A stretch of DNA of 64,000 nt from Sabellastarte sp. h YS-2021 (Eukaryota; Annelida; Polychaeta; Sabellida; Sabellidae): assembly GCA_964017235.1 (NCBI GenBank), contig OZ024935.1:2728001-2792000 (forward strand), in the 5' to 3' direction. Under the pieces are notes generated by a model, which was given only the letters and a program-made list of their open reading frames with translations, was not told where the DNA came from and ran no database searches. The translations under genes and the position numbers were made by a program. This document shows positions 1 to 64,000 of this stretch, piece by piece; within the stretch, counting starts at the first letter, position 1, and each line of letters begins with the position of its first letter.

Positions 1-26
1 GTACGGGCATCTCTGATGCTATTTTT
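1..26 (+). mobile_element. 3' tip of a family-1 Helentron/pearl-like element
   Basis: The window opens with the same 3' end as the complete family-1 copies at 11.2 and 17.7 kb: GTACGGGCATCTCTGATGC then a T-run. It includes the GCATC-TCT-GATGC hairpin at 7-19. The rest of the element lies left of the window. Confidence 0.8.
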
Positions 27-381
27 GTAACATAACATACTGTAGATAAACATGTTTGCCTTAACTGTGATGTGTCCTCAGGCCTCTGTGAATACCACAC
101 ACAGGGAATATGATTGTACAAATCTGATAATTCAACAGGTGAATACAAGTGTAAAATGTCTTGCATCCAAGCTGCTGTATGCAGCAGCATATTACAGTGT
201 TACATTCCACCTATGGTCCAGTGTCTGCTAGTTTAGTGTGCAGAATCTTAACTAAAAATGCTTGGTTTGGTATTGAAAGTAACAACTAAATAGAGTAAAT
301 AACACTTCTGTATCAATAGATGATGCCTTGATTGTTAATTGCACTATTGATAAGAGCAACATTTTGTCAGATATAACTTGC

Positions 382-756
382 CTGTTGAAAAGCCAGTGGT
401 GAGATGTGGGTCAGTCTGTTTCCCATCAGATTCAGCGTGGCTAGATGTGTGAGGTCATTTAGTGCACTGGCAGAAACTGTCTCCAAGAGACCACCTCTCA
501 GTGTCAGGCTATTCAGGCGGAATGCTTCAGGCAGGCTACTCAGATCAGGCACTTCTGTAAATGCTGTCTTCACCAGCTCCAGCGACTTTAATCTGGGGAA
601 GAGTGACATCTGGTGAGTGAAGTTGCCAAGGGGCAATTCACATATATCCATACACTCAATATTGAGAACCTCTAGTGCAGAGGTATTGAGAGTGGGAACG
701 GAGACGTTGGGTTGTAGCATCAGTTTCAGTGTCGTTAAGGATGGCATGTAGGCACC
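382..756 (-). CDS. LRR protein, exon 5 (last in window; GC donor)
   Basis: LRRs include LTTLKLML, LEVLNIECMDICELPLG, LKSLELVKTAFTEVPDL and LATLNLMGNRLTHISPLAF. The acceptor is cttacag|GGTGCC in phase 0. The open frame reaches a stop at about 367, only five codons past a perfect GC-AG donor consensus (CAACAG|gcaagt, 382/381). The exon most likely splices here and the gene continues left of position 1. The alternative is termination with a short A-S-Y-I tail, giving a protein of about 423 residues. Confidence 0.72.
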
Positions 757-1089
757 CTGTAAGATGGACATAGTGTAGAACCAGTGAAATTATGTTCTTA
801 TCGCACAGTTGTACATTATCATAAAATTGTACATTATCATACAATTGTGTGTTGTCATACAGTTGAATATTACTAATTTATTGATCATACAATTGTACGT
901 TGTCACGTGAATGTGTATTATCGTACAAAATATAACCTGACCCATAATTTCAAACTTCTTTACCAATTTCATTGAAAGGGATATCTCAAAGAGATCTGCA
1001 ATCAATAAGGTTTTGGGAAAACTGTTTCCATTTTCTCCAAGCACAAGTGTTGCAGACACTTAAAACTGCATATTACTATGGCAACCTAC

Positions 1090-1281
1090 CTGCAAATTAC
1101 TCAGGTCTCTGAGTCCTGTATAGGTAGGTGCCACTATGACGACACAGATGCTTGCATTTAACCCTGTTAGCGCAGGGAAGGTCTCCAGCTCAGAGTTTTC
1201 CAAGTAGATTCTCTCCAGAGGTGAATGGATGAATGCCAAGGGGTCCACATCTGTGAGCTGGTTGTACCCCAAGTAAAGGTC
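1090..1281 (-). CDS. LRR protein, exon 4
   Basis: A 64-codon phase 0-0 exon. It begins with DLYLGYNQLTDVDPLAF, a standard LRR, then LERIYLENSELETFPALTG and a less regular region. The acceptor is gtttgtag|GACC and the donor CTGCAG|gtaggt. Confidence 0.75.
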
Positions 1282-2538
1282 CTACAAACACCCCAGAAAA
1301 CAACACAAAAGCAAGGAGTGCCTTGTATGGAAGGTAGTATGTGTTGGTATTCAGTATTGATAGATTTACAGAGTCCAATTAGAATATGGTATCAATGTTG
1401 AAACTGTAGTTCCTCCACTAATCTGTTAGAACTCCACTTTTGCAGGTGGATTAATCAATTCATTCTTCTGACTGAGAATCAGTTGCACTATTTTGTTGTC
1501 TTCTTGGTTGATGTAGCATAATACAATTTCTGGGGATTTTAAAGTACTTGCTAATGGAATAATAATCTGGTTGTTATAACGAATGCAAATGTTACAGATT
1601 CATTCCAGTCCAAGTTCTAGGTAAAATGTTTCTAGTATCAAATTTTTGAAGTTTCTTTTGTAAAAATATTAACAGAAGCTTTATTTCCCTAAATGTGAAG
1701 TTCAGTATGATTATTATTTATAAACATGACTTTTTTGGACAAGATAAAATATTTTCAAATTTTATCACCAAAAGAAGGTGTATTGTTTCTGTAACAAACT
1801 TTTAATGGGCAAATCAGTAACTAGAGATATAGCAGTCCCAACATTGTAAATGTACAAACAATAGCTGAAAACTTAATTGCAATAATGCAAAAAAATTGTT
1901 GTTTGATAATTGCTTAAATATTGCTCACCTATTCTTGGTTTTTATGTCAGCTGACTTGTCTAGTGTTAAAATTTTAATACCCTTTCATATATTTTTTCTG
2001 TGAAAGTTAGAGGGATTTTTCTGTTATTTGGTAATATATACTAGGCCAGAGGAAGGTTACTTTGTGAAGGTATCAGCTCTACATCTGTAGTCACTGTGCA
2101 CCAACTTTTTTTACCCCTTTTTCTTGTATAAGAACCAGGTCCTCAGTAGCTCCTTAGGAAGCACCTTAGCAGTTACTTTGTACAGTTACTTTACTTCTGA
2201 ATACCATTTGCAACACACAACTTTTGTGTCCTTTTCTACTTCACTTGTACTGTGAAGCTCACGACACAAATTCAGCTGACACAGAGCCCGATTATGGGTA
2301 CTGATTGCTTGTTTTTTTAAGTATAAAATATGTTAATTGTAAAGTTTCAAGATAATTACAGTATTGTTAATAGGATACAGGTATGCAGCTGTCATTTGTA
2401 AAAACAAGGTAAAACTAATTTGCACACTGAAAAGCTGTTTCTTGAAAGCATCTACATTTATCTTAAAACTGCAGTTCAGTTTCTAACCCTTACCAGTTTT
2501 GTTTTCTGATGAGTACATAGCATGCACATAAAACTCAC
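1282..2538. other. LRR-gene intron, no feature seen
   Basis: AT-rich intron between LRR exons 4 and 3. I see no coding segment, tandem array or terminal repeat in it. Confidence 0.6.
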
Positions 2539-2806
2539 CTTTAAAGCTGTCAGATGATAAAAGGTATCTTGCTCGATGGTTTTGATGCCATTTGTCATGA
2601 GCGAGAGTTTTTCCAGAGCCGTCAGTCCGTAGAAATCCTGCCTGTGTATCTCAGTGAGGAGGTTTTCACTCAGAATTAAGACGCCCAGTACATGTCCCAC
2701 ACACGACAGATCGGGCACCGAACTCAGGGAATTGTCACGTAAGGTCAACTGATATAAGCTTGTCCCACAGAAAGCTTGGCTAGACACATTTTGAATGACA
2801 TTGAAC
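2539..2806 (-). CDS. LRR protein, exon 3
   Basis: LRRs include LYQLTLRDNSLSSVPDLSCV, LGVLILSENLLTEI and LEKLSLMTNGIKTI. The acceptor is cttcaacag|GTTC (phase 2) and the donor TTAAAG|gtgagt (phase 0). The reading frame is open across the 268 nt and consistent with both neighbours. Confidence 0.8.
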
Positions 2807-3926
2807 CTGTTGAAGAAATTGAAATAATGTAATTTATGGATAACTTGGAACTTGAAGTTATCTTTGGATTTCAATCGAAAATGAGTATTTGGCACAGTGT
2901 ATTATTGTTCTACATGTTGGACCAGTCTACCCTTCAACCTGTCTGCCTTGCTGATACAAACACCCCACACATCTACTTATCTGCCATGCCATTTAGTTTT
3001 AAAGGAACTATTTAACTGTACATAATCACATATCATGTATCACTACACTTGCTTCCAGGAGGGGGAATAATGTAGTTGATATTGGGATTAAGCATTATAA
3101 ACTATATACTAATAGAATTAACACTAATTCTATACCATAGGTTTACAATATTTTGAGACAACAGCTTAGTACTGAGTTACTGACACAGAATTATAGAAGC
3201 TATATTGATCAAAGTTGAAATATAAGCGTATAATCTGGAGCAGCCGTTGTCACGATGATACAAAAATAATGTTGCAGTATCGGCAGATTTTTCAGAAAGA
3301 TATCAAAATCTTATTACCTGTAAAATGCAGATGACTGCAAGGGATGCATATGATTAAAAAATTTTGATAAGATATTGCCGCACAATTGTACTGATTGGGT
3401 GTAATAGTTGTGTAGAATATTGAATATTTAAGTATTCATGGTACCCGGCTTTGAAAATGCAATAACATTATCACAGTTTCAAGGGCCTTTTGATGGTGTA
3501 TCTCTGGTGATGGCATGTGGGTTTTGAATTGAAATTTTAGTGTCAATATCAAACAAACATGTATTACTTCACTTTCCATCTTAACATATTTTTTGCCAGA
3601 GTTAAATTCATCATTTATAATTCAAATGGAGAGTGATTTTCCAATAGTTGTGTTATTTTGTATAACATTTGTCATAGTCGTCATAACTTTCACAAGGCAA
3701 TTGTAGCAAATTATCCCCCCCTCCCGGAAAAAAAAAAATAATGATAAATTAAATAATAAATAAATAAATCCTACAAGCTATATCACACAGACTGTACAGT
3801 TTGATGGTACCCTTCTAACTTACAGAAATAATGACAAAATTAACTGATTTCCTGAAAATTATGTTGAAATTGACACTATAAATACTAATATTTGAAACTC
3901 ATTATCAATGGATATTGGAACCATCA
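2807..3926. other. LRR-gene intron, AT-rich
   Basis: AT-rich intron sequence left of the hAT MITE. It contains a short C-run followed by A-rich and AAAT-repeat sequence at about 3714-3768, which could be the degraded tail of a retroposon. Nothing else is recognisable. Confidence 0.5.
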
Positions 3927-3934
3927 CTAATTAT

Positions 3935-4482
3935 TAGGGGTGATAATGGTTACACGAGCCTCGATAGACGAGACGGTTCATGGGTTTGATCAAGCGCATA
4001 TTTCAGCTTTGAGTGCCCGCATTTAACCATTTGATGTACAAATGGAGTCACATCACCCAGCAGGCATGAGAGCATTACTCGAAGTTTTGGAATTAGAATT
4101 TCTCCTTTCTGTTTAGTCCTTAAAATGAACTATATCATTTTAAAAATGAAAAATATTGTGTGGATCAATTGTAGTTTTATTTATTTGAGGCAAATAATAG
4201 AGACCTCGTGTAACATCGCTATACGGAAAAGGCCAATTTATTTCAATATACTGACGATTTTCAAAGGGGTTCCTGTCTTTTTGCAATATATAAAGAATCA
4301 GAATAAAAGTCAAATTAAGTAGTTTTAACAAAATGGTATTTATATGCAAAGAAACGATGTAATATGAATTTCATTGAATGGCTTGATTTTAAAGTATTTT
4401 GTTTTGAAAAACAGGTACTTGACGCGAATTGAGTGTATGGCTATGGTTACGCGGTCATTTTCGTGCACCTATCACAGCCCTA
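3935..4482. mobile_element. hAT-type MITE, 548 bp
   Basis: Starts TAGGGGTGATAATGG and ends ...CACAGCCCTA; the ends are imperfect inverted repeats of hAT type. An exact 8-bp target duplication, CTAATTAT, flanks it at 3927-3934 and 4483-4490, the duplication length hAT transposases make. It has no transposase-like ORF, so it is non-autonomous. It lies in the intron between LRR exons 3 and 2. Confidence 0.85.
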
Positions 4483-4516
4483 CTAATTATAATTATGATT
4501 CCTACCCTAATTATAC

Positions 4517-4756
4517 CTGAGGTCTATTTTGGTCAGATTTGCTAGTTGAGAGAGCGATTGGTTGATCATGGTCAGCTGATTCAAGGCCATGTTTAGGTTC
4601 TCAAGTGTGTGGCGGACACAGTTCAGATCGGGCACAGAAGTCAGAGCATTGCTGGAAAGGTCAAGGTCTCGCAGCATTGTTCCATTGAAGGCCAGCGGCT
4701 TAATGAGGTAGATGGAGTTCTTGTGCAGATTGACTTCCTGTAGCTGTGGCAACATG
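4517..4756 (-). CDS. LRR protein, exon 2
   Basis: Three to four LRRs: LQEVNLHKNSIYLIKPLAF, LRDLDLSSNALTSVPDL, LENLNMALNQLTMI and LANLTKIDL. The acceptor is tttcag|CATG and the donor CTCAG|gtataa, both phase 2, so it joins exon 1 and exon 3 in frame. The recurring V-P-D-L-x-C-V module appears here and again in exon 3, suggesting that two-repeat blocks were duplicated. Confidence 0.8.
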
Positions 4757-6102
4757 CTGAAACATCAGTATTATTACTATTAATATAAAACTTATTCTGG
4801 AAATAAAATGCTGTACAAAAAGTACAAATGACAGACAGTACTGAGTAAATGAAACATGCTAACACTGTAGAAGACGGGTCTCTAAATAGACAACAAAGAA
4901 TCACAGAAAAATATCAAACTTTTACCTGATGTGGGATTTTCCAAGCTGTGACCATTTCACTCTTACTCGCTATGAGGGATTTCCATTATATTTCAAGTGG
5001 TTTAGTGTCAGTGGCTTTAGTGGTTTACAAGGTTGGTGTCTGGTAGTCTGTAGTGATTTCCCTTGATTAGTGTTAGAGTTTAACTCAAACTTTAGCCTCG
5101 CTGTCTTGGCTGTAGTGGTTTTACCTTTTATCACACCTGGTAAAGTTTGGAGGCGTCAGTGGCTTACAAGTATGTTGTCTAATAATTTTGCTGCAATTAT
5201 TGTGGTCTTGGGTTTGAATCCAGCCAATGGCACAGTGTAGAAGTCACAAACTAATGGTCCTGGTATAACCTTTGCAAGTTTAAAGGACACCAAACCTCAG
5301 CTTGACCTTTGGTCAAGTGTGGGTCTCCTGAGTGGATCATGGAAGCTTCCTCAGATTGCTGTACAACAGTAACCAGATCCAGAGGTCTTCTAAAGTTTCA
5401 TCTTTCCAGGCAAGCCTATCCCACTGGTGGCGCTGGTGGATTTCTCCTTTTCAGACATCAGTCTCACTAGAGGATGTTCTCATAAATATAATGTTTTGCA
5501 AAGGTGTCCGTTAATATTATTATCTTCAAAACAACTTGAAAGTCACATCTTCCAGACCAAACAAACACATGAACCAAATCCCATTGTGTGTTGGAAGAAG
5601 ATACATTCAGTAATTCAATTCCTAACTTATAGTTGCAGAAAATATATCATTGTTGAAGGAATACTAGTATTAATTTTGCATTTTCATTCAGTTAATCTGT
5701 CCAATTGTCCATTATTAGCAGTTTAATTTCATCCTATAAAGTGGCTAGAGTTTCTCATTGGAGCTGAAAACAGTATTATAAAAGAAGTTCACATCTGTAA
5801 CTAGACCTTGTACAAGGTCCTTGGTTAGAGCAAGCTTCCAGTGAGTGTGTAAAATGCAGGCTGTTGTAAAATGCACTCCTTGTCTCAAAAAAATACAAAA
5901 AAAAACTCAAAGTGAAGACTTGTGAGCAAGCCTGTAAATCTGTAACTTGTTTCAAAAGTGTTTTATGATTTGGGCTTCCATATGTGTTGCCGTACATGAC
6001 ACTAAGAAACATAAAATATTAGACAGATAATGTACGAGCGAGTCACAATATAAAGTTGAAACCATTGAGAGTATACAACAGTAAATGACAGCACAAACTC
6101 AC
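4757..6102. other. LRR-gene intron 1, unannotated
   Basis: Intron between LRR exons 2 and 1. A segment near 5200-5230 (GGGTTTGAATCC) looks like a Pol III B box and may mark an old tRNA-derived SINE, but no A box or tail was confirmed. Confidence 0.4.
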
Positions 6103-6284
6103 CTGAACTGGTGATCTGGTAGTGTTTTTAAGCTGTTGTTGGAGAGAACCAACTCAGTGACTGTCCCAGGGATCTGATGCACTGGTACTGCTGTCAGCTG
6201 GGAGGAACGCTGCTTGTACAACACGGCCACACAGGCGGGAACCAGCCAACACAGCAGTAGTGGCAGTAGGGGCATAGGAGTCAT
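6103..6284 (-). CDS. LRR protein, exon 1 (signal peptide and first LRR)
   Basis: First coding exon of a leucine-rich-repeat protein. The first ATG in the open frame is at 6284-6282; upstream in-frame codons lack an ATG, so this start is chosen. The protein opens with a hydrophobic signal peptide (PMPLLPLLLCWLVPACVAV), followed by an LRR N-cap-like stretch and a first repeat (VTELVLSNNSLKTLP). It is therefore probably secreted or a type I membrane protein. The exon ends at TTCAG|gtgagt in phase 2, which fits the next exon. The receptor family is not recognisable: no TIR domain or membrane segment is in the window. Confidence 0.8.
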
Positions 6285-7860
6285 TGTTAAGATATGTGTG
6301 CACAATCTCAGTGAATATATTCTATCCAATAGTTTCAGTAATAGATGTTTGTATATGATAAAGTCAGTTAATGCAGAGAGGCCACTATCACATCACACCA
6401 CTAATGTATAAAAGCACGTGATTAGCAGGGAGGTAGTATTTGAATACATTGTGCCATTGTTTTAGTAAACGTTTATATCAGTATACCACAAAGTCACTCT
6501 GACTACAAATGCTTGTGGCTGTGACGGTAGTTAGTGACAATTTTGACCATCAGTGTACTCAAGCAAATGTTATTCAGTGACAATCTCTTACTTATGCTGT
6601 CTACAAGGTTCTTAAATAAAACTGACTAAGCATGCCGTCCAGGTTATAATTGTTAAATCCTTCCAGGGAGCTGTAGGGATTTGGTAGCTTATTTTACATA
6701 GGATTATCCTGTCAGTGCAGACCATTTTAGCACCCTGATAACTAAAACCTTGTGTCTTGATAGTCTCCCAATTGAATAGCCTGCTGACTAGATGTGGAGT
6801 CAGTGCTACTCAAAATTGTTATAGAGACTAAAAAACATATTCTATATCCCGAAATATGAAACAAAAGCGTCTAACTGCCTTTCAAGTACCATTTGCAAAC
6901 TTTCGTAGACATTTCCACAGTTGTCCCATCTCAAAACAGATGTCAGTGTGCTTAGTGAATAATGAACATGACTGTTAAATGTATTTCTGGTTTTACACAT
7001 TTCCTGTGATTTGCACTGAACAAATTCATACGGAGTTAAAAGACCCCACATCCAGGTATGCCCTTCATGAATTGCAGGTGTTGCTTCCAAAAGAAACTGC
7101 CTTTTTAATTGAATTGTTAACGGGTTTCTGGCATCAGCTATACCTGTGTGATCTGTGGTCTGGTATATTTAAACCAGTCACTCTGTATGGTGATTTATAG
7201 ACTTCTCATTTCCAACAGTTGTCATTAGGTGGAGCCATTTAACTGACTTTATCCAATTTTATGCCATCAGTTGAACAGTTGTGTTTGGCCTGTGATTTGA
7301 AAGGAGCAGAGTCTGTAACTGAAACAAACAATATCCACAAGATTCTGTTCTAGTTACAGTTAGGTTCCACTTCTTTGATTTTGAGAATTGAAAACTGGTC
7401 CTGTACTTGAGTCACATTGGTTCTGTGTACAGAATCTACTGTATATTTTAGCTTTTTTTTATATCCTCCACAACTAGGGTGCCTATAGATTGTTGCTTTT
7501 ACTGACATCTCTTATACCAGATTCACATTTACCTGATAACTTCTTTAACTTTTATAACAGCGTCTTTAATTTTACAATCTGTCATATGTCATTTGTCTTA
7601 CAGTGTTGTGGCCCTGGATATTTGGATCCATAACAGAAGTAGCCTAGGTTGTGGCACAAACTCACAATGTGGATAACTTTTATAATTATTGTGTGTGTGT
7701 CACTTTGCTTCTGGGTGATGGCGGGCCTAGAGTTTGTGAGACTAATGTATAGTCAAAAGACATACATGGATTTTTACCATATTTTCGGAATACATGTATC
7801 CAAAGATGAACTAGAGCTGATTAGGTTATTGGCAGTATGTTGGCAAACATTTTGCCATTT
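6285..7860 (-). promoter_or_regulatory. Probable upstream region of the LRR gene
   Basis: No exon or mobile element is recognisable here. Being directly 5' of the signal-peptide exon, it should hold the LRR promoter or 5' UTR exons. Reading the minus strand, an inverted CCAAT box (ATTGG, near 6325) lies about 40 bases upstream of the ATG. No convincing TATA box or transcription start can be named. Confidence 0.3.
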
Positions 7861-8600
7861 TTACCCCACAGCCTTTTATAATAGGCATTACGACAGTCGG
7901 TCAGTCGAGTGGGTGGGTGGACAGCAGGAAAAGTGTGTCCAGGCTGGATCTGGGAAAGCATAAGGTGTAGGAAGTTGATACTTAGTAGGGACATTGGTTG
8001 GGATGTGTAGGTGTGTAACGCCAAAGTGTGACTGTGATTTAACCTTGCCATAGTGACCCTGAGTTTGAAAATCTTGTCCAGACTAATCTTGGCATCCCTA
8101 ATGTATAGAAGGTTGATACTTGGTAGGGACATTGGATGGGGGTGTAGGTGTACAAGGTTATAGTGTGACCTTGATTTGACCTTAATGTAGTCACCTTGAC
8201 CTTTCAAATATTGTCTGGGCTATATGCCATTGACCTGTAAACTGTAGGAAGTTGACACTTGGCAGGGAGATTGGTTAGGGGGTGTAGGTTTGGCAGCATC
8301 ATGGTATTACCTTTAATTGGTCTTTGACCTTGCCATATTGACCTTGACCTTTAAAATCCTATGCAGGCCATCTCTCAGAAACTGTAACGTGTGGGAAAAG
8401 ACAGAAGATGGGGGGTGTAGGTGTAATATTTGTACATTTTCCCTCAAACGTTATTTTCCCTACTTAAACATTATTTGGACCTATAGAAAGCTGACACTAT
8501 TTGCTCTGAAAGTCTCCTGGTCTTTATACTGTTTCACTTCTTCAATATCTCATGGTGTTGAAAAGTATTTCCCCGGGCTGTGGGGTATGGAATTTTCGAT
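7861..8600 (+). mobile_element. Family-1 element, copy a
   Basis: 5' end TACCCCACAGCC at 7862-7873; inverse GGCTGTGGGGTA at 8576-8587. Between them are several diverged tandem units, each with the GTGTAGGAAGTTGATACTTGG box and TGACCTTGA motifs. The 3' hairpin is diverged, so the exact right edge is uncertain. Confidence 0.75.
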
Positions 8601-9937
8601 CAGGGTTTTGTAATCAGAACCCTTACACATACTTTTATTAAATTTCCACACCGTTTTCTGCAGTGTGAGGTGAGCTTGTTTTTAGGTCTGTAAGAAAAGT
8701 CACCCCCAAATTATTATCAACTGCTGAAAGCTTACTGCAAAAAGTGAAGGCTTCACTTGCTGATACCCAAGTTTCCACACATTAACAAGTGTGAGTGGTG
8801 TATGTGATACATGTTAAAATGTTAAAATCATGATCATCTGTAGCTCCGTTGCTGCAAAATTTTAAATATAAGGATATATGCACATTTTCACCCTTGATGT
8901 TATGTGTCCAGTTACCTGTGTCACTGTTACATCGGAGGCAACACACTGAAGAAGTGTGAACTCATCATAAGCCTGGATGCAGAGTCAATTGGGGAAATAT
9001 GTATATATACAAGTCGGAAGATTAGCTGTTAAAAGAGACTTTATATACCAAGTTTGACCCAATTTAAAGACAACAAAAGTTAAGTTTTTATTGGGCTATG
9101 CATACAGTCTTCTTTTAACTTTTTTCTGACACCCCAGGTTGACCCTTAACTGCCAAGGGAAAGCATAAAACATTCCCAAACATAAAACAGGTTCTATTCA
9201 CAAAACAGCTCTGAGACTGAGATCTCGATTTTTGTTCTCGAATCTTAAGATTTCTTTGGTACTTACGATTTTTAAAATTGCCATGTTGTCTCAAGGTCTC
9301 TGAGTTTTCTCTTACATTTTGGCATAAGTGTAAGACTACTGGAGAGCCAGTTTCATCTGAAATTTCAGTTTTAAGTCACAACTTTAGTTAAAACTCAATG
9401 ATAAAAAATTCTGTGATGTGAGACTTGTTGAAGATGTAGTGACCTTGACGAATTCAGTTGCAGTGCATTAGTGTTCAACTGCACGGAAAGATTACATCAG
9501 TACATAAAACAGGCCATTGGCTGGCATGAACAGGTCTGGGAGCGGAAAGTTTAAATGCATTAGAGTCCATTAGGCTGTGGTGTCTTGTGACGCTGTCCCT
9601 CTGGTAACAGGAAGCAGGGCTGTGTATCTATCTCACAATTAATTTGTGTTTGCTCAACGCAAGGCCTTTGTCATGTCAAATTCAATATTAATTATTATGC
9701 AGCTTGTTTACTCTTGATTGGTTATTAAGGTCTTTCTTTGTTTCGATTGACCTTTGTAAAAAAAATTTTAAATTTTTGTGTGTGTCTGTGGGGGGGAGGG
9801 GGGGGGGTTGTACTCGGTCTCATAAAAATAACAATCCTCAAAGATTGACAAGTGACATGGGGAAGTAAAACCTTTTTGTGTGGTTTTACAATTACAAGAT
9901 AATAATGAGAAAATGCACTTTGATGACAATTCTCAGT
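8601..9937. other. Non-coding stretch, unannotated
   Basis: No gene is seen between family-1 copies a and b. A G-run (about 9790-9808) and low-complexity T-rich sequence occur. It belongs either to the intergenic region or to a long MEGF8 intron. Confidence 0.5.
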
Positions 9938-11250
9938 TTTACCCCACAGCTGTCAGGGTATTGTTTTCACCCATGGTGTCCGGATGGGTGGGTGGAAGGG
10001 TGGGCGGCGGGGAAAAGTTTGTCCGGCCTGTATCTCGGAAACTGTAAGGTGTAGGAAGTTGATATTTGGTAGGGACGTTAGTTAGGGGGTGTACGTGTGC
10101 AATGTCATGGTGTGACCTTGATTTGACCTTGCCGTAGTGACCTTGACCTATGAAAACTTGTCCGGGATATATCTCGGAAACCGTATGGTTTAGGAAGTTG
10201 GAACTTGGTAGGGACATTGGTTAGGGGTTGTAGGTGTGTAGCGTCATGGCGTGACCTTGATTTGGTCTTTGACCTTGCTGTAGTGACCTTGACCTATAAA
10301 ATTTTGACTGGGCTATATCACGGCAACCATAAGGTGTAGGAAGTTGATACTTGGTAGGGACATTGGTTAGGTGGTGTAGATGTGCAACGTCATGGCATGA
10401 CCTTGATTTGACCTTTGACCTTGCCGCAGTGACCTTGACCTATAAAATCTTATCCGGGCTATATTTCAGAAACCGTAAGGTGTAGGAAGTTGATACTGGG
10501 TAGGGACATTGGCTAGGGTGTGTAGATGTAAAACGTCAAGGTGTGCCCTTGATTTGACCTTTGACCTTGCCATAGTGACCTTGACCTCTAATGCCTTGTC
10601 TGGGCTATATTTCGGAAGACATAAGGTGTAGGAAGTTGATATTTGGTAGGGACATTAGTCGGTGTTATAGGTGTGCAATGTCATGGTGTGACCTGGATTT
10701 GACCTTCGATCTTGCATATCTGATTTTATCTCTCTACGGGGATATCTGATAGTATTTTATCTCTCTTATATCTTTTTACTTGAATTTTGTTGCACCTTTG
10801 GGTGTCTTTTGATGTAGATTAAGCACTGTTAAAGTCATATTAGAATTCATTAGCCGTTTTACTTTTACAACTTCCCATTGTAACAGATGGTATTGCATCA
10901 AGTGAGTTTTGCTCCAACTCCACATAAAAGCATGTATTGCCACATCTGTATATATGGGTAATATTCAAAACATTCAAACCATAATTCAATTATACAATTG
11001 AATATCAAAATGGAAGAAGTCTTAAGGCTTCTTAAGTTTTAGTTTACTGAATTGTCTTGTTTTAATACTTTACCTTTACATACAGTTTCTTTCTCTTAAA
11101 TGTTATTTTCTTTACTTAAACATTATTTGGACACTGACGCTGCTCTGAAAGTATCCCAATCTGTGTACTGTTTCACTACTTTTATACCTTATGGTGTTGA
11201 AAACTATTTCCCCAGGCTGTGGGGTACGGGCATCTCTGATGCTATTTTTA
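9938..11250 (+). mobile_element. Family-1 element, copy b
   Basis: 5' TACCCCACAGC at 9940. Then tandem units of about 146 bp carrying AAGGTGTAGGAAGTTGAT and clustered TGACCT half-sites (to about 10740), a unique 3' region (AAGCACTGTTAAAGTC), GGCTGTGGGGTA at 11215-11226, a perfect GCATC-TCT-GATGC hairpin at 11230-11242 and a T-run. No ORF. A non-autonomous Helentron/pearl-like element is the best fit. Confidence 0.8.
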
Positions 11251-11745
11251 GTGTTTTAAAGTGTGAGGATATTTTTTGGAGAGCTAAAACTCAAAATCTA
11301 GAACAAAAGCTAATGCAAGAAAAGCACAATTTCCATTCCCTTGAAGTAGACCGCAGTGAGATGGAATTGTCCTTTTAAGTAAAGATTTTTAGCAGGTTTT
11401 CAGAGAGTCTGTGATATTTACCCTGTTCCCAGGTGTTTATGGTTAAGGCTCGGTCACACCTTTCCATCTGGTTGTATCTGTTCATATTTCCACTTAACGA
11501 CTTGGAATCATGCCTCTGAACAGAGACCTCATATCTGTCTAGTGCACGTAAAAAGACGAGTAACCCCTTATATATGTATCCTGCCCTTCCCATCCCTCCA
11601 GCATTTTAATAAAGCTTGTGGGATCATGTATTGGGTACTTCTGACATTTCAGAGCGCTCCCAAATGTAAATCACTTTCTGAGCTGTGTGGAATTGACCCT
11701 GACGCATCCTGCCCGAATATGAATCCCACCAAATCACACCACATA

Positions 11746-11919
11746 CAGTAGAACCTCTATTATCCGACTCTCATTTATCCAATTTTCAATTATCCCACCT
11801 CAAACCCACTCTTACAACTCCATTTAAACCTGTTCTTTTAGGCTTTCTAGTATCCAAACTTCCTATTGTCCGACCTAATTGGTATTCCCCAGGAGGGTCA
11901 TGTAATAGAGGTTCTACTG
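11746..11919. mobile_element. Tc1/pogo-like MITE
   Basis: Inverted ends CAGTAGAACCTCTATTA / TAATAGAGGTTCTACTG, flanked by TA on both sides (11744-11745 and 11920-11921), the TA duplication of Tc1-mariner-pogo elements. 174 bp, no ORF. The start resembles Tigger/pogo termini. Confidence 0.85.
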
Positions 11920-12149
11920 TATATCCTGCCTAAATACATGGTACACTGAACCACAAAGGTAGACACAGGGTGTTCTTTTGTAGCTTGTGATCTCGGCATG
12001 GAAATTTGTTATCAAGGAATAAAATAGAATTATTTTTCTGTTCCCATTAGGGTACATGCATAGCATGGTTTAGCTGTTATGTGTAGTAAATCTCCATTGT
12101 GACTTAATGGCCATATATAGAAATGACCCAGTGTTAGGCTGCATGTATA

Positions 12150-12345
12150 CACATGGTTTATCTGCTGTTGTTAATCATGAGATTTGTCAGCAATAAATAC
12201 CTGTTCTTATTGAACAACGGTAGAACTTCAGTTAACCTCTATTCGACCTTCTGTTTTGTCTTGACTACAGTAAACCGCTGTCTACCCTTCTCTTATTTGT
12301 TTTCTTGATTTTATAACCAAATATCCACACTTCCAAATTTCTATT
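12150..12345. repeat. Dispersed duplicate, copy 1 (pair with 13560-13785)
   Basis: Shares, in order, GGTTTATCTGCTGTTGTTAA, GTCAGCAATAAATAC, GGTAGAACTTCAGTTA and TTTTCTTGATTTTATAA with the segment at 13560-13785. The second copy has an insertion of about 50 bp that repeats the 'CTACAGTAAACC' part. Element type unknown. Confidence 0.7.
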
Positions 12346-13559
12346 TCTTTACGTGTTTTATATTAAAATAGTAAAACTACTTGTATTTCACACCCTTCCG
12401 TTAACTGACATTCTTACTTCCGTGGCATTACGATGGAGGTTTGAGCTTCTTGATTATGAAGTTTCTAGCAAACTTTTACCCTTAAGCTAATAATAATGGA
12501 ATAATAATAACCATTGGCTGGATGATTTTTTTTATTTCTTTACCTCAGACTCAGGAGAGAAAATTAAGCAGGATAAATGTATGATTTGATTAAACTTTTG
12601 AAAGTGTAGTATGCACTGTTTTCCTATTTTTACTCTCGTAATTGAGAGGGACACATGTGATAAGTACCTTATCTACGGGTATATATTCTCCAAAAAAGCC
12701 TGCCAAGAACTGAATGCCAGACTTTCTCCTTCGATGTATAAATACCATGGTCCACAAGTATATTGTGTAATTTCTTTTAAACAATTTATTGGCTCTTAAA
12801 ACCACATTAAAGTGGCTAACCAATATAAACATTGCAAAGCCATTAAACTTCTCCCTAAATTTTCTTCCCTTTAATGGTTTTGTATTTGGAACCATAGACT
12901 GATCTAAAGTGTCCCCTTATTGTCTCTATTTATACAATGTTTTATTAGTTTTCTCATTTTGATTCATTTTACCAGTAAGTAAAATTGACCCTTTTCCCAG
13001 TATCCATATAGTGTGATGTATGCCTTGGTAATAGTCTTACAATGTGAGAAGGGTCCATTAAGACCACTTTCAGGCTTTCCCTTCATTAAAACAAAGTATT
13101 GGTTACCAAATGGTGTGTACTAGTCTCTTCAGCCAGACAAATGGATGTGTATCTAGATGAGCAAACCTCCTCAAATCAATATCTTAAACACCACCAACCC
13201 TACAAATCAAATGGAAAGAAGACTTCTCCACTGAATTAAAAATTTCCTTGAGGGCAAGATTAGCAAACTGACACTGCTGTTCTGCATGATAATAAGATCT
13301 TATCTAACATGTTCTTTAGTGGTGCTTAATCTCTATAATTACAGTTTCTAGACACAACTTAAAAAAACAACAAGTTAAAAAATTGCGAGTCCTGGATCAA
13401 AATAAATGCTTCCAGAAGCCTGTCATAGTTTATTAAACTATATTAAACAGAAAATTGAGTTTGAGAGGATTTGTTTTAACCAGATACAAAGTTATAATCA
13501 TGAATATCCAGATGTATGTTATAGGAAAACTTCCCAAAATAACATAAATATAAAAAATA

Positions 13560-13785
13560 TGGTTTATCTGCTGTTGTTAATCTTCATTGTGACATGAGGT
13601 TTGTCAGCAATAAATACTTGGTGTTATTGAACAATGGTAGAACTTCAGTTAGCATCTATCCGACCTCTGTTGTGTCTAGCTATACAGAAAACCTTTAGTC
13701 TACCTTCCATTTTGTCTGACTACAGTAAACCTTAGTCTACCTTTCTCTTATCTGTTTTCTTGATTTTATAATCAAATATCCACTC
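13560..13785. repeat. Dispersed duplicate, copy 2
   Basis: Partner of 12150-12345, same orientation, about 1.4 kb away. No terminal repeats or target duplications are clear, so it may be a local segmental duplication or two copies of an undescribed element. Confidence 0.7.
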
Positions 13786-14496
13786 TAATATTGTAGGAGT
13801 ACATAACATGTGCAATATATTTTTTATTGTGTTAATACATCTTACCTAGTGAAGAAATGCATATACCCGGTGCGCTGACGGTCTCGCCAAACATTAGAGA
13901 AAACATCCTGAGCTGAGCTCTGGCTGGGATCGGTAGTGTCCTGTTCATTCGCCAGGTGGCGTGTCACCCCCAGCTCACCTGCTGCGCAAGCGCATTTCCT
14001 CTTTTTTTTGGCCCAAAGTGGATTAAACACTTGAAAATTTCATAGATTTGTTTGTAGATTTTGTGTAACCAAACAAAATAGTTTACAACGGAAAACCAGT
14101 ATTATGTTGTATACAAGGGTGATATATATCTATGAAACCAGCAATTTTTAATTTAACATAAGATCTGCTGTGACACTCTCATCATTCAGGAAAAGGTTTA
14201 ATGCTGACCTGTTCATAAAGCCTGTCCTCCATAATGTCGTCTCATCTGGTTGTGCAAAAGCATTTTGTATTGTCTTTTCTTCCATCCATAGACCATGTGT
14301 TATTGCTAAACCCTTATGGTCTAATTCATCTTAAATTTTGATGCATTTCAAAGTTCAGAACTTTAAAAGTTTATACATGCTAATAATTATATTAAGTGGG
14401 TAGATATGGGGACTCTGTATCCTGACTGTGGTTTTATATGTTTGTATATTGTACATTATTATGTGTTTTCTCTGCACATTATTCTATATTCACCAG

Positions 14497-14652
14497 GTTG
14501 TAATGACTGGGTAGATCTGAGTGGGAATCGCACATGTCATGACTGTAGCCGATTCTCCACTGCGGCCTCCTGTCTGCGAGAGTTCAGGTGTGGCTGGTGT
14601 GGTAATGTGTACAACCCCACACTCGGCAAGTGCATAGAGGGAGATTTCTCAG
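14497..14652 (+). CDS. MEGF8: MEGF8-like, window exon 1: PSI module
   Basis: First recognisable exon of a multi-domain extracellular protein of the attractin/MEGF8 family. Vertebrate MEGF8 is a single-pass membrane protein that works with the MGRN1 ubiquitin ligase and MOSMO to dampen Hedgehog signalling. This exon encodes a plexin-semaphorin-integrin type cysteine module (CHDCSRFSTAASCL...CGWCGN). The acceptor is attcaccag|GT and the donor TTCTCAG|gtaggt, both phase 1. It starts mid-protein: the first CUB, EGF and first kelch propeller expected of MEGF8 are not found upstream in this window. The assignment rests on the whole exon series, in which a PSI/EGF block precedes a second CUB-EGF-kelch-PSI-EGF block. 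Confidence 0.85.
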
Positions 14653-14779
14653 GTAGGTCTACCATAGGTGTGAAAATCTAATATACTGTTTTAAAGGTGC
14701 CTTAATATCTTCCCCACATGGACGAATTGATTGCACTAAAATAACGAAAGAAGTGAGATGGTAAAGGGATGTTCTAAAA

Positions 14780-15240
14780 ATAAAAAGGGTCAGATGTTAT
14801 AGGGACACAGAAGATGACCTCGAGTAAAGTTGTAAAGCTACTGCAGTCTTGAGTAAAAATATACATGTGAAAATACACAGGAATGAAAGTACAGAAGTGA
14901 AAATATATAGGTGTACAAATACAGAAGTGTGCAAAACAAACAGGTGTATAAATACAAAAGTGTGAAAATATGCATGTGGACAAATACATAGGTGTGAAAA
15001 TATACAGGTGTATGAATACAGAGGTGTGGAAATTTGCATGTGTTTGTAAATACAAAGATATGGACTATGCAGGTGTGTAAATATACAAAGATGTGAAAAT
15101 GTGTAGGTGTGAAACAACACAGGTGTGAAAATATATGTGTGACAATCTGAATATGTGAAAAATATATAAACATACAAAAATATACAAGTGTGAAAACAGG
15201 TGAAATTGTGTAGGTGTGAATTAAGCAGGTGTACAAATGT
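14780..15240 (+). repeat. Degenerate minisatellite in MEGF8 intron 1
   Basis: Repeats of the form AGGTGTGAAAATAYA alternate with GTGTAYAAATACA, with variable 14-30 bp spacing. The first such word (ATAGGTGTGAAAAT) occurs right after the exon-1 donor at about 14664, so the array may derive from the donor side of the intron. Overlapping minus-strand ORFs here are repeat artefacts. Confidence 0.75.
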
Positions 15241-15896
15241 AAAGGGAGTTTGTTCTGTGGGACTATTTGACTAGTAACTTCCGTGTATTAGGCCATTGTA
15301 TCAGGTTGTGGGTTTAAACCTTAGCCTGGACCTTTAATAAGGAAAGTCTCCGTTGCTTGCCAAGTCCCTTCCAGTTATAGCACAAAGTCTCAATCGGCTT
15401 GTTGCACAGCTTTGCTCCACCTTTTCACAGGTGTCACATTGGTGACAATATCTGTGTGGTGTAGGCTTGGGGATAGGGTCCTGGGTGACTGCAAACAACA
15501 TGCCAGTGACATACTTCCCAGAGGGAGGATTTAACTTTGCCCAAAGACTTGTAACACACCGTGGAGTTATTATTGTTTGTTTAAAGGATTATGCAAATAC
15601 TTTTAGTTGGATCCTAGAAAACAAAATCAGAAGATGGGTCTTAGATCCCATGAACTTTTGAGATTGATCCGGATCACCGTCTGGATAGACAAAAATGCAT
15701 ATTTTCCCATTTACTCATTATGTGCCTTGGTGGAGGTATGTGCTCTCTGAGTGCTCCTGTTAAAAATAATCAAATTATTTCCACAAAACTTTAACATTGT
15801 ATTTTTGATTCTGTTTTTTGAGCCAGCAATAGTCGTGGTTTACACCCATCTTTTCCAAACGTAAATTAAAATTATGCATAAATCTACCAATTTCAG

Positions 15897-16116
15897 GTCC
15901 ATCGGGTTCAGTGAACTGCACGCGTTTCCTGGAGACTTCTCATAATGTCTCTGGTGTTGCCGCTTGGTCGTATGGGAAGCTACCAAATGTGGATGAATGT
16001 TCACTGGGTCTGCACGACTGCCACGCTAACGCCACCTGCATAAACACGTACACCGCCTACGAGTGCATGTGTGATCGGGGCTTCATTGGCAATGGTAGGG
16101 ATGTCTGCGACAGGAC
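15897..16116 (+). CDS. MEGF8: MEGF8-like, exon 2: Ca-binding EGF
   Basis: Encodes a short linker and then a calcium-binding EGF repeat: VDECSLGLHDCHANATCIN, ending CMCDRGFIGNGRDVC. The N-terminal D-E-C and the C-x-N pattern match EGF_CA. The acceptor is tttcag|GTCC (phase 1) and the donor AGGAC|gtaagt (phase 2). Confidence 0.88.
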
Positions 16117-16589
16117 GTAAGTATACAGAAATTATTTTATAGTGATAGCAAAAATGTTTATTGAATTATTGAAAAAACAGTCTGTTTTGCTGATAAAATT
16201 TATTGTCCATAGTACATGTACAAATACGGAGTGAGATGTTGCACAGTTTTATTTAATAAGGGTTAGGACAAAGGATTTTAGACTTTCATGTACACAAAAC
16301 AAGTCATTAAGTGAAAGAATAATGTGTCAAAATATTTCAAAATAACAACAACTAAAATTAGTAAATCTTGCAAACTTTCGGGATAACTGGGTGCCTGTGT
16401 AATTCCCCTGTAATTTCAATTTAGAAATCTCCAAAAACTTACGTTTTCTTATTGTTCATACAATCCTCAGTCGTCATGAAATCTTATGATATAAAGCACA
16501 TATTGACGGCTTTTAGTGGCCAAATATTATAGTATTACTTATAAAAACAGAATAACATACTTAGGTATTTGTATCTTTTATTTTCATTT

Positions 16590-17694
16590 TTACCCCACAG
16601 CCCTGTCAGGGTATTGTTTTCACCCATGGTGTCCGGATGGGCGGGCGGGCTGGCGGCGGGAAATAGTTTGTCTGGGCTGTATCTCAGAAACCGTAAGGTG
16701 TAGGAAGTTCATACTTGGCAGGGACATTGGTCGGGGGGTGTAGGTGTGCAATGTCATGGTCTGACCTTGACCTTGCCGTAGTGACCTTGAGTTTGAAAAT
16801 CTTGTCCGGGCTATATCTCGGCAACCATAAGGTGTAGGAAGTTGATACTTGGCAGGAACATTAGTTAGGGGTTGTAGGTGTGCAACGTCATGGTCTGACC
16901 TTGATTTGACCTTATCGTAGTGACCTTGACCTTTAAAATCTTTTGCGGGCTATATCGTGGAAGCCGTAAGGTGTAGGAAGTTGATACTTGGTAGGGACAT
17001 TGGTTAGGGGGTATAGGTGTGCAACGTCATGGTCTGACCTTGATTTGACCTTTGACCTTGCTGTAGTGACCTTGACCTATAAAATCTTGTCCAGGCTATA
17101 TCTCAGAGACTGTAATATGTAGGAAGTTTATACTTAGTAGGGACATTGGTTCATGGTTTTAGGTGTGCCACGTCATGGTGTGACACTGATTGACCTTTGA
17201 CCTTGCTGTATTGACCTTTAAAATCTTGTTGTACCTTTGGGTCTGTCTGTTGATGCAGATTAAGCACTGTTAAAGTCATATTAGAATTTATTAAGAATTT
17301 CCTTTTGCAAGTTCCCATTGTAACAGATGGATTTTCATCAAGTGAGCCACAGGCTTTTCTCTAACACCACACATAAGCATTCATTGAATGTATTGCCACT
17401 TCTGTATGCATAGGTAATATTCAAAACATCCAAACCATAATTCGGCCATTTTTGGTTTACTGATAAATGCTGTCATTTTATTATTGAATTGTCTTCTTTT
17501 AATACTTCATCTTTACATACATTTTGTTTCCTTAGATATTATTTTCTCTACTTAAGCATTATTTGGACCTTAATATAACGGACACTGTTCTGAAAGTATC
17601 TTGAACTTTGTACTGTTACACTACCTCTATATCTCATGGTGTTGAAAAATATTTCCCCAGGCTGTGGGGTACAGGCATCTCTGATGCTATTTTT
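16590..17694 (+). mobile_element. Family-1 element, copy c
   Basis: 5' TACCCCACAGCC at 16591. Then tandem units with TGACCTTGATTTGACCTTT-type clusters, the conserved 3' unique region, GGCTGTGGGGTA at 17660-17671, the hairpin GCATCTCTGATGC at 17675-17687 and a T-run. Located in MEGF8 intron 2. Confidence 0.82.
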
Positions 17695-17759
17695 ATGTAT
17701 GGTAAAGTACTATTGTCAAAAATACTCTATTATTGACCATTGGCGTTACTGGCCTCTGT

Positions 17760-19925
17760 TTGTGTTTCCAGCATCACTTCCATGTATGAGGTGTCCCTGT
17801 GACACTTACTCGCATGTATGAGGTGTCTCTGTGACACTTACTTGCATGTATGAGGTGTCTCTGTGACACTTACTCGCATGTATGAGGTGTCCCTGTGACA
17901 CTTACTCGCATGTATGAGGTGTCTCTGTGACACTTACTCGCATGTATGAGGTGTCTCTGTGACACTTACTCGCATGTATGAGGTGTCCCTGTGACACTTA
18001 CTTGCATGTATCAGGTGTCTCTGTGACACTTACTCGCATGTATCAGGTGTCCCTGTGACACTTACTTGCATGTATGAGGTGTCCCTTTGACACTTACTTG
18101 CATGTATGAGGTGTCTCTGTGACACTTCCATGTATGAGGTGTCCCTGTGACACTTACTTGCATGTATCAGGTGTCTCTGTGACACTTACTTGCATGTATG
18201 AGGTGTCTGTGTGACACTTACTCGCATGTATGAGGTGTCTCTGTGACACTTACTTGCATGTATGAGGTGTCTCTGACACTTACTTGCATGTATGAGGTGT
18301 CCCTTTGACACTTACTTGCATGTATGAGGTGTCTCTGTGACACTTCCATGTATGAGGTGTCCCTGTGACACTTACTTGCATGTATCAGGTGTCTCTGTGA
18401 CACTTACTTGCATGTATGAGGTGTCTGTGTGACACTTACTCGCATGTATGAGGTGTCCCTGTGACACTTACTTGCATGTATCAGGTGTCTCTGTGACACT
18501 TACTCGCATGTATCAGGTGTCCCTGTGACACTTACTTGCATGTATGAGGTGTCCCTTTGACACTTACTTGCATGTATGAGGTGTCTCTGTGACACTTCCA
18601 TGTATGAGGTGTCCCTGTGACACTTACTTGCATGTATCAGGTGTCTCTGTGACACTTACTTGCATGTATGAGGTGTCTGTGTGACACTTACTCGCATGTA
18701 TGAGGTGTCTCTGTGACACTTACTTGCATGTATGAGGTGTCTCTGACACTTACTTGCATGTATGAGGTGTCCCTGTGACACTTACTCGCATGTATGAGGT
18801 GTCTCTGTGACACTTACTCGCATGTATGAGGTGTCCCTGTGACATGTACATGCATGTATGATGTGTCTCTGTGACACTTACTTGCATGTATGAGGTGTCT
18901 CTGTGACACTTACTTGCATGTATCAGGTGTCCCTGTGACACTTACTCGCATGTATGAGGTGTCTCTGTGACACTTACTTGCATGTATGAGGTGTCCCTGT
19001 GACACTTACTCGCATGTATGAGGTGTCTCTGTGACACTTACTCGCATGTATGAGGTGTCTCTGTGACACTTACTTGCATGTATGAGGTGTCCCTGTGACA
19101 CTTACTCGCATGTATGAGGTGTCTCTGTGACACTTACTCGCATGTTTGAGGTGTCTCTGTGACACTTACTTGCATGTATGAGGTGTCTCTGTGACACTTA
19201 CTTGCATGTATCAGGTGTCCCTGTGACACTTACTCGCATGTATGAGGTGTCTCTGTGACACTTACTTGCATGTATGAGGTGTCCCTGTGACACTTACTCG
19301 CATGTATGAGGTGTCCCTGTGACACTTACTTCCATGTATGAGGTGTCTCTGTGACACTTACTCGCATGTATGAGGTGTCTCTGTGACACTTACTTGCATG
19401 TATGAGGTGTCTCTGTGACACTTACTTGCATGTATGAGGTGTCCCTGTGACACTTACTCGCATGTATGAGGTGTCTCTGTGACACTCGCATGTATGAGGT
19501 GTCCCTGTGACATGTACTTGCATGTATGATGTGTCTCTGTGACACTTACTTGCATGTATGAGGTGCTCTGTGACACTTACTTGCATGTATGAGGTGTCCC
19601 TGTGACACTTACTCGCATGTATGAGGTGTCTCTGTGACACTTACTTGCATGTATGAGGTGTCTCTGTGACACTTACTTCCATGTATGAGGTGTCCCTGTG
19701 ACACTTACTTGCATGTATGAGGTGTCTCTGTGACACTTACTTGCATGTATGAGGTGTCTCTGTGACACTTACTCGCATGTATGAGGTGTCTCTGTGACAC
19801 TTACTTGCATGTATGAGGTGTCCCTGTGACACTTACTTCCATGTATGAGGTGTCTCTGTGACACTTACTCGCATGTATGAGGTGTCTCTGTGACACTTAC
19901 TTGCATGTATGAAGTGTCTCTATGA
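17760..19925 (+). repeat. 32-bp minisatellite upstream of exon 3
   Basis: About 67 tandem copies of a 32-bp unit (TGTATGAGGTGTCYCTGTGA then CACTTACTYGCA). Variants use TATCAGG in place of TATGAGG and include a 26-bp short unit. Around 18.07-18.75 kb the short unit and a CCCTTTG variant recur together, giving a higher-order repeat of about 220-250 bp. It lies in intron 2 and merges into larger decayed units at 19925-20189. Confidence 0.95.
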
Positions 19926-20189
19926 CTGTATCTATGGCACCTACATCTATGAAATATTTCTGTGAATATATCCATATCGCCTCTTTCTATGTTTCAGGTA
20001 TCGCTGTTACTGTATCCATAGCACCTGATTCTTTGTTCAAGTTGTTACTTAACTCTGTCCAAAGCACCTGTTTCTATGATTCAGGTGTTAACTTAACTGT
20101 ATTCTTAGTACCTGTTTCTGTGTTTAAGTCATTACTACCACTGTATCCATTGTTTCTGTTTGTTAGATATTTATGACTCTATATTTCAG
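19926..20189 (+). repeat. Decayed tandem copies of the exon-3 acceptor
   Basis: Segments such as TTTCAGGTATCGCTGTTACT followed by GTATCCATAGCACCTG, and ATTCAGGTGTTAACTTAACT, resemble the true boundary tttcag|GTGTTACCATGACTG and the following TATCCATGGTACCTG of exon 3. At least two or three successive copies are visible. Confidence 0.75.
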
Positions 20190-20416
20190 GTGTTACCATG
20201 ACTGTATCCATGGTACCTGTTCCCAGGCCCGTCAGTACGAGTGTCTGTGTGAGACGGGGTGGACTGGACCCGATTGTAACACAAACTGCGGCTGTCACAA
20301 CCACAGCTCCTGTTCCAAAGGTCAGGGTCAGTGTGACGAGTGTCAGGACTTGACCACTGGGAAATTCTGTCAACTCTGTGTGCCGGGAGCCTATGGAAAC
20401 GCCACAACCCCTGTGG
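20190..20416 (+). CDS. MEGF8: MEGF8-like, exon 3: EGF and laminin-type EGF
   Basis: Encodes CYHDCIHGTC...CLCETGWTGPDC (EGF) followed by CGCHNHSSCSKGQGQC and a laminin-type EGF core (CQDLTTGKFCQLC). Acceptor atttcag|G in phase 2, donor CTGTGG|gtgagt in phase 1. Decayed copies of this acceptor and exon start lie just upstream. Confidence 0.9.
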
Positions 20417-20621
20417 GTGAGTAGTGTACTATTCAATGTACTGTGGCAGATATGTTGTGGTTGAGTTCACAGATACTCAGGGGTTTTTATGTGGTCTTTG
20501 GAGAAGGTTTTATTATTTTGAAAACTTTGGGTCTTAGATGGGAAATGTTTCATGCCATACGTTGGATTTGATTGCAGTAAAGAGTCAATAAAAAATATAT
20601 CTTAAAATTTGTACCACTGTT

Positions 20622-21736
20622 GTTGTATCTACCAGAGAGATTTTTCATGTTAATGCTCTCAGCAGAAAACTACACCAGCTAGTTTCACCAAATTTCTTTG
20701 GGAGCTAAGCTTCACTGGACTGAAATTATTCCATTCTGAAAAACAAGATGGCTGCTCTGGGCTTTTCTTTAAAATTATCCAGCTTTTTCTACTGGCTGTT
20801 TCTCATAACTAGAAGGTTGAATCTCTTCATAGGTCATATATACAGATACACATGTCCTCTACAAGTATACAGACATTTGACCTTGAAGCTCATCATTCAA
20901 GGTCATCCATGGAGTGCCAAAACACCCCACATAGTAGCCTTTAAAAGTGCCTATATCTAACTTATAATTGGTCCCAGAGGTTTGGCATGTAAAGCCAATC
21001 GATAGGAAGTGCTTACGATTCACTTATTATTGGTCCTAGAGGTTTGCAATGTGAAACCAACCCATGGGAAATCATGGGCTTGGAATCTTATGATATGCTC
21101 AGATTTGACCTTGGGCCCCTCCTTCAAGGTCAAATGAGGACAGCCAAGCTTAAAAGTGCTTATAACTCTCTTATAATTGGTTCTAGGGGTTTGCAATGTG
21201 AAACCTACGTACAAGAAATCTTTAGCTGGGAATCTTCAGATGTGTTCACGATTGATCTTGGGCCCCTTCGTCAAGGTCAAACGAGGATAGCCTAATTTAA
21301 AAGTGCTTATAACTCACTAATTATTCTTGGTCCTAGAGTTTTGCAATGTGAAACCAACGTATAGGAAATCATGGGATAGGAATCCGGAAAAGCGAAAAGA
21401 TAGAGCGATTTCAGACTAATATTGGACCCCCTGGGTGCTAAGGACTACTCCTCTGGGAATTGTGAAAAATTCAGACTTTTCCAAATTTTGTCCGCCATCT
21501 AGAATTTCGGCGGAGTGGAAAATGTCATTTATCTCAAAAACTGTAACACATGGAGTGATTTCAATATTGGCACCACTGTATAATAAGGACTACTCCTTTA
21601 ATTCCTGTGAATAATTTAGAATTTTCTTAATTTCAGCCACATTCTTGAAAAATGCTGTTTATCTTCAAAACCATGTTAGTTGTCCTTTTCTGGTGCATAC
21701 ATCCTGCTTCTGGCCACGGATGCGCCCTTGGTCTAG
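20622..21736 (+). mobile_element. Family-2 Helentron-like element, copy f
   Basis: Starts GTATCTACC followed by GAGAGATTTT...GTTAA.GCTCT, as in copy e at 43.2 kb. It has about three units of the 147-bp repeat (TTTGACCTTGGGCCCCTCC), then a block resembling the family-3 array (GATAGAGCGATTTC, 21397-21640). It ends GGATGCGCCCTTGGTCTAG|T at 21736, the same tail as copy e. The 5' palindrome is missing and the 3' hairpin has decayed. In MEGF8 intron 3. Confidence 0.7.
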
Positions 21737-22029
21737 TTATATTTGCAAAAAATTGCCTGTGGGACCTTTAATGACGTTAAGTATTTCAGTTGTCGTGGGC
21801 ATATTTTGGAAAAGCATGTTGGTCAAGCTTGATGTTACAAATCTGTTGATATTAAATGTATTGTGGTTATAGCACAGTACATCTAGGGCTCCATGTCAGC
21901 TGAAAGTGTGCCTCAATTCCTCCTTTTGGAAGAACAGACTTGGACTTGGTTATTCGATTGATGATCGCCCATGAAATGAATTGCTTCATATTTTGACATG
22001 ACACCTTATAAAACAGCTGAAATGCAGAA

Positions 22030-22335
22030 AACGTCAAAGAATTTTAATGGTGTGACCTTGATTTGACCTTTCACCTTGCCGTAGTTACCTTGAGTTTGAA
22101 AATCTTTTCTGGGCTATACACATTTCTCTCATGACAAAAGACATATGGATTGCTCTAACTCATTATTATATGCACTTTTACTTAATTGTGCTATTTTTAT
22201 AGTTACCTATGTTTCAAGTAATCAATTTTACAACTTCATAGTTTGCAGACATTTTCTCTTGAACGTTTTTTTCTCTACTAACATTATTTGGACCTTTACA
22301 TAACTGACATCATTTGCTTTGGTAAAATCTAGATT
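22030..22335 (+). repeat. Family-1 fragments
   Basis: GTGTGACCTTGATTTGACCT and TGAGTTTGAAAATCTT at about 22048-22110 match a family-1 unit. The stretch at about 22255-22320 (ACATTATTTGGACCTTTACA) matches the unique 3' region of that family. No ends are preserved. Confidence 0.6.
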
Positions 22336-22554
22336 TTTTTTTAATCCAAACAGTGATCCAGATCACTATCAAAATTAAATGGGATCTAAGTTGGACAAAG
22401 ACCCATCTTCTGATATATTATTTTTTCCTTTGGGGAAGATTCATTCAGTAATACTGCTAACAAACAAACAGACAGACTGACAAGCGAGCATGAAAACAAT
22501 ACATCCTTGGCAGAGGTAGAAATATTCTGCGAACCCTTTCCCAGCCAAACCCAT

Positions 22555-22618
22555 AGTTTGTACACATTTCAGTGGTCAGTGTGTACATTTCAGTGGTCAG
22601 TGTGTACATTTATTTCAG
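22555..22618 (+). repeat. Short tandem copies of the exon-4 acceptor
   Basis: TGTACACATTTCAGTGGTCA and GTGTACATTTCAGTGGTCAG precede the true acceptor GTGTACATTTATTTCAG|GC. Two decoy acceptors in steps of about 22 bp. Confidence 0.75.
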
Positions 22619-22760
22619 GCTGTACTGCCTGTCAGTGTAATGGTCACTCTGACCCCAGTCTGGGTTTCTGTGACATGGTGACCGGTCAGTGTTTCTGTAC
22701 AGACAATACCGAGGGAGATCAGTGTGAGAAGTGTCAGCACGGTTACTATGGAGACCCAAG
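22619..22760 (+). CDS. MEGF8: MEGF8-like, exon 4: laminin-type EGF
   Basis: Encodes CTACQCNGHSDPSLGFC, then CFCTDNTEGDQCEKCQHGYY, the classic laminin EGF pattern. The acceptor is tttatttcag|GC (phase 1) and the donor CCCAAG|gtatgt (phase 2). Confidence 0.92.
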
Positions 22761-23268
22761 GTATGTGTTTAATTTATGACAGTATTTTCCCAAATATTTG
22801 CAGGAAAAAAGGTTTAGTGATTGGCAATATTGACGTCAACATTTTACTTCTAAGTGTCAAAAAGCAACTGTTTTGTCCACCAAATAAACAATGGATATGT
22901 TTTCTACTGTGGGATTTAAGTAACCATCCTAATAAGAATGAAGATACTCACTTTTTTCAACCTCTTTGACCTCTTTTTTCATGCAAACAGGAAGTATTAG
23001 TTTACACCTATTCCAAAGTGCAAACAGACATCAGATCATGCATTCAGATGGTCCCTATCAGGCAGCCACCTGTTAACTCTTTGCAGGAGTTACTGGAAAT
23101 CCTGTTTACGGTAACTGAATCTTAAAACCACAAAATAAAATAATATACGACAGTGGTAATATGCTGCTACAAGCTAAGCTTCATCTTTATAATACAATGG
23201 TTATCAATATGTTAATCAGTCGTATTGTCTTAAGGTAACCACCAACTTTTGACTTTTACACCAAACAG

Positions 23269-23494
23269 AGATGGTGGCAAGTGCTACTTAAAGTGTGAGT
23301 CACGCTCCATGCTCACTGCAGTGACAGAGGGTGCACTGGGGTCATACGCAGGCTCGGGGGTCAGTGAGGACAGCATATACTGCCTATGGATACTGACCGT
23401 CCACCCAGCACTGGACAGTAGGGGGGCAGACTTACACGTTACACCGACCATCTCACTCACCATGGAAACCAGCCTCAATGTGGCCTGCACACAG
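23269..23494 (+). CDS. MEGF8: MEGF8-like, exon 5: CUB domain, first half
   Basis: Starts with R-D-G-G-K-C-Y-L-K-C, closing the preceding laminin-EGF, then enters a CUB-type beta sandwich (YCLWILTVHP). The acceptor is accaaacag|A (phase 2) and the donor CACACAG|gtgagt (phase 0). Confidence 0.85.
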
Positions 23495-25286
23495 GTGAGT
23501 GGGTGTGATGTGTTACGATTTAAATGAAATGCAAAAATTACTGGTGTTTGTCCTCAGAATAGAGATTAAAGTCATCAAACAGTGTTCAAATTTTACCCCA
23601 TTCTCCACCAGTGGAAACTCTCATGTAAAAGCGTTTGTAGACAGCTCAAGTTGCTAAATCGCTCACTGTAAATGTTCACAGTCTTCCTAGACTTGCTCCA
23701 AGTCTTTGTATTTCCCGTTTCACCAAACCGACACATGGAATCAATATGAACCCACCTGATAAAATACACTATTGTCAACCCCAAGTTCTGGTAAAAAAAG
23801 TCATTCAGTCCTCATATAATACCTTGGGCAAAAGGACTTGAAGACAGTCTACAATCTTCCATAACTTCCTCATACATAATATTTTCAAACAACACATTCC
23901 AATTCATCAAGATTTTAATTACACAGCACTGAAACAAAGTAACATAACCATTCAGGAGTGTCAGCTGATAGCCAACAGTGCATGATGGATACATGTTACA
24001 GTCGACTGCTTTATAAGAGATAAGGTTTCAAGATTAGCATTCCCATGCTGCCTCAAGAAGTCTGTTCCTTTCATTTAACACAAAGTTAACTGTATGAGTA
24101 AAACTGTTTCTACATTTAGAACATCTGTGTATGTATGACACCATTCCCTGGACAGATTCAAGGCATCTCAGTGTCCCACTGATGCAGCAGTATACAAGCT
24201 ACTTTCTGTGTATCTCCATGTTTCTATGTGTGTAATCTGTATTTCTCTATACCTTTAGGACACTGTGTATGTATACGATGGCATTCCCCCGCTGATTCAG
24301 GGGGTGCGTTTATTTCACGCCAGTCATCTACTGGCTGCTTTCTGTGGGTCGGGTTTACAGCAGGAAGTGACGGTGGTGGCAGGAAGTGGTTACCTCACCG
24401 TGCTGTTTCAGGGAAACCGCTTGTTGGCAGGAGGTAGGTGTTTAAACTCCTGTGTGTCACAAACCTATGAAATCAACAAAGTAGTCTAAATAATTGTTAA
24501 AATTTCTGGAGCAAAGATATTTCCTTTCAAAAATAGTCAACCAGGTAACACTCAAAAGATGCCCCTACTTTTGGTGATCAGCAGAATTAAGGATTATTAC
24601 AACAGATTAAAGTTGGGTTTTTTACGAAATCAATACACAGTTGAGATGTCATCAGGACAGGCTGCCAGCAAATCCCATATGTTGGCATGAACTGGACTTG
24701 AATCCACAGCCACAGAGTGAGAGTCTCTAGAAACACTGGACGTGTAGCAGTCCTAAGTTTAAGTTTCTTCAAATACTCTCTTTTGACTGTAAAACAAATG
24801 ACACAAACATTTTTGTAACTCCACCAGTCATTTTGCCCCAGCCCTCTTGAACTCCTGTCCAAGTAAGACCTAGCCCCTCTGTTACATGCTTTAGGGAACA
24901 TCTTAAAACTCACCTTTTTAGTTGAAGCTTCCCCACTTAGTACTCTTCCCTGTGGTCGCACCCACAACTCTGGATTACTGACCTAGATCATCCCTGTCTC
25001 TTTGAATAATACTTTTGTTAACTTAGCAGTTAGCACACTGAGTTCCACATTGTAGGGAAGATATTAGGCCTGCAAGGCAGGAGATTAGATGAAAGCAAAG
25101 CATTTAAATGCCAAACAGTTTGACCCCCAGACCACTGGGCCTAAAACTGATCTAAATAAGCATTTTAATGTGACTTACATGTAGAAAGACACACTGCTGC
25201 AGCTCATTACCCTGGTTAGGGTATCAATTTCACAGCTCTGTGGTGTCTAATAACACTTAATACATTTGAATTTTTCAATTGCACAG
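23495..25286. other. Introns 5 and 6, no extra feature
   Basis: The non-coding sequence around exon 6 (24259-24433) shows no tandem array, terminal repeats or further exon. A minus-strand ORF near 24.6-24.9 kb has no recognisable domain and is not called. Confidence 0.5.
24259..24433 (+). CDS. MEGF8: MEGF8-like, exon 6: CUB domain, second half
   Basis: Encodes DTVYVYDGIPP...LLAAFCGSG...GYLTVLFQGN. The D-x-V-x-V-Y-D-G and A-x-F-C-G motifs are typical of CUB domains. The acceptor is ctttag|GACACT (phase 0) and the donor CAGGAG|gtaggt (phase 1). With exon 5 it forms the CUB expected between the two halves of MEGF8. Confidence 0.9.
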
Positions 25287-25489
25287 GCAGGACAACTGGT
25301 TTTAATGCCAGTTACCATGTGAACAGTTGCCCCAACCATTGCCATGATAACCGGTCCTGTGATTCTGGCGTGTGTTTGTGTGCGAGTGACGTGTCCAGTG
25401 GGGGTGAGTCTGCCTGGTTTGGAGGTGTGGACTGTGGGCTGGAGATTTGTCCACGGAACTGTGGTGTACATGGACATTGTGATAGACGG
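25287..25489 (+). CDS. MEGF8: MEGF8-like, exon 7: end of CUB and EGF modules
   Basis: Begins GRTTGFNASYHV, the last CUB strand, then cysteine-rich EGF modules: CPNHCHDNRSCDSGVCLC and CPRNCGVHGHC. The acceptor is ttgcacag|GC (phase 1). The donor is GACGG|gtgagt, phase 0, matching exon 8. Confidence 0.85.
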
Positions 25490-25659
25490 GTGAGTGGGCT
25501 CGTCTGGTCTCTGATGTAATCTTTATATAACCTGAAATTCATATCTCTGCATTGGCCATTTGGTTGGATGGGTCCTAAAGGATGGAAATGATAAGTATTT
25601 CTAATAAAAATTTAAATTGCTATAAAGTTTTCCAAGTATGTGCACTAACGTCTGTCTGT

Positions 25660-25727
25660 TCACTGTTTCAGGCTGGTCTGTGTAATTACAAGTTAGGGTT
25701 TGTACATCTTTCTTTTCACTATTTCAG
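25660..25727 (+). repeat. Single upstream copy of the exon-8 boundary
   Basis: CACTGTTTCAG|GCTGGTCTGT with following TAATTACAAGTTAGGGTTTG parallels the true CACTATTTCAG|GCAGGCCTTT with CACTGTGAGCCAGGGTTTGG, offset 56 bp. Translated, AGLCNYKLGF compares with the exon's AGLCHCEPGF. Confidence 0.85.
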
Positions 25728-25839
25728 GCAGGCCTTTGTCACTGTGAGCCAGGGTTTGGAGGTTTGGGATGTGAAGATAATCTGCAACCACTGACGTCCA
25801 TAGCAGTCACTCTGGAGACTGACCCCAGGAGAAGCCAAG
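25728..25839 (+). CDS. MEGF8: MEGF8-like, exon 8: EGF end and linker to kelch
   Basis: Encodes AGLCHCEPGFGGLGCED, which completes the EGF, and a linker to the propeller. The acceptor is ctatttcag|GCAGGC in phase 0. A decoy copy of the acceptor and exon start sits 56 bp upstream, out of frame with this exon. Donor CCAAG|gtgagt, phase 1. Confidence 0.85.
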
Positions 25840-26089
25840 GTGAGTGGACACCTTGTTTTCTAACACTATATTGGCCAGTCATAGCAGCACCTCGAGTCCC
25901 AAATTGACAAGGTGTAAATATAAGTAGCTGAAGTGGGTGTAGTATTGCACTATGTTAGGTGGTAATGTGTCAAATAATTGCTCGACTCTGATATACACAT
26001 CTATACTGTGGCATGACTTCAAGTTAGGTAACCCATGTACAAAAGCTTGTTTGACCAATCAAAATACCAATAGAAATGATTGTTGCCAA

Positions 26090-26230
26090 GTGCGATATCA
26101 TGGCGTTACCTTGATTTTACATTTGACCTTGCCTTAGTGACCTTGACCTTTAAACTCTTGTCTGGGCAGAGTGGAGTGTTCAGACTTGGGAGGACCTTGA
26201 AGTGACCTTTGACCTTGGCTCTGCCAGAAT
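26090..26230 (+). repeat. Family-1 unit fragment in intron 8
   Basis: Contains a diverged unit: GATATCATGGCGTTACCTTG, TTTGACCTTGCCTTAGTGAC and CTTGACCTTTAAACTCTTGTC. It lacks both termini. Confidence 0.65.
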
Positions 26231-26391
26231 GTTATCTGCTGCCCATGTTTAAGAAGTATATAGAAGATATATGGATTGGTGTAATTGACTTTTATTAGGA
26301 CTTTTACTTAATAGTGCCATTTGTGACTATGATAGTGGAGGTAATGGACATCAAATCTAGACTTAAAAATCGACTTCTCTTGTATTTGCAG

Positions 26392-26581
26392 GTGACCTGG
26401 CTTCCCTGTTGCCACGGATGGGGCACACACTCTCTGTCTGTGGGGAAAATTCCCATCTCTACCTGTTCGGTGGGTTTTCAGTGCACTGGGGTGCACTCAA
26501 TGACCTCTGGTACCTAGATCTCAGCAGTAATGACACTTGGAGGCAGAAGACTGAAACAGGCGGAGAGCATCCTGCTAAAAG
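26392..26581 (+). CDS. MEGF8: MEGF8-like, exon 9: kelch blade 1
   Basis: Encodes PRMGHTLSV...LYLFGGFS...LNDLWYLDL...TWRQ. The G-G doublet, the D-L-W-Y and the spaced tryptophan are diagnostic of a kelch repeat. Acceptor tttgcag|GT (phase 1), donor CTAAAAG|gtaacg (phase 2). Confidence 0.92.
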
Positions 26582-26887
26582 GTAACGTAATCAGACTCCT
26601 GCAGGACTGAATCTTTGCATAAAGCCTAAAGTTGATACAAAGAGATAAGTTACCATCCCCATGTTCCAGTTGAGGAGGTTTCAAGAGGAATGAGACATTC
26701 ACATTGTTAGATTCTTACTTAATCTGATTGGTCAGGGGAAGGGTTAACCTGGTTTTTGGCTGATCTTTCTCTCTTCCCTTTAGTCTCGACAGTTCCTGCT
26801 TCATATTAAAGCCTGGTGTGCTTGGTTTTTGGAGTTAAAGCCTGGCTTTATCTCGGCTCTTATTGAGTTATTATTTTATCATTTCAG

Positions 26888-27014
26888 ATACTTTCACTCG
26901 ATGTTCTGTCACTCAAGTCAACTCTACGTATATGGTGGTTTGTCAGACACTTTGAAGCCTCTCTCTGATGTCTGGGTGTATGACCTGAACATGTCAAACT
27001 GGACTCGTGTACAG
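26888..27014 (+). CDS. MEGF8: MEGF8-like, exon 10: kelch blade 2
   Basis: Encodes RYFHSMFC...LYVYGGLSDTLKPLSDVW, then VYDLNMSNWTRVQ, a full kelch motif. Acceptor catttcag|A (phase 2), donor GTACAG|gtggga (phase 0). Confidence 0.92.
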
Positions 27015-27192
27015 GTGGGACTTGGTCGCTAATACATTGTTCCTACATTCTCTTCACTATCACTTTTCTTTTGTCCAGATTCAGTGGAAGTACCTCAAAT
27101 CATTAGCATCAAAAACATCACACAAGCATTCGTATTTCTCTTTATCTATATTTGGTTGTTGGAGTATTCAAGTACATCATTACAGTTTCATA

Positions 27193-27312
27193 GAGGGACT
27201 ATGGTGGTGCAGTGGTAACACACGTGCCTCCCACCTCTGCCCACAAAACTACACGTCGTGATCTGAACTGTACAGTGTTGAAAGTGACGTAAAACACCAA
27301 ATAAATAATACA
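27193..27312 (+). mobile_element. Truncated tRNA-derived SINE
   Basis: TGGTGGTGCAGTGGTAACAC matches the A-box region of the complete SINE at 55.7 kb, and GTGTTGAAAGTGACGTAAAA plus the AAATAAATAA tail match its 3' end. The middle, including the B box, is deleted or diverged. In MEGF8 intron 10. Confidence 0.75.
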
Positions 27313-27583
27313 TTTTTACAGTAAAATTATACAAGCCATTATAAAGTTGGCCTTAAAACTAACTCAAATCTCAAACTATTGCTTCACTGTTAGTGGCCAG
27401 AAGAATTCATGAGGGAAACAAGCTTAGTCATGTGACCTTATAGTGGGGGACATTAACAACTGTAACTCATTGGCCTGCTGAACATTGTTTCTGAACCTTA
27501 AATTCGCATCTCGGCATTGGCCCCTAAGTGGGATGACTCCAATATATAGCTACTAGGAAATGTTAAGTATTATACTTTTACAG

Positions 27584-27770
27584 CCGACTGTTGCCATGAC
27601 AACAGCAGTGCCTGCACTTGCCGGACACACGACAACATACACAAAAGAAGGGAAGGCATTCATAATTGGTGGGTTCTCAGACCACAACTACTTCTCCAGT
27701 AAGACTTACCAGTTTGATGTCACTACACTAGAGTGGAAGGATTTACACACAACAGGCTATCCACTTATTG
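27584..27770 (+). CDS. MEGF8: MEGF8-like, exon 11: kelch blade 3
   Basis: Encodes ALAGHTTTY...AFIIGGFSDHNYFSSKTYQF, then DVTTLEWKDL. Acceptor tttacag|CCG (phase 0), donor CTTATTG|gtgagt (phase 1). Confidence 0.92.
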
Positions 27771-27977
27771 GTGAGTGAATCGCCAGGATTAGTATTTTAG
27801 CTCACAAAAGAAAGTGAAAATATAGTATGTGTGATACTTACTATTGAGCCAGTGAAGCTTGTCCGTTACATTTTATGACTAAATAAAATCTTCTATACAG
27901 TGAACCTCCAGTTATACAATTGCTGTCAAAAGCATTGATTGTGTTAAATAAAAATATTTCTTCACCTCGAAAGGAAT

Positions 27978-30894
27978 TATGTCCACCCCCCTGGGGGGGT
28001 GGATATATTATTTTTGCTTTTTCTGCCGTCCGATGTCCGGCGTCCGATGTCCGGCGTCACGCATGGTTTCCGCTCATTTAAAGGAAAAGTATTAGAGCTA
28101 TTGTCACCAAATTTGGTATGCAGGCTTATTGGGTCAGTAGCTTGCTTGGGATTGCTTTTGGCTGTTGTACCTCTTTTGCTTACTGAGTAATACTTAAGTA
28201 CAGCTATTTTCAGTACCCATTGGTTTCCGTGCATTTAAGCCAAAATAATTAAAGATATTTTACTACAATTTTGAATACAAGATTGTTATGTCCATAGCTC
28301 GCTTGGTATTGCATTTGGGACTGATAGCTTTGTCAGTACATGAGTAATAGCCATTTAGGTACTTCATTGTGTATTTTCAGTACTACTTTTGAGTAATTTG
28401 CTAATATCTCAGAAACCGTAAGAGATAGAGCGATTTCGACAGAATTTTTGACCCACAGGGTAGTAGAAAAGTATTCTATACAAAATTTTAAAAAATTTCA
28501 ATTTTCGCCACTTTTGGCGGCCATCTTAATTTTTGCGAAAAATGAAAGAATCTTAATATCTCGGAAACCGTAAGAGATAGAGCGATTTCGACACAATTTT
28601 TGACTCACAGGGTAGTAGGAGAGTATTCTGTACAAAATTGAAAATTTTCAATTTTCGCCACTTTTGGCGGCCATCTTGAATTTTTGCGAAAAATGAAAAA
28701 ATCTTAATATCTCGGAAACCGTAAGAGATAGAGCGATTTCGACACAATTTTTGACCCATAGGGTAGTAGCAAAGTATTCTATACAAAATTGAAAAATTTC
28801 TATTTTCGCCACTTTTGGCGGCCATCTTGAATTTTTGCGAAAAACGAAAAAATCTTAATATCTCAGAAACCGTAAGAGATAGAGCGATTTGGACAGAATT
28901 TTTGACCCATAGGGTAGTAGGAAAGTATTCTATACAAAATTGAAAAATTTCAATTTTCGCCACTTTTGGCGGCCATCTTGAATTTTTGCAGAAAAACAAC
29001 AAATGTTAATATCTCGGAAACCGTAAGAGATAGAGCCATTTCCACAGAAATTTTGACTCGCATGGTAGTGGTAGAGTATTCTATGTGCAATTGAAAAATT
29101 TCAATTTTCGCCACTTTTGCGGCCATCTTGAATTTTTGCGGAAAAACAAAAAATGTTAATATCTCGGAAACCGTAAGAGATAGAGCGATTTCGACAGAAT
29201 TTTTGACCCACAGGGTATGGAGAGAGTATTCTATGTGAAATTGAAATTTCGCCACTTTTGGTGGCCATCTTGGATTTTTGCGGAAAACTGAAAATGTTAA
29301 TATCTCGGAAACCGCAAGAGATAGAGTGATTTTAACAGAATTTTTGACCCATAGGGTGATCGCAAAGTATCCTATACAAAATTGAAAAATTTCAATTTTT
29401 CGCCACTTTTGGCGGCCATCTTGGATTTTTGCGGAAAACCCCAAAATGTTAATATCTCGGAAACCGTAAGAGATAGAGTGATTTCGACTGAATTTTTAAC
29501 CCATATGGTAGTAGAGGAGTATTCTATGTGAATTTGAAAAATTTCAATTTTCGACACTTTTGGCAGTCATCTTGGAGTTTTGCGGAAAATAAAAAAAGGT
29601 TAATATCTCGTTTGCTTATATCTCAGAAACCGTTACAGATAGAGCAATTTTGAGAACTTTTGGCGGCCATCTTGGATTTTAGCAAAAAATAAAAAAGTGT
29701 AAATATCTCCAAAAAACAGATAGAGCGATTTCGAGTGAATTTTTGGCCCACTGGGTAGTACAAGGGTGTCTTATTGAAAAGAGAAAAATTTCAATTTTCG
29801 CAACTTATGGCGGCTATCTTGGATTTTAGCAGAAAATAAAAAAGTGTAACTATCTCGAAAATGGTGTGAGAGTGATTTTGTTAAAATTTTTGAGTTCCAG
29901 GGTATCCCCAGAGTCAACTGGCGAGTTTTCCCAAAAATCGTTTTCCTACCATTTTTGGCGGCCGTCTTGAATTTCTGTGTAAAACGTAAAAATGCATTTA
30001 TCTGGGAAACGGTGTGAGATACAGCGATTTGGTCGAAATTTTTGACCCCCAGGCAAGGTAACAGCAGAGTCAACTGGTGATTTTTCCCAGAAATCATTTT
30101 TCTGCCATTTTTGGTGGCCATCTTGAATTTCTGGTTAAAACGCAAAAACACATTTATATCAGGAACGATGTGTGATAGAGCGATTTCGTTGAAATTTTTG
30201 ATCGCTAGGGTATCCCCAGAGTTGACTGGCGACTTTTCCAAAATATTGTTTTCCTGCAATTTTTGGCAGCCATCTTGAATTTCTGCATAAAACATATAAA
30301 TGCATTTATCTCGGAAACGGTGTGAGATAGAACAATTTCGTCGAAATTTTTGACCCCTAGGATGTCAGCAGAGTCAACTGGTGACATTTTCCATAAATAA
30401 TTTTCCCGTCATTTTGGCGGCCATCTTGAATTTCTGCGTAAAACACATAAACGCATTTATCTCGGAAACTGTGTGTGATAGAACGATTTTGTTAAAAGTT
30501 TTGACCCCCAGGGTATCAGCAGAGTCCACTGGTGACCAAAATTTTTTTCCCCAAAATCGTTTTTCGCACCATTTTTGTAGGCATCTTGAATTTCTGCGTA
30601 AAACGCAAAAACGCATTTATCTCGGAAACAGTGCAAGATAGCGATTTTGTTGAAATTTTTTACCCCCAGTGTATCAGTAGAGTCAACTGGCGACTTTCTT
30701 GGTAAAAAACAAAAATGGATTTATCTCGGAAACGACCCCCAGATATTCACAATTTCATCTTTTCATTAAATGACTTGTAGTGTTTCCAAGCATCATGGTT
30801 GGACATTACACATGATAATGTGTTTTCCTGTTTGCAATCTGCCTATTTTCTCTATTGTTCCATTTTCTCCTTTTACAGGGCTTCCTATTTCTAG
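27978..30894 (+). mobile_element. Family-3 Helentron-like element, copy g
   Basis: Opens with a near-perfect hairpin (ATGTCCACCCCCCTGGGGGG, 27979 on). After a unique 5' region comes an array (28.4-30.7 kb) of about 150-bp units, each with TCGGAAACCGTAAGAGATAG, a GATTTCGACAGAATTTTTGA box and GGCGGCCATCTTGAATTT. Right end: GTTGGACATTACACAT (degenerate inverse of the left end), hairpin ACACAT-GATA-ATGTGT and CCTATTTCTAG|T at 30894. No coding ORF. It fills most of intron 11. Confidence 0.8.
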
Positions 30895-30944
30895 TTTGAT
30901 TCTCTATTTGTCTAAGAATGTTTAGATGTTTTAAAGCAATTGTC

Positions 30945-31260
30945 CAGTGGGAGTTGTATGTGTACTTATTTGGTAGGTGTATGTACTTATTTGATAGGAG
31001 TATGTACTTAATTGGTGTAAGTATGTATCTAGAAAGAGCGTGTATTTGTTTAGGAGGAGTTCATTTTTTTTAGGAGTACATATTTTCTAATTGAGTATAT
31101 ATTCACACCAGAATGTATCACCCCGCCTCTCACGCCCTCTGTTTGTACAGGGATTACTTATGTACATGTGTTGTAGGAGTATATGGTCACACCACAGTGT
31201 ATCACCCCGACTCTCACGCCCTCTGTGTGTACAGGGATTACTTGTGTACATGTGTTGTAG
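30945..31260 (+). repeat. Tandem copies of the exon-12 acceptor and exon start
   Basis: Two copies of about 84 bp precede exon 12. One has an intact ttgtag|GAGTATATGGTCACACC boundary (31177); the older one has lost the AG (near 31092). Translated, VYGHTTVYHPDSHALCVY compares with the exon's LYGHTTVYHPASHALYVY (15 of 18 identical). Upstream, shorter TAGGAGTATGTACTTA-like steps of about 24 bp may be older remnants. Confidence 0.88.
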
Positions 31261-31424
31261 GACTATACGGTCACACCACAGTCTATCACCCCGCCTCCCA
31301 TGCTCTCTATGTGTACGGTGGTTACAAATTCCATCTGGACAAAGTGACGCCTTCCAGCAGACTCTACACTTTGGATCTGCAGAGAAAGCGCTGGAGTGAG
31401 CTGCCCTCACAGCCCGGGAATAAG
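31261..31424 (+). CDS. MEGF8: MEGF8-like, exon 12: kelch blade 4
   Basis: Encodes LYGHTTVYHPASHALYVYGG, then SSRLYTLDLQRKRWSELPS. The acceptor ttgtag|GA is phase 1 and the donor ATAAG|gtagga phase 0. An acceptor-plus-exon-start copy 84 bp upstream (exon-like start at 31177) would add 28 in-frame codons if used. The downstream start is preferred because it gives normal kelch spacing. Confidence 0.88.
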
Positions 31425-31862
31425 GTAGGACACCTTGTGGAGTTGTACAATTAACGAGATAGCAGTTGTCCTAGTAACACATGAGACATGGTTTGGAAAA
31501 GCTTATACAACTAGAGAAATCAGAGGTCAGATAGTTGATGTGCACAGATAAGGAATAAGCAAAAACCCCCAATAAAAATAAAGTGCAAAGAAAAATTATG
31601 TACAGATACGAAAGTAAAAGTACAGAAGAAAACGAGGTTTGTAAAAGTAAGGAAATGGATGTAGGTAAGGAAGTTTGCATTATGTACAATCTCTTCATTT
31701 CAGTGGCTTCCTGTTCCTGAAACACCCACATTAAATTCAGATGCCTGTATTAAAACTAAGTTATTTTAAAAATCAAAAACTTAAACATATGTTGCCTAAG
31801 TTACTGTGCTGTAGTTCCAGTGTTCAGGCTTTAAATTTTAGTATTCACCCTGTCTGTTTTAG

Positions 31863-32010
31863 CCTGAGCCACGTTTCTCCCATGCTGCTGTAACCACGGA
31901 TGAGTACATGATTGTGTACGGGGGCCAGAAGTCACATGACCAGGTGACCAGTGATCTCATGATCTACAGATACGCCTGCAACAGCTGGACCTCCATCGTG
32001 TATCATAAAG
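31863..32010 (+). CDS. MEGF8: MEGF8-like, exon 13: kelch blade 5
   Basis: Encodes PEPRFSHAAVTTDEYMIVYG, then GQKSHDQVTSDLMIYRYACN and SWTSI, a kelch blade. Acceptor ctgttttag|CCT (phase 0), donor ATAAAG|gtaagt (phase 1). Confidence 0.92.
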
Positions 32011-32396
32011 GTAAGTAGTTACACCAACAAAAGGGAAATGCCAGAAATGGTCATTTGTACAAGTGGGCCATTTTAACAGCCATTGCATGAACTTCTTTCA
32101 CTGACTTTCCTTTGTACAAGAGACAAGTGGTCATTGGTTGAGAGTGGTCACTGCTGAAGTGATGCCCATATATGTCCCTGGCTGTTGATTGGGATAGAAA
32201 TCCCTACTCTTTGAACTTTGAGTCTTGCTGTGAACAAATACCAATACAAATTTCCATATTTCAACGCCACCACTACCTACAGTTAATTTGTCTGTCTCTG
32301 ACAGGTTTATGCAATTTGTCATCAGCACTTTGCACTAGTGGATTTGATCTGTTGTGGCAAAATAGTGAATATCATTTGTTTAACATGTATTTTCAG

Positions 32397-32613
32397 TGGT
32401 AAGCAACCATACTTTGGAAGCAGAGGACCTGTCTCTATCCCACCTTTACTCTGTTTTCACCGGTGTCCCTCTTCCACCTCTGACTGCGTCAGCAGCCGCG
32501 TATGTCAATGGACATGTGTACATCTTTGGAGGAATGCACTCTGTGACCTCTGGACGGCTTTACAAGGTCACATTTCCCGAGGATATCTGCAGTATCCACA
32601 AAGACCTCGCATC
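32397..32613 (+). CDS. MEGF8: MEGF8-like, exon 14: kelch blade 6 and entry to PSI
   Basis: Encodes LTASAAAYVNGHVYIFGGMH...GRLYKV, the closing propeller blade, then FPEDICSIHKDLAS, which begins the cysteine module. Acceptor tattttcag|TG (phase 1), donor CGCATC|gtaagt (phase 2). Confidence 0.9.
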
Positions 32614-33774
32614 GTAAGTGAAAACCTCTCCATATTACCCTTGGCCTTTCCTGAAGAGGAGGGCTGGGGAGATGTAATTACTCCCGTTTATTTGTTTGCT
32701 TGTCTGCACGAATAGCTTGAGAACTATTCATGGGATCCGTGTCCTAGATTTATACAAGGTTGGGGGCAACCCATGGCCTGGTCCTCAAAGAATAACAAAA
32801 TCCGGATTAAGATTCCAGAATTTGGGGGGGATTTTCCAACATTATCTGATCAATAACTTAAAAGCCATTAATCGCATTGTGGCCTTACTTTAACAGAAGG
32901 TGGAGTCTAACTTAATGTGTCAACTAGCATTACCCAATGTGTCAGTTTTAACCGAATGTGTCAGTTTTAACAGTATGTGTCAACCATTACTCAATGTGTC
33001 AGTTTTAACCAAATGTGTCAGTTTTAACAGTATGTGTCAATCATTACCCAGTGTGTCAGTTTTGACCATGTTTCTCAATTCGAGTGAGGTTACTTTCGAT
33101 CATATATTGTGAGGCACTTGAAACAGATTTCTAAGTCCAGATATCTTGGACTTTGAAAATATTCTATATTTAGGTAAACATTAAGTGTGTAGATGCTTCA
33201 CACTTCAGCAAAATGAGCCATGGTTTGTCCCGTAATTTTTGTGAAGTATACAATAAGAAAACTTCCCAAATGACATGTACAGAAAAAATATATCACGAAT
33301 GAAGATAACAATATTATACGAGTCGCACCATGAGTATTATATTATTAATCTTCATGAGTGATATATTTTTTTCTGTATATGTCTAATGAGGGATGTTTTA
33401 CTTTTATTATTCACCATTTTGTATGATTTATGGGTTAAATAACATGAATATTTACAGAGAGAATGTGAAAAAGACTGTCAAAAAGCACAGGCAACAGTGA
33501 ATATAAAAACTTCAATCTTTATCTTGGGATAACTCCTTTATTTCTGCATGGATTTTTATGCAACACACATGGGCAGAAGCACTGGAAAATGACCTTTCTG
33601 ATGTTATATAATACGTATTTGTAGGTAACATAGTCCCCTACAGCCCGGTCTGTATTTCCCCATATATAGGGCGAAAAGTTGCATGGTGGATAATAAAATA
33701 CAGTGCCTGTTTTATGAGTACCCTGCTCACTAGTTGTTGAGTACCTGAAGGTACTTGTACTTGTGTTGTTACAG
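32614..33774. other. MEGF8 intron 14
   Basis: Holds a small array (32890-33070) of AATGTGTCAGTTTTAACC / AGTATGTGTCAA units and the fold-back repeat listed separately. Otherwise unremarkable and AT-rich. Confidence 0.55.
33255..33408. repeat. Fold-back inverted repeat
   Basis: ACAGAAAAAATATATCAC...AATGAAGAT on the left is mirrored by ATCTTCATGAGTGATATATT and TTTTTCTGTA on the right, with an outer weaker extension (AAAACTTCCC / GGGATGTTTT). The arms are about 50-70 bp around a short centre. It would form a long hairpin in RNA; probably a small MITE. Confidence 0.7.
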
Positions 33775-33864
33775 ATGTGTTGCCGCCGTGGGATGTTCTG
33801 CGTGTTTTATCCACCATACGAACACCACCGTGTGTTATTCGCGGAACAGACCCGCCCCACACAG
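33775..33864 (+). CDS. MEGF8: MEGF8-like, exon 15: small PSI exon
   Basis: A 90-nt exon, phase 2-2, recognised by flanking splice sites (gttacag|A and CACAG|gtaggt) and frame continuity. It encodes CVAAVGCSACFIHHTNTTVC, a cysteine-rich PSI fragment with a possible N-glycosylation site (N-T-T). It is too short to stand out as an ORF; the longer ORF covering it is in another frame. Confidence 0.82.
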
Positions 33865-34475
33865 GTAGGTCCACTACCTCCCGGTGTTACTGTCACACTT
33901 ACAGGAAGCGGGTGTCAGAAAAATACGATGAAAAATCAGAAATAGTACAATAAATTTAAGGAATATCACTCATGTCAAAATAGACTTTCCTACATTCCCC
34001 GCCCACTTTCTGTATTATGGTAGTTCCCACTTTGTGTGACAAGTCTGATCAACAAACTGCTCAAATGGCACAAAATTTTAAATAAAAATTGAGAAATGGC
34101 AGATATTTAATGAAAAAGAGTTTATGTGGTAAAAATCAGATCTTATTATTAAAAAAATATTTGTACTTTGACAGTAGTATTTAAATAAATTTTACAGAAA
34201 TATGTTTCCTTGGAAACACTTCTTGGTTTGGAAAAATTTGGATAATCTGAATCATTTTAAGATTTACCATTTATAACAGGTGCAGCTTGATAAGTCAAAT
34301 TTCATGCCCCAATAAAATGGTAACGTTTCATTTCTGATCTGTCAAAAGATGAAGCACTGTAAAGGTATGATCAGATAAAACTGACCACTATTTCTCTGTC
34401 ACATACTGGTATCAGAGAATGACTCGTGTGTAGGTCACGTTACAAGATTGACAACAGTTTCTTTGTGTTTTGTAG

Positions 34476-34648
34476 CTGCGGTTCCAGTCCTGGTCTTGTA
34501 TCTAACTTCTCATCACCTGTGTGTGACGGGGGCCTAATCCAAGCAAGAAAGTGTCAAGACGCCAACTCATGTGGTGAATGTCTGGCCAACTGGCCCGTAC
34601 ACAGAGGTCAGGGTCACCTGTGCAAGTGGTGCACCAAGTGTAAAACAG
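34476..34648 (+). CDS. MEGF8: MEGF8-like, exon 16: PSI module
   Basis: Encodes CGSSPGLVSNFSSPVC...CQDANSCGECLANWP...CKWCTKCKTG, a PSI-type module. The acceptor is ttttgtag|C (phase 2) and the donor AAAACAG|gtgcgt (phase 1). The exon end with its donor resembles the 24-bp minisatellite unit that fills the following intron. Confidence 0.86.
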
Positions 34649-34657
34649 GTGCGTATA

Positions 34658-35945
34658 ACGGAAGTAAGACAGGTGTGTGTACAGGTGTAAGATAGGATAT
34701 CAGTGAAAAACCAGAAGTTATTGACGCTAGTTATCCATGGTACCAGGGTGCCGGTGTATACAAAAAATACATCCTGGTCTGTATTTACCCGTATTTAGGG
34801 CAAATATGTTGCATGGTGTATAATAACAGGTGTGTGTACCAGGTGTAAGACAGGTTTGTGTACCAGGTGTAAGACAGGTGTGTGTACCAGATGTAAGACA
34901 GGTGTGTGTACCAAGTGTAAGACAGGTGTGTGTACCAGGTGTAAGACAGGTGTGTGTACCAGGTGTAAGACAGGTGTGTGTACCAGGTGTAAGACAGGTT
35001 TGTGTACCAGGTGTAAGACAGGTGTTTGTACCAGGTGTAAGACAGGTGTGTGTACCAGGTGTAAGACAGGTTTGTGTACCAGGTGTAAGACAGGTTTGTG
35101 TACCAGGTGTAAGACAGGTGTGTGTACCAGGTGTAAGACACGTGTTTGTACCAGGTGTAAGACACGTGTGTGTACCAGGTGTAAGACAGGTTTGTGTACC
35201 AGGCGTAAGACAGGTGTGTGTACCAGGTGTAAGACAGGTTTGTGTACCAGGTGTAAGACAGGTGTGTGTACCAGGTGTAAGAACCAGGTGTAAGACAGGT
35301 GTGTGTACCAGGTGTAAGACAGGTTTGTGTACCAGGTGTAAGACAGGTGTGTGTACCAGGTGTAAGACAGGTTTGTGTACCAGGTGTAAGACAGGTGTTT
35401 GTACCAGGTGTAAGACAGGTTTGTGTACCAGGTGTTAGACAGGTTTGTGTGTACCAGTTGTAAGACAGGTGTTTGTACCAGGTGTAAGACAGGTTTGTGT
35501 ACCAGGTGTAAGACAGGTGTGTGTACCAGGTGTAAGACAGGTGTTGGTACCAGGTGTAAGACACGTGTGTGTACCAGGTGTAAGACAGGTTTGTGTACCA
35601 GGTGTAAGACAGGTGTGTGTACCAGGTGTAAGACAGGTGTTTGTACCAGGTGTAAGACAGGTGTTTGTACCAGGTGTAAGACAGTTGAGTGTACCGGATT
35701 TAAGGCAGTTGTGTGTATCAGGTGTAAGACAGGTTTGTGTACCAGGTGTAAGACAGGTGTGTGTACCAGGTGTAAGACAGGTGTGTGTACCAGGTGTAAG
35801 ACAGGTTTGTGTACCAGGTGTAAGACAGGTTTGTGTGTACCAGGTGTAAGACAGGTGTGTGTATCAGGTGTAAGACAGTTGAGTGTATCAGATTTAAGGC
35901 AGTTGTGTGTACCAGGTGTAAGACAGGTGTGTGTACCAGGTACCT
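34658..35945 (+). repeat. 24-bp minisatellite downstream of the exon-16 donor
   Basis: About 46 copies of GGTGTAAGACAGGTGTGTGT plus ACCA. The unit ACCAGGTGTAAGACAG|GTGTGT parallels the true exon end ACCAAGTGTAAAACAG|gtgcgt, and intermediate copies lie directly after the donor at 34658-34694. Because 24 is a multiple of 3, both strands show long ORFs; in the exon's frame the units read CTRCKTGV, like the exon's CTKCKTG. Confidence 0.92.
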
Positions 35946-36101
35946 CACTTGCTGGACACTTTTTGGCATATGGTTTGTAAACCTTGATTAAGTTTCTGAC
36001 CTGAAATCACATGTAAATCCCAGCATAAAACATTCAACACTCTGGAATCTTTCGCTACATTAGTTGAAGGTTTCACTGTTTTTCACACCATTTTCTTTAA
36101 G

Positions 36102-36275
36102 GTAAATGCATCCCTGTGAACTCTGACTGTGACACTGAGAACCCTTGCTCCACGCCCCAGGCATCTGTCAACTCCAGTGAGTCATGTGACTCCCTCACGT
36201 GTCAGGCTTCAAACTGTCAGGCTTGTGTCGCCCTCGGTGACTGTGTGTGGACTTACAAACTGAGGAGGAAAGAAG
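36102..36275 (+). CDS. MEGF8: MEGF8-like, exon 17: cysteine-rich PSI-like module
   Basis: Encodes KCIPVNSDCDTENPC...CDSLTCQASNCQACVALGDC, then VWTYKLRRKEG. Acceptor tctttaag|GT and donor AAGAAG|gtaaat, both phase 1. Confidence 0.83.
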
Positions 36276-37136
36276 GTAAATCCAGATGTTGTATTCAGCG
36301 GTACAAGTAGAGATTTGGTCTCAGTCGAATAAGCCTCTCAGACTAAGTCTCAACTTTGTATTCACAGACAAACCTAAGACACGGTCATAGGTCCAACAAT
36401 TTTTAAAGATCAGAAAGTTTTTGTGTGTAATAATTAAGGACAAAATTATACGGTCTATTTAAATTTAAATTTCAGCTATTTTTCTTTTTCATTTTGCATG
36501 ATCTTTTTATCGTTGATATGCAGTCAGAAAACACTTAGTCTAGTGCTATAAATTGTAACAAAGGTGTGGGTTAAGTATTCCTACACATTGAAAATTATTC
36601 CTGCTGTACAAAAAAAGTAGTAAAAGTAAAACAGATTAAGGTAAAAGGTAAACAAGTAAATAGTCAAGGTGAAATAATGCAACAGACTTTCTCCAGAATA
36701 TTTGTGCTAACAATGTGCTAGTCTTAAGTTTGAGACCAAATCTAATACTTTGTGTGAATAGGCAACCAGTTTGACATCAAAATGGTCTCAGACCTGACAC
36801 CAAAACCATAAGATTTTTTAGACAGAATATGTTTAGCCCAAAGTGATCTAAAGCTGATTAGGTTTTAGAGTATATCCGGGAACTGCTGTTGCCATGGCAA
36901 CGCTTCTAATATTTTTGGTTCTTCAACTTTGTGGGTAACATTCAACTGTTTACAGATTATTTATGTTTATGATGTGTTCGTAGGAGGGTAAATGTGGATT
37001 TTACCAATGAAATATTTCCTCGTTTAGCCAGTCAGATTTGCAGACACCGTCATGTTGTATTAGAGTGACTTTTCGATCATTGTCAAGATGTTTAGGTAAT
37101 TCCTATATTACTCTAAATTGTGGGGGTTTTTTTCAG
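36276..37136. other. MEGF8 intron 17, no feature seen
   Basis: AT-rich intron. No tandem array, transposon end or extra exon is recognised. Confidence 0.55.
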
Positions 37137-37324
37137 ACGGCTCAGGTTTTGACTTCAGTAAAGAACCAGGTTTTCCCTACAACTGTATTTCTCGTGAAGA
37201 CCTCAAAAGTGCACCTGAAGCAATTTCACAAACGTGTCCCAAATCCTGCACAGAGCACAGAGATTGTACAGCCTGCCTGAGTTCTACAGGAGGGGAATGT
37301 GTGTGGAGTGGTGAACTGACACAG
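37137..37324 (+). CDS. MEGF8: MEGF8-like, exon 18: PSI-like module
   Basis: Encodes FDFSKEPGFPYNCISREDL, then CPKSCTEHRDCTACLSSTGG and ECVWSGELTQ. Acceptor ttttttcag|AC (phase 1), donor CACAG|gtaatg (phase 0). Its last ~63 nt plus donor are repeated downstream as 138-bp units. Confidence 0.88.
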
Positions 37325-38045
37325 GTAATGTAATGTACAGGTAAAAATACAGGTACACATACAGGTAAATACAAGTATACATACAGGTAAGTGTACAGAG
37401 ATTGTACAGCCTGCCTGAGTTCTACAGGAGGGGAATGTGTGTGGAGTGGTGAACTGACACAGGTAATGTAATGTACAGGTAAAAATACAGGTACACATAC
37501 AGATAAATACAAGTATACATACAGGTAAGTGTACAGAGATTGTACAGCCTGCCTGAGTTCTACATGAGGGGAATGTGTGTGGAGTGGTGAACTGACACAG
37601 GTAATATAATGTACAGGTAAAAATACAGGTACACATACAGGTAAATACAAGTATACATACAGGTAAGTGTACAGAGATTGTACAGCCTGCCTGAGTTCTA
37701 CAGGAGGGGAATGTGTGTGGAGTGGTGAACTGACACGGGTAATGTAATGTACAGGTAAAAATACAGGTACACATACAGGTAAATACAAGTATACATACAG
37801 GTAAGTGTACAGAGATTGTACAGCCTGCCTGAGTTCTACATGAGGGGAATGTGTGTGGAGTGGTGAACTGACACAGGTAATATAATGTACAGGTAAAAAT
37901 ACAGGTACACATACAGGTAAATACAAGTATACATACAGGTAAGTGTACAGAGATTGTACAGCCTGCCTGAGTTCTACAGGAGGGGAATGTGTGTGGAGTG
38001 GTGAACTGACACAGGTAATGTAATGTACAGGTAAAAATACAGGTA
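37325..38045 (+). repeat. 138-bp tandem copies of exon-18 3' end plus donor
   Basis: The word ATTGTACAGCC recurs at 37263 (real exon), 37401, 37539, 37677, 37815 and 37953, an exact 138-bp step, with a degraded copy near 38080. Each unit holds about 63 nt of exon 18, its donor CTGACACAG|gtaatg and about 75 nt of intron. Copies 3 and 5 share TCTACATGAGG (a stop in the exon frame) and GTAATATAATG, indicating a two-unit higher-order repeat. Confidence 0.95.
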
Positions 38046-38334
38046 AAATGCATACAAATACAGATAAGTTTATAAGGAGTGTACAGCTTGCCTGTGTTGT
38101 ACAAGTGGTGGCCTGACACAGGTAATGTAAATCACAGGTAAACTCAGAGAACTGACATAGATAGTGTAAATAGAGACAAATATGGAAGTAAATACCGGTG
38201 GAATAAAGGTTAAAAATACTGCTAAATACAGGTGAAATACAAGTAAATACATGTGAAATATAGGTGAAAATACAGATAAAATATGCTTGGGACACTTCTC
38301 TCTACCTAGTTGATGTTCTGTGTGTTTTCCGCAG

Positions 38335-39915
38335 TGGTCTCTGTATGGTCACTCTCTGTATTTCAGTACCTTCCCTTACATTCACTACCTCTGTACTATA
38401 CCACTGGTCAGTGTGGTCTCTGTATGGTCACTCTGTATTTCAGTACCTTCCCTTACACTCACCACCTCTGTACTATGCCACTGGTCAGTGTGGTCTCTGT
38501 ATGGTCACTCTCTGTATTTCAGTACCTTCCCTTACACTCACCACCTCTGTACTATGCCACTGGTCAGTGTGGTCTCTGTATGGTCACTCTCTGTATTTCA
38601 GTACCTTCCCTTACACTCACCACCTCTGTACTATGCCACTGGTCAGTGTGGTCTCTGTATGGTCACTCTCTGTATTTCAGTACCTTCCCTTACACTCACC
38701 ACCTCTGTACTATGCCACTGGTCAGTGTGGTCTCTGTATGGTCACTCTCTGTATTTCAGTGCCTTCCCTTACACTCACCACCTCTGTACTATGCCACTGG
38801 TCAGTGTGGTCTCTGTATGGTCACTCTCTGTATTTCAGTACCTTCCCTTACATTCACTACCTCTATACTATACCACTGGTCAGTGTGGTCACTGTATGGT
38901 CACTCTGTATTTCAGTACCTTCCCTTACATTCACTACCTCTGTACTATACCACTGGTCAGTGTGGTCACTGTATGGTCACTCTGTATTTCAGTACCTTCC
39001 CGTACATTCACTACCTGTGTACTATACCACTGGTCAGTGTGGTCTCTGTATGGTCACTCTGTATTTCAGTACCTTCCCTTACATTCACTACCTCTGTACT
39101 ATACCACTGGTCAGTGTGGTCACTGTATGGTCACTCTGTATTTCAGTACCTTCCCGTACATTCACTACCTGTGTACTATACCACTGGTCAGTGTGGTCTC
39201 TGTATGGTCACTCTGTATTTCAGTACCTTCCCTTACATTCACTACCTCTGTACTATACCACTGGTCAGTGTGGTCTCTGTATGGTCACTCTCTGTATTTC
39301 AGTACCTTCCCTTACACTCACCACCTCTGTACTATGCCACTGGTCAGTGTGGTCTCTGTATGGTCACTCTCTGTATTTCAGTACCTTCCCTTACACTCAC
39401 CACCTCTGTACTATACCACTGGTCAGTGTGGTCTCTGTATGGTCACTCTGTATTTCAGTACTTTCCCTTACACTCACCACCTCTGTACTATGCCACTGGT
39501 CAGTGTGGTCTCTGTATGGTCACTCTCTGTATTTCAGTGCCTTCCCTTACACTCACCACCTCTGTACTATGCCACTGGTCAGTGTGGTCTCTGTATGGTC
39601 ACTCTCTGTATTTCAGTACCTTCCCTTACATTCACTACCTCTATACTATACCACTGGTCAGTGTGGTCACTGTATGGTCACTCTGTATTTCAGTACCTTC
39701 CCGTACATTCACTACCTGTGTACTATACCACTGGTCAGTGTGGTCTCTGTATGGTCACTCTGTATTTCAGTACCTTCCCTTACATTCACTACCTCTGTAC
39801 TATACCACTGGTCAGTGTGGTCACTGTATGGTCACTCTGTATTTCAGTACCTTCCCGTACATTCACTACCTCTGTACTATACCACTGGTCAGTGTGGTCA
39901 CTCTCTGTATTTCAG
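38335..39915 (+). repeat. 77/79-bp tandem copies of the exon-19 acceptor and exon start
   Basis: About 20 units carry TGTATTTCAG|TACCTTCC and CTCTGTACTATRCCACTGGT. They are homologous to the true boundary TGTATTTCAG|TGCCTTCC of exon 19. In the exon frame a unit reads YLPLHSLPLYYTTGQCG against the exon's CLPLHSLPLFCAAGRCG, 11 of 17 identical. Step lengths alternate between 77 and 79 bp through a CT dinucleotide. All three forward frames stay open through the array. Confidence 0.95.
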
Positions 39916-40144
39916 TGCCTTCCTCTACACTCACTGCCGCTGTTCTGCGCCGCGGGCCGGTGCGGTCACGTCCTACAAGGTGGCAAGTCACTCTGTCCCG
40001 CAGCCTGCTCGCTATACACGCGCTGTGACGTCTGCCTCATGCACCCACAGTGCGGCTGGTGCACCAAGGAGGGCGCTAACGGGGACGGCTCCTGTGTAGA
40101 GGGCGGACTCAACAGTCAGTTTGACTCGGGGGAGTACAGGGCCG
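39916..40144 (+). CDS. MEGF8: MEGF8-like, exon 19: PSI-like module
   Basis: Encodes CLPLHSLPLFCAAGRCGHVL, then CPAACSLYTRCDVCLMHPQC, GWCTKEGANGDGSC and a linker. The acceptor is gtatttcag|TGC (phase 0, matching exon 18) and the donor GGCCG|gtaagt (phase 1). About twenty degenerate copies of this acceptor and exon start precede it. This last copy is called the exon because only it continues into the cysteine-rich frame. Confidence 0.86.
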
Positions 40145-40930
40145 GTAAGTGTGGGAAAAGATTCCATTGAAGAGGTTTTGTATGTTACAGCAACATACTC
40201 TGTGTCATCAGGGATTTTACCAAAAATAAGCGGTTATGTTGTTGGGTGCATCCATTTGTGTGTGTCCGTGTGCCTAAGGCAATAAAAGTAGTGAACAGAT
40301 GAAAGGAAGAAGTGATTAAATTTGACAAAGATCTGAATCATGTTCTGGAGTTTTCAGTGATCCCATTTTGAATGTATTTTCAATGACTTTGGCTTACTGG
40401 TTGATATCACTCCAACAATAATGAGCAGATCTTCATGAGAGAGGAAAAAAAAAACAAAAAAACTTCAGTGTTACTTCTAGGGATGGGTCGGTAGGCCCGA
40501 TGTCTCGGTATGGAGAGCATTTTACTGAAATACCCTAATGAGATTTTAAAACTGCCACTGCACTGAAGAAATTGTACATATTTATCTCATATTTATTGCA
40601 TTTGGGGACTATTATTATGATGTCATTAAGATGAAACGTCCATGTTTAGTTGGGGTATACTAAAACCGAGAGTCCAAACATTGGTACAGTTTGCATTGGC
40701 GATCTCCCAATGTACACATTTTTGCTGTCGACCCACATCTAGTTACCAGTGAATGTTTCATCAGAATTGCATGTATCTTACTTTACATAATGTTTGAGGT
40801 TTTAAAAAGACTTGTGTGTATTTTTTGTGTATTTTTCATTTGTATGTATATCTCAGATTGTTTTATAGGTGGAGGCTTGTATTTTTTAGACTTGTGTGTG
40901 TAGTTTTTGAACAATTCATGTATTTTTCAG
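40145..40930. other. First part of MEGF8 intron 19
   Basis: No gene or element is recognised before the exon-20 acceptor array begins. Confidence 0.5.
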
Positions 40931-41407
40931 ACGGGTTTCTTAGTATTTCTGAGCCCTGTGTGCATGTTTTTCAGACTGGTTTGTAAGTAAGCCCTGTCTG
41001 TGTGTTTTTCAGACTGGTTTGTAGGTATTTATTGAGCCCTGTCTGTGTGTTTTTCAGACTGGTTTGTAGGTATTTATTGAGCCCTGTCTGTGTGTTTTTC
41101 AGACTGGTTTGTAGGTATTTATTGAGCCCTGTCTGTGTGTTTTTCAGACTGGTTTGTAAGTAAGCCCTGTCTGTGTGTTTTTCAGACTGGTTTGTAGGTA
41201 TTTATTGAGCCCTGTCTGTGTGTTTTTCAGACTGGTTTGTAAGTATTTCTTGAGCCCTGTCTGTGTGTTTTTCAGACTGGTTTGTAGGTATTTCCGAGCC
41301 CTGTCTGTGTGTTTTTCAGACTGGTGTGTAAGTATTTCCGAGCCCTGTCTGTGTGTTTTTCAGACTGGTTTGTAAGTATTTCCGAGCCCTGTCCGTGTGT
41401 TTTTCAG
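40931..41407 (+). repeat. 36/45-bp tandem copies of the exon-20 acceptor
   Basis: About 11 units of TGTGTGTTTTTCAG|ACTGGT, TTGTAGGTATTTATTGAGCC or a shorter GTAAGTAAGCCC variant, leading into the true acceptor gtgtttttcag|ACTGGTATGG. Each copy retains a full polypyrimidine tract and AG. Many also have TTT|GTAAGT 8 nt later, a donor-like sequence. Confidence 0.93.
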
Positions 41408-41567
41408 ACTGGTATGGCGGGGGTGAGTTAGTATGGGCGTATATACAGTGCCCTCTGGAGAATGAATGTACAAACGGCCACCACGACTGTGACACGAATG
41501 AGGAGTGTATTGACATGGTGGACGGTTTCAGGTGTCAGTGTAAAGACGGATACAACAGAACACACAG
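41408..41567 (+). CDS. MEGF8: MEGF8-like, exon 20: Ca-binding EGF
   Basis: Encodes DWYGGGELVWAYIQCPLENE, then CTNGHHDCDTNEECIDMVDG and FRCQCKDGYNRTH, a calcium-binding EGF strongly reminiscent of the MEGF8/attractin C-terminal region. Acceptor gtttttcag|AC (phase 1), donor CACACAG|gtgagt (phase 2). Confidence 0.92.
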
Positions 41568-41918
41568 GTGAGTAGAAAGCCTAAGTCATGGAAAATAAAT
41601 TCAAAGTGGGCCTATGAAAAATTCAGGGGTTTTTGCTAGGCTTAGGGCTAGGAGAGAGTGGAAGTTAGGTGGTTTGATTCAATATTTGGCTAAAACAAGG
41701 CTGGATGAAAGCAGTTCTACTGCTTTTGAAACACTTTGTCCCTGTCAGGCTTCCACACTGCTGGTATGACTTCGCTGAATAACAAACAACTATTTAAACT
41801 CTGTCATACTTTGAAAACAGGTATTATTGAATTCCTTGATGGCCGGCATTGATACAACTGCTGAAGTCCATGTAAAACCACAACTTTTGACGTTCTTTTG
41901 TGTATCTTTGTATTGCAG

Positions 41919-42117
41919 TAGTCAGGGCGTCTGCCAGCCAGTGTGTGACCAGGGCTGTGTCCATGGTAACTGTGTGGCACCCAATCGCTGTGAGTGTCAC
42001 TTTGGTTATGTGGGTGATAACTGCAGCCTGGAGTGTCTGTGCAACGGACACAGCAACTGCATGGGGGTTACCATGGAGATGAGACAGATTTGTGTCGAGT
42101 GTCACAACAACACCAGG
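41919..42117 (+). CDS. MEGF8: MEGF8-like, exon 21: EGF and laminin-EGF start
   Basis: Encodes GVCQPVCDQGCVHGNCVAPN, then RCECHFGYVGDNC and LECLCNGHSNCMGV, an EGF followed by laminin-type EGF. Acceptor tattgcag|T (phase 2), donor ACCAGG|gtgagt (phase 0). The next intron, 10.4 kb, is the longest between exons in the window. Confidence 0.92.
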
Positions 42118-42210
42118 GTGAGTTGTCATGGCAATAGAATAAAGAAGAAACAAGGCCGAAAGGGGTTTCGGTCTACTAGTGCAAGCCGCAAAGCTATCAG
42201 AGACACAACT

Positions 42211-42320
42211 AGTATACCAAAGCGGTCACCCATCCCAGTACTAATGTAGCTTATTGCCGCTTAACTTCAGTGAACAGACAGATACACATCACACTGCGTC
42301 ATAATTCATGAAAGTCCGGA
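42211..42320 (-). mobile_element. 5S-rRNA-like SINE or 5S pseudogene
   Basis: On the minus strand, CACTGAAGTTAAGC and TTAGTACTGGGATGGGTGAC CGC at the right spacing match the internal Pol III promoter (A box and C box) of 5S rRNA. The 5' and 3' parts diverge from 5S rRNA, so this is a 5S-derived SINE (SINE3 type) or a decayed 5S copy, not a functional rRNA gene. It lies just inside intron 21. Confidence 0.72.
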
Positions 42321-42601
42321 GACAAAAAAAAAAATGATTTGCAGAAATGCGAGCCTCGCTAGAGCTCGCACTTAAAATTGTTTAAATGCTGTGTGGTCTA
42401 TTTAGGTTCGGTAATGTTCCTTTTTGAGTACAAGTTGCGCATGTGACAGTTTTTTGGCATGAAGTGACTCAGAGTATTGCTACCCAAACAAGATGGGAGC
42501 TTCTACTGGATTAACTGATATACCCACTAAGTATCCGCCTCTTCATAATCAAGTCTTGAGTGCCTATCCAAAGTGTACCAAAAATGATCTTTCCAATTGT
42601 T

Positions 42602-45600
42602 ATGTCCACCCCCCTGGGGGGTGGATATATTATTTTTGCTTTTTCCGGCATCCGATGTCCGGCGTCACGCATGGTTTCCGCTCATTTAAAGGAAAAGTAT
42701 TAGAGCTATTGTCACCAAATTTGGTATGCAGGCTTATTGGGTCAGTAGCTTGCTTGGGATTGCTTTTGGCTGTTGTACCTCTTTTGCTTACTGAGTAATA
42801 CTTAAGTACAGCTATTTTCAGTACCCATTGGTTTCCGTGCATTTAAGCCAAAATAATTAAAGATATTTTACTACAATATTTGAATACAAGATTGTTATGT
42901 CCATAGCTCGCTTGGTATTGCATTTGGGACTGATAGCTTTGTCAGTACATGAGTAATAGCCATTTAGGTACTTCATTGTGTATTTTCAGTACTACTTTTG
43001 AGTAATTTGCTAATATCTCAGAAACCGCAAGAGATTGAGCGATTTCGACAGAATTTTTGACCCACAGGGTATCTAAGGAATGCAATCTATGCAATTTTCC
43101 AAAAAAATTTCCCCTCCCCAAAAATGGCGGCCATTTTGAATTTTCGAATTTTTGCCAAAAATGGCAAAACACTAATTGTATCCACCGGAAGCATCCGGTG
43201 GATACTTTGGTTTAGCGTTCGCTACGCCGCCGCCGCGCGTAGAGAGATTTTCGGCGTTAACGCTCTAAGAGGAAAACAACAGCAGCTAGGTTCACCAAAT
43301 TTGCAGGATATCTTCATTGGGGGGCAAGCTTCTCTGGGAAGGAAAATAGCCTCATTCTGAAAAACAAGATGGCCGCCACGGGCATTTCTTTGAAAATAAT
43401 CTACATTTTTCTACTGGCTGTTGCTCATAGGTAGAAGGTTGAATCTCTTCATAGGTGATGTGTATGACACATATACATGTCCTCTACAACCTTGCACACA
43501 TTTGACCTTGAAGCTCGTAACTCAAGGTTATCTACGGAGTGCCGAAGTAACCCACATAGAGGACTTTAAAAGTGCCTATATCTCCCTTATTATTGGTCCT
43601 AGAGGTTTGCAATGTGAAGCCAACCTATAGGAAATCATGTGCTGCGAATCTTCTGATGTGGTCAGATTTGACCTTGGACCCCTCCTTCAAGGTCAAACGA
43701 GGATAGCCAAACTTAAAAGTGCTTATAACTCGCTTATTATCGACCCTAGAGGTTTGGGATGGTAAACCAACATATAGGAAATCATGGGCTGGGAATCTTC
43801 TGGTGTGGTCAGATTTGACCTTGGGCCCCTCCTTCAAGGTCAAATGAGGACCGCCAAACTTAAAAGTGCTTATAACTTGCTTATTATTGGTCCTAGAGGT
43901 TTGGGATGGTAAACCAACATATAGGAAATCATGGGCTGGGAATCTTCTGGCGTGGTCGGATTTGACCTTGGGCCCCTCCTTCAAGGTCAAACGAGGATAA
44001 CGAAACTTAAAAGTGCTTATAACTCGCTTATTATTGGTCCTAGAGGTTTTGGATGGTAAACCAACATATAGGAAATCATGGGCTGGGAATCTTCTGGCGT
44101 GGTCGGATTTGACCTTGGGCCCCTCCTTCAAGGTCAAACGAGGACAGCCAAACTTAAAAGTGCTTATAACTCGCTTATTATTGGTCCTAGAGATTTGGGA
44201 TGGTAAACCAGCATATAGGAAATCATGGGCTGGGAATCTTCTGGTGTGGTCGGATTTGACCTTGGGCCCCTCCTTCAAGGTCAAATGAGGACAGCCAAAC
44301 TTAAAAGTGCTTATAACTCGCTTATTATTTGTCCTAGAGGTTTGCAATGTGAAGCCAACCTATAGGAAATCATGTGCTGCGAATCTTCTGATGTGGTCAG
44401 ATTTGACCTTGGGCCCCTCCTTCAAGGTCAAACAAGGACAGCCAAACTTAAAAGTGCCTATAACTCGCTTATTATTGGTCCTAGAGGTTTGGGATGGTAA
44501 ACCAACATATAGAAAATCATGGGCTGGGAATCTTCTGGTGTGGTCGGATTTGACCTTGGGCCCCTCCTTCAAGGTCAAATGAGGACAGCCAAACTTAAAA
44601 GTGCTTATAACTCGCTTATTATTGGTCCTAGAGGTTTGGGATGGTAAACCAACATATAGAAAATCATGGGCTGGGAATCTTCTGGTGTGGTCGGATTTGA
44701 CCTTGGGCCCCTCCTTGAGGGTCAAATGAGGACAGCCAAACTTAAAAGTGCTTATCAACTTGCTTATTATTGGTCCTAGATGTTTGGGATGGTAAACCAA
44801 CATATAGGAAATCATGGGCTGGGAATCTTCTAGCGTGGTCGGATTTGACCTTGGGCCCCTCCTTGAGGGTCAAATGAGGACAGCCAAACTTAAAAGTGCT
44901 TATCAACTTGCTTATTATTGGTCCTAGATGTTTGGGATGGTAAACCAACATATAGGAAATCATGGGCTGGGAATCTTCTGGCGTGGTTGGATTTGACCTT
45001 GGGCCCCTCCTTGAAGGTCAAATGAGGACAGCCAAACTTAAAAGTGCTTATAACTCGCTTATTATTTGTCCTAGAGGTTTGAGATGGTAAACCAACCTAT
45101 AGGAAATCATGGGCTGGGAATCTTCTGGCGTGGTCGGATTTGACCTTGGGCCCCTCCTTCAAGGTCAAACAAGGACAGCCAAACTTAAAAGTGCCTATAA
45201 CTCGCTTATTATTGGTCCTAGAGGTTTGGGATGGTAAACCAACATATAGAAAATCATGGGCTGGGAATCTTCTGGTGTGGTCGGATTTGACCTTGGGCCC
45301 CTCCTTCAAGGTCAAATGAGGACAGCCAAACTTAAAAGTGCTTATAACTCGCTTATTATTGGTCCTAGAGGTTTGGGATGGTAAACCAACATATAGAAAA
45401 TCATGGGCTGGGAATCTTCTGGTGTGGTCGGATTTGACCTTGGGCCCCTCCTTGAGGGTCAAATGAGGACAGCCAAACTTAAAAGTGCTTATCAACTTGC
45501 TTATTATTGGTCCTAGATGTTTGGGATGGTAAACCAACATATAGGAAATCATGGGCTGGGAATCTTCTGGCGTGGTTGGATTTGACCTTGGGCCCCTCCT

Positions 45601-48164
45601 TGAAGGTCAAATGAGGACAGCCAAACTTAAAAGTGCTTATAACTTGTTTATTATTGGTCCTAGATGTTTGGGATGGTAAACCAGCATATAGAAAATCATG
45701 GGCTGGGAATCTTCTGGTGTGGTCGGATTTGACCTTGGGCCCCTCCTTGAAGATCAAATGAGGATAGCCAAACTTAAAAGTGCTTATAACTCGCTTATTA
45801 TTGGTCCTAGAGGTTTGGGATGGTAAACCAACCTATAGGAAATCATGGGCTGGGAATCTTCTGGTGTGGTCAGATTTGACCTTGGGCCCCTCGTTCAAGG
45901 TCAAATGAGGACAGCCAAACTTAAAAGTGCTTATAACTCACTTATTATTGGTCCTAGAGGTTTGGGATGGTAAACCAACATATAGGAAATCATGCGCTGG
46001 GAATCTTCTGGTGTGGTTAGATTTGACCTTGGGCCCCTCCTTCAAGGTCCAATGAGGACAGCCAAACTTAAAAGTGCTTATAACTCGCTTATTATTGGTT
46101 CTAGAGGTTTGGGATGGTAAACCAACCTATAGGAAATCATGGGCTGGGAATCTTCTGGCGTGGTCGGATTTGACCTTGGGCCCCTCCTTCGAGGTCAAAC
46201 GAGGATAGCCAAACTTAAAAGTGCTTATAGCTCGCTTATTATTGATCCCAGTGGTTTGGGATGGTAAACCAACATACAGGAAATCATGGGCGGGGAATCT
46301 TCTGGCATGGTCGGATTTGACCTTGGGCCCCTCCTTTAAGGTCAAGTGAGGACAGCCAAACTTAAAAGTGCTTATAACTTGCTTATTATTGGACTTAGAG
46401 GTTTGGGATAGTAAACCAACATATAGGAAATCATGGGCTGGGAATCTTGTGGTGTGGACGGATTTGACCTTGGGCCCCTCCTTCAAGGTCAAACGAGGAC
46501 AGCCAAAGGTAAAAGTGCCTATAACTCGCTTATTATTGGTCCTAGAGGTTTGGGATGGTCAACCAACATATAGAAAATCATGGGCTGGGAATCTTCTGGT
46601 GTGGTCGGATTTGACCTTGGGCCCCTCCTTCAAGGTCAAATGAGGACAGCCAAACTTAAAAGCGCTTATAACTCGCTTATTATTGGTCCTAGAGGTTTGG
46701 GATGGTAAACCAACATATAGAAAATCATGGGCTGGGAATCTTCTGGTGTGGTCGGATTTGACCTTGGGCCCCTCCTTCAAGGTCAAATGAGGACAGCCAA
46801 ACTTAAAAGTGCTTATAACTCGCTTATTATTGGTCCTAGATGTTTGGGATAGTAAACCAACATATAGGAAATCATGGGCTGGGAATCTTCTGGTGTGGTT
46901 GGATTTGACCTTGGGCCCCTCCTTGAAGGTCAAATGAGGACAGCCAAACTTAAAAGTGCTTATAACTTGCTTATTATTGGTCCTAGAGGTTTTGGTGCAT
47001 TGTCTTTACGGTGGATACAATTTGCATCGGTTTTCCGATGCGCTAGGTCTAGTTTGCTTCTATCTCCTTAACCGTGCGAGATAGAGCGATTTCGGCAAAA
47101 TTTTCGACCCGCAGGGTATCTGATAATTCTACTCTTGCCAATTTTTAAAAAGTTTTCCCCTTCCCAAAAATGGCGGCCATTTTGAATTTTAGAATTTTTG
47201 CCAAAAATGGCAGAACACAAATTTGCTTCTATCTCCTTAACCGTTCGAGATAGAGCGATTTCGTCGAAATTTTCGACCCACAGGGTATCTAAGGAATGCA
47301 ATCTTTGCAATTTTCAAAAAATTTTCCCCTCCCCAAAAATGGCGGCCATTTTGAATTTTAGAATTTTTGCCAACAATGGCAAAACACAAATTTGCTTCTA
47401 TCTCCTTAACCATGCGAGATAGAGCGATTTCGTCGAAATTTTTGACCCACATGGTATCTAAGGAATGTAATCTTTGCAATTTTCAAAAAATTTTCCCCTC
47501 CCCAAAAATGGCAGCCATTTTGAATTTTCGAATTTTTACCAACAATGGCAAAACACAAATTTGCTTCTATCTCCTTAACCATGCGAGATAGAGCGATTTC
47601 GTCGAAATTTTTGACCCACACGGTATCTAAGGAATGCAATCTTTGCAATTTTCAAAAAATTTTCCCCTCCCCACATATGGCGACCATTTTGAATTTTCGA
47701 ATTTTTGCCCAAAATGGAAAAACACAAACTGGCCTTAATCGTGCAAAATAGAGTTATTTCGTTGAAATTTTCGACCCATAGGGTATCTAAGAAATGTACT
47801 CTTGGCAATTTTCAAAAAAATTTCCTTTTCCCAAAAATGGCGGCCATTTTGAATTTTCAAATTTTTGCCAAAAATAGAAAAACAGGAATTTGCTTCTATC
47901 TTCTTAACCGTGCAAGATAGAGTGATTTCGTCAAAATTTTCAACCCAACCAATGCAAAAAGGCATGAAGCTGAAATAATTTACATCTACACTAATAAATA
48001 TTTAAGCATCATTGATATATTTTACAAATGAAACAGGGTCTTGTAAGACTACTGTACAATTTGGGCAAGGTTCATGGGGTGGACATTACACATGATAATG
48101 TGTGTTCTTCTATGCTATCCTGTTTCTATTCGCATCTACTATCAACAGGGCGTCCTATTTCTAG
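42602..48164 (+). mobile_element. Family-3 element, copy h (interrupted by copy e)
   Basis: 5' hairpin ATGTCCACCCCCCTGGGGGG at 42602. The first 400 bp are nearly identical to copy g. Tandem units of about 170 bp follow, with GAGATAGAGCGATTTCG and AAAATGGCGGCCATTTTGAA (43.0-43.17 and 47.05-47.95 kb). The right end carries GGGGTGGACAT (48076-48086, exact inverse of ATGTCCACCCC), hairpin ACACAT-GATA-ATGTGT (48088-48103) and CCTATTTCTAG|T (48164). Copy e is nested inside the array. Confidence 0.8.
43176..47052 (+). mobile_element. Family-2 Helentron-like element, copy e, with 147-bp array
   Basis: 5' palindrome GTATCCACCGGA-AGCA-TCCGGTGGATAC (43178-43205). About 23 tandem units of exactly 147 bp (43.5-47.0 kb), inverted CGGTGGATAC (47009-47018), perfect hairpin GCATCGG-TTTT-CCGATGC (47024-47041), then GCTAGGTCTAG|T. 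Flanks reconstruct a family-3 unit (AAAACACAA / TTTGCTTCT) without a target duplication, as expected for Helitron-like insertion. Minus-strand ORFs with a 49-residue period are repeat artefacts. Confidence 0.85.
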
Positions 48165-48199
48165 TTTCTTCTTAAATTACTTTACATTTAGGCATAATA

Positions 48200-48376
48200 T
48201 GAATTTTATGTGTTTTTCCCAGAACCAGTATTGTTTTTTTGAATTTTAATGTATTTATCCAAGAGCGACTATTGTTTTTGTGAATTTTAATGTATTTATC
48301 CATGAACCAGTGTGTAGTTTTATGTGAACTTTAATCTATTTATCCATGAACCAGTGTGTAGTTTTATGTGAATTTT
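48200..48376 (+). repeat. 44-bp minisatellite, left part (exon-22 acceptor family)
   Basis: Units TGTATTTATCCATGAACCAG, TGTGTAGTTTTATGTGAATT, TTAA of 41-44 bp. The array is cut at 48376 by the family-1 element d and resumes at 52295. Confidence 0.9.
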
Positions 48377-48420
48377 TACCCCACAGCCCTTAAGGGCTGT
48401 CGGGGTATTGTTTTCACTAA

Positions 48421-50430
48421 CTTGTATCAGATAGACAAACTGTACCTTGGTACAGCAACTCCATAGGAGATCTCCGAAGAAAGAGACGCAGATTAGAAAG
48501 ACGATGGAAACTTCACAAAACCCCTTCAAATCTTATAGCATGGAAGGGTGCCAAAAATGATGTGACTGAAGCGATCAAACGTGCAAAGACTTTGTTTTAC
48601 ACAAAGAGCATTGATGAGTGTAAAGGTGACCAAAAGAAGCTTTTTGGTATTTTAAATTCTCTCCTGCAAAAGAAAAAAATAACTTTCTTACCAAGTGGCG
48701 ACAAATCCTCACTCCCCCAGATATTCAATGATTTCTTCATCCAGAAAATTGACAAAATTCTGGAAGGTCTACACGCAGAACAAACAGGTGCAGATCCACA
48801 TGAGTTTGATGTCCCTGCTACTTCTAGATTAGAGACACTCTGTTCCACAAATGAAGAAGAAATCCAGAAGCTGATTCTCGGATGTCCTAACAAGCAATGC
48901 AGCCTCGACCCAGTCCCAACTGCAATAGTAAAACAATGCAGCAAAACCTTTGCTCCTATCTTCACCAAGATAATCAATGCATCACTACACTCAGGAATAG
49001 TGCCTTCCAGTTTCAAAAAATCTATTGTCACTCCACTATTGAAAAAGAACTCTTTGAATCCAGAAATACTTAAAAACTACCGCCCAGTATCGAATTTGTC
49101 CTTTGCCTCAAAACTTCTAGAACGGGTGGTTGCACACAGACTGAACAATTATAAAGATTCAAACTGTTTGAGAGAAAAGTTCCAATCTGCAGACAGACGG
49201 AATCATAGCACAGAAACTGCCACTCTGAAGATCATGAACGATTTGCTCATGGCTGCTGACAGAGGGGAATGCAGTATTCTAGTCCTGCTAGATCTCTCAG
49301 CAGCATTCGACACTGTAAACCATCAAATTCTCCTTGAAAGGCTTCAAAACCAGTTTGGAATAGTTGGAAAGGCACACAAATGGATCAAGTCCTATCTCCA
49401 CAACAGGTGTCAAAAGGTCATGGTAGAACACTTTGTCTCAAATGAAGTTAGACTAACACTGAATGTCCCGCAGGGTTCCATTTTGGGCCCTAGTGAATAC
49501 TCCGATTTCACCGAGCCAGTGGGTCGAGTGATTAGGTCGAAATCAGTATCTCCTCATTTTTATGCAGATGATTCACAATTGTATGTCCATTGCAATCCAA
49601 AGGACCAAAACTCAGTTCAATCTGCTATTCATAAAATTGAAGACTGCTGCAAAGAAATCAAATCATGGATGACCACCAACTATTTAAAATTAAATGATGA
49701 CAAGACAGAAGTTTTAATGGTTGGAACCAAATCACAGTTACATAAATCGAACATCCATACCATACTTGTTGGCAACACAAATATTGAAGTAAAAGACTGT
49801 GTCAAAAACATTGGTGTATACATCGACTCAGAACTGACAATGAAACAGCATGTCAATCAAATAACATCAACAGCCTGGTTTCATCTCAGAAACTTGTTCA
49901 AGATCAGGAAATTTCTCACCAAAAGTGCATGTGTCACTTTGGTACATGCCTTTGTCACCTCTCGCCTTGACCTTTATAACTGCCTGCTCTACAATTGTCC
50001 CTCGGGTCTCAAAAATAAGCTCCAAAGAGTTCTCAACTGCGCTGCCAAGCTCATCTTTCACAAAAGGAAATTCGACTCTGTCACACCACTCTTAAAAAAG
50101 CTTCATTGGCTCCCAATCCAACAAAGGATAGAATTCAAAATTCTACTGATTACCTTCAAATGCATAAATGGACAAGGTCCAGAATACCTCTCTGAACTGC
50201 TCACTCCTTATACCTCAACACGTGCTCTCAGATCAGCTGACAGCTTCTTGCTGCGTGTTCCAAGGACGCGACTAAAAAACTACGGTGATAAAGCATTCGA
50301 AAAGGCAGCATCTGAACTCTGGAATCACCTACCAATTTATATCCGTACCAGTTCATCAGTCAGCTCATTCAAGAAACAACTAAAGACTTATCTCTTCAAA
50401 CAAGCTTACTCAATACAATCTGTCAACTAG
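48421..50430 (+). CDS. LINE reverse transcriptase (5'-truncated ORF2), CR1/L2-like
   Basis: Open without a stop from the insertion junction at about 48421, earlier than any start codon, so the ORF is a truncated remnant rather than a gene with its own start. The N-terminal part reads WYSNSIGDLRRKRRRLERRW, the linker that follows the endonuclease in CR1/Jockey-type LINEs; the endonuclease is absent. RT motifs: YRPVSNLSF, LVLLDLSAAFDTVNHQILL (motif A), VPQGSILGP (motif B) and FYADDSQLY (motif C, YADD at 49561-49572). A C-terminal region LHWLPIQQRIEFKILLITFK is typical of these elements. The intact frame implies recent insertion. Clade (CR1, L2, Rex or Crack) is uncertain. Confidence 0.9.
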   Translation, partial: LVSDRQTVPWYSNSIGDLRRKRRRLERRWKLHKTPSNLIAWKGAKNDVTEAIKRAKTLFYTKSIDECKGDQKKLFGILNSLLQKKKITFLPSGDKSSLPQIFNDFFIQKIDKILEGLHAEQTGADPHEFDVPATSRLETLCSTNEEEIQKLILGCPNKQCSLDPVPTAIVKQCSKTFAPIFTKIINASLHSGIVPSSFKKSIVTPLLKKNSLNPEILKNYRPVSNLSFASKLLERVVAHRLNNYKDSNCLREKFQSADRRNHSTETATLKIMNDLLMAADRGECSILVLLDLSAAFDTVNHQILLERLQNQFGIVGKAHKWIKSYLHNRCQKVMVEHFVSNEVRLTLNVPQGSILGPSEYSDFTEPVGRVIRSKSVSPHFYADDSQLYVHCNPKDQNSVQSAIHKIEDCCKEIKSWMTTNYLKLNDDKTEVLMVGTKSQLHKSNIHTILVGNTNIEVKDCVKNIGVYIDSELTMKQHVNQITSTAWFHLRNLFKIRKFLTKSACVTLVHAFVTSRLDLYNCLLYNCPSGLKNKLQRVLNCAAKLIFHKRKFDSVTPLLKKLHWLPIQQRIEFKILLITFKCINGQGPEYLSELLTPYTSTRALRSADSFLLRVPRTRLKNYGDKAFEKAASELWNHLPIYIRTSSSVSSFKKQLKTYLFKQAYSIQSVN

Positions 50431-50549
50431 GAACTTTATCACATTCTTTGTACATAGATAAAAATCAGTTCTGTTAAAATCACTGCCAAAGCGCTAATGA
50501 ACAGGTTCTCTGAAATTAGCGCTATATAAATGTATATATGTAATATATG
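50431..50549 (+). mobile_element. LINE 3' tail
   Basis: After the stop come about 100 bases of 3' UTR ending AGCGCTATATAAATGTATAT and a short TATATGTAA-type repeat, after which the family-1 element resumes. Such short terminal repeats replace poly(A) in CR1/L2-type LINEs. Confidence 0.75.
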
Positions 50550-52294
50550 TAATGTCCGGATGGGCGGGCTGGCGGGCGGCGGGAAATAGATTGTCCGGGC
50601 TGCATCTCAGAAACCGTAAGGTGTAGGAAGTTCATACTTGGCTGGGACATTGGTTGGGGGGTGTAGGTGTGCAACGTCATGATTTGACCTTGATTTGACC
50701 TTTGACCTTGCCGTAATGACCTTGAGTTTGAAAATCTTGTCCGGGCTATATCTCGGCAACCATAAGGTGTAGGAAGTTGATACTTGGCAGGGACATTAGT
50801 TAGGGGTTGTAGGTGTGCAACGTCATGGTCTGACCTTGATTTGACCTTTGACCTTGCCGTAGTGACCTTGAGTTTGAAAATCTTGTCCGGGCTATATCTC
50901 GGCAACCATAAGGTGTAGGAAGTTGATACTTGGCAGGGACATTAGTTAGGGGTTGTAGGTGTGCAACGTCATGGTCTGACCTTGATTTGACCTTTGACCT
51001 TGCCGTAGTGACCTTGACCTATAAAATCTTGTCCGGGCTATATCTCGGAAACCGTAAGGTGTAGGAAGTTGATACTTGGTAGGGACATTGGTTTGGGGGT
51101 GTAGGTGTGCAACGTCATGGTGTGACCTTGATTTGACCTTTGACCTTGACCTATAAAATCTTGTCCAGGCTACATCTCAGAGACTGTAAGGTGTAGGAAG
51201 TTTATACTTGGTAGGGACATTGGTTGAGGGTTTTAGGTGTGCCACGTCATGGTGTGACACTGATTGACCTTTGACCTTGCCGTAGTGACCTTGACCTATA
51301 AAACCTTGTCCGGGCTATATCTCAGCAACTGTAAGGTGTAGGAAGTTGATACTTGGTAGGGACATTGGTTAGGGGATGTAGGTGTGCTACGTCATAGTGT
51401 GACCTTGATTTGACCTTAGCCGTAGTGACCTTGACCTATAAAATCTTGTCGAGGCTATATTTCGGAAACTATAAGATGTAGGAAGCTGATACTTGGTGAG
51501 GACATTGGTTGGGGGTAGTAGGTGTGCAACATCATGGTGTGACCTTGATTTGACCTTGCCGTAGTGAACTTGACCTATAAAACCTGGTCCGGGCTATATC
51601 TTGGAAACCGTAAGGTGTAGGAAGTTGATACTTGGTAGGGACATTGGTTAGGGGATGTAGGTGTGCTACGTCATAGTGTGACCTTGATTTGACCTTTGAC
51701 CTTGCTGTAGTGACCTTGACCTATAAAATCTTGTCCAGGCTATATCTCAGAGACTGTAAGGTGTAGGAAGTTTGTACTTGGTAGGGACATTGGTTGAGGG
51801 TTTTAGGTGTGCCACGTCATGGTGTGACACTGATTGACCTTTGACCTTGCTGTATTGACCTTTAAAATCTTGTTGCACCTTTGCGTCTGTGTGTTGATGC
51901 AGATTAAGCACTGTTAAAGTCATATTAGAATTCATTAAGAATTTCCTTTTGCAAGTTCCCATTGTAACAGATGGAATTTCATCAAGTGAGCCACAGGCTT
52001 TTCTCCAACACCACACATAAGCATTCATTGAATGTATTGCCACTTCTGTATGCATGGGTAATATTCAAAACATCCAAACCATAATTCGACCATACAAATG
52101 AAAATCAAAATGGGAGAAGTCTTAAAGCTTCATAATTTTTAGTTTACTGAATTGTGTTGTTTTAATACTTATTCTTTACATGCAATTTCTTTCTCTTAGA
52201 TGTTATTTTCTCTACTTAAACTTTACTTCTATATCTCATGGTGTTGAAAACTATTTTCCCAGGCTGTGGGGTACGGGCATCTCTGATGTTATTT

Positions 52295-52530
52295 TAATGT
52301 ATTTATCCATGAACCAGTGTGTAGTTTTATGTGAATTTTATTGTATTTATCCATGAACCAGTGTGTAGTTTTATGTGAATTTTATTGTATTTATCCATGA
52401 ACCAGTGTGTAGTTTTATGTGAATTTTATTGTATTTATCCATGAACCAGTGTGTAGTTTTATGTGAATTTTATTGTATTTATCCATGAACCAGTGTGTAA
52501 TTTTATGTGAACTTTAATGTATTTATCCAG
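52295..52530 (+). repeat. 44-bp minisatellite, right part, up to the exon-22 acceptor
   Basis: Five units of 44 bp. Each begins ATTTATCCATGAACCAGTGT; the true boundary is ATTTATCCAG|GGCGCTCAGTGT. In the repeats the AG has been lost (CCATG), so they are not functional acceptors. The array was continuous with 48200-48376 before element d inserted. Confidence 0.92.
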
Positions 52531-52695
52531 GGCGCTCAGTGTGAGGTCTGTGAGCCTCTTTACGTGGGTAACCCAGTGAATGGGGGCATGTGTCTGTCAT
52601 GTACACACTACTGCAATGAACACAGTGATGTGTGTCTCTCCACAGACGATTACAACCGATCCCAGGCCAACAAACTCCCACTGGATAGAGTCGGG
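52531..52695 (+). CDS. MEGF8: MEGF8-like, exon 22: laminin-EGF continuation
   Basis: Encodes GAQCEVCEPLYVGNPVNGGM, then CLSCTHYCNEHSDVCLSTDD. Phase 0-0, acceptor atttatccag|GGC and donor GTCGGG|gtgagt. It completes the laminin-EGF begun in exon 21. Minisatellites abut both of its splice sites. Confidence 0.9.
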
Positions 52696-54930
52696 GTGAG
52701 TAAAACAGGTCACAATCTGTAAAACAGGTCACACCCAACCGGTGAATCAGGCGGGACATGAGAGTAACACAGGTTGCACAAGTGTAACACACAGTACAGT
52801 ACACAGAGATAAACATTGATGAAACAGAGAATACATAGCAGGTGAAACAGGTAAAACAGACTGGACATGACAGTAACACAGGTCACAAATAACAGGTAAA
52901 ACAGGCTGGACATGACAGTAACACAGGTCACACGTAACAGGTAAAACAGGCTGGACATGACAGTAACACAGGTCACACATAACAGGTAAAACAGGCTGGA
53001 CATGACAGTAACACAGGTCACACGTAACAGGTAAAACAGGCTGGACATGACAGTAACACAGGTCACATATAACAGGTAAAACAGGCTGGACATGACAGTA
53101 ACACAGGTCACATGTAACAGGTAAAACAGGCTGGACATGACAGTAACACAGGTCACACATAACAGGTAAAACAGGCTGGACATGACAGTAACACAGGTCA
53201 CATGTAACAGGTAAAACAGGCTGGACATGACAGTAACACAGGTCACACATAACAGGTAAAACAGGCTGGACATGACAGTAACACAGGTCACACATAACAG
53301 GTAAAACAGGCTGGACATGACAGTAACACAGGTCACAAATAACAGGTAAAACAGGCTGGACATGACAGTAACACAGGTCACACATAACAGGTAAAACAGG
53401 CTGGACATGACAGTAACACAGGTCACACATAACAGGTAAAACAGACTGGACATGACAGTAACACAGGTCACACATAACAGGTAAAACAGGCTGGACATGA
53501 CAGTAACACAGGTCACATGTAACAGGTAAAACAGACTGGACATGACAGTAACACAGGTCACACGTAACAGGTAAAACAGGCTGGACATGACAGTAACACA
53601 GGTCACACATAACAGGTAAAACAGACTGGACATGACAGTAACACAGGTCACACATAACAGGTAAAACAGGCTGGACATGACAGTAACACAGATAACATAT
53701 AACAGGTAAAACAGACTGGACATGACAGTAACACAGATAACATATAACAGGTAAAACAGACTGGACATGACAGTAACACAGGTAACAAATAACAGCTAAA
53801 ACAGACTGGACATGACAGTAACACAGGTCACACATAACAGGTAAAACAGGCTGGACATGACAGTAACACAGGTCACACATAACAGGTAAAACAGGCTGGA
53901 CATGACAGTAACACAGGTCACACATAACAGGTAAAACAGACTGGACATGACAGTAACACAGGTCACACATAACAGGTAAAACAGGCTGGACATGACAGTA
54001 ACACAGGTCACAAATAACAGGTAAAACAGACTGGACATGACAGTAACACAGGTAACAAATAACAGCTAAAACAGACTGGACATGACAGTAACACAGATAA
54101 CATATAACAGGTAAAACAGACTGGACATGACAGTAACACAGATAACATATAACATGTAAAACAGGCTGGACATGACAGTAACACAGGTCACACATAACAG
54201 GTAAAACAGACTGGACATGACAGTAACACAGGTCACAAATAACAGGTAAAACAGGCTGGACATGACAGTAACACAGGTCACACATAACAGGTAAAACAGG
54301 CTGGACATGACAGTAACACAGATAACATATAACAGGTAAAACAGACTGGACATGACAGTAACACAGATAACATATAACATGTAAAACAGGCTGGACATGA
54401 CAGTAACACAGGTCACAAATAACAGGTAAAACAGACTGGACATGACAGTAACACAGATAACATATAACATGTAAAACAGGCTGGACATGACAGTAACACA
54501 GGTAACAAATAACAGGTAAAACAGGCTGGACATGACAGTAACACAGATAACATATAACAGGTAAAACAGACTGGACATGACAGTAACACAGGTAACAAAT
54601 AACAGCTAAAACAGACTGGACATGACAGTAACACAGGTCACAAATAACAGGTAAAACAGGCTGGACATGACAGTAACACAGGTCACACATAACAGGTAAA
54701 ACAGGCTGGACATGACAGTAACACAGGTCACACATAACAGGTAAAACAGGCTGGACATGACAGTAACACAGGTCACACATAACAGGTAAAACAGGCTGGA
54801 CATGACAGTAACACAGGTCACAAATAACAGGTAAAACAGACTGGACATGACAGTAACACAGGTCACAAATAACAGGTAAAACAGGCTGGACATGACAGTA
54901 ACACAGGTCACAAATAATAGAAGAAACTGT
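52696..54930 (+). repeat. 45-bp minisatellite after the exon-22 donor
   Basis: About 46 copies of AACAGGTAAAACAGGCTGGA, CATGACAGTAACACAGGTCA, CACAT. The first degenerate words (GTAAAACAGGTCACA) start right at the exon-22 donor gtgagtaaaacaggtcac. Each unit contains a donor-like CAG|GTAAAA. The 45-bp step explains several very long minus-strand ORFs (up to about 736 codons), which are rejected as genes. Confidence 0.95.
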
Positions 54931-55019
54931 AAAAACAGGAGACAAAATTCTGTCCATAGATTGGTCATTCAGTATTACACCTTAGTGTTACATTATATGT
55001 TCTGCTATATTCTCTCCAG

Positions 55020-55168
55020 GTACTGAGCTGGCTGACCCAGGGCCCGTCTGACTCGCAGACCACTCTATGTGTCCACTGTGGGGATAATTCTCTCGGCCTG
55101 GACTGTTCCCAATGTCAACCTGGATACTTCCGGCTGGACAGCAAGCCAAAAACTGAGCCATGTAGCAT
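55020..55168 (+). CDS. MEGF8: MEGF8-like, exon 23: EGF-like module
   Basis: Encodes VLSWLTQGPSDSQTTLCVHC, then GDNSLGLDCSQCQPGYFRLD. Acceptor ctctccag|GTA (phase 0), donor TAGCAT|gtaagt (phase 2). Confidence 0.88.
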
Positions 55169-55380
55169 GTAAGTAGAGAGAGTTGGTGACAGGGGCTTGG
55201 AGTAACTTCATTCCACAACTCAAATGTCTGCTTTTTTCAGTAGAATTCCTCCGATATGATATTATTACAGACATTATTGTCGCATACGATTTCACCACTT
55301 GGATTGGTTTTAAAAAGGGGAGAAGTGTTTGGACCATTTGGATGAACCAGTTTTCCATGTATAACCTTAACATTACTTGA

Positions 55381-56027
55381 TGTCTACAGGTGTGTTAGGG
55401 CTATAGTTATTTCTGTTACAGAGTAGTATTAGTACTACAGTAACATGTGTGTATTCTTAAATCAAAGTTTGTCTCTTGTAGCGCTTAATCTCCCTTTATT
55501 AATCAGACAATATGCCCCCCTTTGTATGTCTATCTTCCAGTATGGGTGAATTATGTTTCTTCCTGTTTCTTTATTTCTCTGTCAATGTGTAGATGTGTCA
55601 CGGTAAGTCACTTTTGTTACCAGAGTACTAGTACCACTGTAACACCCATGTCATCTTAAATCTAAATTTAATTTTCATAGCGCTTATTCTCCCCTTTATT
55701 TAGCGGATAGTACTCCTCCCTTTATCGGGGGCCACAGTGGCAGAGTGGTAACACTCTCGCCTCCCATCTGAGGCTGGGGTTCAGTTCCCGGCACGGCCTC
55801 AAGTGAGAAAGCTGGTAGTTGCTTGTCGTTGGTCGGCAGTTTACAGTACAGAACCCTGACAAACTCTATGTACTGGTTTCCTCTGCCCTTCCAACTACCC
55901 GTGGTGATATGACCTGTACAGTGTTGAAAGTGACGTAAAACCCCAAATAAATAAATCCTCCCTTTATCTGTCCATCTATCTGCCAGTAGTGGGACATGTT
56001 TATTCCCTTAATACTGTCTATATGTAG
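55381..56027 (+). repeat. Two decayed copies of the exon-24 acceptor region
   Basis: Blocks of roughly 210 bp share, in order, a CAG|GTGTGTTAGG- or GTAG|ATGTGTCACGG-like boundary, TTACAGAGTA.TA.TAC, GCGCTTAATCTCCC and a CTATCTTCCAGTA segment. The last leads to the true acceptor tatgtag|GTGTGAGTGTCATGG. The second copy has been split by a SINE. Confidence 0.72.
55727..55955 (+). mobile_element. tRNA-derived SINE with 13-bp target duplication
   Basis: A-box TGGCAGAGTGG and B-box GGTTCAGTTCC are correctly spaced for a tRNA-type Pol III promoter. Body of 229 bp, then the 3' end GTGTTGAAAGTGACGTAAAA and an AAATAAATAAA tail. Exact duplication TCCTCCCTTTATC flanks it at 55714-55726 and 55956-55968. 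Similar ends are common in bivalve SINEs (recalled, not searched). Confidence 0.9.
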
Positions 56028-56154
56028 GTGTGAGTGTCATGGACACAGCTCGTCCTGTCATCAAACATCTGGTGTGTGTGAATCATGTCAAAACAACACC
56101 GAGTCTGACTGTAAGAGTGACCAGGAAACAGAGGAGGCGTGTTGGCAGAAGCAG
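56028..56154 (+). CDS. MEGF8: MEGF8-like, exon 24: laminin-EGF
   Basis: Encodes CECHGHSSSCHQTSGVCESC, then QNNTESDCKSDQETEEACWQ. Acceptor tatgtag|G (phase 2), donor AAGCAG|gtgagt (phase 0). Two decayed copies of the acceptor region lie upstream, one holding a SINE. Confidence 0.88.
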
Positions 56155-57061
56155 GTGAGTATCAATAATGTGTGCGTTACAGTCAATATGGACAGCAGAG
56201 TAGTGACTACTGGTTGCTTTCAACTTGCTACTACAGGAAAGTACAGAAATTTTTACTTCACAAATGTACAACTGTCATAATAATTACAGTCAACTGAGAT
56301 ACTCTTAACAGTTCATACAATAATACAACAATGAAACCAATCTGACCTGACCACAGTACAATCCACCTGACAGTTAAAACCAGGTGGCTCACTCTGTCCA
56401 GCAATCTATCTAGTGATCTGTCCTATGTTCACCTGCACAGTGTGTTAGTATCCAGCTGTTCAGTATGTCTAACTTTGCTGTTTGCTCCAAGATGTGAACA
56501 GTATCCAGTATTTAGCAATCCACTCTCTGGCAGGTGCAGGACACTATCCAGTTCACTCTAATTAGAGTTCACCACAAAATGTGTATTGCAAGAAGCCTGT
56601 ATCCACCTGACACATAGGTAAATAAATCCCCAGTACAGCAGTTTCAGAGGCTATTGTTCATATAGCACTCCAGTTCAACACTGACTGTGGTCTACATTTT
56701 ATATATAGCTGGAGATTATAAATTGTTCTAGAAGGAAATTGAAACGCATCAAAACATTATAGGAAACCAGAAATACATAAAAGGTTGCATAAACTTTCCC
56801 CAATTAATTATCTAGTCTCTTCTGCAGAGTACAAGAAAGATCAATAATACCTAGGCCTTTTCTGCATAATACAGAGAAAATCAATAATTCAGTGACCTTA
56901 TATGGTAAAAGAACTCAGCACAAAACCCAGGGTATCTGAGTTTTCAAAATCAGGCTATGACTGATGACAAAGAGAGTGATGACAAAGGTGTCAAATAGTA
57001 GCAGACCAGTTTGGCCTTGAGTTATTTCGAAAAATAATGTGTCACATCTAATTGCATATTT
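56155..57061. other. MEGF8 intron 24, left part
   Basis: No array, exon or element recognised before the DIRS-type retrotransposon. Confidence 0.5.
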
Positions 57062-57260
57062 TTTTATTGCGTAAAATAGCCTTACCTTATCCTCACAAAT
57101 GCTTACTTGGTTTTGTGGAGGCAAAACGCGGCGACCAACAAGAATATTTAAAAATTATTCTTGTTCGAGAGGTGAACCCCGTAGTTAGTGATAGGTGCGC
57201 ATGCGCACAACACATTGTCGGTTGGACTTTGTCAAGAGATCCTCATTCAATTTTTGGTCG

Positions 57261-58984
57261 TCGAGGAGGCAACACGTGAAGCTTTTTCAACTCTGCCCTA
57301 TTCCTAGACGGCAGATGCGTTCTTTTAGAATTCATAGAGTTCGTGCTAAGAAGAAAGAAGTTTAAGACTTCCTATTCTACAGATCTGAAGTACAATATTT
57401 CTTGCTGAGGGTTGAGTAATCCATGACAGCATTCTTAGATCCCCCTTGGCTGTATAACAGTCTTTAGTAGAGGATCTACGACAGAAGATTCTTCAATTTG
57501 TTAGTTCAAGCTACCTACCTCATCATTTATGAGGGATCTCCAACAGAAGTCTTTGAATTGGCCACATTTTCCTGAAAATGGCAGCATTAAGAGGCCTGCT
57601 GCGATTGAAAAACAGCTAGCAGTAGAAGATCTACTAGAGTTTGCTTTTCCAACACCAGATGTCATTTAGATTTGATAGCTGGTCAGATTAGAATTTGTTT
57701 TCTGGGGTTAGTAATTAAACCTCCAGAACGCTAGTAGCCTCTCCACTTGGTAGACAGACAGAGGGTGACCCTTCATCTTGGAGGAAAAGATATACTTCAG
57801 ATCGTCCAATGGCAAATCCCTTTCATGAAGTCCTGGTGGATTTTTATGAAAGAATGCAGCAGTAACCTTTCATTTTCTACAAGATCTACTTCACAAGTTT
57901 ACCAACGTTTGCTTTCAACCTATTTACCAGGCATCAAGATGGTTAATTTCCTCCATTGCCTTGTCTTTATTCTACAACTGGCTGGTGGACCATTTATTAC
58001 TTCATTATAGAGAAGATAATACATACGCTTTCCCACCAATTTTCTCAATGAAATAGGGGATTCTGGTGTAGTAGTAGAAATACCTATAAATAGCTGGTTT
58101 AAGTGAAAATATTATTGCCATCTCAGAGTTGTGCAGTTTTTGAATGGGTACTATGTAGCCCTCCAATCGAAACTCCCCTTTCATGTGGCTCTACTGCAGG
58201 TGCTACAGACAGGAAAACAATCCGCCATGTTGCTGAAAATATTGTGTTGCATTTAATATGTTTATTTTCACACACTTTCTTCTGAAAAAGACTACAAGTC
58301 ACAGTATTTTCTCAGTAAAATAGTTTCCTCTATCATATCTGACACAATGCTGCTTGTTTTAGATGGAAACATTTGCTTTCTTCAAGACATGGATCGTTGG
58401 TGTGTGGTGTGCTGTATAAATATAAAGTACGGATAGCCTATACAAGAAGTTTAGTCTATTCAAGGAAGTTAATCAGCATTGGGCAAGGTTAGTGCATGGA
58501 TAGATGGCCATTCCTGTCTTTTTCCTTGCATCTTACAATATCATTGGCCAGTGGGTATCTCTGTGTCCTGAATATGCATACGTCTCTCCAAGCTGTGAAA
58601 TGGAGTCGACGATTTTTATTAACAAACACGGTCACAAAAGGTTAATGGCCAGTTTCGACTGATCTCCATACCTAATACAAGGGTTGTGTAAATCGTGAGA
58701 CGGCTTATCGAATAATATTCCAGTCGAATCCGCCCATGTCTGTACATCCCATAATTTAAAGCGGTTACAGACAGGGAAAACATGGCTACCTAAGAGTGTC
58801 GAAAATGCTTCAAAAGAGGCACAATTTACCATCTCTAGGATTGCACAACTCCAGATTTTACAGCAGACTATTTCTTGTATCAGAACCCGGCAATAAATAG
58901 CGCCCTGTGACAGATCTCAGTGTCCTGGACAAATGCCTGCTAGTTCCAACTTTTAAGATGGAGACAGCACAGATAACCAGAAAC
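57261..58984 (+). pseudogene. DIRS 5' coding region, unrecognisable
   Basis: Lies where the Gag-like ORF of DIRS elements is expected. Only short open stretches remain (for example 57747-58010) and no conserved motif can be named. Confidence 0.4.
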
Positions 58985-60335
58985 TCGGTCACTTAAGGTG
59001 AATGGCTAGTTTCGATAGACCTGAAAGATGCGTTCTTTTACGTGCGCATACGCCCAGATTCATAACATTGGCTATGTTTCCATGTAGACAAACAAACGTA
59101 TCACCTCAAAGTACTGCCATTGCGGTTGGCGACTGCACCCTTATAGTTCACGCGGATTGTAAAAGAAGCAAAGCTCATTCGTCAGTCTCGCGGAATTTGA
59201 GTTCACCAATACCTGGACGACTGGTTGTTAAGAGCAAATACCAGACACCAGTGTCAGCTCCAGACAAAAGAACTCGTCCATACGATTCAAGAACTCGGCT
59301 TTGTGATAATTTTAGAAAAATCAGAGCTCAAAACTACAATCGACTTTCTGGGTTTCCATTTTGAGTTGATACAGGGAAAAGTCTTTCCAACCGAAAATAA
59401 GTTGAAAATTCTAGAAAATCTGTTCAGGACATGGAGATCGCATCACAAACAACCCCAAGGTTGCTTATGTCCCTGATGGGTGTACTAGCATCCCTAGAAA
59501 AGACAATACCAATGGGTCGGTTACATATGCGCCCTTTCCAGTGGTACCTAAAAACAAACTGGCAGTATCCCCAGTCACTAGACCTGAAGATTCCTGTTTC
59601 AAACTTTCTGAAAAGTCATCTTCAGTGGTGGAAAGATCCAAAAAATCTAAAAAATGGGTTATCCTTTTCATCCACAGGAACACAATACCCTTATTTTCAC
59701 AAATGCATCAAATCAAGGTTGGCGAGCTCATTTAGAAAACATGACAGTCAGTGGCAATTGGACAGATCAAGAAATTGCTTCATATCAATGTCCTTGAGTT
59801 AAAGGCAGTGTTTCTGGCCTTAAAAGAGCTTTCAAAACAAATTCTGGACAAAAGGGTTCTGATAGCAACACACAATGCTACTGTAGTCAGTTATCTGAGC
59901 AAACAAGAGGGAACACACTCTTGGGACCGGTGTCTCCTGGTTTGGCGCATCTTGGCCTACTGCAATCCTCGAAACATACTCATAAGAGCCAGACACATTC
60001 AGGGTTGCCTCAATGTCATAGTCGACAGTCTCTCCAGGAAAGACAAATAATTCAGACAGAATGGTCTCTTCATTCTCAAATATTCAGTCTAATTTGGCTT
60101 AGTCTAGTACACACCAATGGTGGACATGTTTGCCACCAAATTGGATCACAAACTACCAATCTATGTCTCACCAGTCCCAGATGCAAATGCTATGAACATA
60201 GATGCATTGAAAATCTCCTGGGAGGGTCTGGACGGCTATGCCTTTTGTCCTGTAGCACTCATACCAAAAGTGATACAGGGAATGAACACCTACAGGTGCA
60301 AGATGATAGTAGTTGCACCAGGGTAGCCCAGAATG
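58985..60335 (+). pseudogene. DIRS RT/RNase H remnant
   Basis: Fragments in changing frames: SIDLKDAFFYVRIRP, then catalytic YLDD (59210-59221) in QYLDDWLLRANT, then IDFLGFHFELIQGKVFPTEN. RNase H-like pieces follow: TNASNQGWRAHL, LELKAVFLALKEL and RHIQGCLNVIVDSLSRKD. After that comes VDMFATKLDHKLPIYVSP with NIDALKISWEGLDGYAFCP, characteristic of DIRS/Ngaro RNase H C-termini. Frame changes and in-frame stops interrupt it. Confidence 0.85.
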
Positions 60336-61019
60336 CTTTGGTTTTGGGATCTAGTGAATCTGTCAACCAAACCTCCATTACTTCTATCTCACTGGCCTCA
60401 TCAGTTAAAGCAACCATTCAGTGAGAAGTTCCATCAGAATCTCATATATCTAATTCTGCATGTTTTGGCACCTAGACACCTCAGAATCACTTGAATCATT
60501 CTCTGAGCAGGTGACAGATAGAATTAAGGCACCTCAAAGACCCTCATCTAGAAGAATCTGAGTTAAGGTGGTCCATTTTTTGGACTCTGGTGCCAACAGA
60601 ATCAGGTGGTCAGCTCAGAGCCTACTATCTCAGCAGAATTTTGAATCACTTATTTGCTATTAGAATCTGAAGCCTGCCACTACTGCTGGCTATAGGGCTG
60701 CCATAGCTGATCATTTTGGCCAGGAGGTTAGCAAATGTTTGAATCTGAACAGACTTATTGCGAGCTTTTATTGGATAAGCCTGGGATCTGTCTTTAGTCC
60801 TCATGGCTTTGACTAAGGCCCCTTTTGAGCCTCTAAAGGATGAATCCTGCCACAATTGCTGGCTATAGAACTGCAATAGCTAATCTTTGGGATATGTTGG
60901 CCAGGAAGGGAGCAAGAGTTTACACTTGAATAGACTTCTTGTAAGCTTTCACAGGGACAAACCCATTGCAAATAGGGGTATTCCCTCTTGAGACCTATCT
61001 TTGGTTCTTTTGTCTTTGA

Positions 61020-61650
61020 CTTTTGACCTTTGAAGGTTGCCAGTCGTAAGATTTTGGCTTTCAAGACTGTTTTCCTGATGACTTTGGCATCTTGCAAAAG
61101 GAGGGGGGAGGTGCATGCTTGGGCATATTCTTCCCTCAGACACAAAACCTCACTGGAAGGAGATCACTATTTCTCCTTCTCCTGCCTTCTTAGCAAAGGA
61201 TCAGTTGGCTTCTGACTGCCCAGATTTGCTCTAACCAGTGGTCATTCTAGCTCTTAAACCTTTTTTGGGCTCAGACTTGACTGAGGATATGACTTCATGC
61301 CCTGTCAGAGCACTTAGATACTATCTAGACAGAACTAGTGCTTTAAGGAAGGGAAAGAATCTCTTGTTTATATCCTTTAAGGAAGGCTTTGACAGAGATT
61401 TCATGAGATGCTATCTCTTCTTCTTGGATCAGAGAGTCTGTCTTATTGGCTATCAGTCATCCAATTTTGATACACAGGACCTACAGGTTAAGGCCCATAA
61501 TGTTAGGTCCATGTCTGCTTCTTTAGTATTCAAGGATGGGTGTCCCTAGAGCAGATTTTAGGCTCCTGCCATTGGAAGAGCCACAACACATTTTCTACCT
61601 TTTAAGCTGTGTCTTGGCAGTCCACAGACCAAACAGATTACAGTTAGGCC
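61020..61650 (+). pseudogene. DIRS tyrosine recombinase remnant
   Basis: KTVFLMTLASCKRRGEVHAW holds the first catalytic arginine context (KRR.E). CPVRALRYYLDRTSALRKGK and KAHNVRSMSASLVFKDGCP, with the H-x-x-R box, follow in another frame. A stop separates it from an IGRATTHFLPFKL-like end. The family cuts and joins circular DNA intermediates; this copy is broken. Confidence 0.78.
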
Positions 61651-62507
61651 CAGTGGTTTCTGCTCAGCATGTGATTGCTTTGAGTATGTTCTTGAGTATT
61701 TCATATGGCTTACATACTTTACTCTTCCTTCCATACCAGTTTCTTGTATGGACATATGTCTTCTTCTGTGGCAGATGGCCTCATGACTGTATTTTGTAAA
61801 TCACAGAAGCCAGCTTGGGGTGCCTTCTTGCTGGATGGCAGCTCCCAGCTCGAGGGACCCAGGAAGCCATTCCCCACCACACAGTTATGGGTGATGGTTT
61901 AGATATAGGACATCTTTATGCTACATGGGACAAGTGTCAACTACAACAGTACATCATGAATATTCATGAGGTTACCTATCATTACTTATCTTTACAGATA
62001 TTTTACAGTAATGGAAAATTCTGTTGTAGCATACTTAAGCTTATCTTATCCTCTCTATCAAATGCTTCCATGGTGAACCCCATAATCTATTAACAGGGAG
62101 GTTACAAAACAAACCCCTCCTCCTGTTATGGTTGGAATCAAGCATTTGTGAGGATAAGGTAAGGCTATTTTACGCAATAAAATGTAACAAATTTTATTGT
62201 AATTTAACTTTTTGTAAGTTAAATACTTACCTTATCCTCACAAGGACAGACCCACCCTTCCTCCCCTCAGAAGTTTGTTTTCATAGGGGACCAAAAATTA
62301 AATGAGGATCTCTCGACAAAGTCCAACCGACAATGTGTTGTGCGCATGCGCATCACTAACTACGGGGTTCACCTCTCGAACAAGAATAATTTTTAAATAT
62401 TCTTGTTGGTCGCCGCGTTTTGCCTCCACAAAACCAAGTAAGCATTTGTGAGGATAAGGTAAGTATTTAACTTACAAAAAGTTAAATTACAATAAAATTT
62501 GTTACAA

Positions 62508-62973
62508 TTGTTACATATGTCTTCTTGTGCTGAGGAGTTTACCAAAGTTCAGTGTGTGACTGAAGCATGAACATTGGATTTATGGCTTTAAACAGAGACT
62601 TCCTCACGCTAAGGCTACCTGAAAAATCAGCCGAGTCAGGTGTCTTTGGTATGATGCATATACAGAGAGAAGATATTTAAAATGTCAAATATCTCTTTTA
62701 TGTTTAAATTTAGAAATTTGAAGTGTATTGAGAGGTTATAGGAGGCTATGGCCTGGGATTCCAAAACACCGATGAAAGGTCCCACCAGAACCCCTCAATT
62801 TCAAACTGGTGTCTTGGTGCCTTTCACAATATACTCTCCCAAGTTACATGATAGTGTTGATGGGTTTTAGTGCTCTCAGTGTAGGAAGAAGTACCCTTGT
62901 ACTCACATCAGTGTTATGGAGTGAATTGTGTTGCTATGGTATCACCGTGTTGCTATGGTTTCTGTGGTTTCAG
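62508..62973. other. MEGF8 intron 24, right part
   Basis: Sequence between the DIRS right end and exon 25. Near 62947-62965 'GTTGCTATGGT' is doubled just before the acceptor. Nothing else is recognised. Confidence 0.5.
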
Positions 62974-63083
62974 TGCTCTAAGTGTATAGACAAGTACGAG
63001 GGCACTCCCACCCATGGACATCAGTGTTACCTGGAGATGAGCGTGAAGAATGGCTACTGCTACGAGTCTCACACTGGAAACAA
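62974..63083 (+). CDS. MEGF8: MEGF8-like, exon 25: cysteine module
   Basis: Encodes CSKCIDKYEGTPTHGHQCYL, then EMSVKNGYCYESHTGN. Acceptor ggtttcag|TGC (phase 0), donor AACAA|gtcagt (phase 2). Matches the position of the juxtamembrane cysteine region in MEGF8/attractin. Confidence 0.85.
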
Positions 63084-63535
63084 GTCAGTACCAGAAATTG
63101 ATAAAGTTTTAGGCCTGGTCTTAATAACTGAAGCAGAACATAAGTCTACAACTCAATAAAGCATCACTGTTTCAATGGTATTGGTCATGTTATTTGCTGA
63201 GTATTGGAATATTTATCGTCTGTATTAAAACTTCATGTTGTTTCACTGGTTTATAAATCAAAAAAAAGTGTTTACTTTCTTCCAGTTTACTTATAAGTAA
63301 TATTTCAAAATTAAAAGTAAGGAAATTTAATATCTCAAAAAAAATATGATGAGAACAAAGTTGTTATTTTTACATAAAAATTTGAAAAAAGACAGCTTGG
63401 ATAATATGAATTGTACAGGTAATTAAATCTTGTGCAAATATTTGTGGTCAAATGATATTTGAGTAGTTCTTTGCTAAATTTCTGGAGGTTAGTCCTCGGA
63501 TTTGCACCCATTACAGCCATGTTTACTCCTTACAG

Positions 63536-63675
63536 ATGCTGTTTCGACCCGTATACAGTGGCTGACTGTACCACAAAACCCACTGTTCTACAGCGAGGGA
63601 AGACGCTTTTCTACGCCATTCAGCCGCAGTACGTCAATGTGGATATAAGAATTGTACTGGATGTCACTGTTGGGG
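63536..63675 (+). CDS. MEGF8: MEGF8-like, exon 26: juxtamembrane ectodomain (last in window)
   Basis: Encodes CCFDPYTVADCTTKPTVLQR, then LFYAIQPQYVNVDIRIVLDV, a beta-rich segment that precedes the membrane helix in this family. Acceptor ccttacag|A (phase 2), donor TTGGGG|gtatga (phase 1). The membrane segment and cytoplasmic tail lie right of the window. Confidence 0.85.
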
Positions 63676-64000
63676 GTATGACAGTTATATTTTATAGCTC
63701 TTGTGGTATTTATGAACAACTGTCAAAGCATGTGTTCCAGTGAGCAGGGCCTGGTTTTAGACAAGCATGTAGCCTGTTCTTAGGCTCAAAGTTAAGACAT
63801 TTGTCTCAAATTTTTGGAACATTTTAGTTGAGCTGATGGGCCCAGACTTTATGGATTTAAACTAAGGTCTCCATAGTATAAGTGAGTTAGGTTAGTAGTG
63901 GACTTAAGTTTTGTAAACAAAGGCTCAGATATGGATGCCATATTTCCTTTTCTACTTTAAAATTTGAAACGGTTTAAAAGGTACATTTGCCACTGTGGCC
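63676..64000. other. Start of MEGF8 intron 26
   Basis: Non-coding sequence following donor gtatga; no exon found to the window end. Confidence 0.55.

Follow-up and report, generated by a model that had tools for sequence, protein, structure and literature searches.

Tandem copies of splice junctions in the introns of a MEGF8-like annelid gene

Do the tandem repeats in the introns of this Sabellastarte gene copy the gene's own splice junctions, and, if so, do such copies lie at junctions more often than chance would place them there? The gene is of the attractin/MEGF8 type and lies on the plus strand of the window, the 64,000-nucleotide stretch of DNA that was analysed. It was modelled with 25 exons (E1 to E25) in one open frame and with GT-AG ends at 24 of 24 introns; judged from the sequence only, the frame is predicted to stay open across the exon-proximal sites for 1418 residues. 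The start of E12 falls in a Kelch propeller and the start of E22 in a laminin/attractin EGF domain, and a PDB sequence search with part of the protein as the query gave the EGF of NELL2 as its sole match. When the array-wide open frame was used as a protein query, the only match was the window's own protein. The sample is a single gene, chosen for its repeats, in a single sequence.

Boundary copies in adjoining introns

Copies of the intron-exon boundary were found in the adjoining intron at ten junctions, namely, the acceptors of E3, E6, E8, E12, E19, E20, E22, and E25 and the donors of E16 and E18. The copies were private to their own intron and differed among junctions in unit length, copy number, and decay, with E6, E8, and E25 having a single extra copy each. 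Both 3' and 5' splice sites were affected (8 of 24 acceptors versus 2 of 24 donors; Fisher P 0.072), and counting E24 as well changed the comparison to 9 of 24 versus 2 of 24 (Fisher P 0.036).

Two alignment tests were applied. In the junction-anchored test, a junction's own intron ranked first at 9 of 46 junctions, with 2 expected. The scores of these nine ranged from 23 to 80, compared to a maximum of 21 among 1012 mismatched junction-intron pairs. The units are absent from the gene's other introns. This distinguishes them from introners, which are dispersed copies of one family, although both are intron-borne repeats tied to splice sites. The shuffle test reached no farther than 2600 bp into an intron from its junction and excluded the 70 bp closest to the junction; in it, 11 of 48 junction neighbourhoods scored above every one of the 200 shuffles and above each of the 23 other introns. 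Nine of the 11 top alignments cross the junction. That of the E22 donor does not, and the E22 acceptor crosses in a separate gapped alignment rather than in the shuffle-test alignment as printed. The E8 acceptor was missed by the shuffle test because its copy sits within the excluded 70 bp. We conclude that junction-spanning copies within the adjoining introns of this MEGF8-like gene are real.

The copies, all on the plus strand, range from long arrays to solitary remnants. The firmly linked array with the most copies follows the E16 donor (exon end 34648; 34627..35949), where 48 copies of a 24-bp unit were located, 44 of them with GT. Units of 138 bp that include up to 73 nt of exon follow the E18 donor (exon end 37324; 37252..38045) in five intronic copies, one of which matches the true junction at 160 of 163 positions. 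Upstream of the E19 acceptor (39916; 38334..39967) are 20 intronic copies of 77/79-bp units, with AG in 20 of 20, and upstream of the E20 acceptor (41408; 40917..41416) are 11 intronic copies of a 45-bp unit, each with about 9 nt of exon. The E12 acceptor (31261; 31093..31325) has two 84-bp copies made up of 19 nt of intron and 65 nt of exon (131 of 149 positions identical), the upstream one having lost the AG. At the E22 acceptor (52531), the near piece (52286..52562) consists of 44-bp units with about 32 nt of exon aligned, and the far piece (48208..48383) holds the best junction-anchored match, at 48347; between the two lie the open frame of a LINE and some dispersed repeats.

Upstream of the E3 acceptor (exon start 20190; 17766..20221), degenerate 44-bp copies of the acceptor and exon start occupy 19960-20180 (28 versus a mismatched maximum of 18 in the junction-anchored test; 48 versus a shuffle maximum of 36). 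A 32-bp array of 68 copies at 17776-19926 is less firmly tied to E3 than are the neighbouring 44-bp copies, with which it probably shares its origin. The E8 acceptor (25728; 25647..25741) is preceded by one 56-bp tandem copy (27 versus 16 for mismatched pairs). The sequence-only reading had firmly claimed ten junctions, and eight of these held up, the acceptors of E3, E8, E12, E19, E20, and E22 and the donors of E16 and E18; together with E6 they are the nine junctions that ranked first above.

Two of our ten junctions had not been named before. The E6 acceptor (24259; 24041..24302) has a single old copy of the acceptor and about 44 nt of exon 139 bp upstream (89 of 134 positions identical in a gapped alignment; 40 versus a shuffle maximum of 29). 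The E25 acceptor (62974; 62849..62997) has an old copy of the acceptor and exon start about 100 bp upstream (34 versus a shuffle maximum of 31), and its cluster, 62863-62997, lies beyond the range considered earlier.

The remaining claims fared less well. At the E24 acceptor (56028; 55501..56032), the putative copy at 55501-55597 aligned over 68 nt of intron and only 5 nt of exon; it beat the shuffles (34 versus a maximum of 28, reached by 0 of 200), but its junction-anchored score of 12 (rank 8 of 23) fell within the mismatched range, making this a weak case and a possible old duplication. A 21-bp array (22555..22618) adjoins the E4 acceptor, but an exon part of its unit was not demonstrated. 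The junction's score of 13 (rank 10 of 23) was also within the mismatched range, 5 of 200 shuffles reached its shuffle-test score, and its best alignment stays off the junction; the claim for E4 was not upheld. Two donors had been listed as doubtful. The E1 donor is marginal, with a score of 14 (rank 2 of 23), a gapped alignment of 59 of 94 identities that spans the junction, and a best shuffle-test match that is on the intron side only and was reached by 1 of 200 shuffles. A 45-bp array of 46 copies (52717..54930) begins 22 bp past the E22 donor, and the match of the donor to it starts 5 nt inside the intron and includes no exon. The proposed unit lengths of 24, 32, 44, 45, 56, 77/79, 84, and 138 bp were recovered, that of about 210 bp was absent from the repeat scan, and a 21-bp unit was also seen in the scan.

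Placement of duplications relative to junctions

Junction-crossing repeats look commoner than chance within this gene. For seed placement, 14 local-duplication events were curated by hand from 31 scan clusters; the E16 donor and E22 acceptor clusters were each merged from two, and the cluster holding the E18 donor and E19 acceptor was split in two. Omitted were the dispersed arrays, 797-865 (outside the span), the E6 and E24 acceptors (missed by the scan), presumed mobile-element sequence (28015, 42740/42898, 58622/58979, and 60664/60837), and a 21-bp array at 30961 that sits in the E12 acceptor cluster. Nine of the 14 events cross a junction, with 1.25 expected (P 2.3e-7), and the other five are located in intron 1, next to E4, in intron 14, in intron 22, and at the 62132/62432 pair. 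When the four presumed mobile-element entries and the 30961 array were added as misses, 9 of 19 events crossed, with 1.88 expected (P 2.1e-5). Counting the E8, E20, and E25 acceptors and the E16 donor as non-crossing left 5 of 14 (P 0.005), and the harshest count, 5 of 19, gave a P of 0.03. For the placement of arrays within introns, 9 of 13 were at junctions, with 2.15 expected (P 2.9e-6), or 8 of 12 without E6, with 1.99 expected (P 1.5e-5).

A circular shift of the whole gene model revealed no excess, with 6 of 21 clusters including a junction versus a null mean of 7.6 (P 0.94) and 7 junctions lying inside clusters versus 22.6 under the null (P 0.995). Because its null puts exons inside long arrays, which selection would forbid, we do not use this shift to test seeding but count it as evidence against the excess. 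It shows that the excess is sensitive to the choice of null, and the claim that separate events were seeded at junctions beyond chance is upheld for this gene by the two placement tests and not by the circular shift. None of the 5 dispersed arrays crosses a junction, but with just 0.21 crossings expected they cannot serve as a real control.

The outcome of the circular shift is what would be seen if ordinary minisatellites arose uniformly, with the survivors sparing exon interiors and some touching junctions by chance. The five non-crossing events and the P value left by the harshest count also fit this explanation, as does the frequency of local copies, which was level over the last 100 intron bases up to the junction (7 to 9 of 46 anchors), with no peak of coverage at the junction itself. 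Inside the exon, in keeping with duplications that span junctions, this frequency faded from 8 of 46 anchors at +20 to 3 at +30 and 0 from +70 on, and exon-interior anchors had a copy in 5 of 163 cases, confined to E12, E18, and E19. We nevertheless consider uniform origin unlikely in view of both placement tests and of six separate repeats that the scan found in two stretches with few junctions, 1-14496 and 56155-62860 (arrays or dispersed units at 797-865, 7959-8360, and 10013-10718; repeat pairs at 58622/58979, 60664/60837, and 62132/62432). Since junction crossing exceeded uniform seeding in this gene, there is probably a source of duplication that favours junctions.

Splice signals and direction of copying

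The AG or GT dinucleotide was kept in 80 of 84 copies from the E16 and E18 donors and the E19 and E20 acceptors taken together. Elsewhere, AG was kept in 5 of 6 of the 44-bp copies at E3, in 1 of 2 at E12, and in 1 of 1 at E8. At E22, none of the 5 near copies kept it at the aligned position, nor did any of the 9 far copies; the E6 and E25 acceptors are in none of these counts. In a descriptive comparison, conservation of the dinucleotide versus the remaining compared stretch was 1.00 versus 0.92 at E19, 1.00 versus 0.94 at E20, 0.96 versus 0.93 at E16, and 1.00 versus 0.97 at E18. Such retention could indicate that selection maintains the repeats, whether as decoy sites or as elements that act through structure or in recursive splicing; the sequence-only reading had suggested decoy sites or retained RNA structure. 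These differences in conservation are small, however, AG is missing from the E22 copies and from one of the two at E12, and the degenerate single copies at E6 and E25 show no sign of upkeep. Selection for decoy sites or RNA structure receives no clear support, and we judge maintenance by selection to be highly improbable.

Arrays might also have been born within introns, with the spliceosome later moving in and exon ends being captured from array sequence. Consistent with this, 40 of the 84 copies scored at least as high as the real site with a position matrix that is a consensus rather than a trained one, and the E20 unit has just some 9 nt in common with the exon. At E12 and E22, the two junctions examined, the shared exon part instead codes for conserved domain residues, which suggests that copying ran from exon to intron; the window and all six database relatives among the matches listed have an invariant GLYGH at the start of E12. 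We consider capture of exon ends very unlikely.

The E12 acceptor also carries repeats in another animal sequence, P0122. As read from its frame, the homologous acceptor in P0122 is preceded by four copies of another unit, 69 bp in length; two are in frame upstream of the exon with a spacing of 23 residues, and two frame-shifted ones continue that spacing (positions 5, 28, 51, 74, and 97). P0122 DNA had no match among viral contigs. Together, the 84-bp array of this gene and the 69-bp one in P0122 suggest that this acceptor may have been hit independently in different lineages.

Mirages and intron growth

Two reports on lancelets (PMC3087553, PMC3902484) describe mirages, tandem duplications that resemble minisatellites and involve either 5' or 3' exon-intron boundaries, in Adh3 (units of 10-72 bp), the globins BflGb6 and BflGb9 (150-160 bp), PGBD5 (60 and 108 bp), and TnC; many of the copies carry AG/GT, and the mechanism that generates them is termed unclear (PMC3087553). 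The repeats described here resemble mirages in that the unit spans the exon-intron boundary, at ten junctions here, in that both 3' and 5' sites are affected, and in that many copies have AG or GT. Further marks of mirages are that regular splicing goes on undisturbed, that haplotypes differ in length, and that the repeats are somatically unstable. This mode of intron growth had been proposed as possibly undescribed, a claim that these reports overturn. The present case differs in involving ten junctions of one gene, with placement tests, and in having up to 48 copies firmly linked to a junction, or 68 if the E3 array, which is less certain, is included. In the available text of a third report, lancelet VCBP3 introns contain complete or partial exons akin to adjacent ones, some with canonical splice sites (PMC2632668), and tandem repeats occur in lancelet huntingtin scaffolds, none of them at junctions in the part covered (PMC2206037). 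The literature matches listed, which cover few subscription papers, included neither a genome-wide survey of mirages nor the same structure in other animals.

Rogers-type intron gain, which reportedly proceeds by tandem duplication of exon segments bearing AGGT, also involves a local tandem duplication that supplies new splice sites, whereas existing introns appear to grow here. It is named in the available text of PMC3087553, and potato RdRp is described as a case of intron gain by tandem duplication in that of PMC4974935.

We think it probable that the repeats are mirages, having arisen by local tandem duplication of units that cross a splice junction, and that some of them later became minisatellites. 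A tandem duplication across a junction would leave the splice site in duplicate, with both copies usable. Splicing would stay with the exon-proximal copy, and so the duplication would be tolerated, with the extra copy turning into nearly neutral intron; unequal exchange or slippage could then expand and homogenise some copies into minisatellites and lengthen the intron. The repeats make up about 7.3 kb of the 37.5 kb of introns 1-23 if the entire E3 region is counted, which agrees with the earlier claim that they lengthen introns.

A mechanism tied to splice junctions is possible. More broadly, and with considerable doubt, in some animal lineages splice junctions could be hot spots at which tandem duplications are born, by way of a process linked to transcription or splicing, with the same junctions struck repeatedly and independently in different lineages and with this as a main route of intron growth; candidates for such a process, acting at acceptors, would be pausing of the polymerase or the presence of RNA-DNA hybrids.

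What is new here is the density of mirages, the placement statistics, and the P0122 array at the homologous junction. In the available parts of the literature cited above, mirages have so far been reported a few genes at a time. Ten mirages of graded decay in one gene, together with the P0122 array, open two questions to direct test: are tandem duplications concentrated at splice junctions as hot spots, and how is one splice site chosen among dozens of near-identical copies? The answers would also be relevant to intron growth and to mistakes made in predicting genes.

Junction copies in the MEGF8-type gene

The forward strand of the window carries part of an attractin/MEGF8-type gene, for which 24 exons (numbered as in the sequence-only reading) were modelled by combining reading frames with splice-site scores and phase, after which a 25th was added and the acceptor of a 26th located. 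The 25 joined exons gave a 1418-residue frame with no stop, all 24 introns were GT-AG, and the modelled protein had Pfam matches to laminin/attractin EGF, attractin beta-propeller/Kelch, and PSI domains; presumably, from the domain order, the gene is MEGF8. Because the first exon begins mid-codon, no earlier exon was seen in the window's reading frames and the gene continues towards the right end, it probably extends past both ends of the window.

For each of the 46 junctions of introns 1 to 23, we determined the best junction-anchored intron match scoring at least 5 on each side. The junction's own intron ranked top for 9 of the 46, compared to 2 expected, with scores of 28 for E3A (the acceptor, A, of exon 3; D denotes a donor), 23 for E6A, 27 for E8A, 66 for E12A, 44 for E16D, 80 for E18D, 43 for E19A, 43 for E20A, and 41 for E22A. 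The highest score among 1012 mismatched junction-intron pairs was 21. A second test applied gapped scoring to 140-bp queries from the 48 junctions of introns 1 to 24, with up to 2600 bp of each intron, and used 200 dinucleotide shuffles and 23 other introns as controls. Eleven neighbourhoods beat all controls: E3A, E6A, E12A, E16D, E18D, E19A, E20A, E22A, E22D, E24A, and E25A. E8A was missed because its copy sits within the excluded 70 bp. The E22A alignment ended at the junction in this test and crossed it, with 32 nt, in another local alignment; that of E24A passed the junction by 5 nt, and that of E22D did not cross it as printed. The scores of E1D, E11D, and E15A were matched by only 1 or 2 of the 200 shuffles, yet their alignments did not cross the junction.

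The junction-copy structure is real, and we accept ten junctions: E3A, E6A, E8A, E12A, E16D, E18D, E19A, E20A, E22A, and E25A. The least strong are E25A, which scored 34 where the best shuffle reached 31, and E6A, which scored 23 where the best mismatched pair reached 21; E24A is a weak case of a junction-spanning copy. E4A was not accepted as junction spanning, nor were E1D and E22D, whose alignments do not cross. The proposal of repeats seeded at splice junctions in at least eight introns stands as to the structure, with two junctions added and two of those named absent or weak.

Structure of the copies and other repeats

The copies ranged from a single degenerate one at E6, E8, and E25 to arrays of 5 at E18, 11 at E20, 20 at E19, and 48 at E16, and the exon share of the unit was smallest at E20 (about 9 nt) and largest at E18 (73 nt). 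At E12 there were two 84-bp copies, the nearer of which was identical to the true junction at 18 of 19 intron and 54 of 65 exon positions. These copies (31095-31451), at 28 codons each, stay in open frame with the exon, and splicing at the nearer upstream acceptor would insert 28 residues in frame. With boundaries set by us and the whole E3 region counted in, junction-seeded arrays made up 7298 of the 37510 bp of introns 1 to 23. Acceptors were matched more often than donors, 9/24 versus 2/24 with E24A (Fisher P 0.036) and 8 versus 2 without it (P 0.072).

Between the two pieces of the E22 array (48208-48383 and 52286-52535) lie dispersed repeats and a LINE open frame (48421-50427), so the array seems to predate these insertions. 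The LINE frame, in intron 21, is a long non-LTR-type reverse-transcriptase frame, and a database protein is 97% identical to it over 92% of its length. Arrays of 139-169 bp units lay at 10019-10715, 16668-17227, and 50591-51862, at 21007-21384 and 43566-46992, and at 28402-30697 and 47053-47947; several of these units were present at more than one place in the window, in contrast to the intron-private repeats. The array of 77-bp units (38264-40167) is open in all three forward frames, over 572-618 residues; the protein database contains a 571-residue product of this array, P0121, which is likely a false gene call. Several long open frames at 59200-61550 are candidate retroelement sequences, and a 40-bp sequence with the donor-like AAGGTAAG occurs twice in intron 24, 300 bp apart (62132-62171 and 62432-62471).

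Placement of the repeats relative to chance

Three placement tests were used. Shifting the whole gene model gave no excess: 6 of 21 clusters contained a junction, against a null mean of 7.6 (P 0.94), and 7 junctions lay inside clusters versus 22.6 under the null (P 0.995). This test lets exons land mid-array and therefore chiefly shows exons avoiding arrays. The second test gave each array a random position inside the intron that holds it and let it reach up to 60 bp into the exon; 2.15 junction crossings were then expected, whereas 9 of 13 arrays were observed to cross (P 2.9e-6), or 8 of 12 versus 1.99 expected (P 1.5e-5) without E6A, left out because it was found by a junction-based search. 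None of five dispersed arrays crossed a junction, a weak control as only 0.21 were expected. Placing the seed unit alone, with array and dispersed sequence removed, gave 1.25 expected versus 9 of 14 observed (P 2.3e-7). Scoring four arguable cases as misses gave 5 of 14 (P 0.005), adding instead five further events to the 14 as misses gave 9 of 19 versus 1.88 expected (P 2.1e-5), and the harshest count was 5 of 19 (P 0.03). Across 46 anchors, the local-copy rate was nearly even from 100 bp on the intron side to 20 bp on the exon side (7-9/46), and copies were absent by 70 bp into the exon. The claim that repeats fall on junctions more often than chance is therefore upheld by the within-intron and seed tests but not by the whole-gene shift. 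Since the gene was chosen for its repeats, these P values hold for this gene, not the genome.

Mirages and recurrence at E12

This manner of intron growth had been put forward as possibly undescribed. However, PMC3087553 describes "mirages," tandem repeats across exon-intron boundaries of the lancelet Adh3 and globin genes, with units of 10 to 160 bp, differing haplotypes, somatic instability at Adh3, and apparently regular mRNA splicing, and calls the mechanism behind them unclear. PGBD5 and troponin C are further cases given in PMC3902484, and PMC2632668 reports that lancelet VCBP3 introns contain whole exons or parts of exons, splice sites being present in some of them. The MEGF8-type copies agree with lancelet mirages on all three structural features compared and belong to a kind already described.

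In the most likely account, a tandem duplication across a junction would create two usable splice sites; were the exon-proximal one used, the extra copy would turn into intron at low cost, and the array could later expand and homogenise as other minisatellites do. In four arrays, 80 of 84 copies retained AG or GT and 40 of 84 scored at least as high as the real site (by an untrained matrix of consensus values), so sequence strength alone would not mark the true site. Its closeness to the remaining exon (exon definition) would be a natural candidate. At E12 and E22 the edge of the exon encodes conserved residues, which points to the exon as the source of the copies and the intron as their destination.

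A query with the open frame that spans the E12 array, which included three copies and so favoured copy-bearing matches, returned six database relatives. In one of these, the animal sequence P0122 (on a 2981-base contig), two copies lie in frame ahead of the exon start GLYGHSAVYHALSQA, matching at 13 and 14 of 15 residues; further upstream, two stretches can give the GLYGHSAVYHALSQA peptide on a one-base shift, at 14 and 13 of 15. The best of 1000 shuffled peptides matched 12 of 15. Read from the protein, the copies are evenly spaced at 23 residues, or 69 bp (positions 5, 28, 51, 74, and 97). Because the P0122 copies resemble P0122's own exon and those of the window resemble the window's exon, the two arrays are either independent or separately homogenised. 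An intron seems to be present at this place in the relative P0123, with no copies in the frame of P0123, and P0124 to P0127 seem to read through without an intron. The interesting part of these results is the apparent bias towards junctions, together with its recurrence in another animal.
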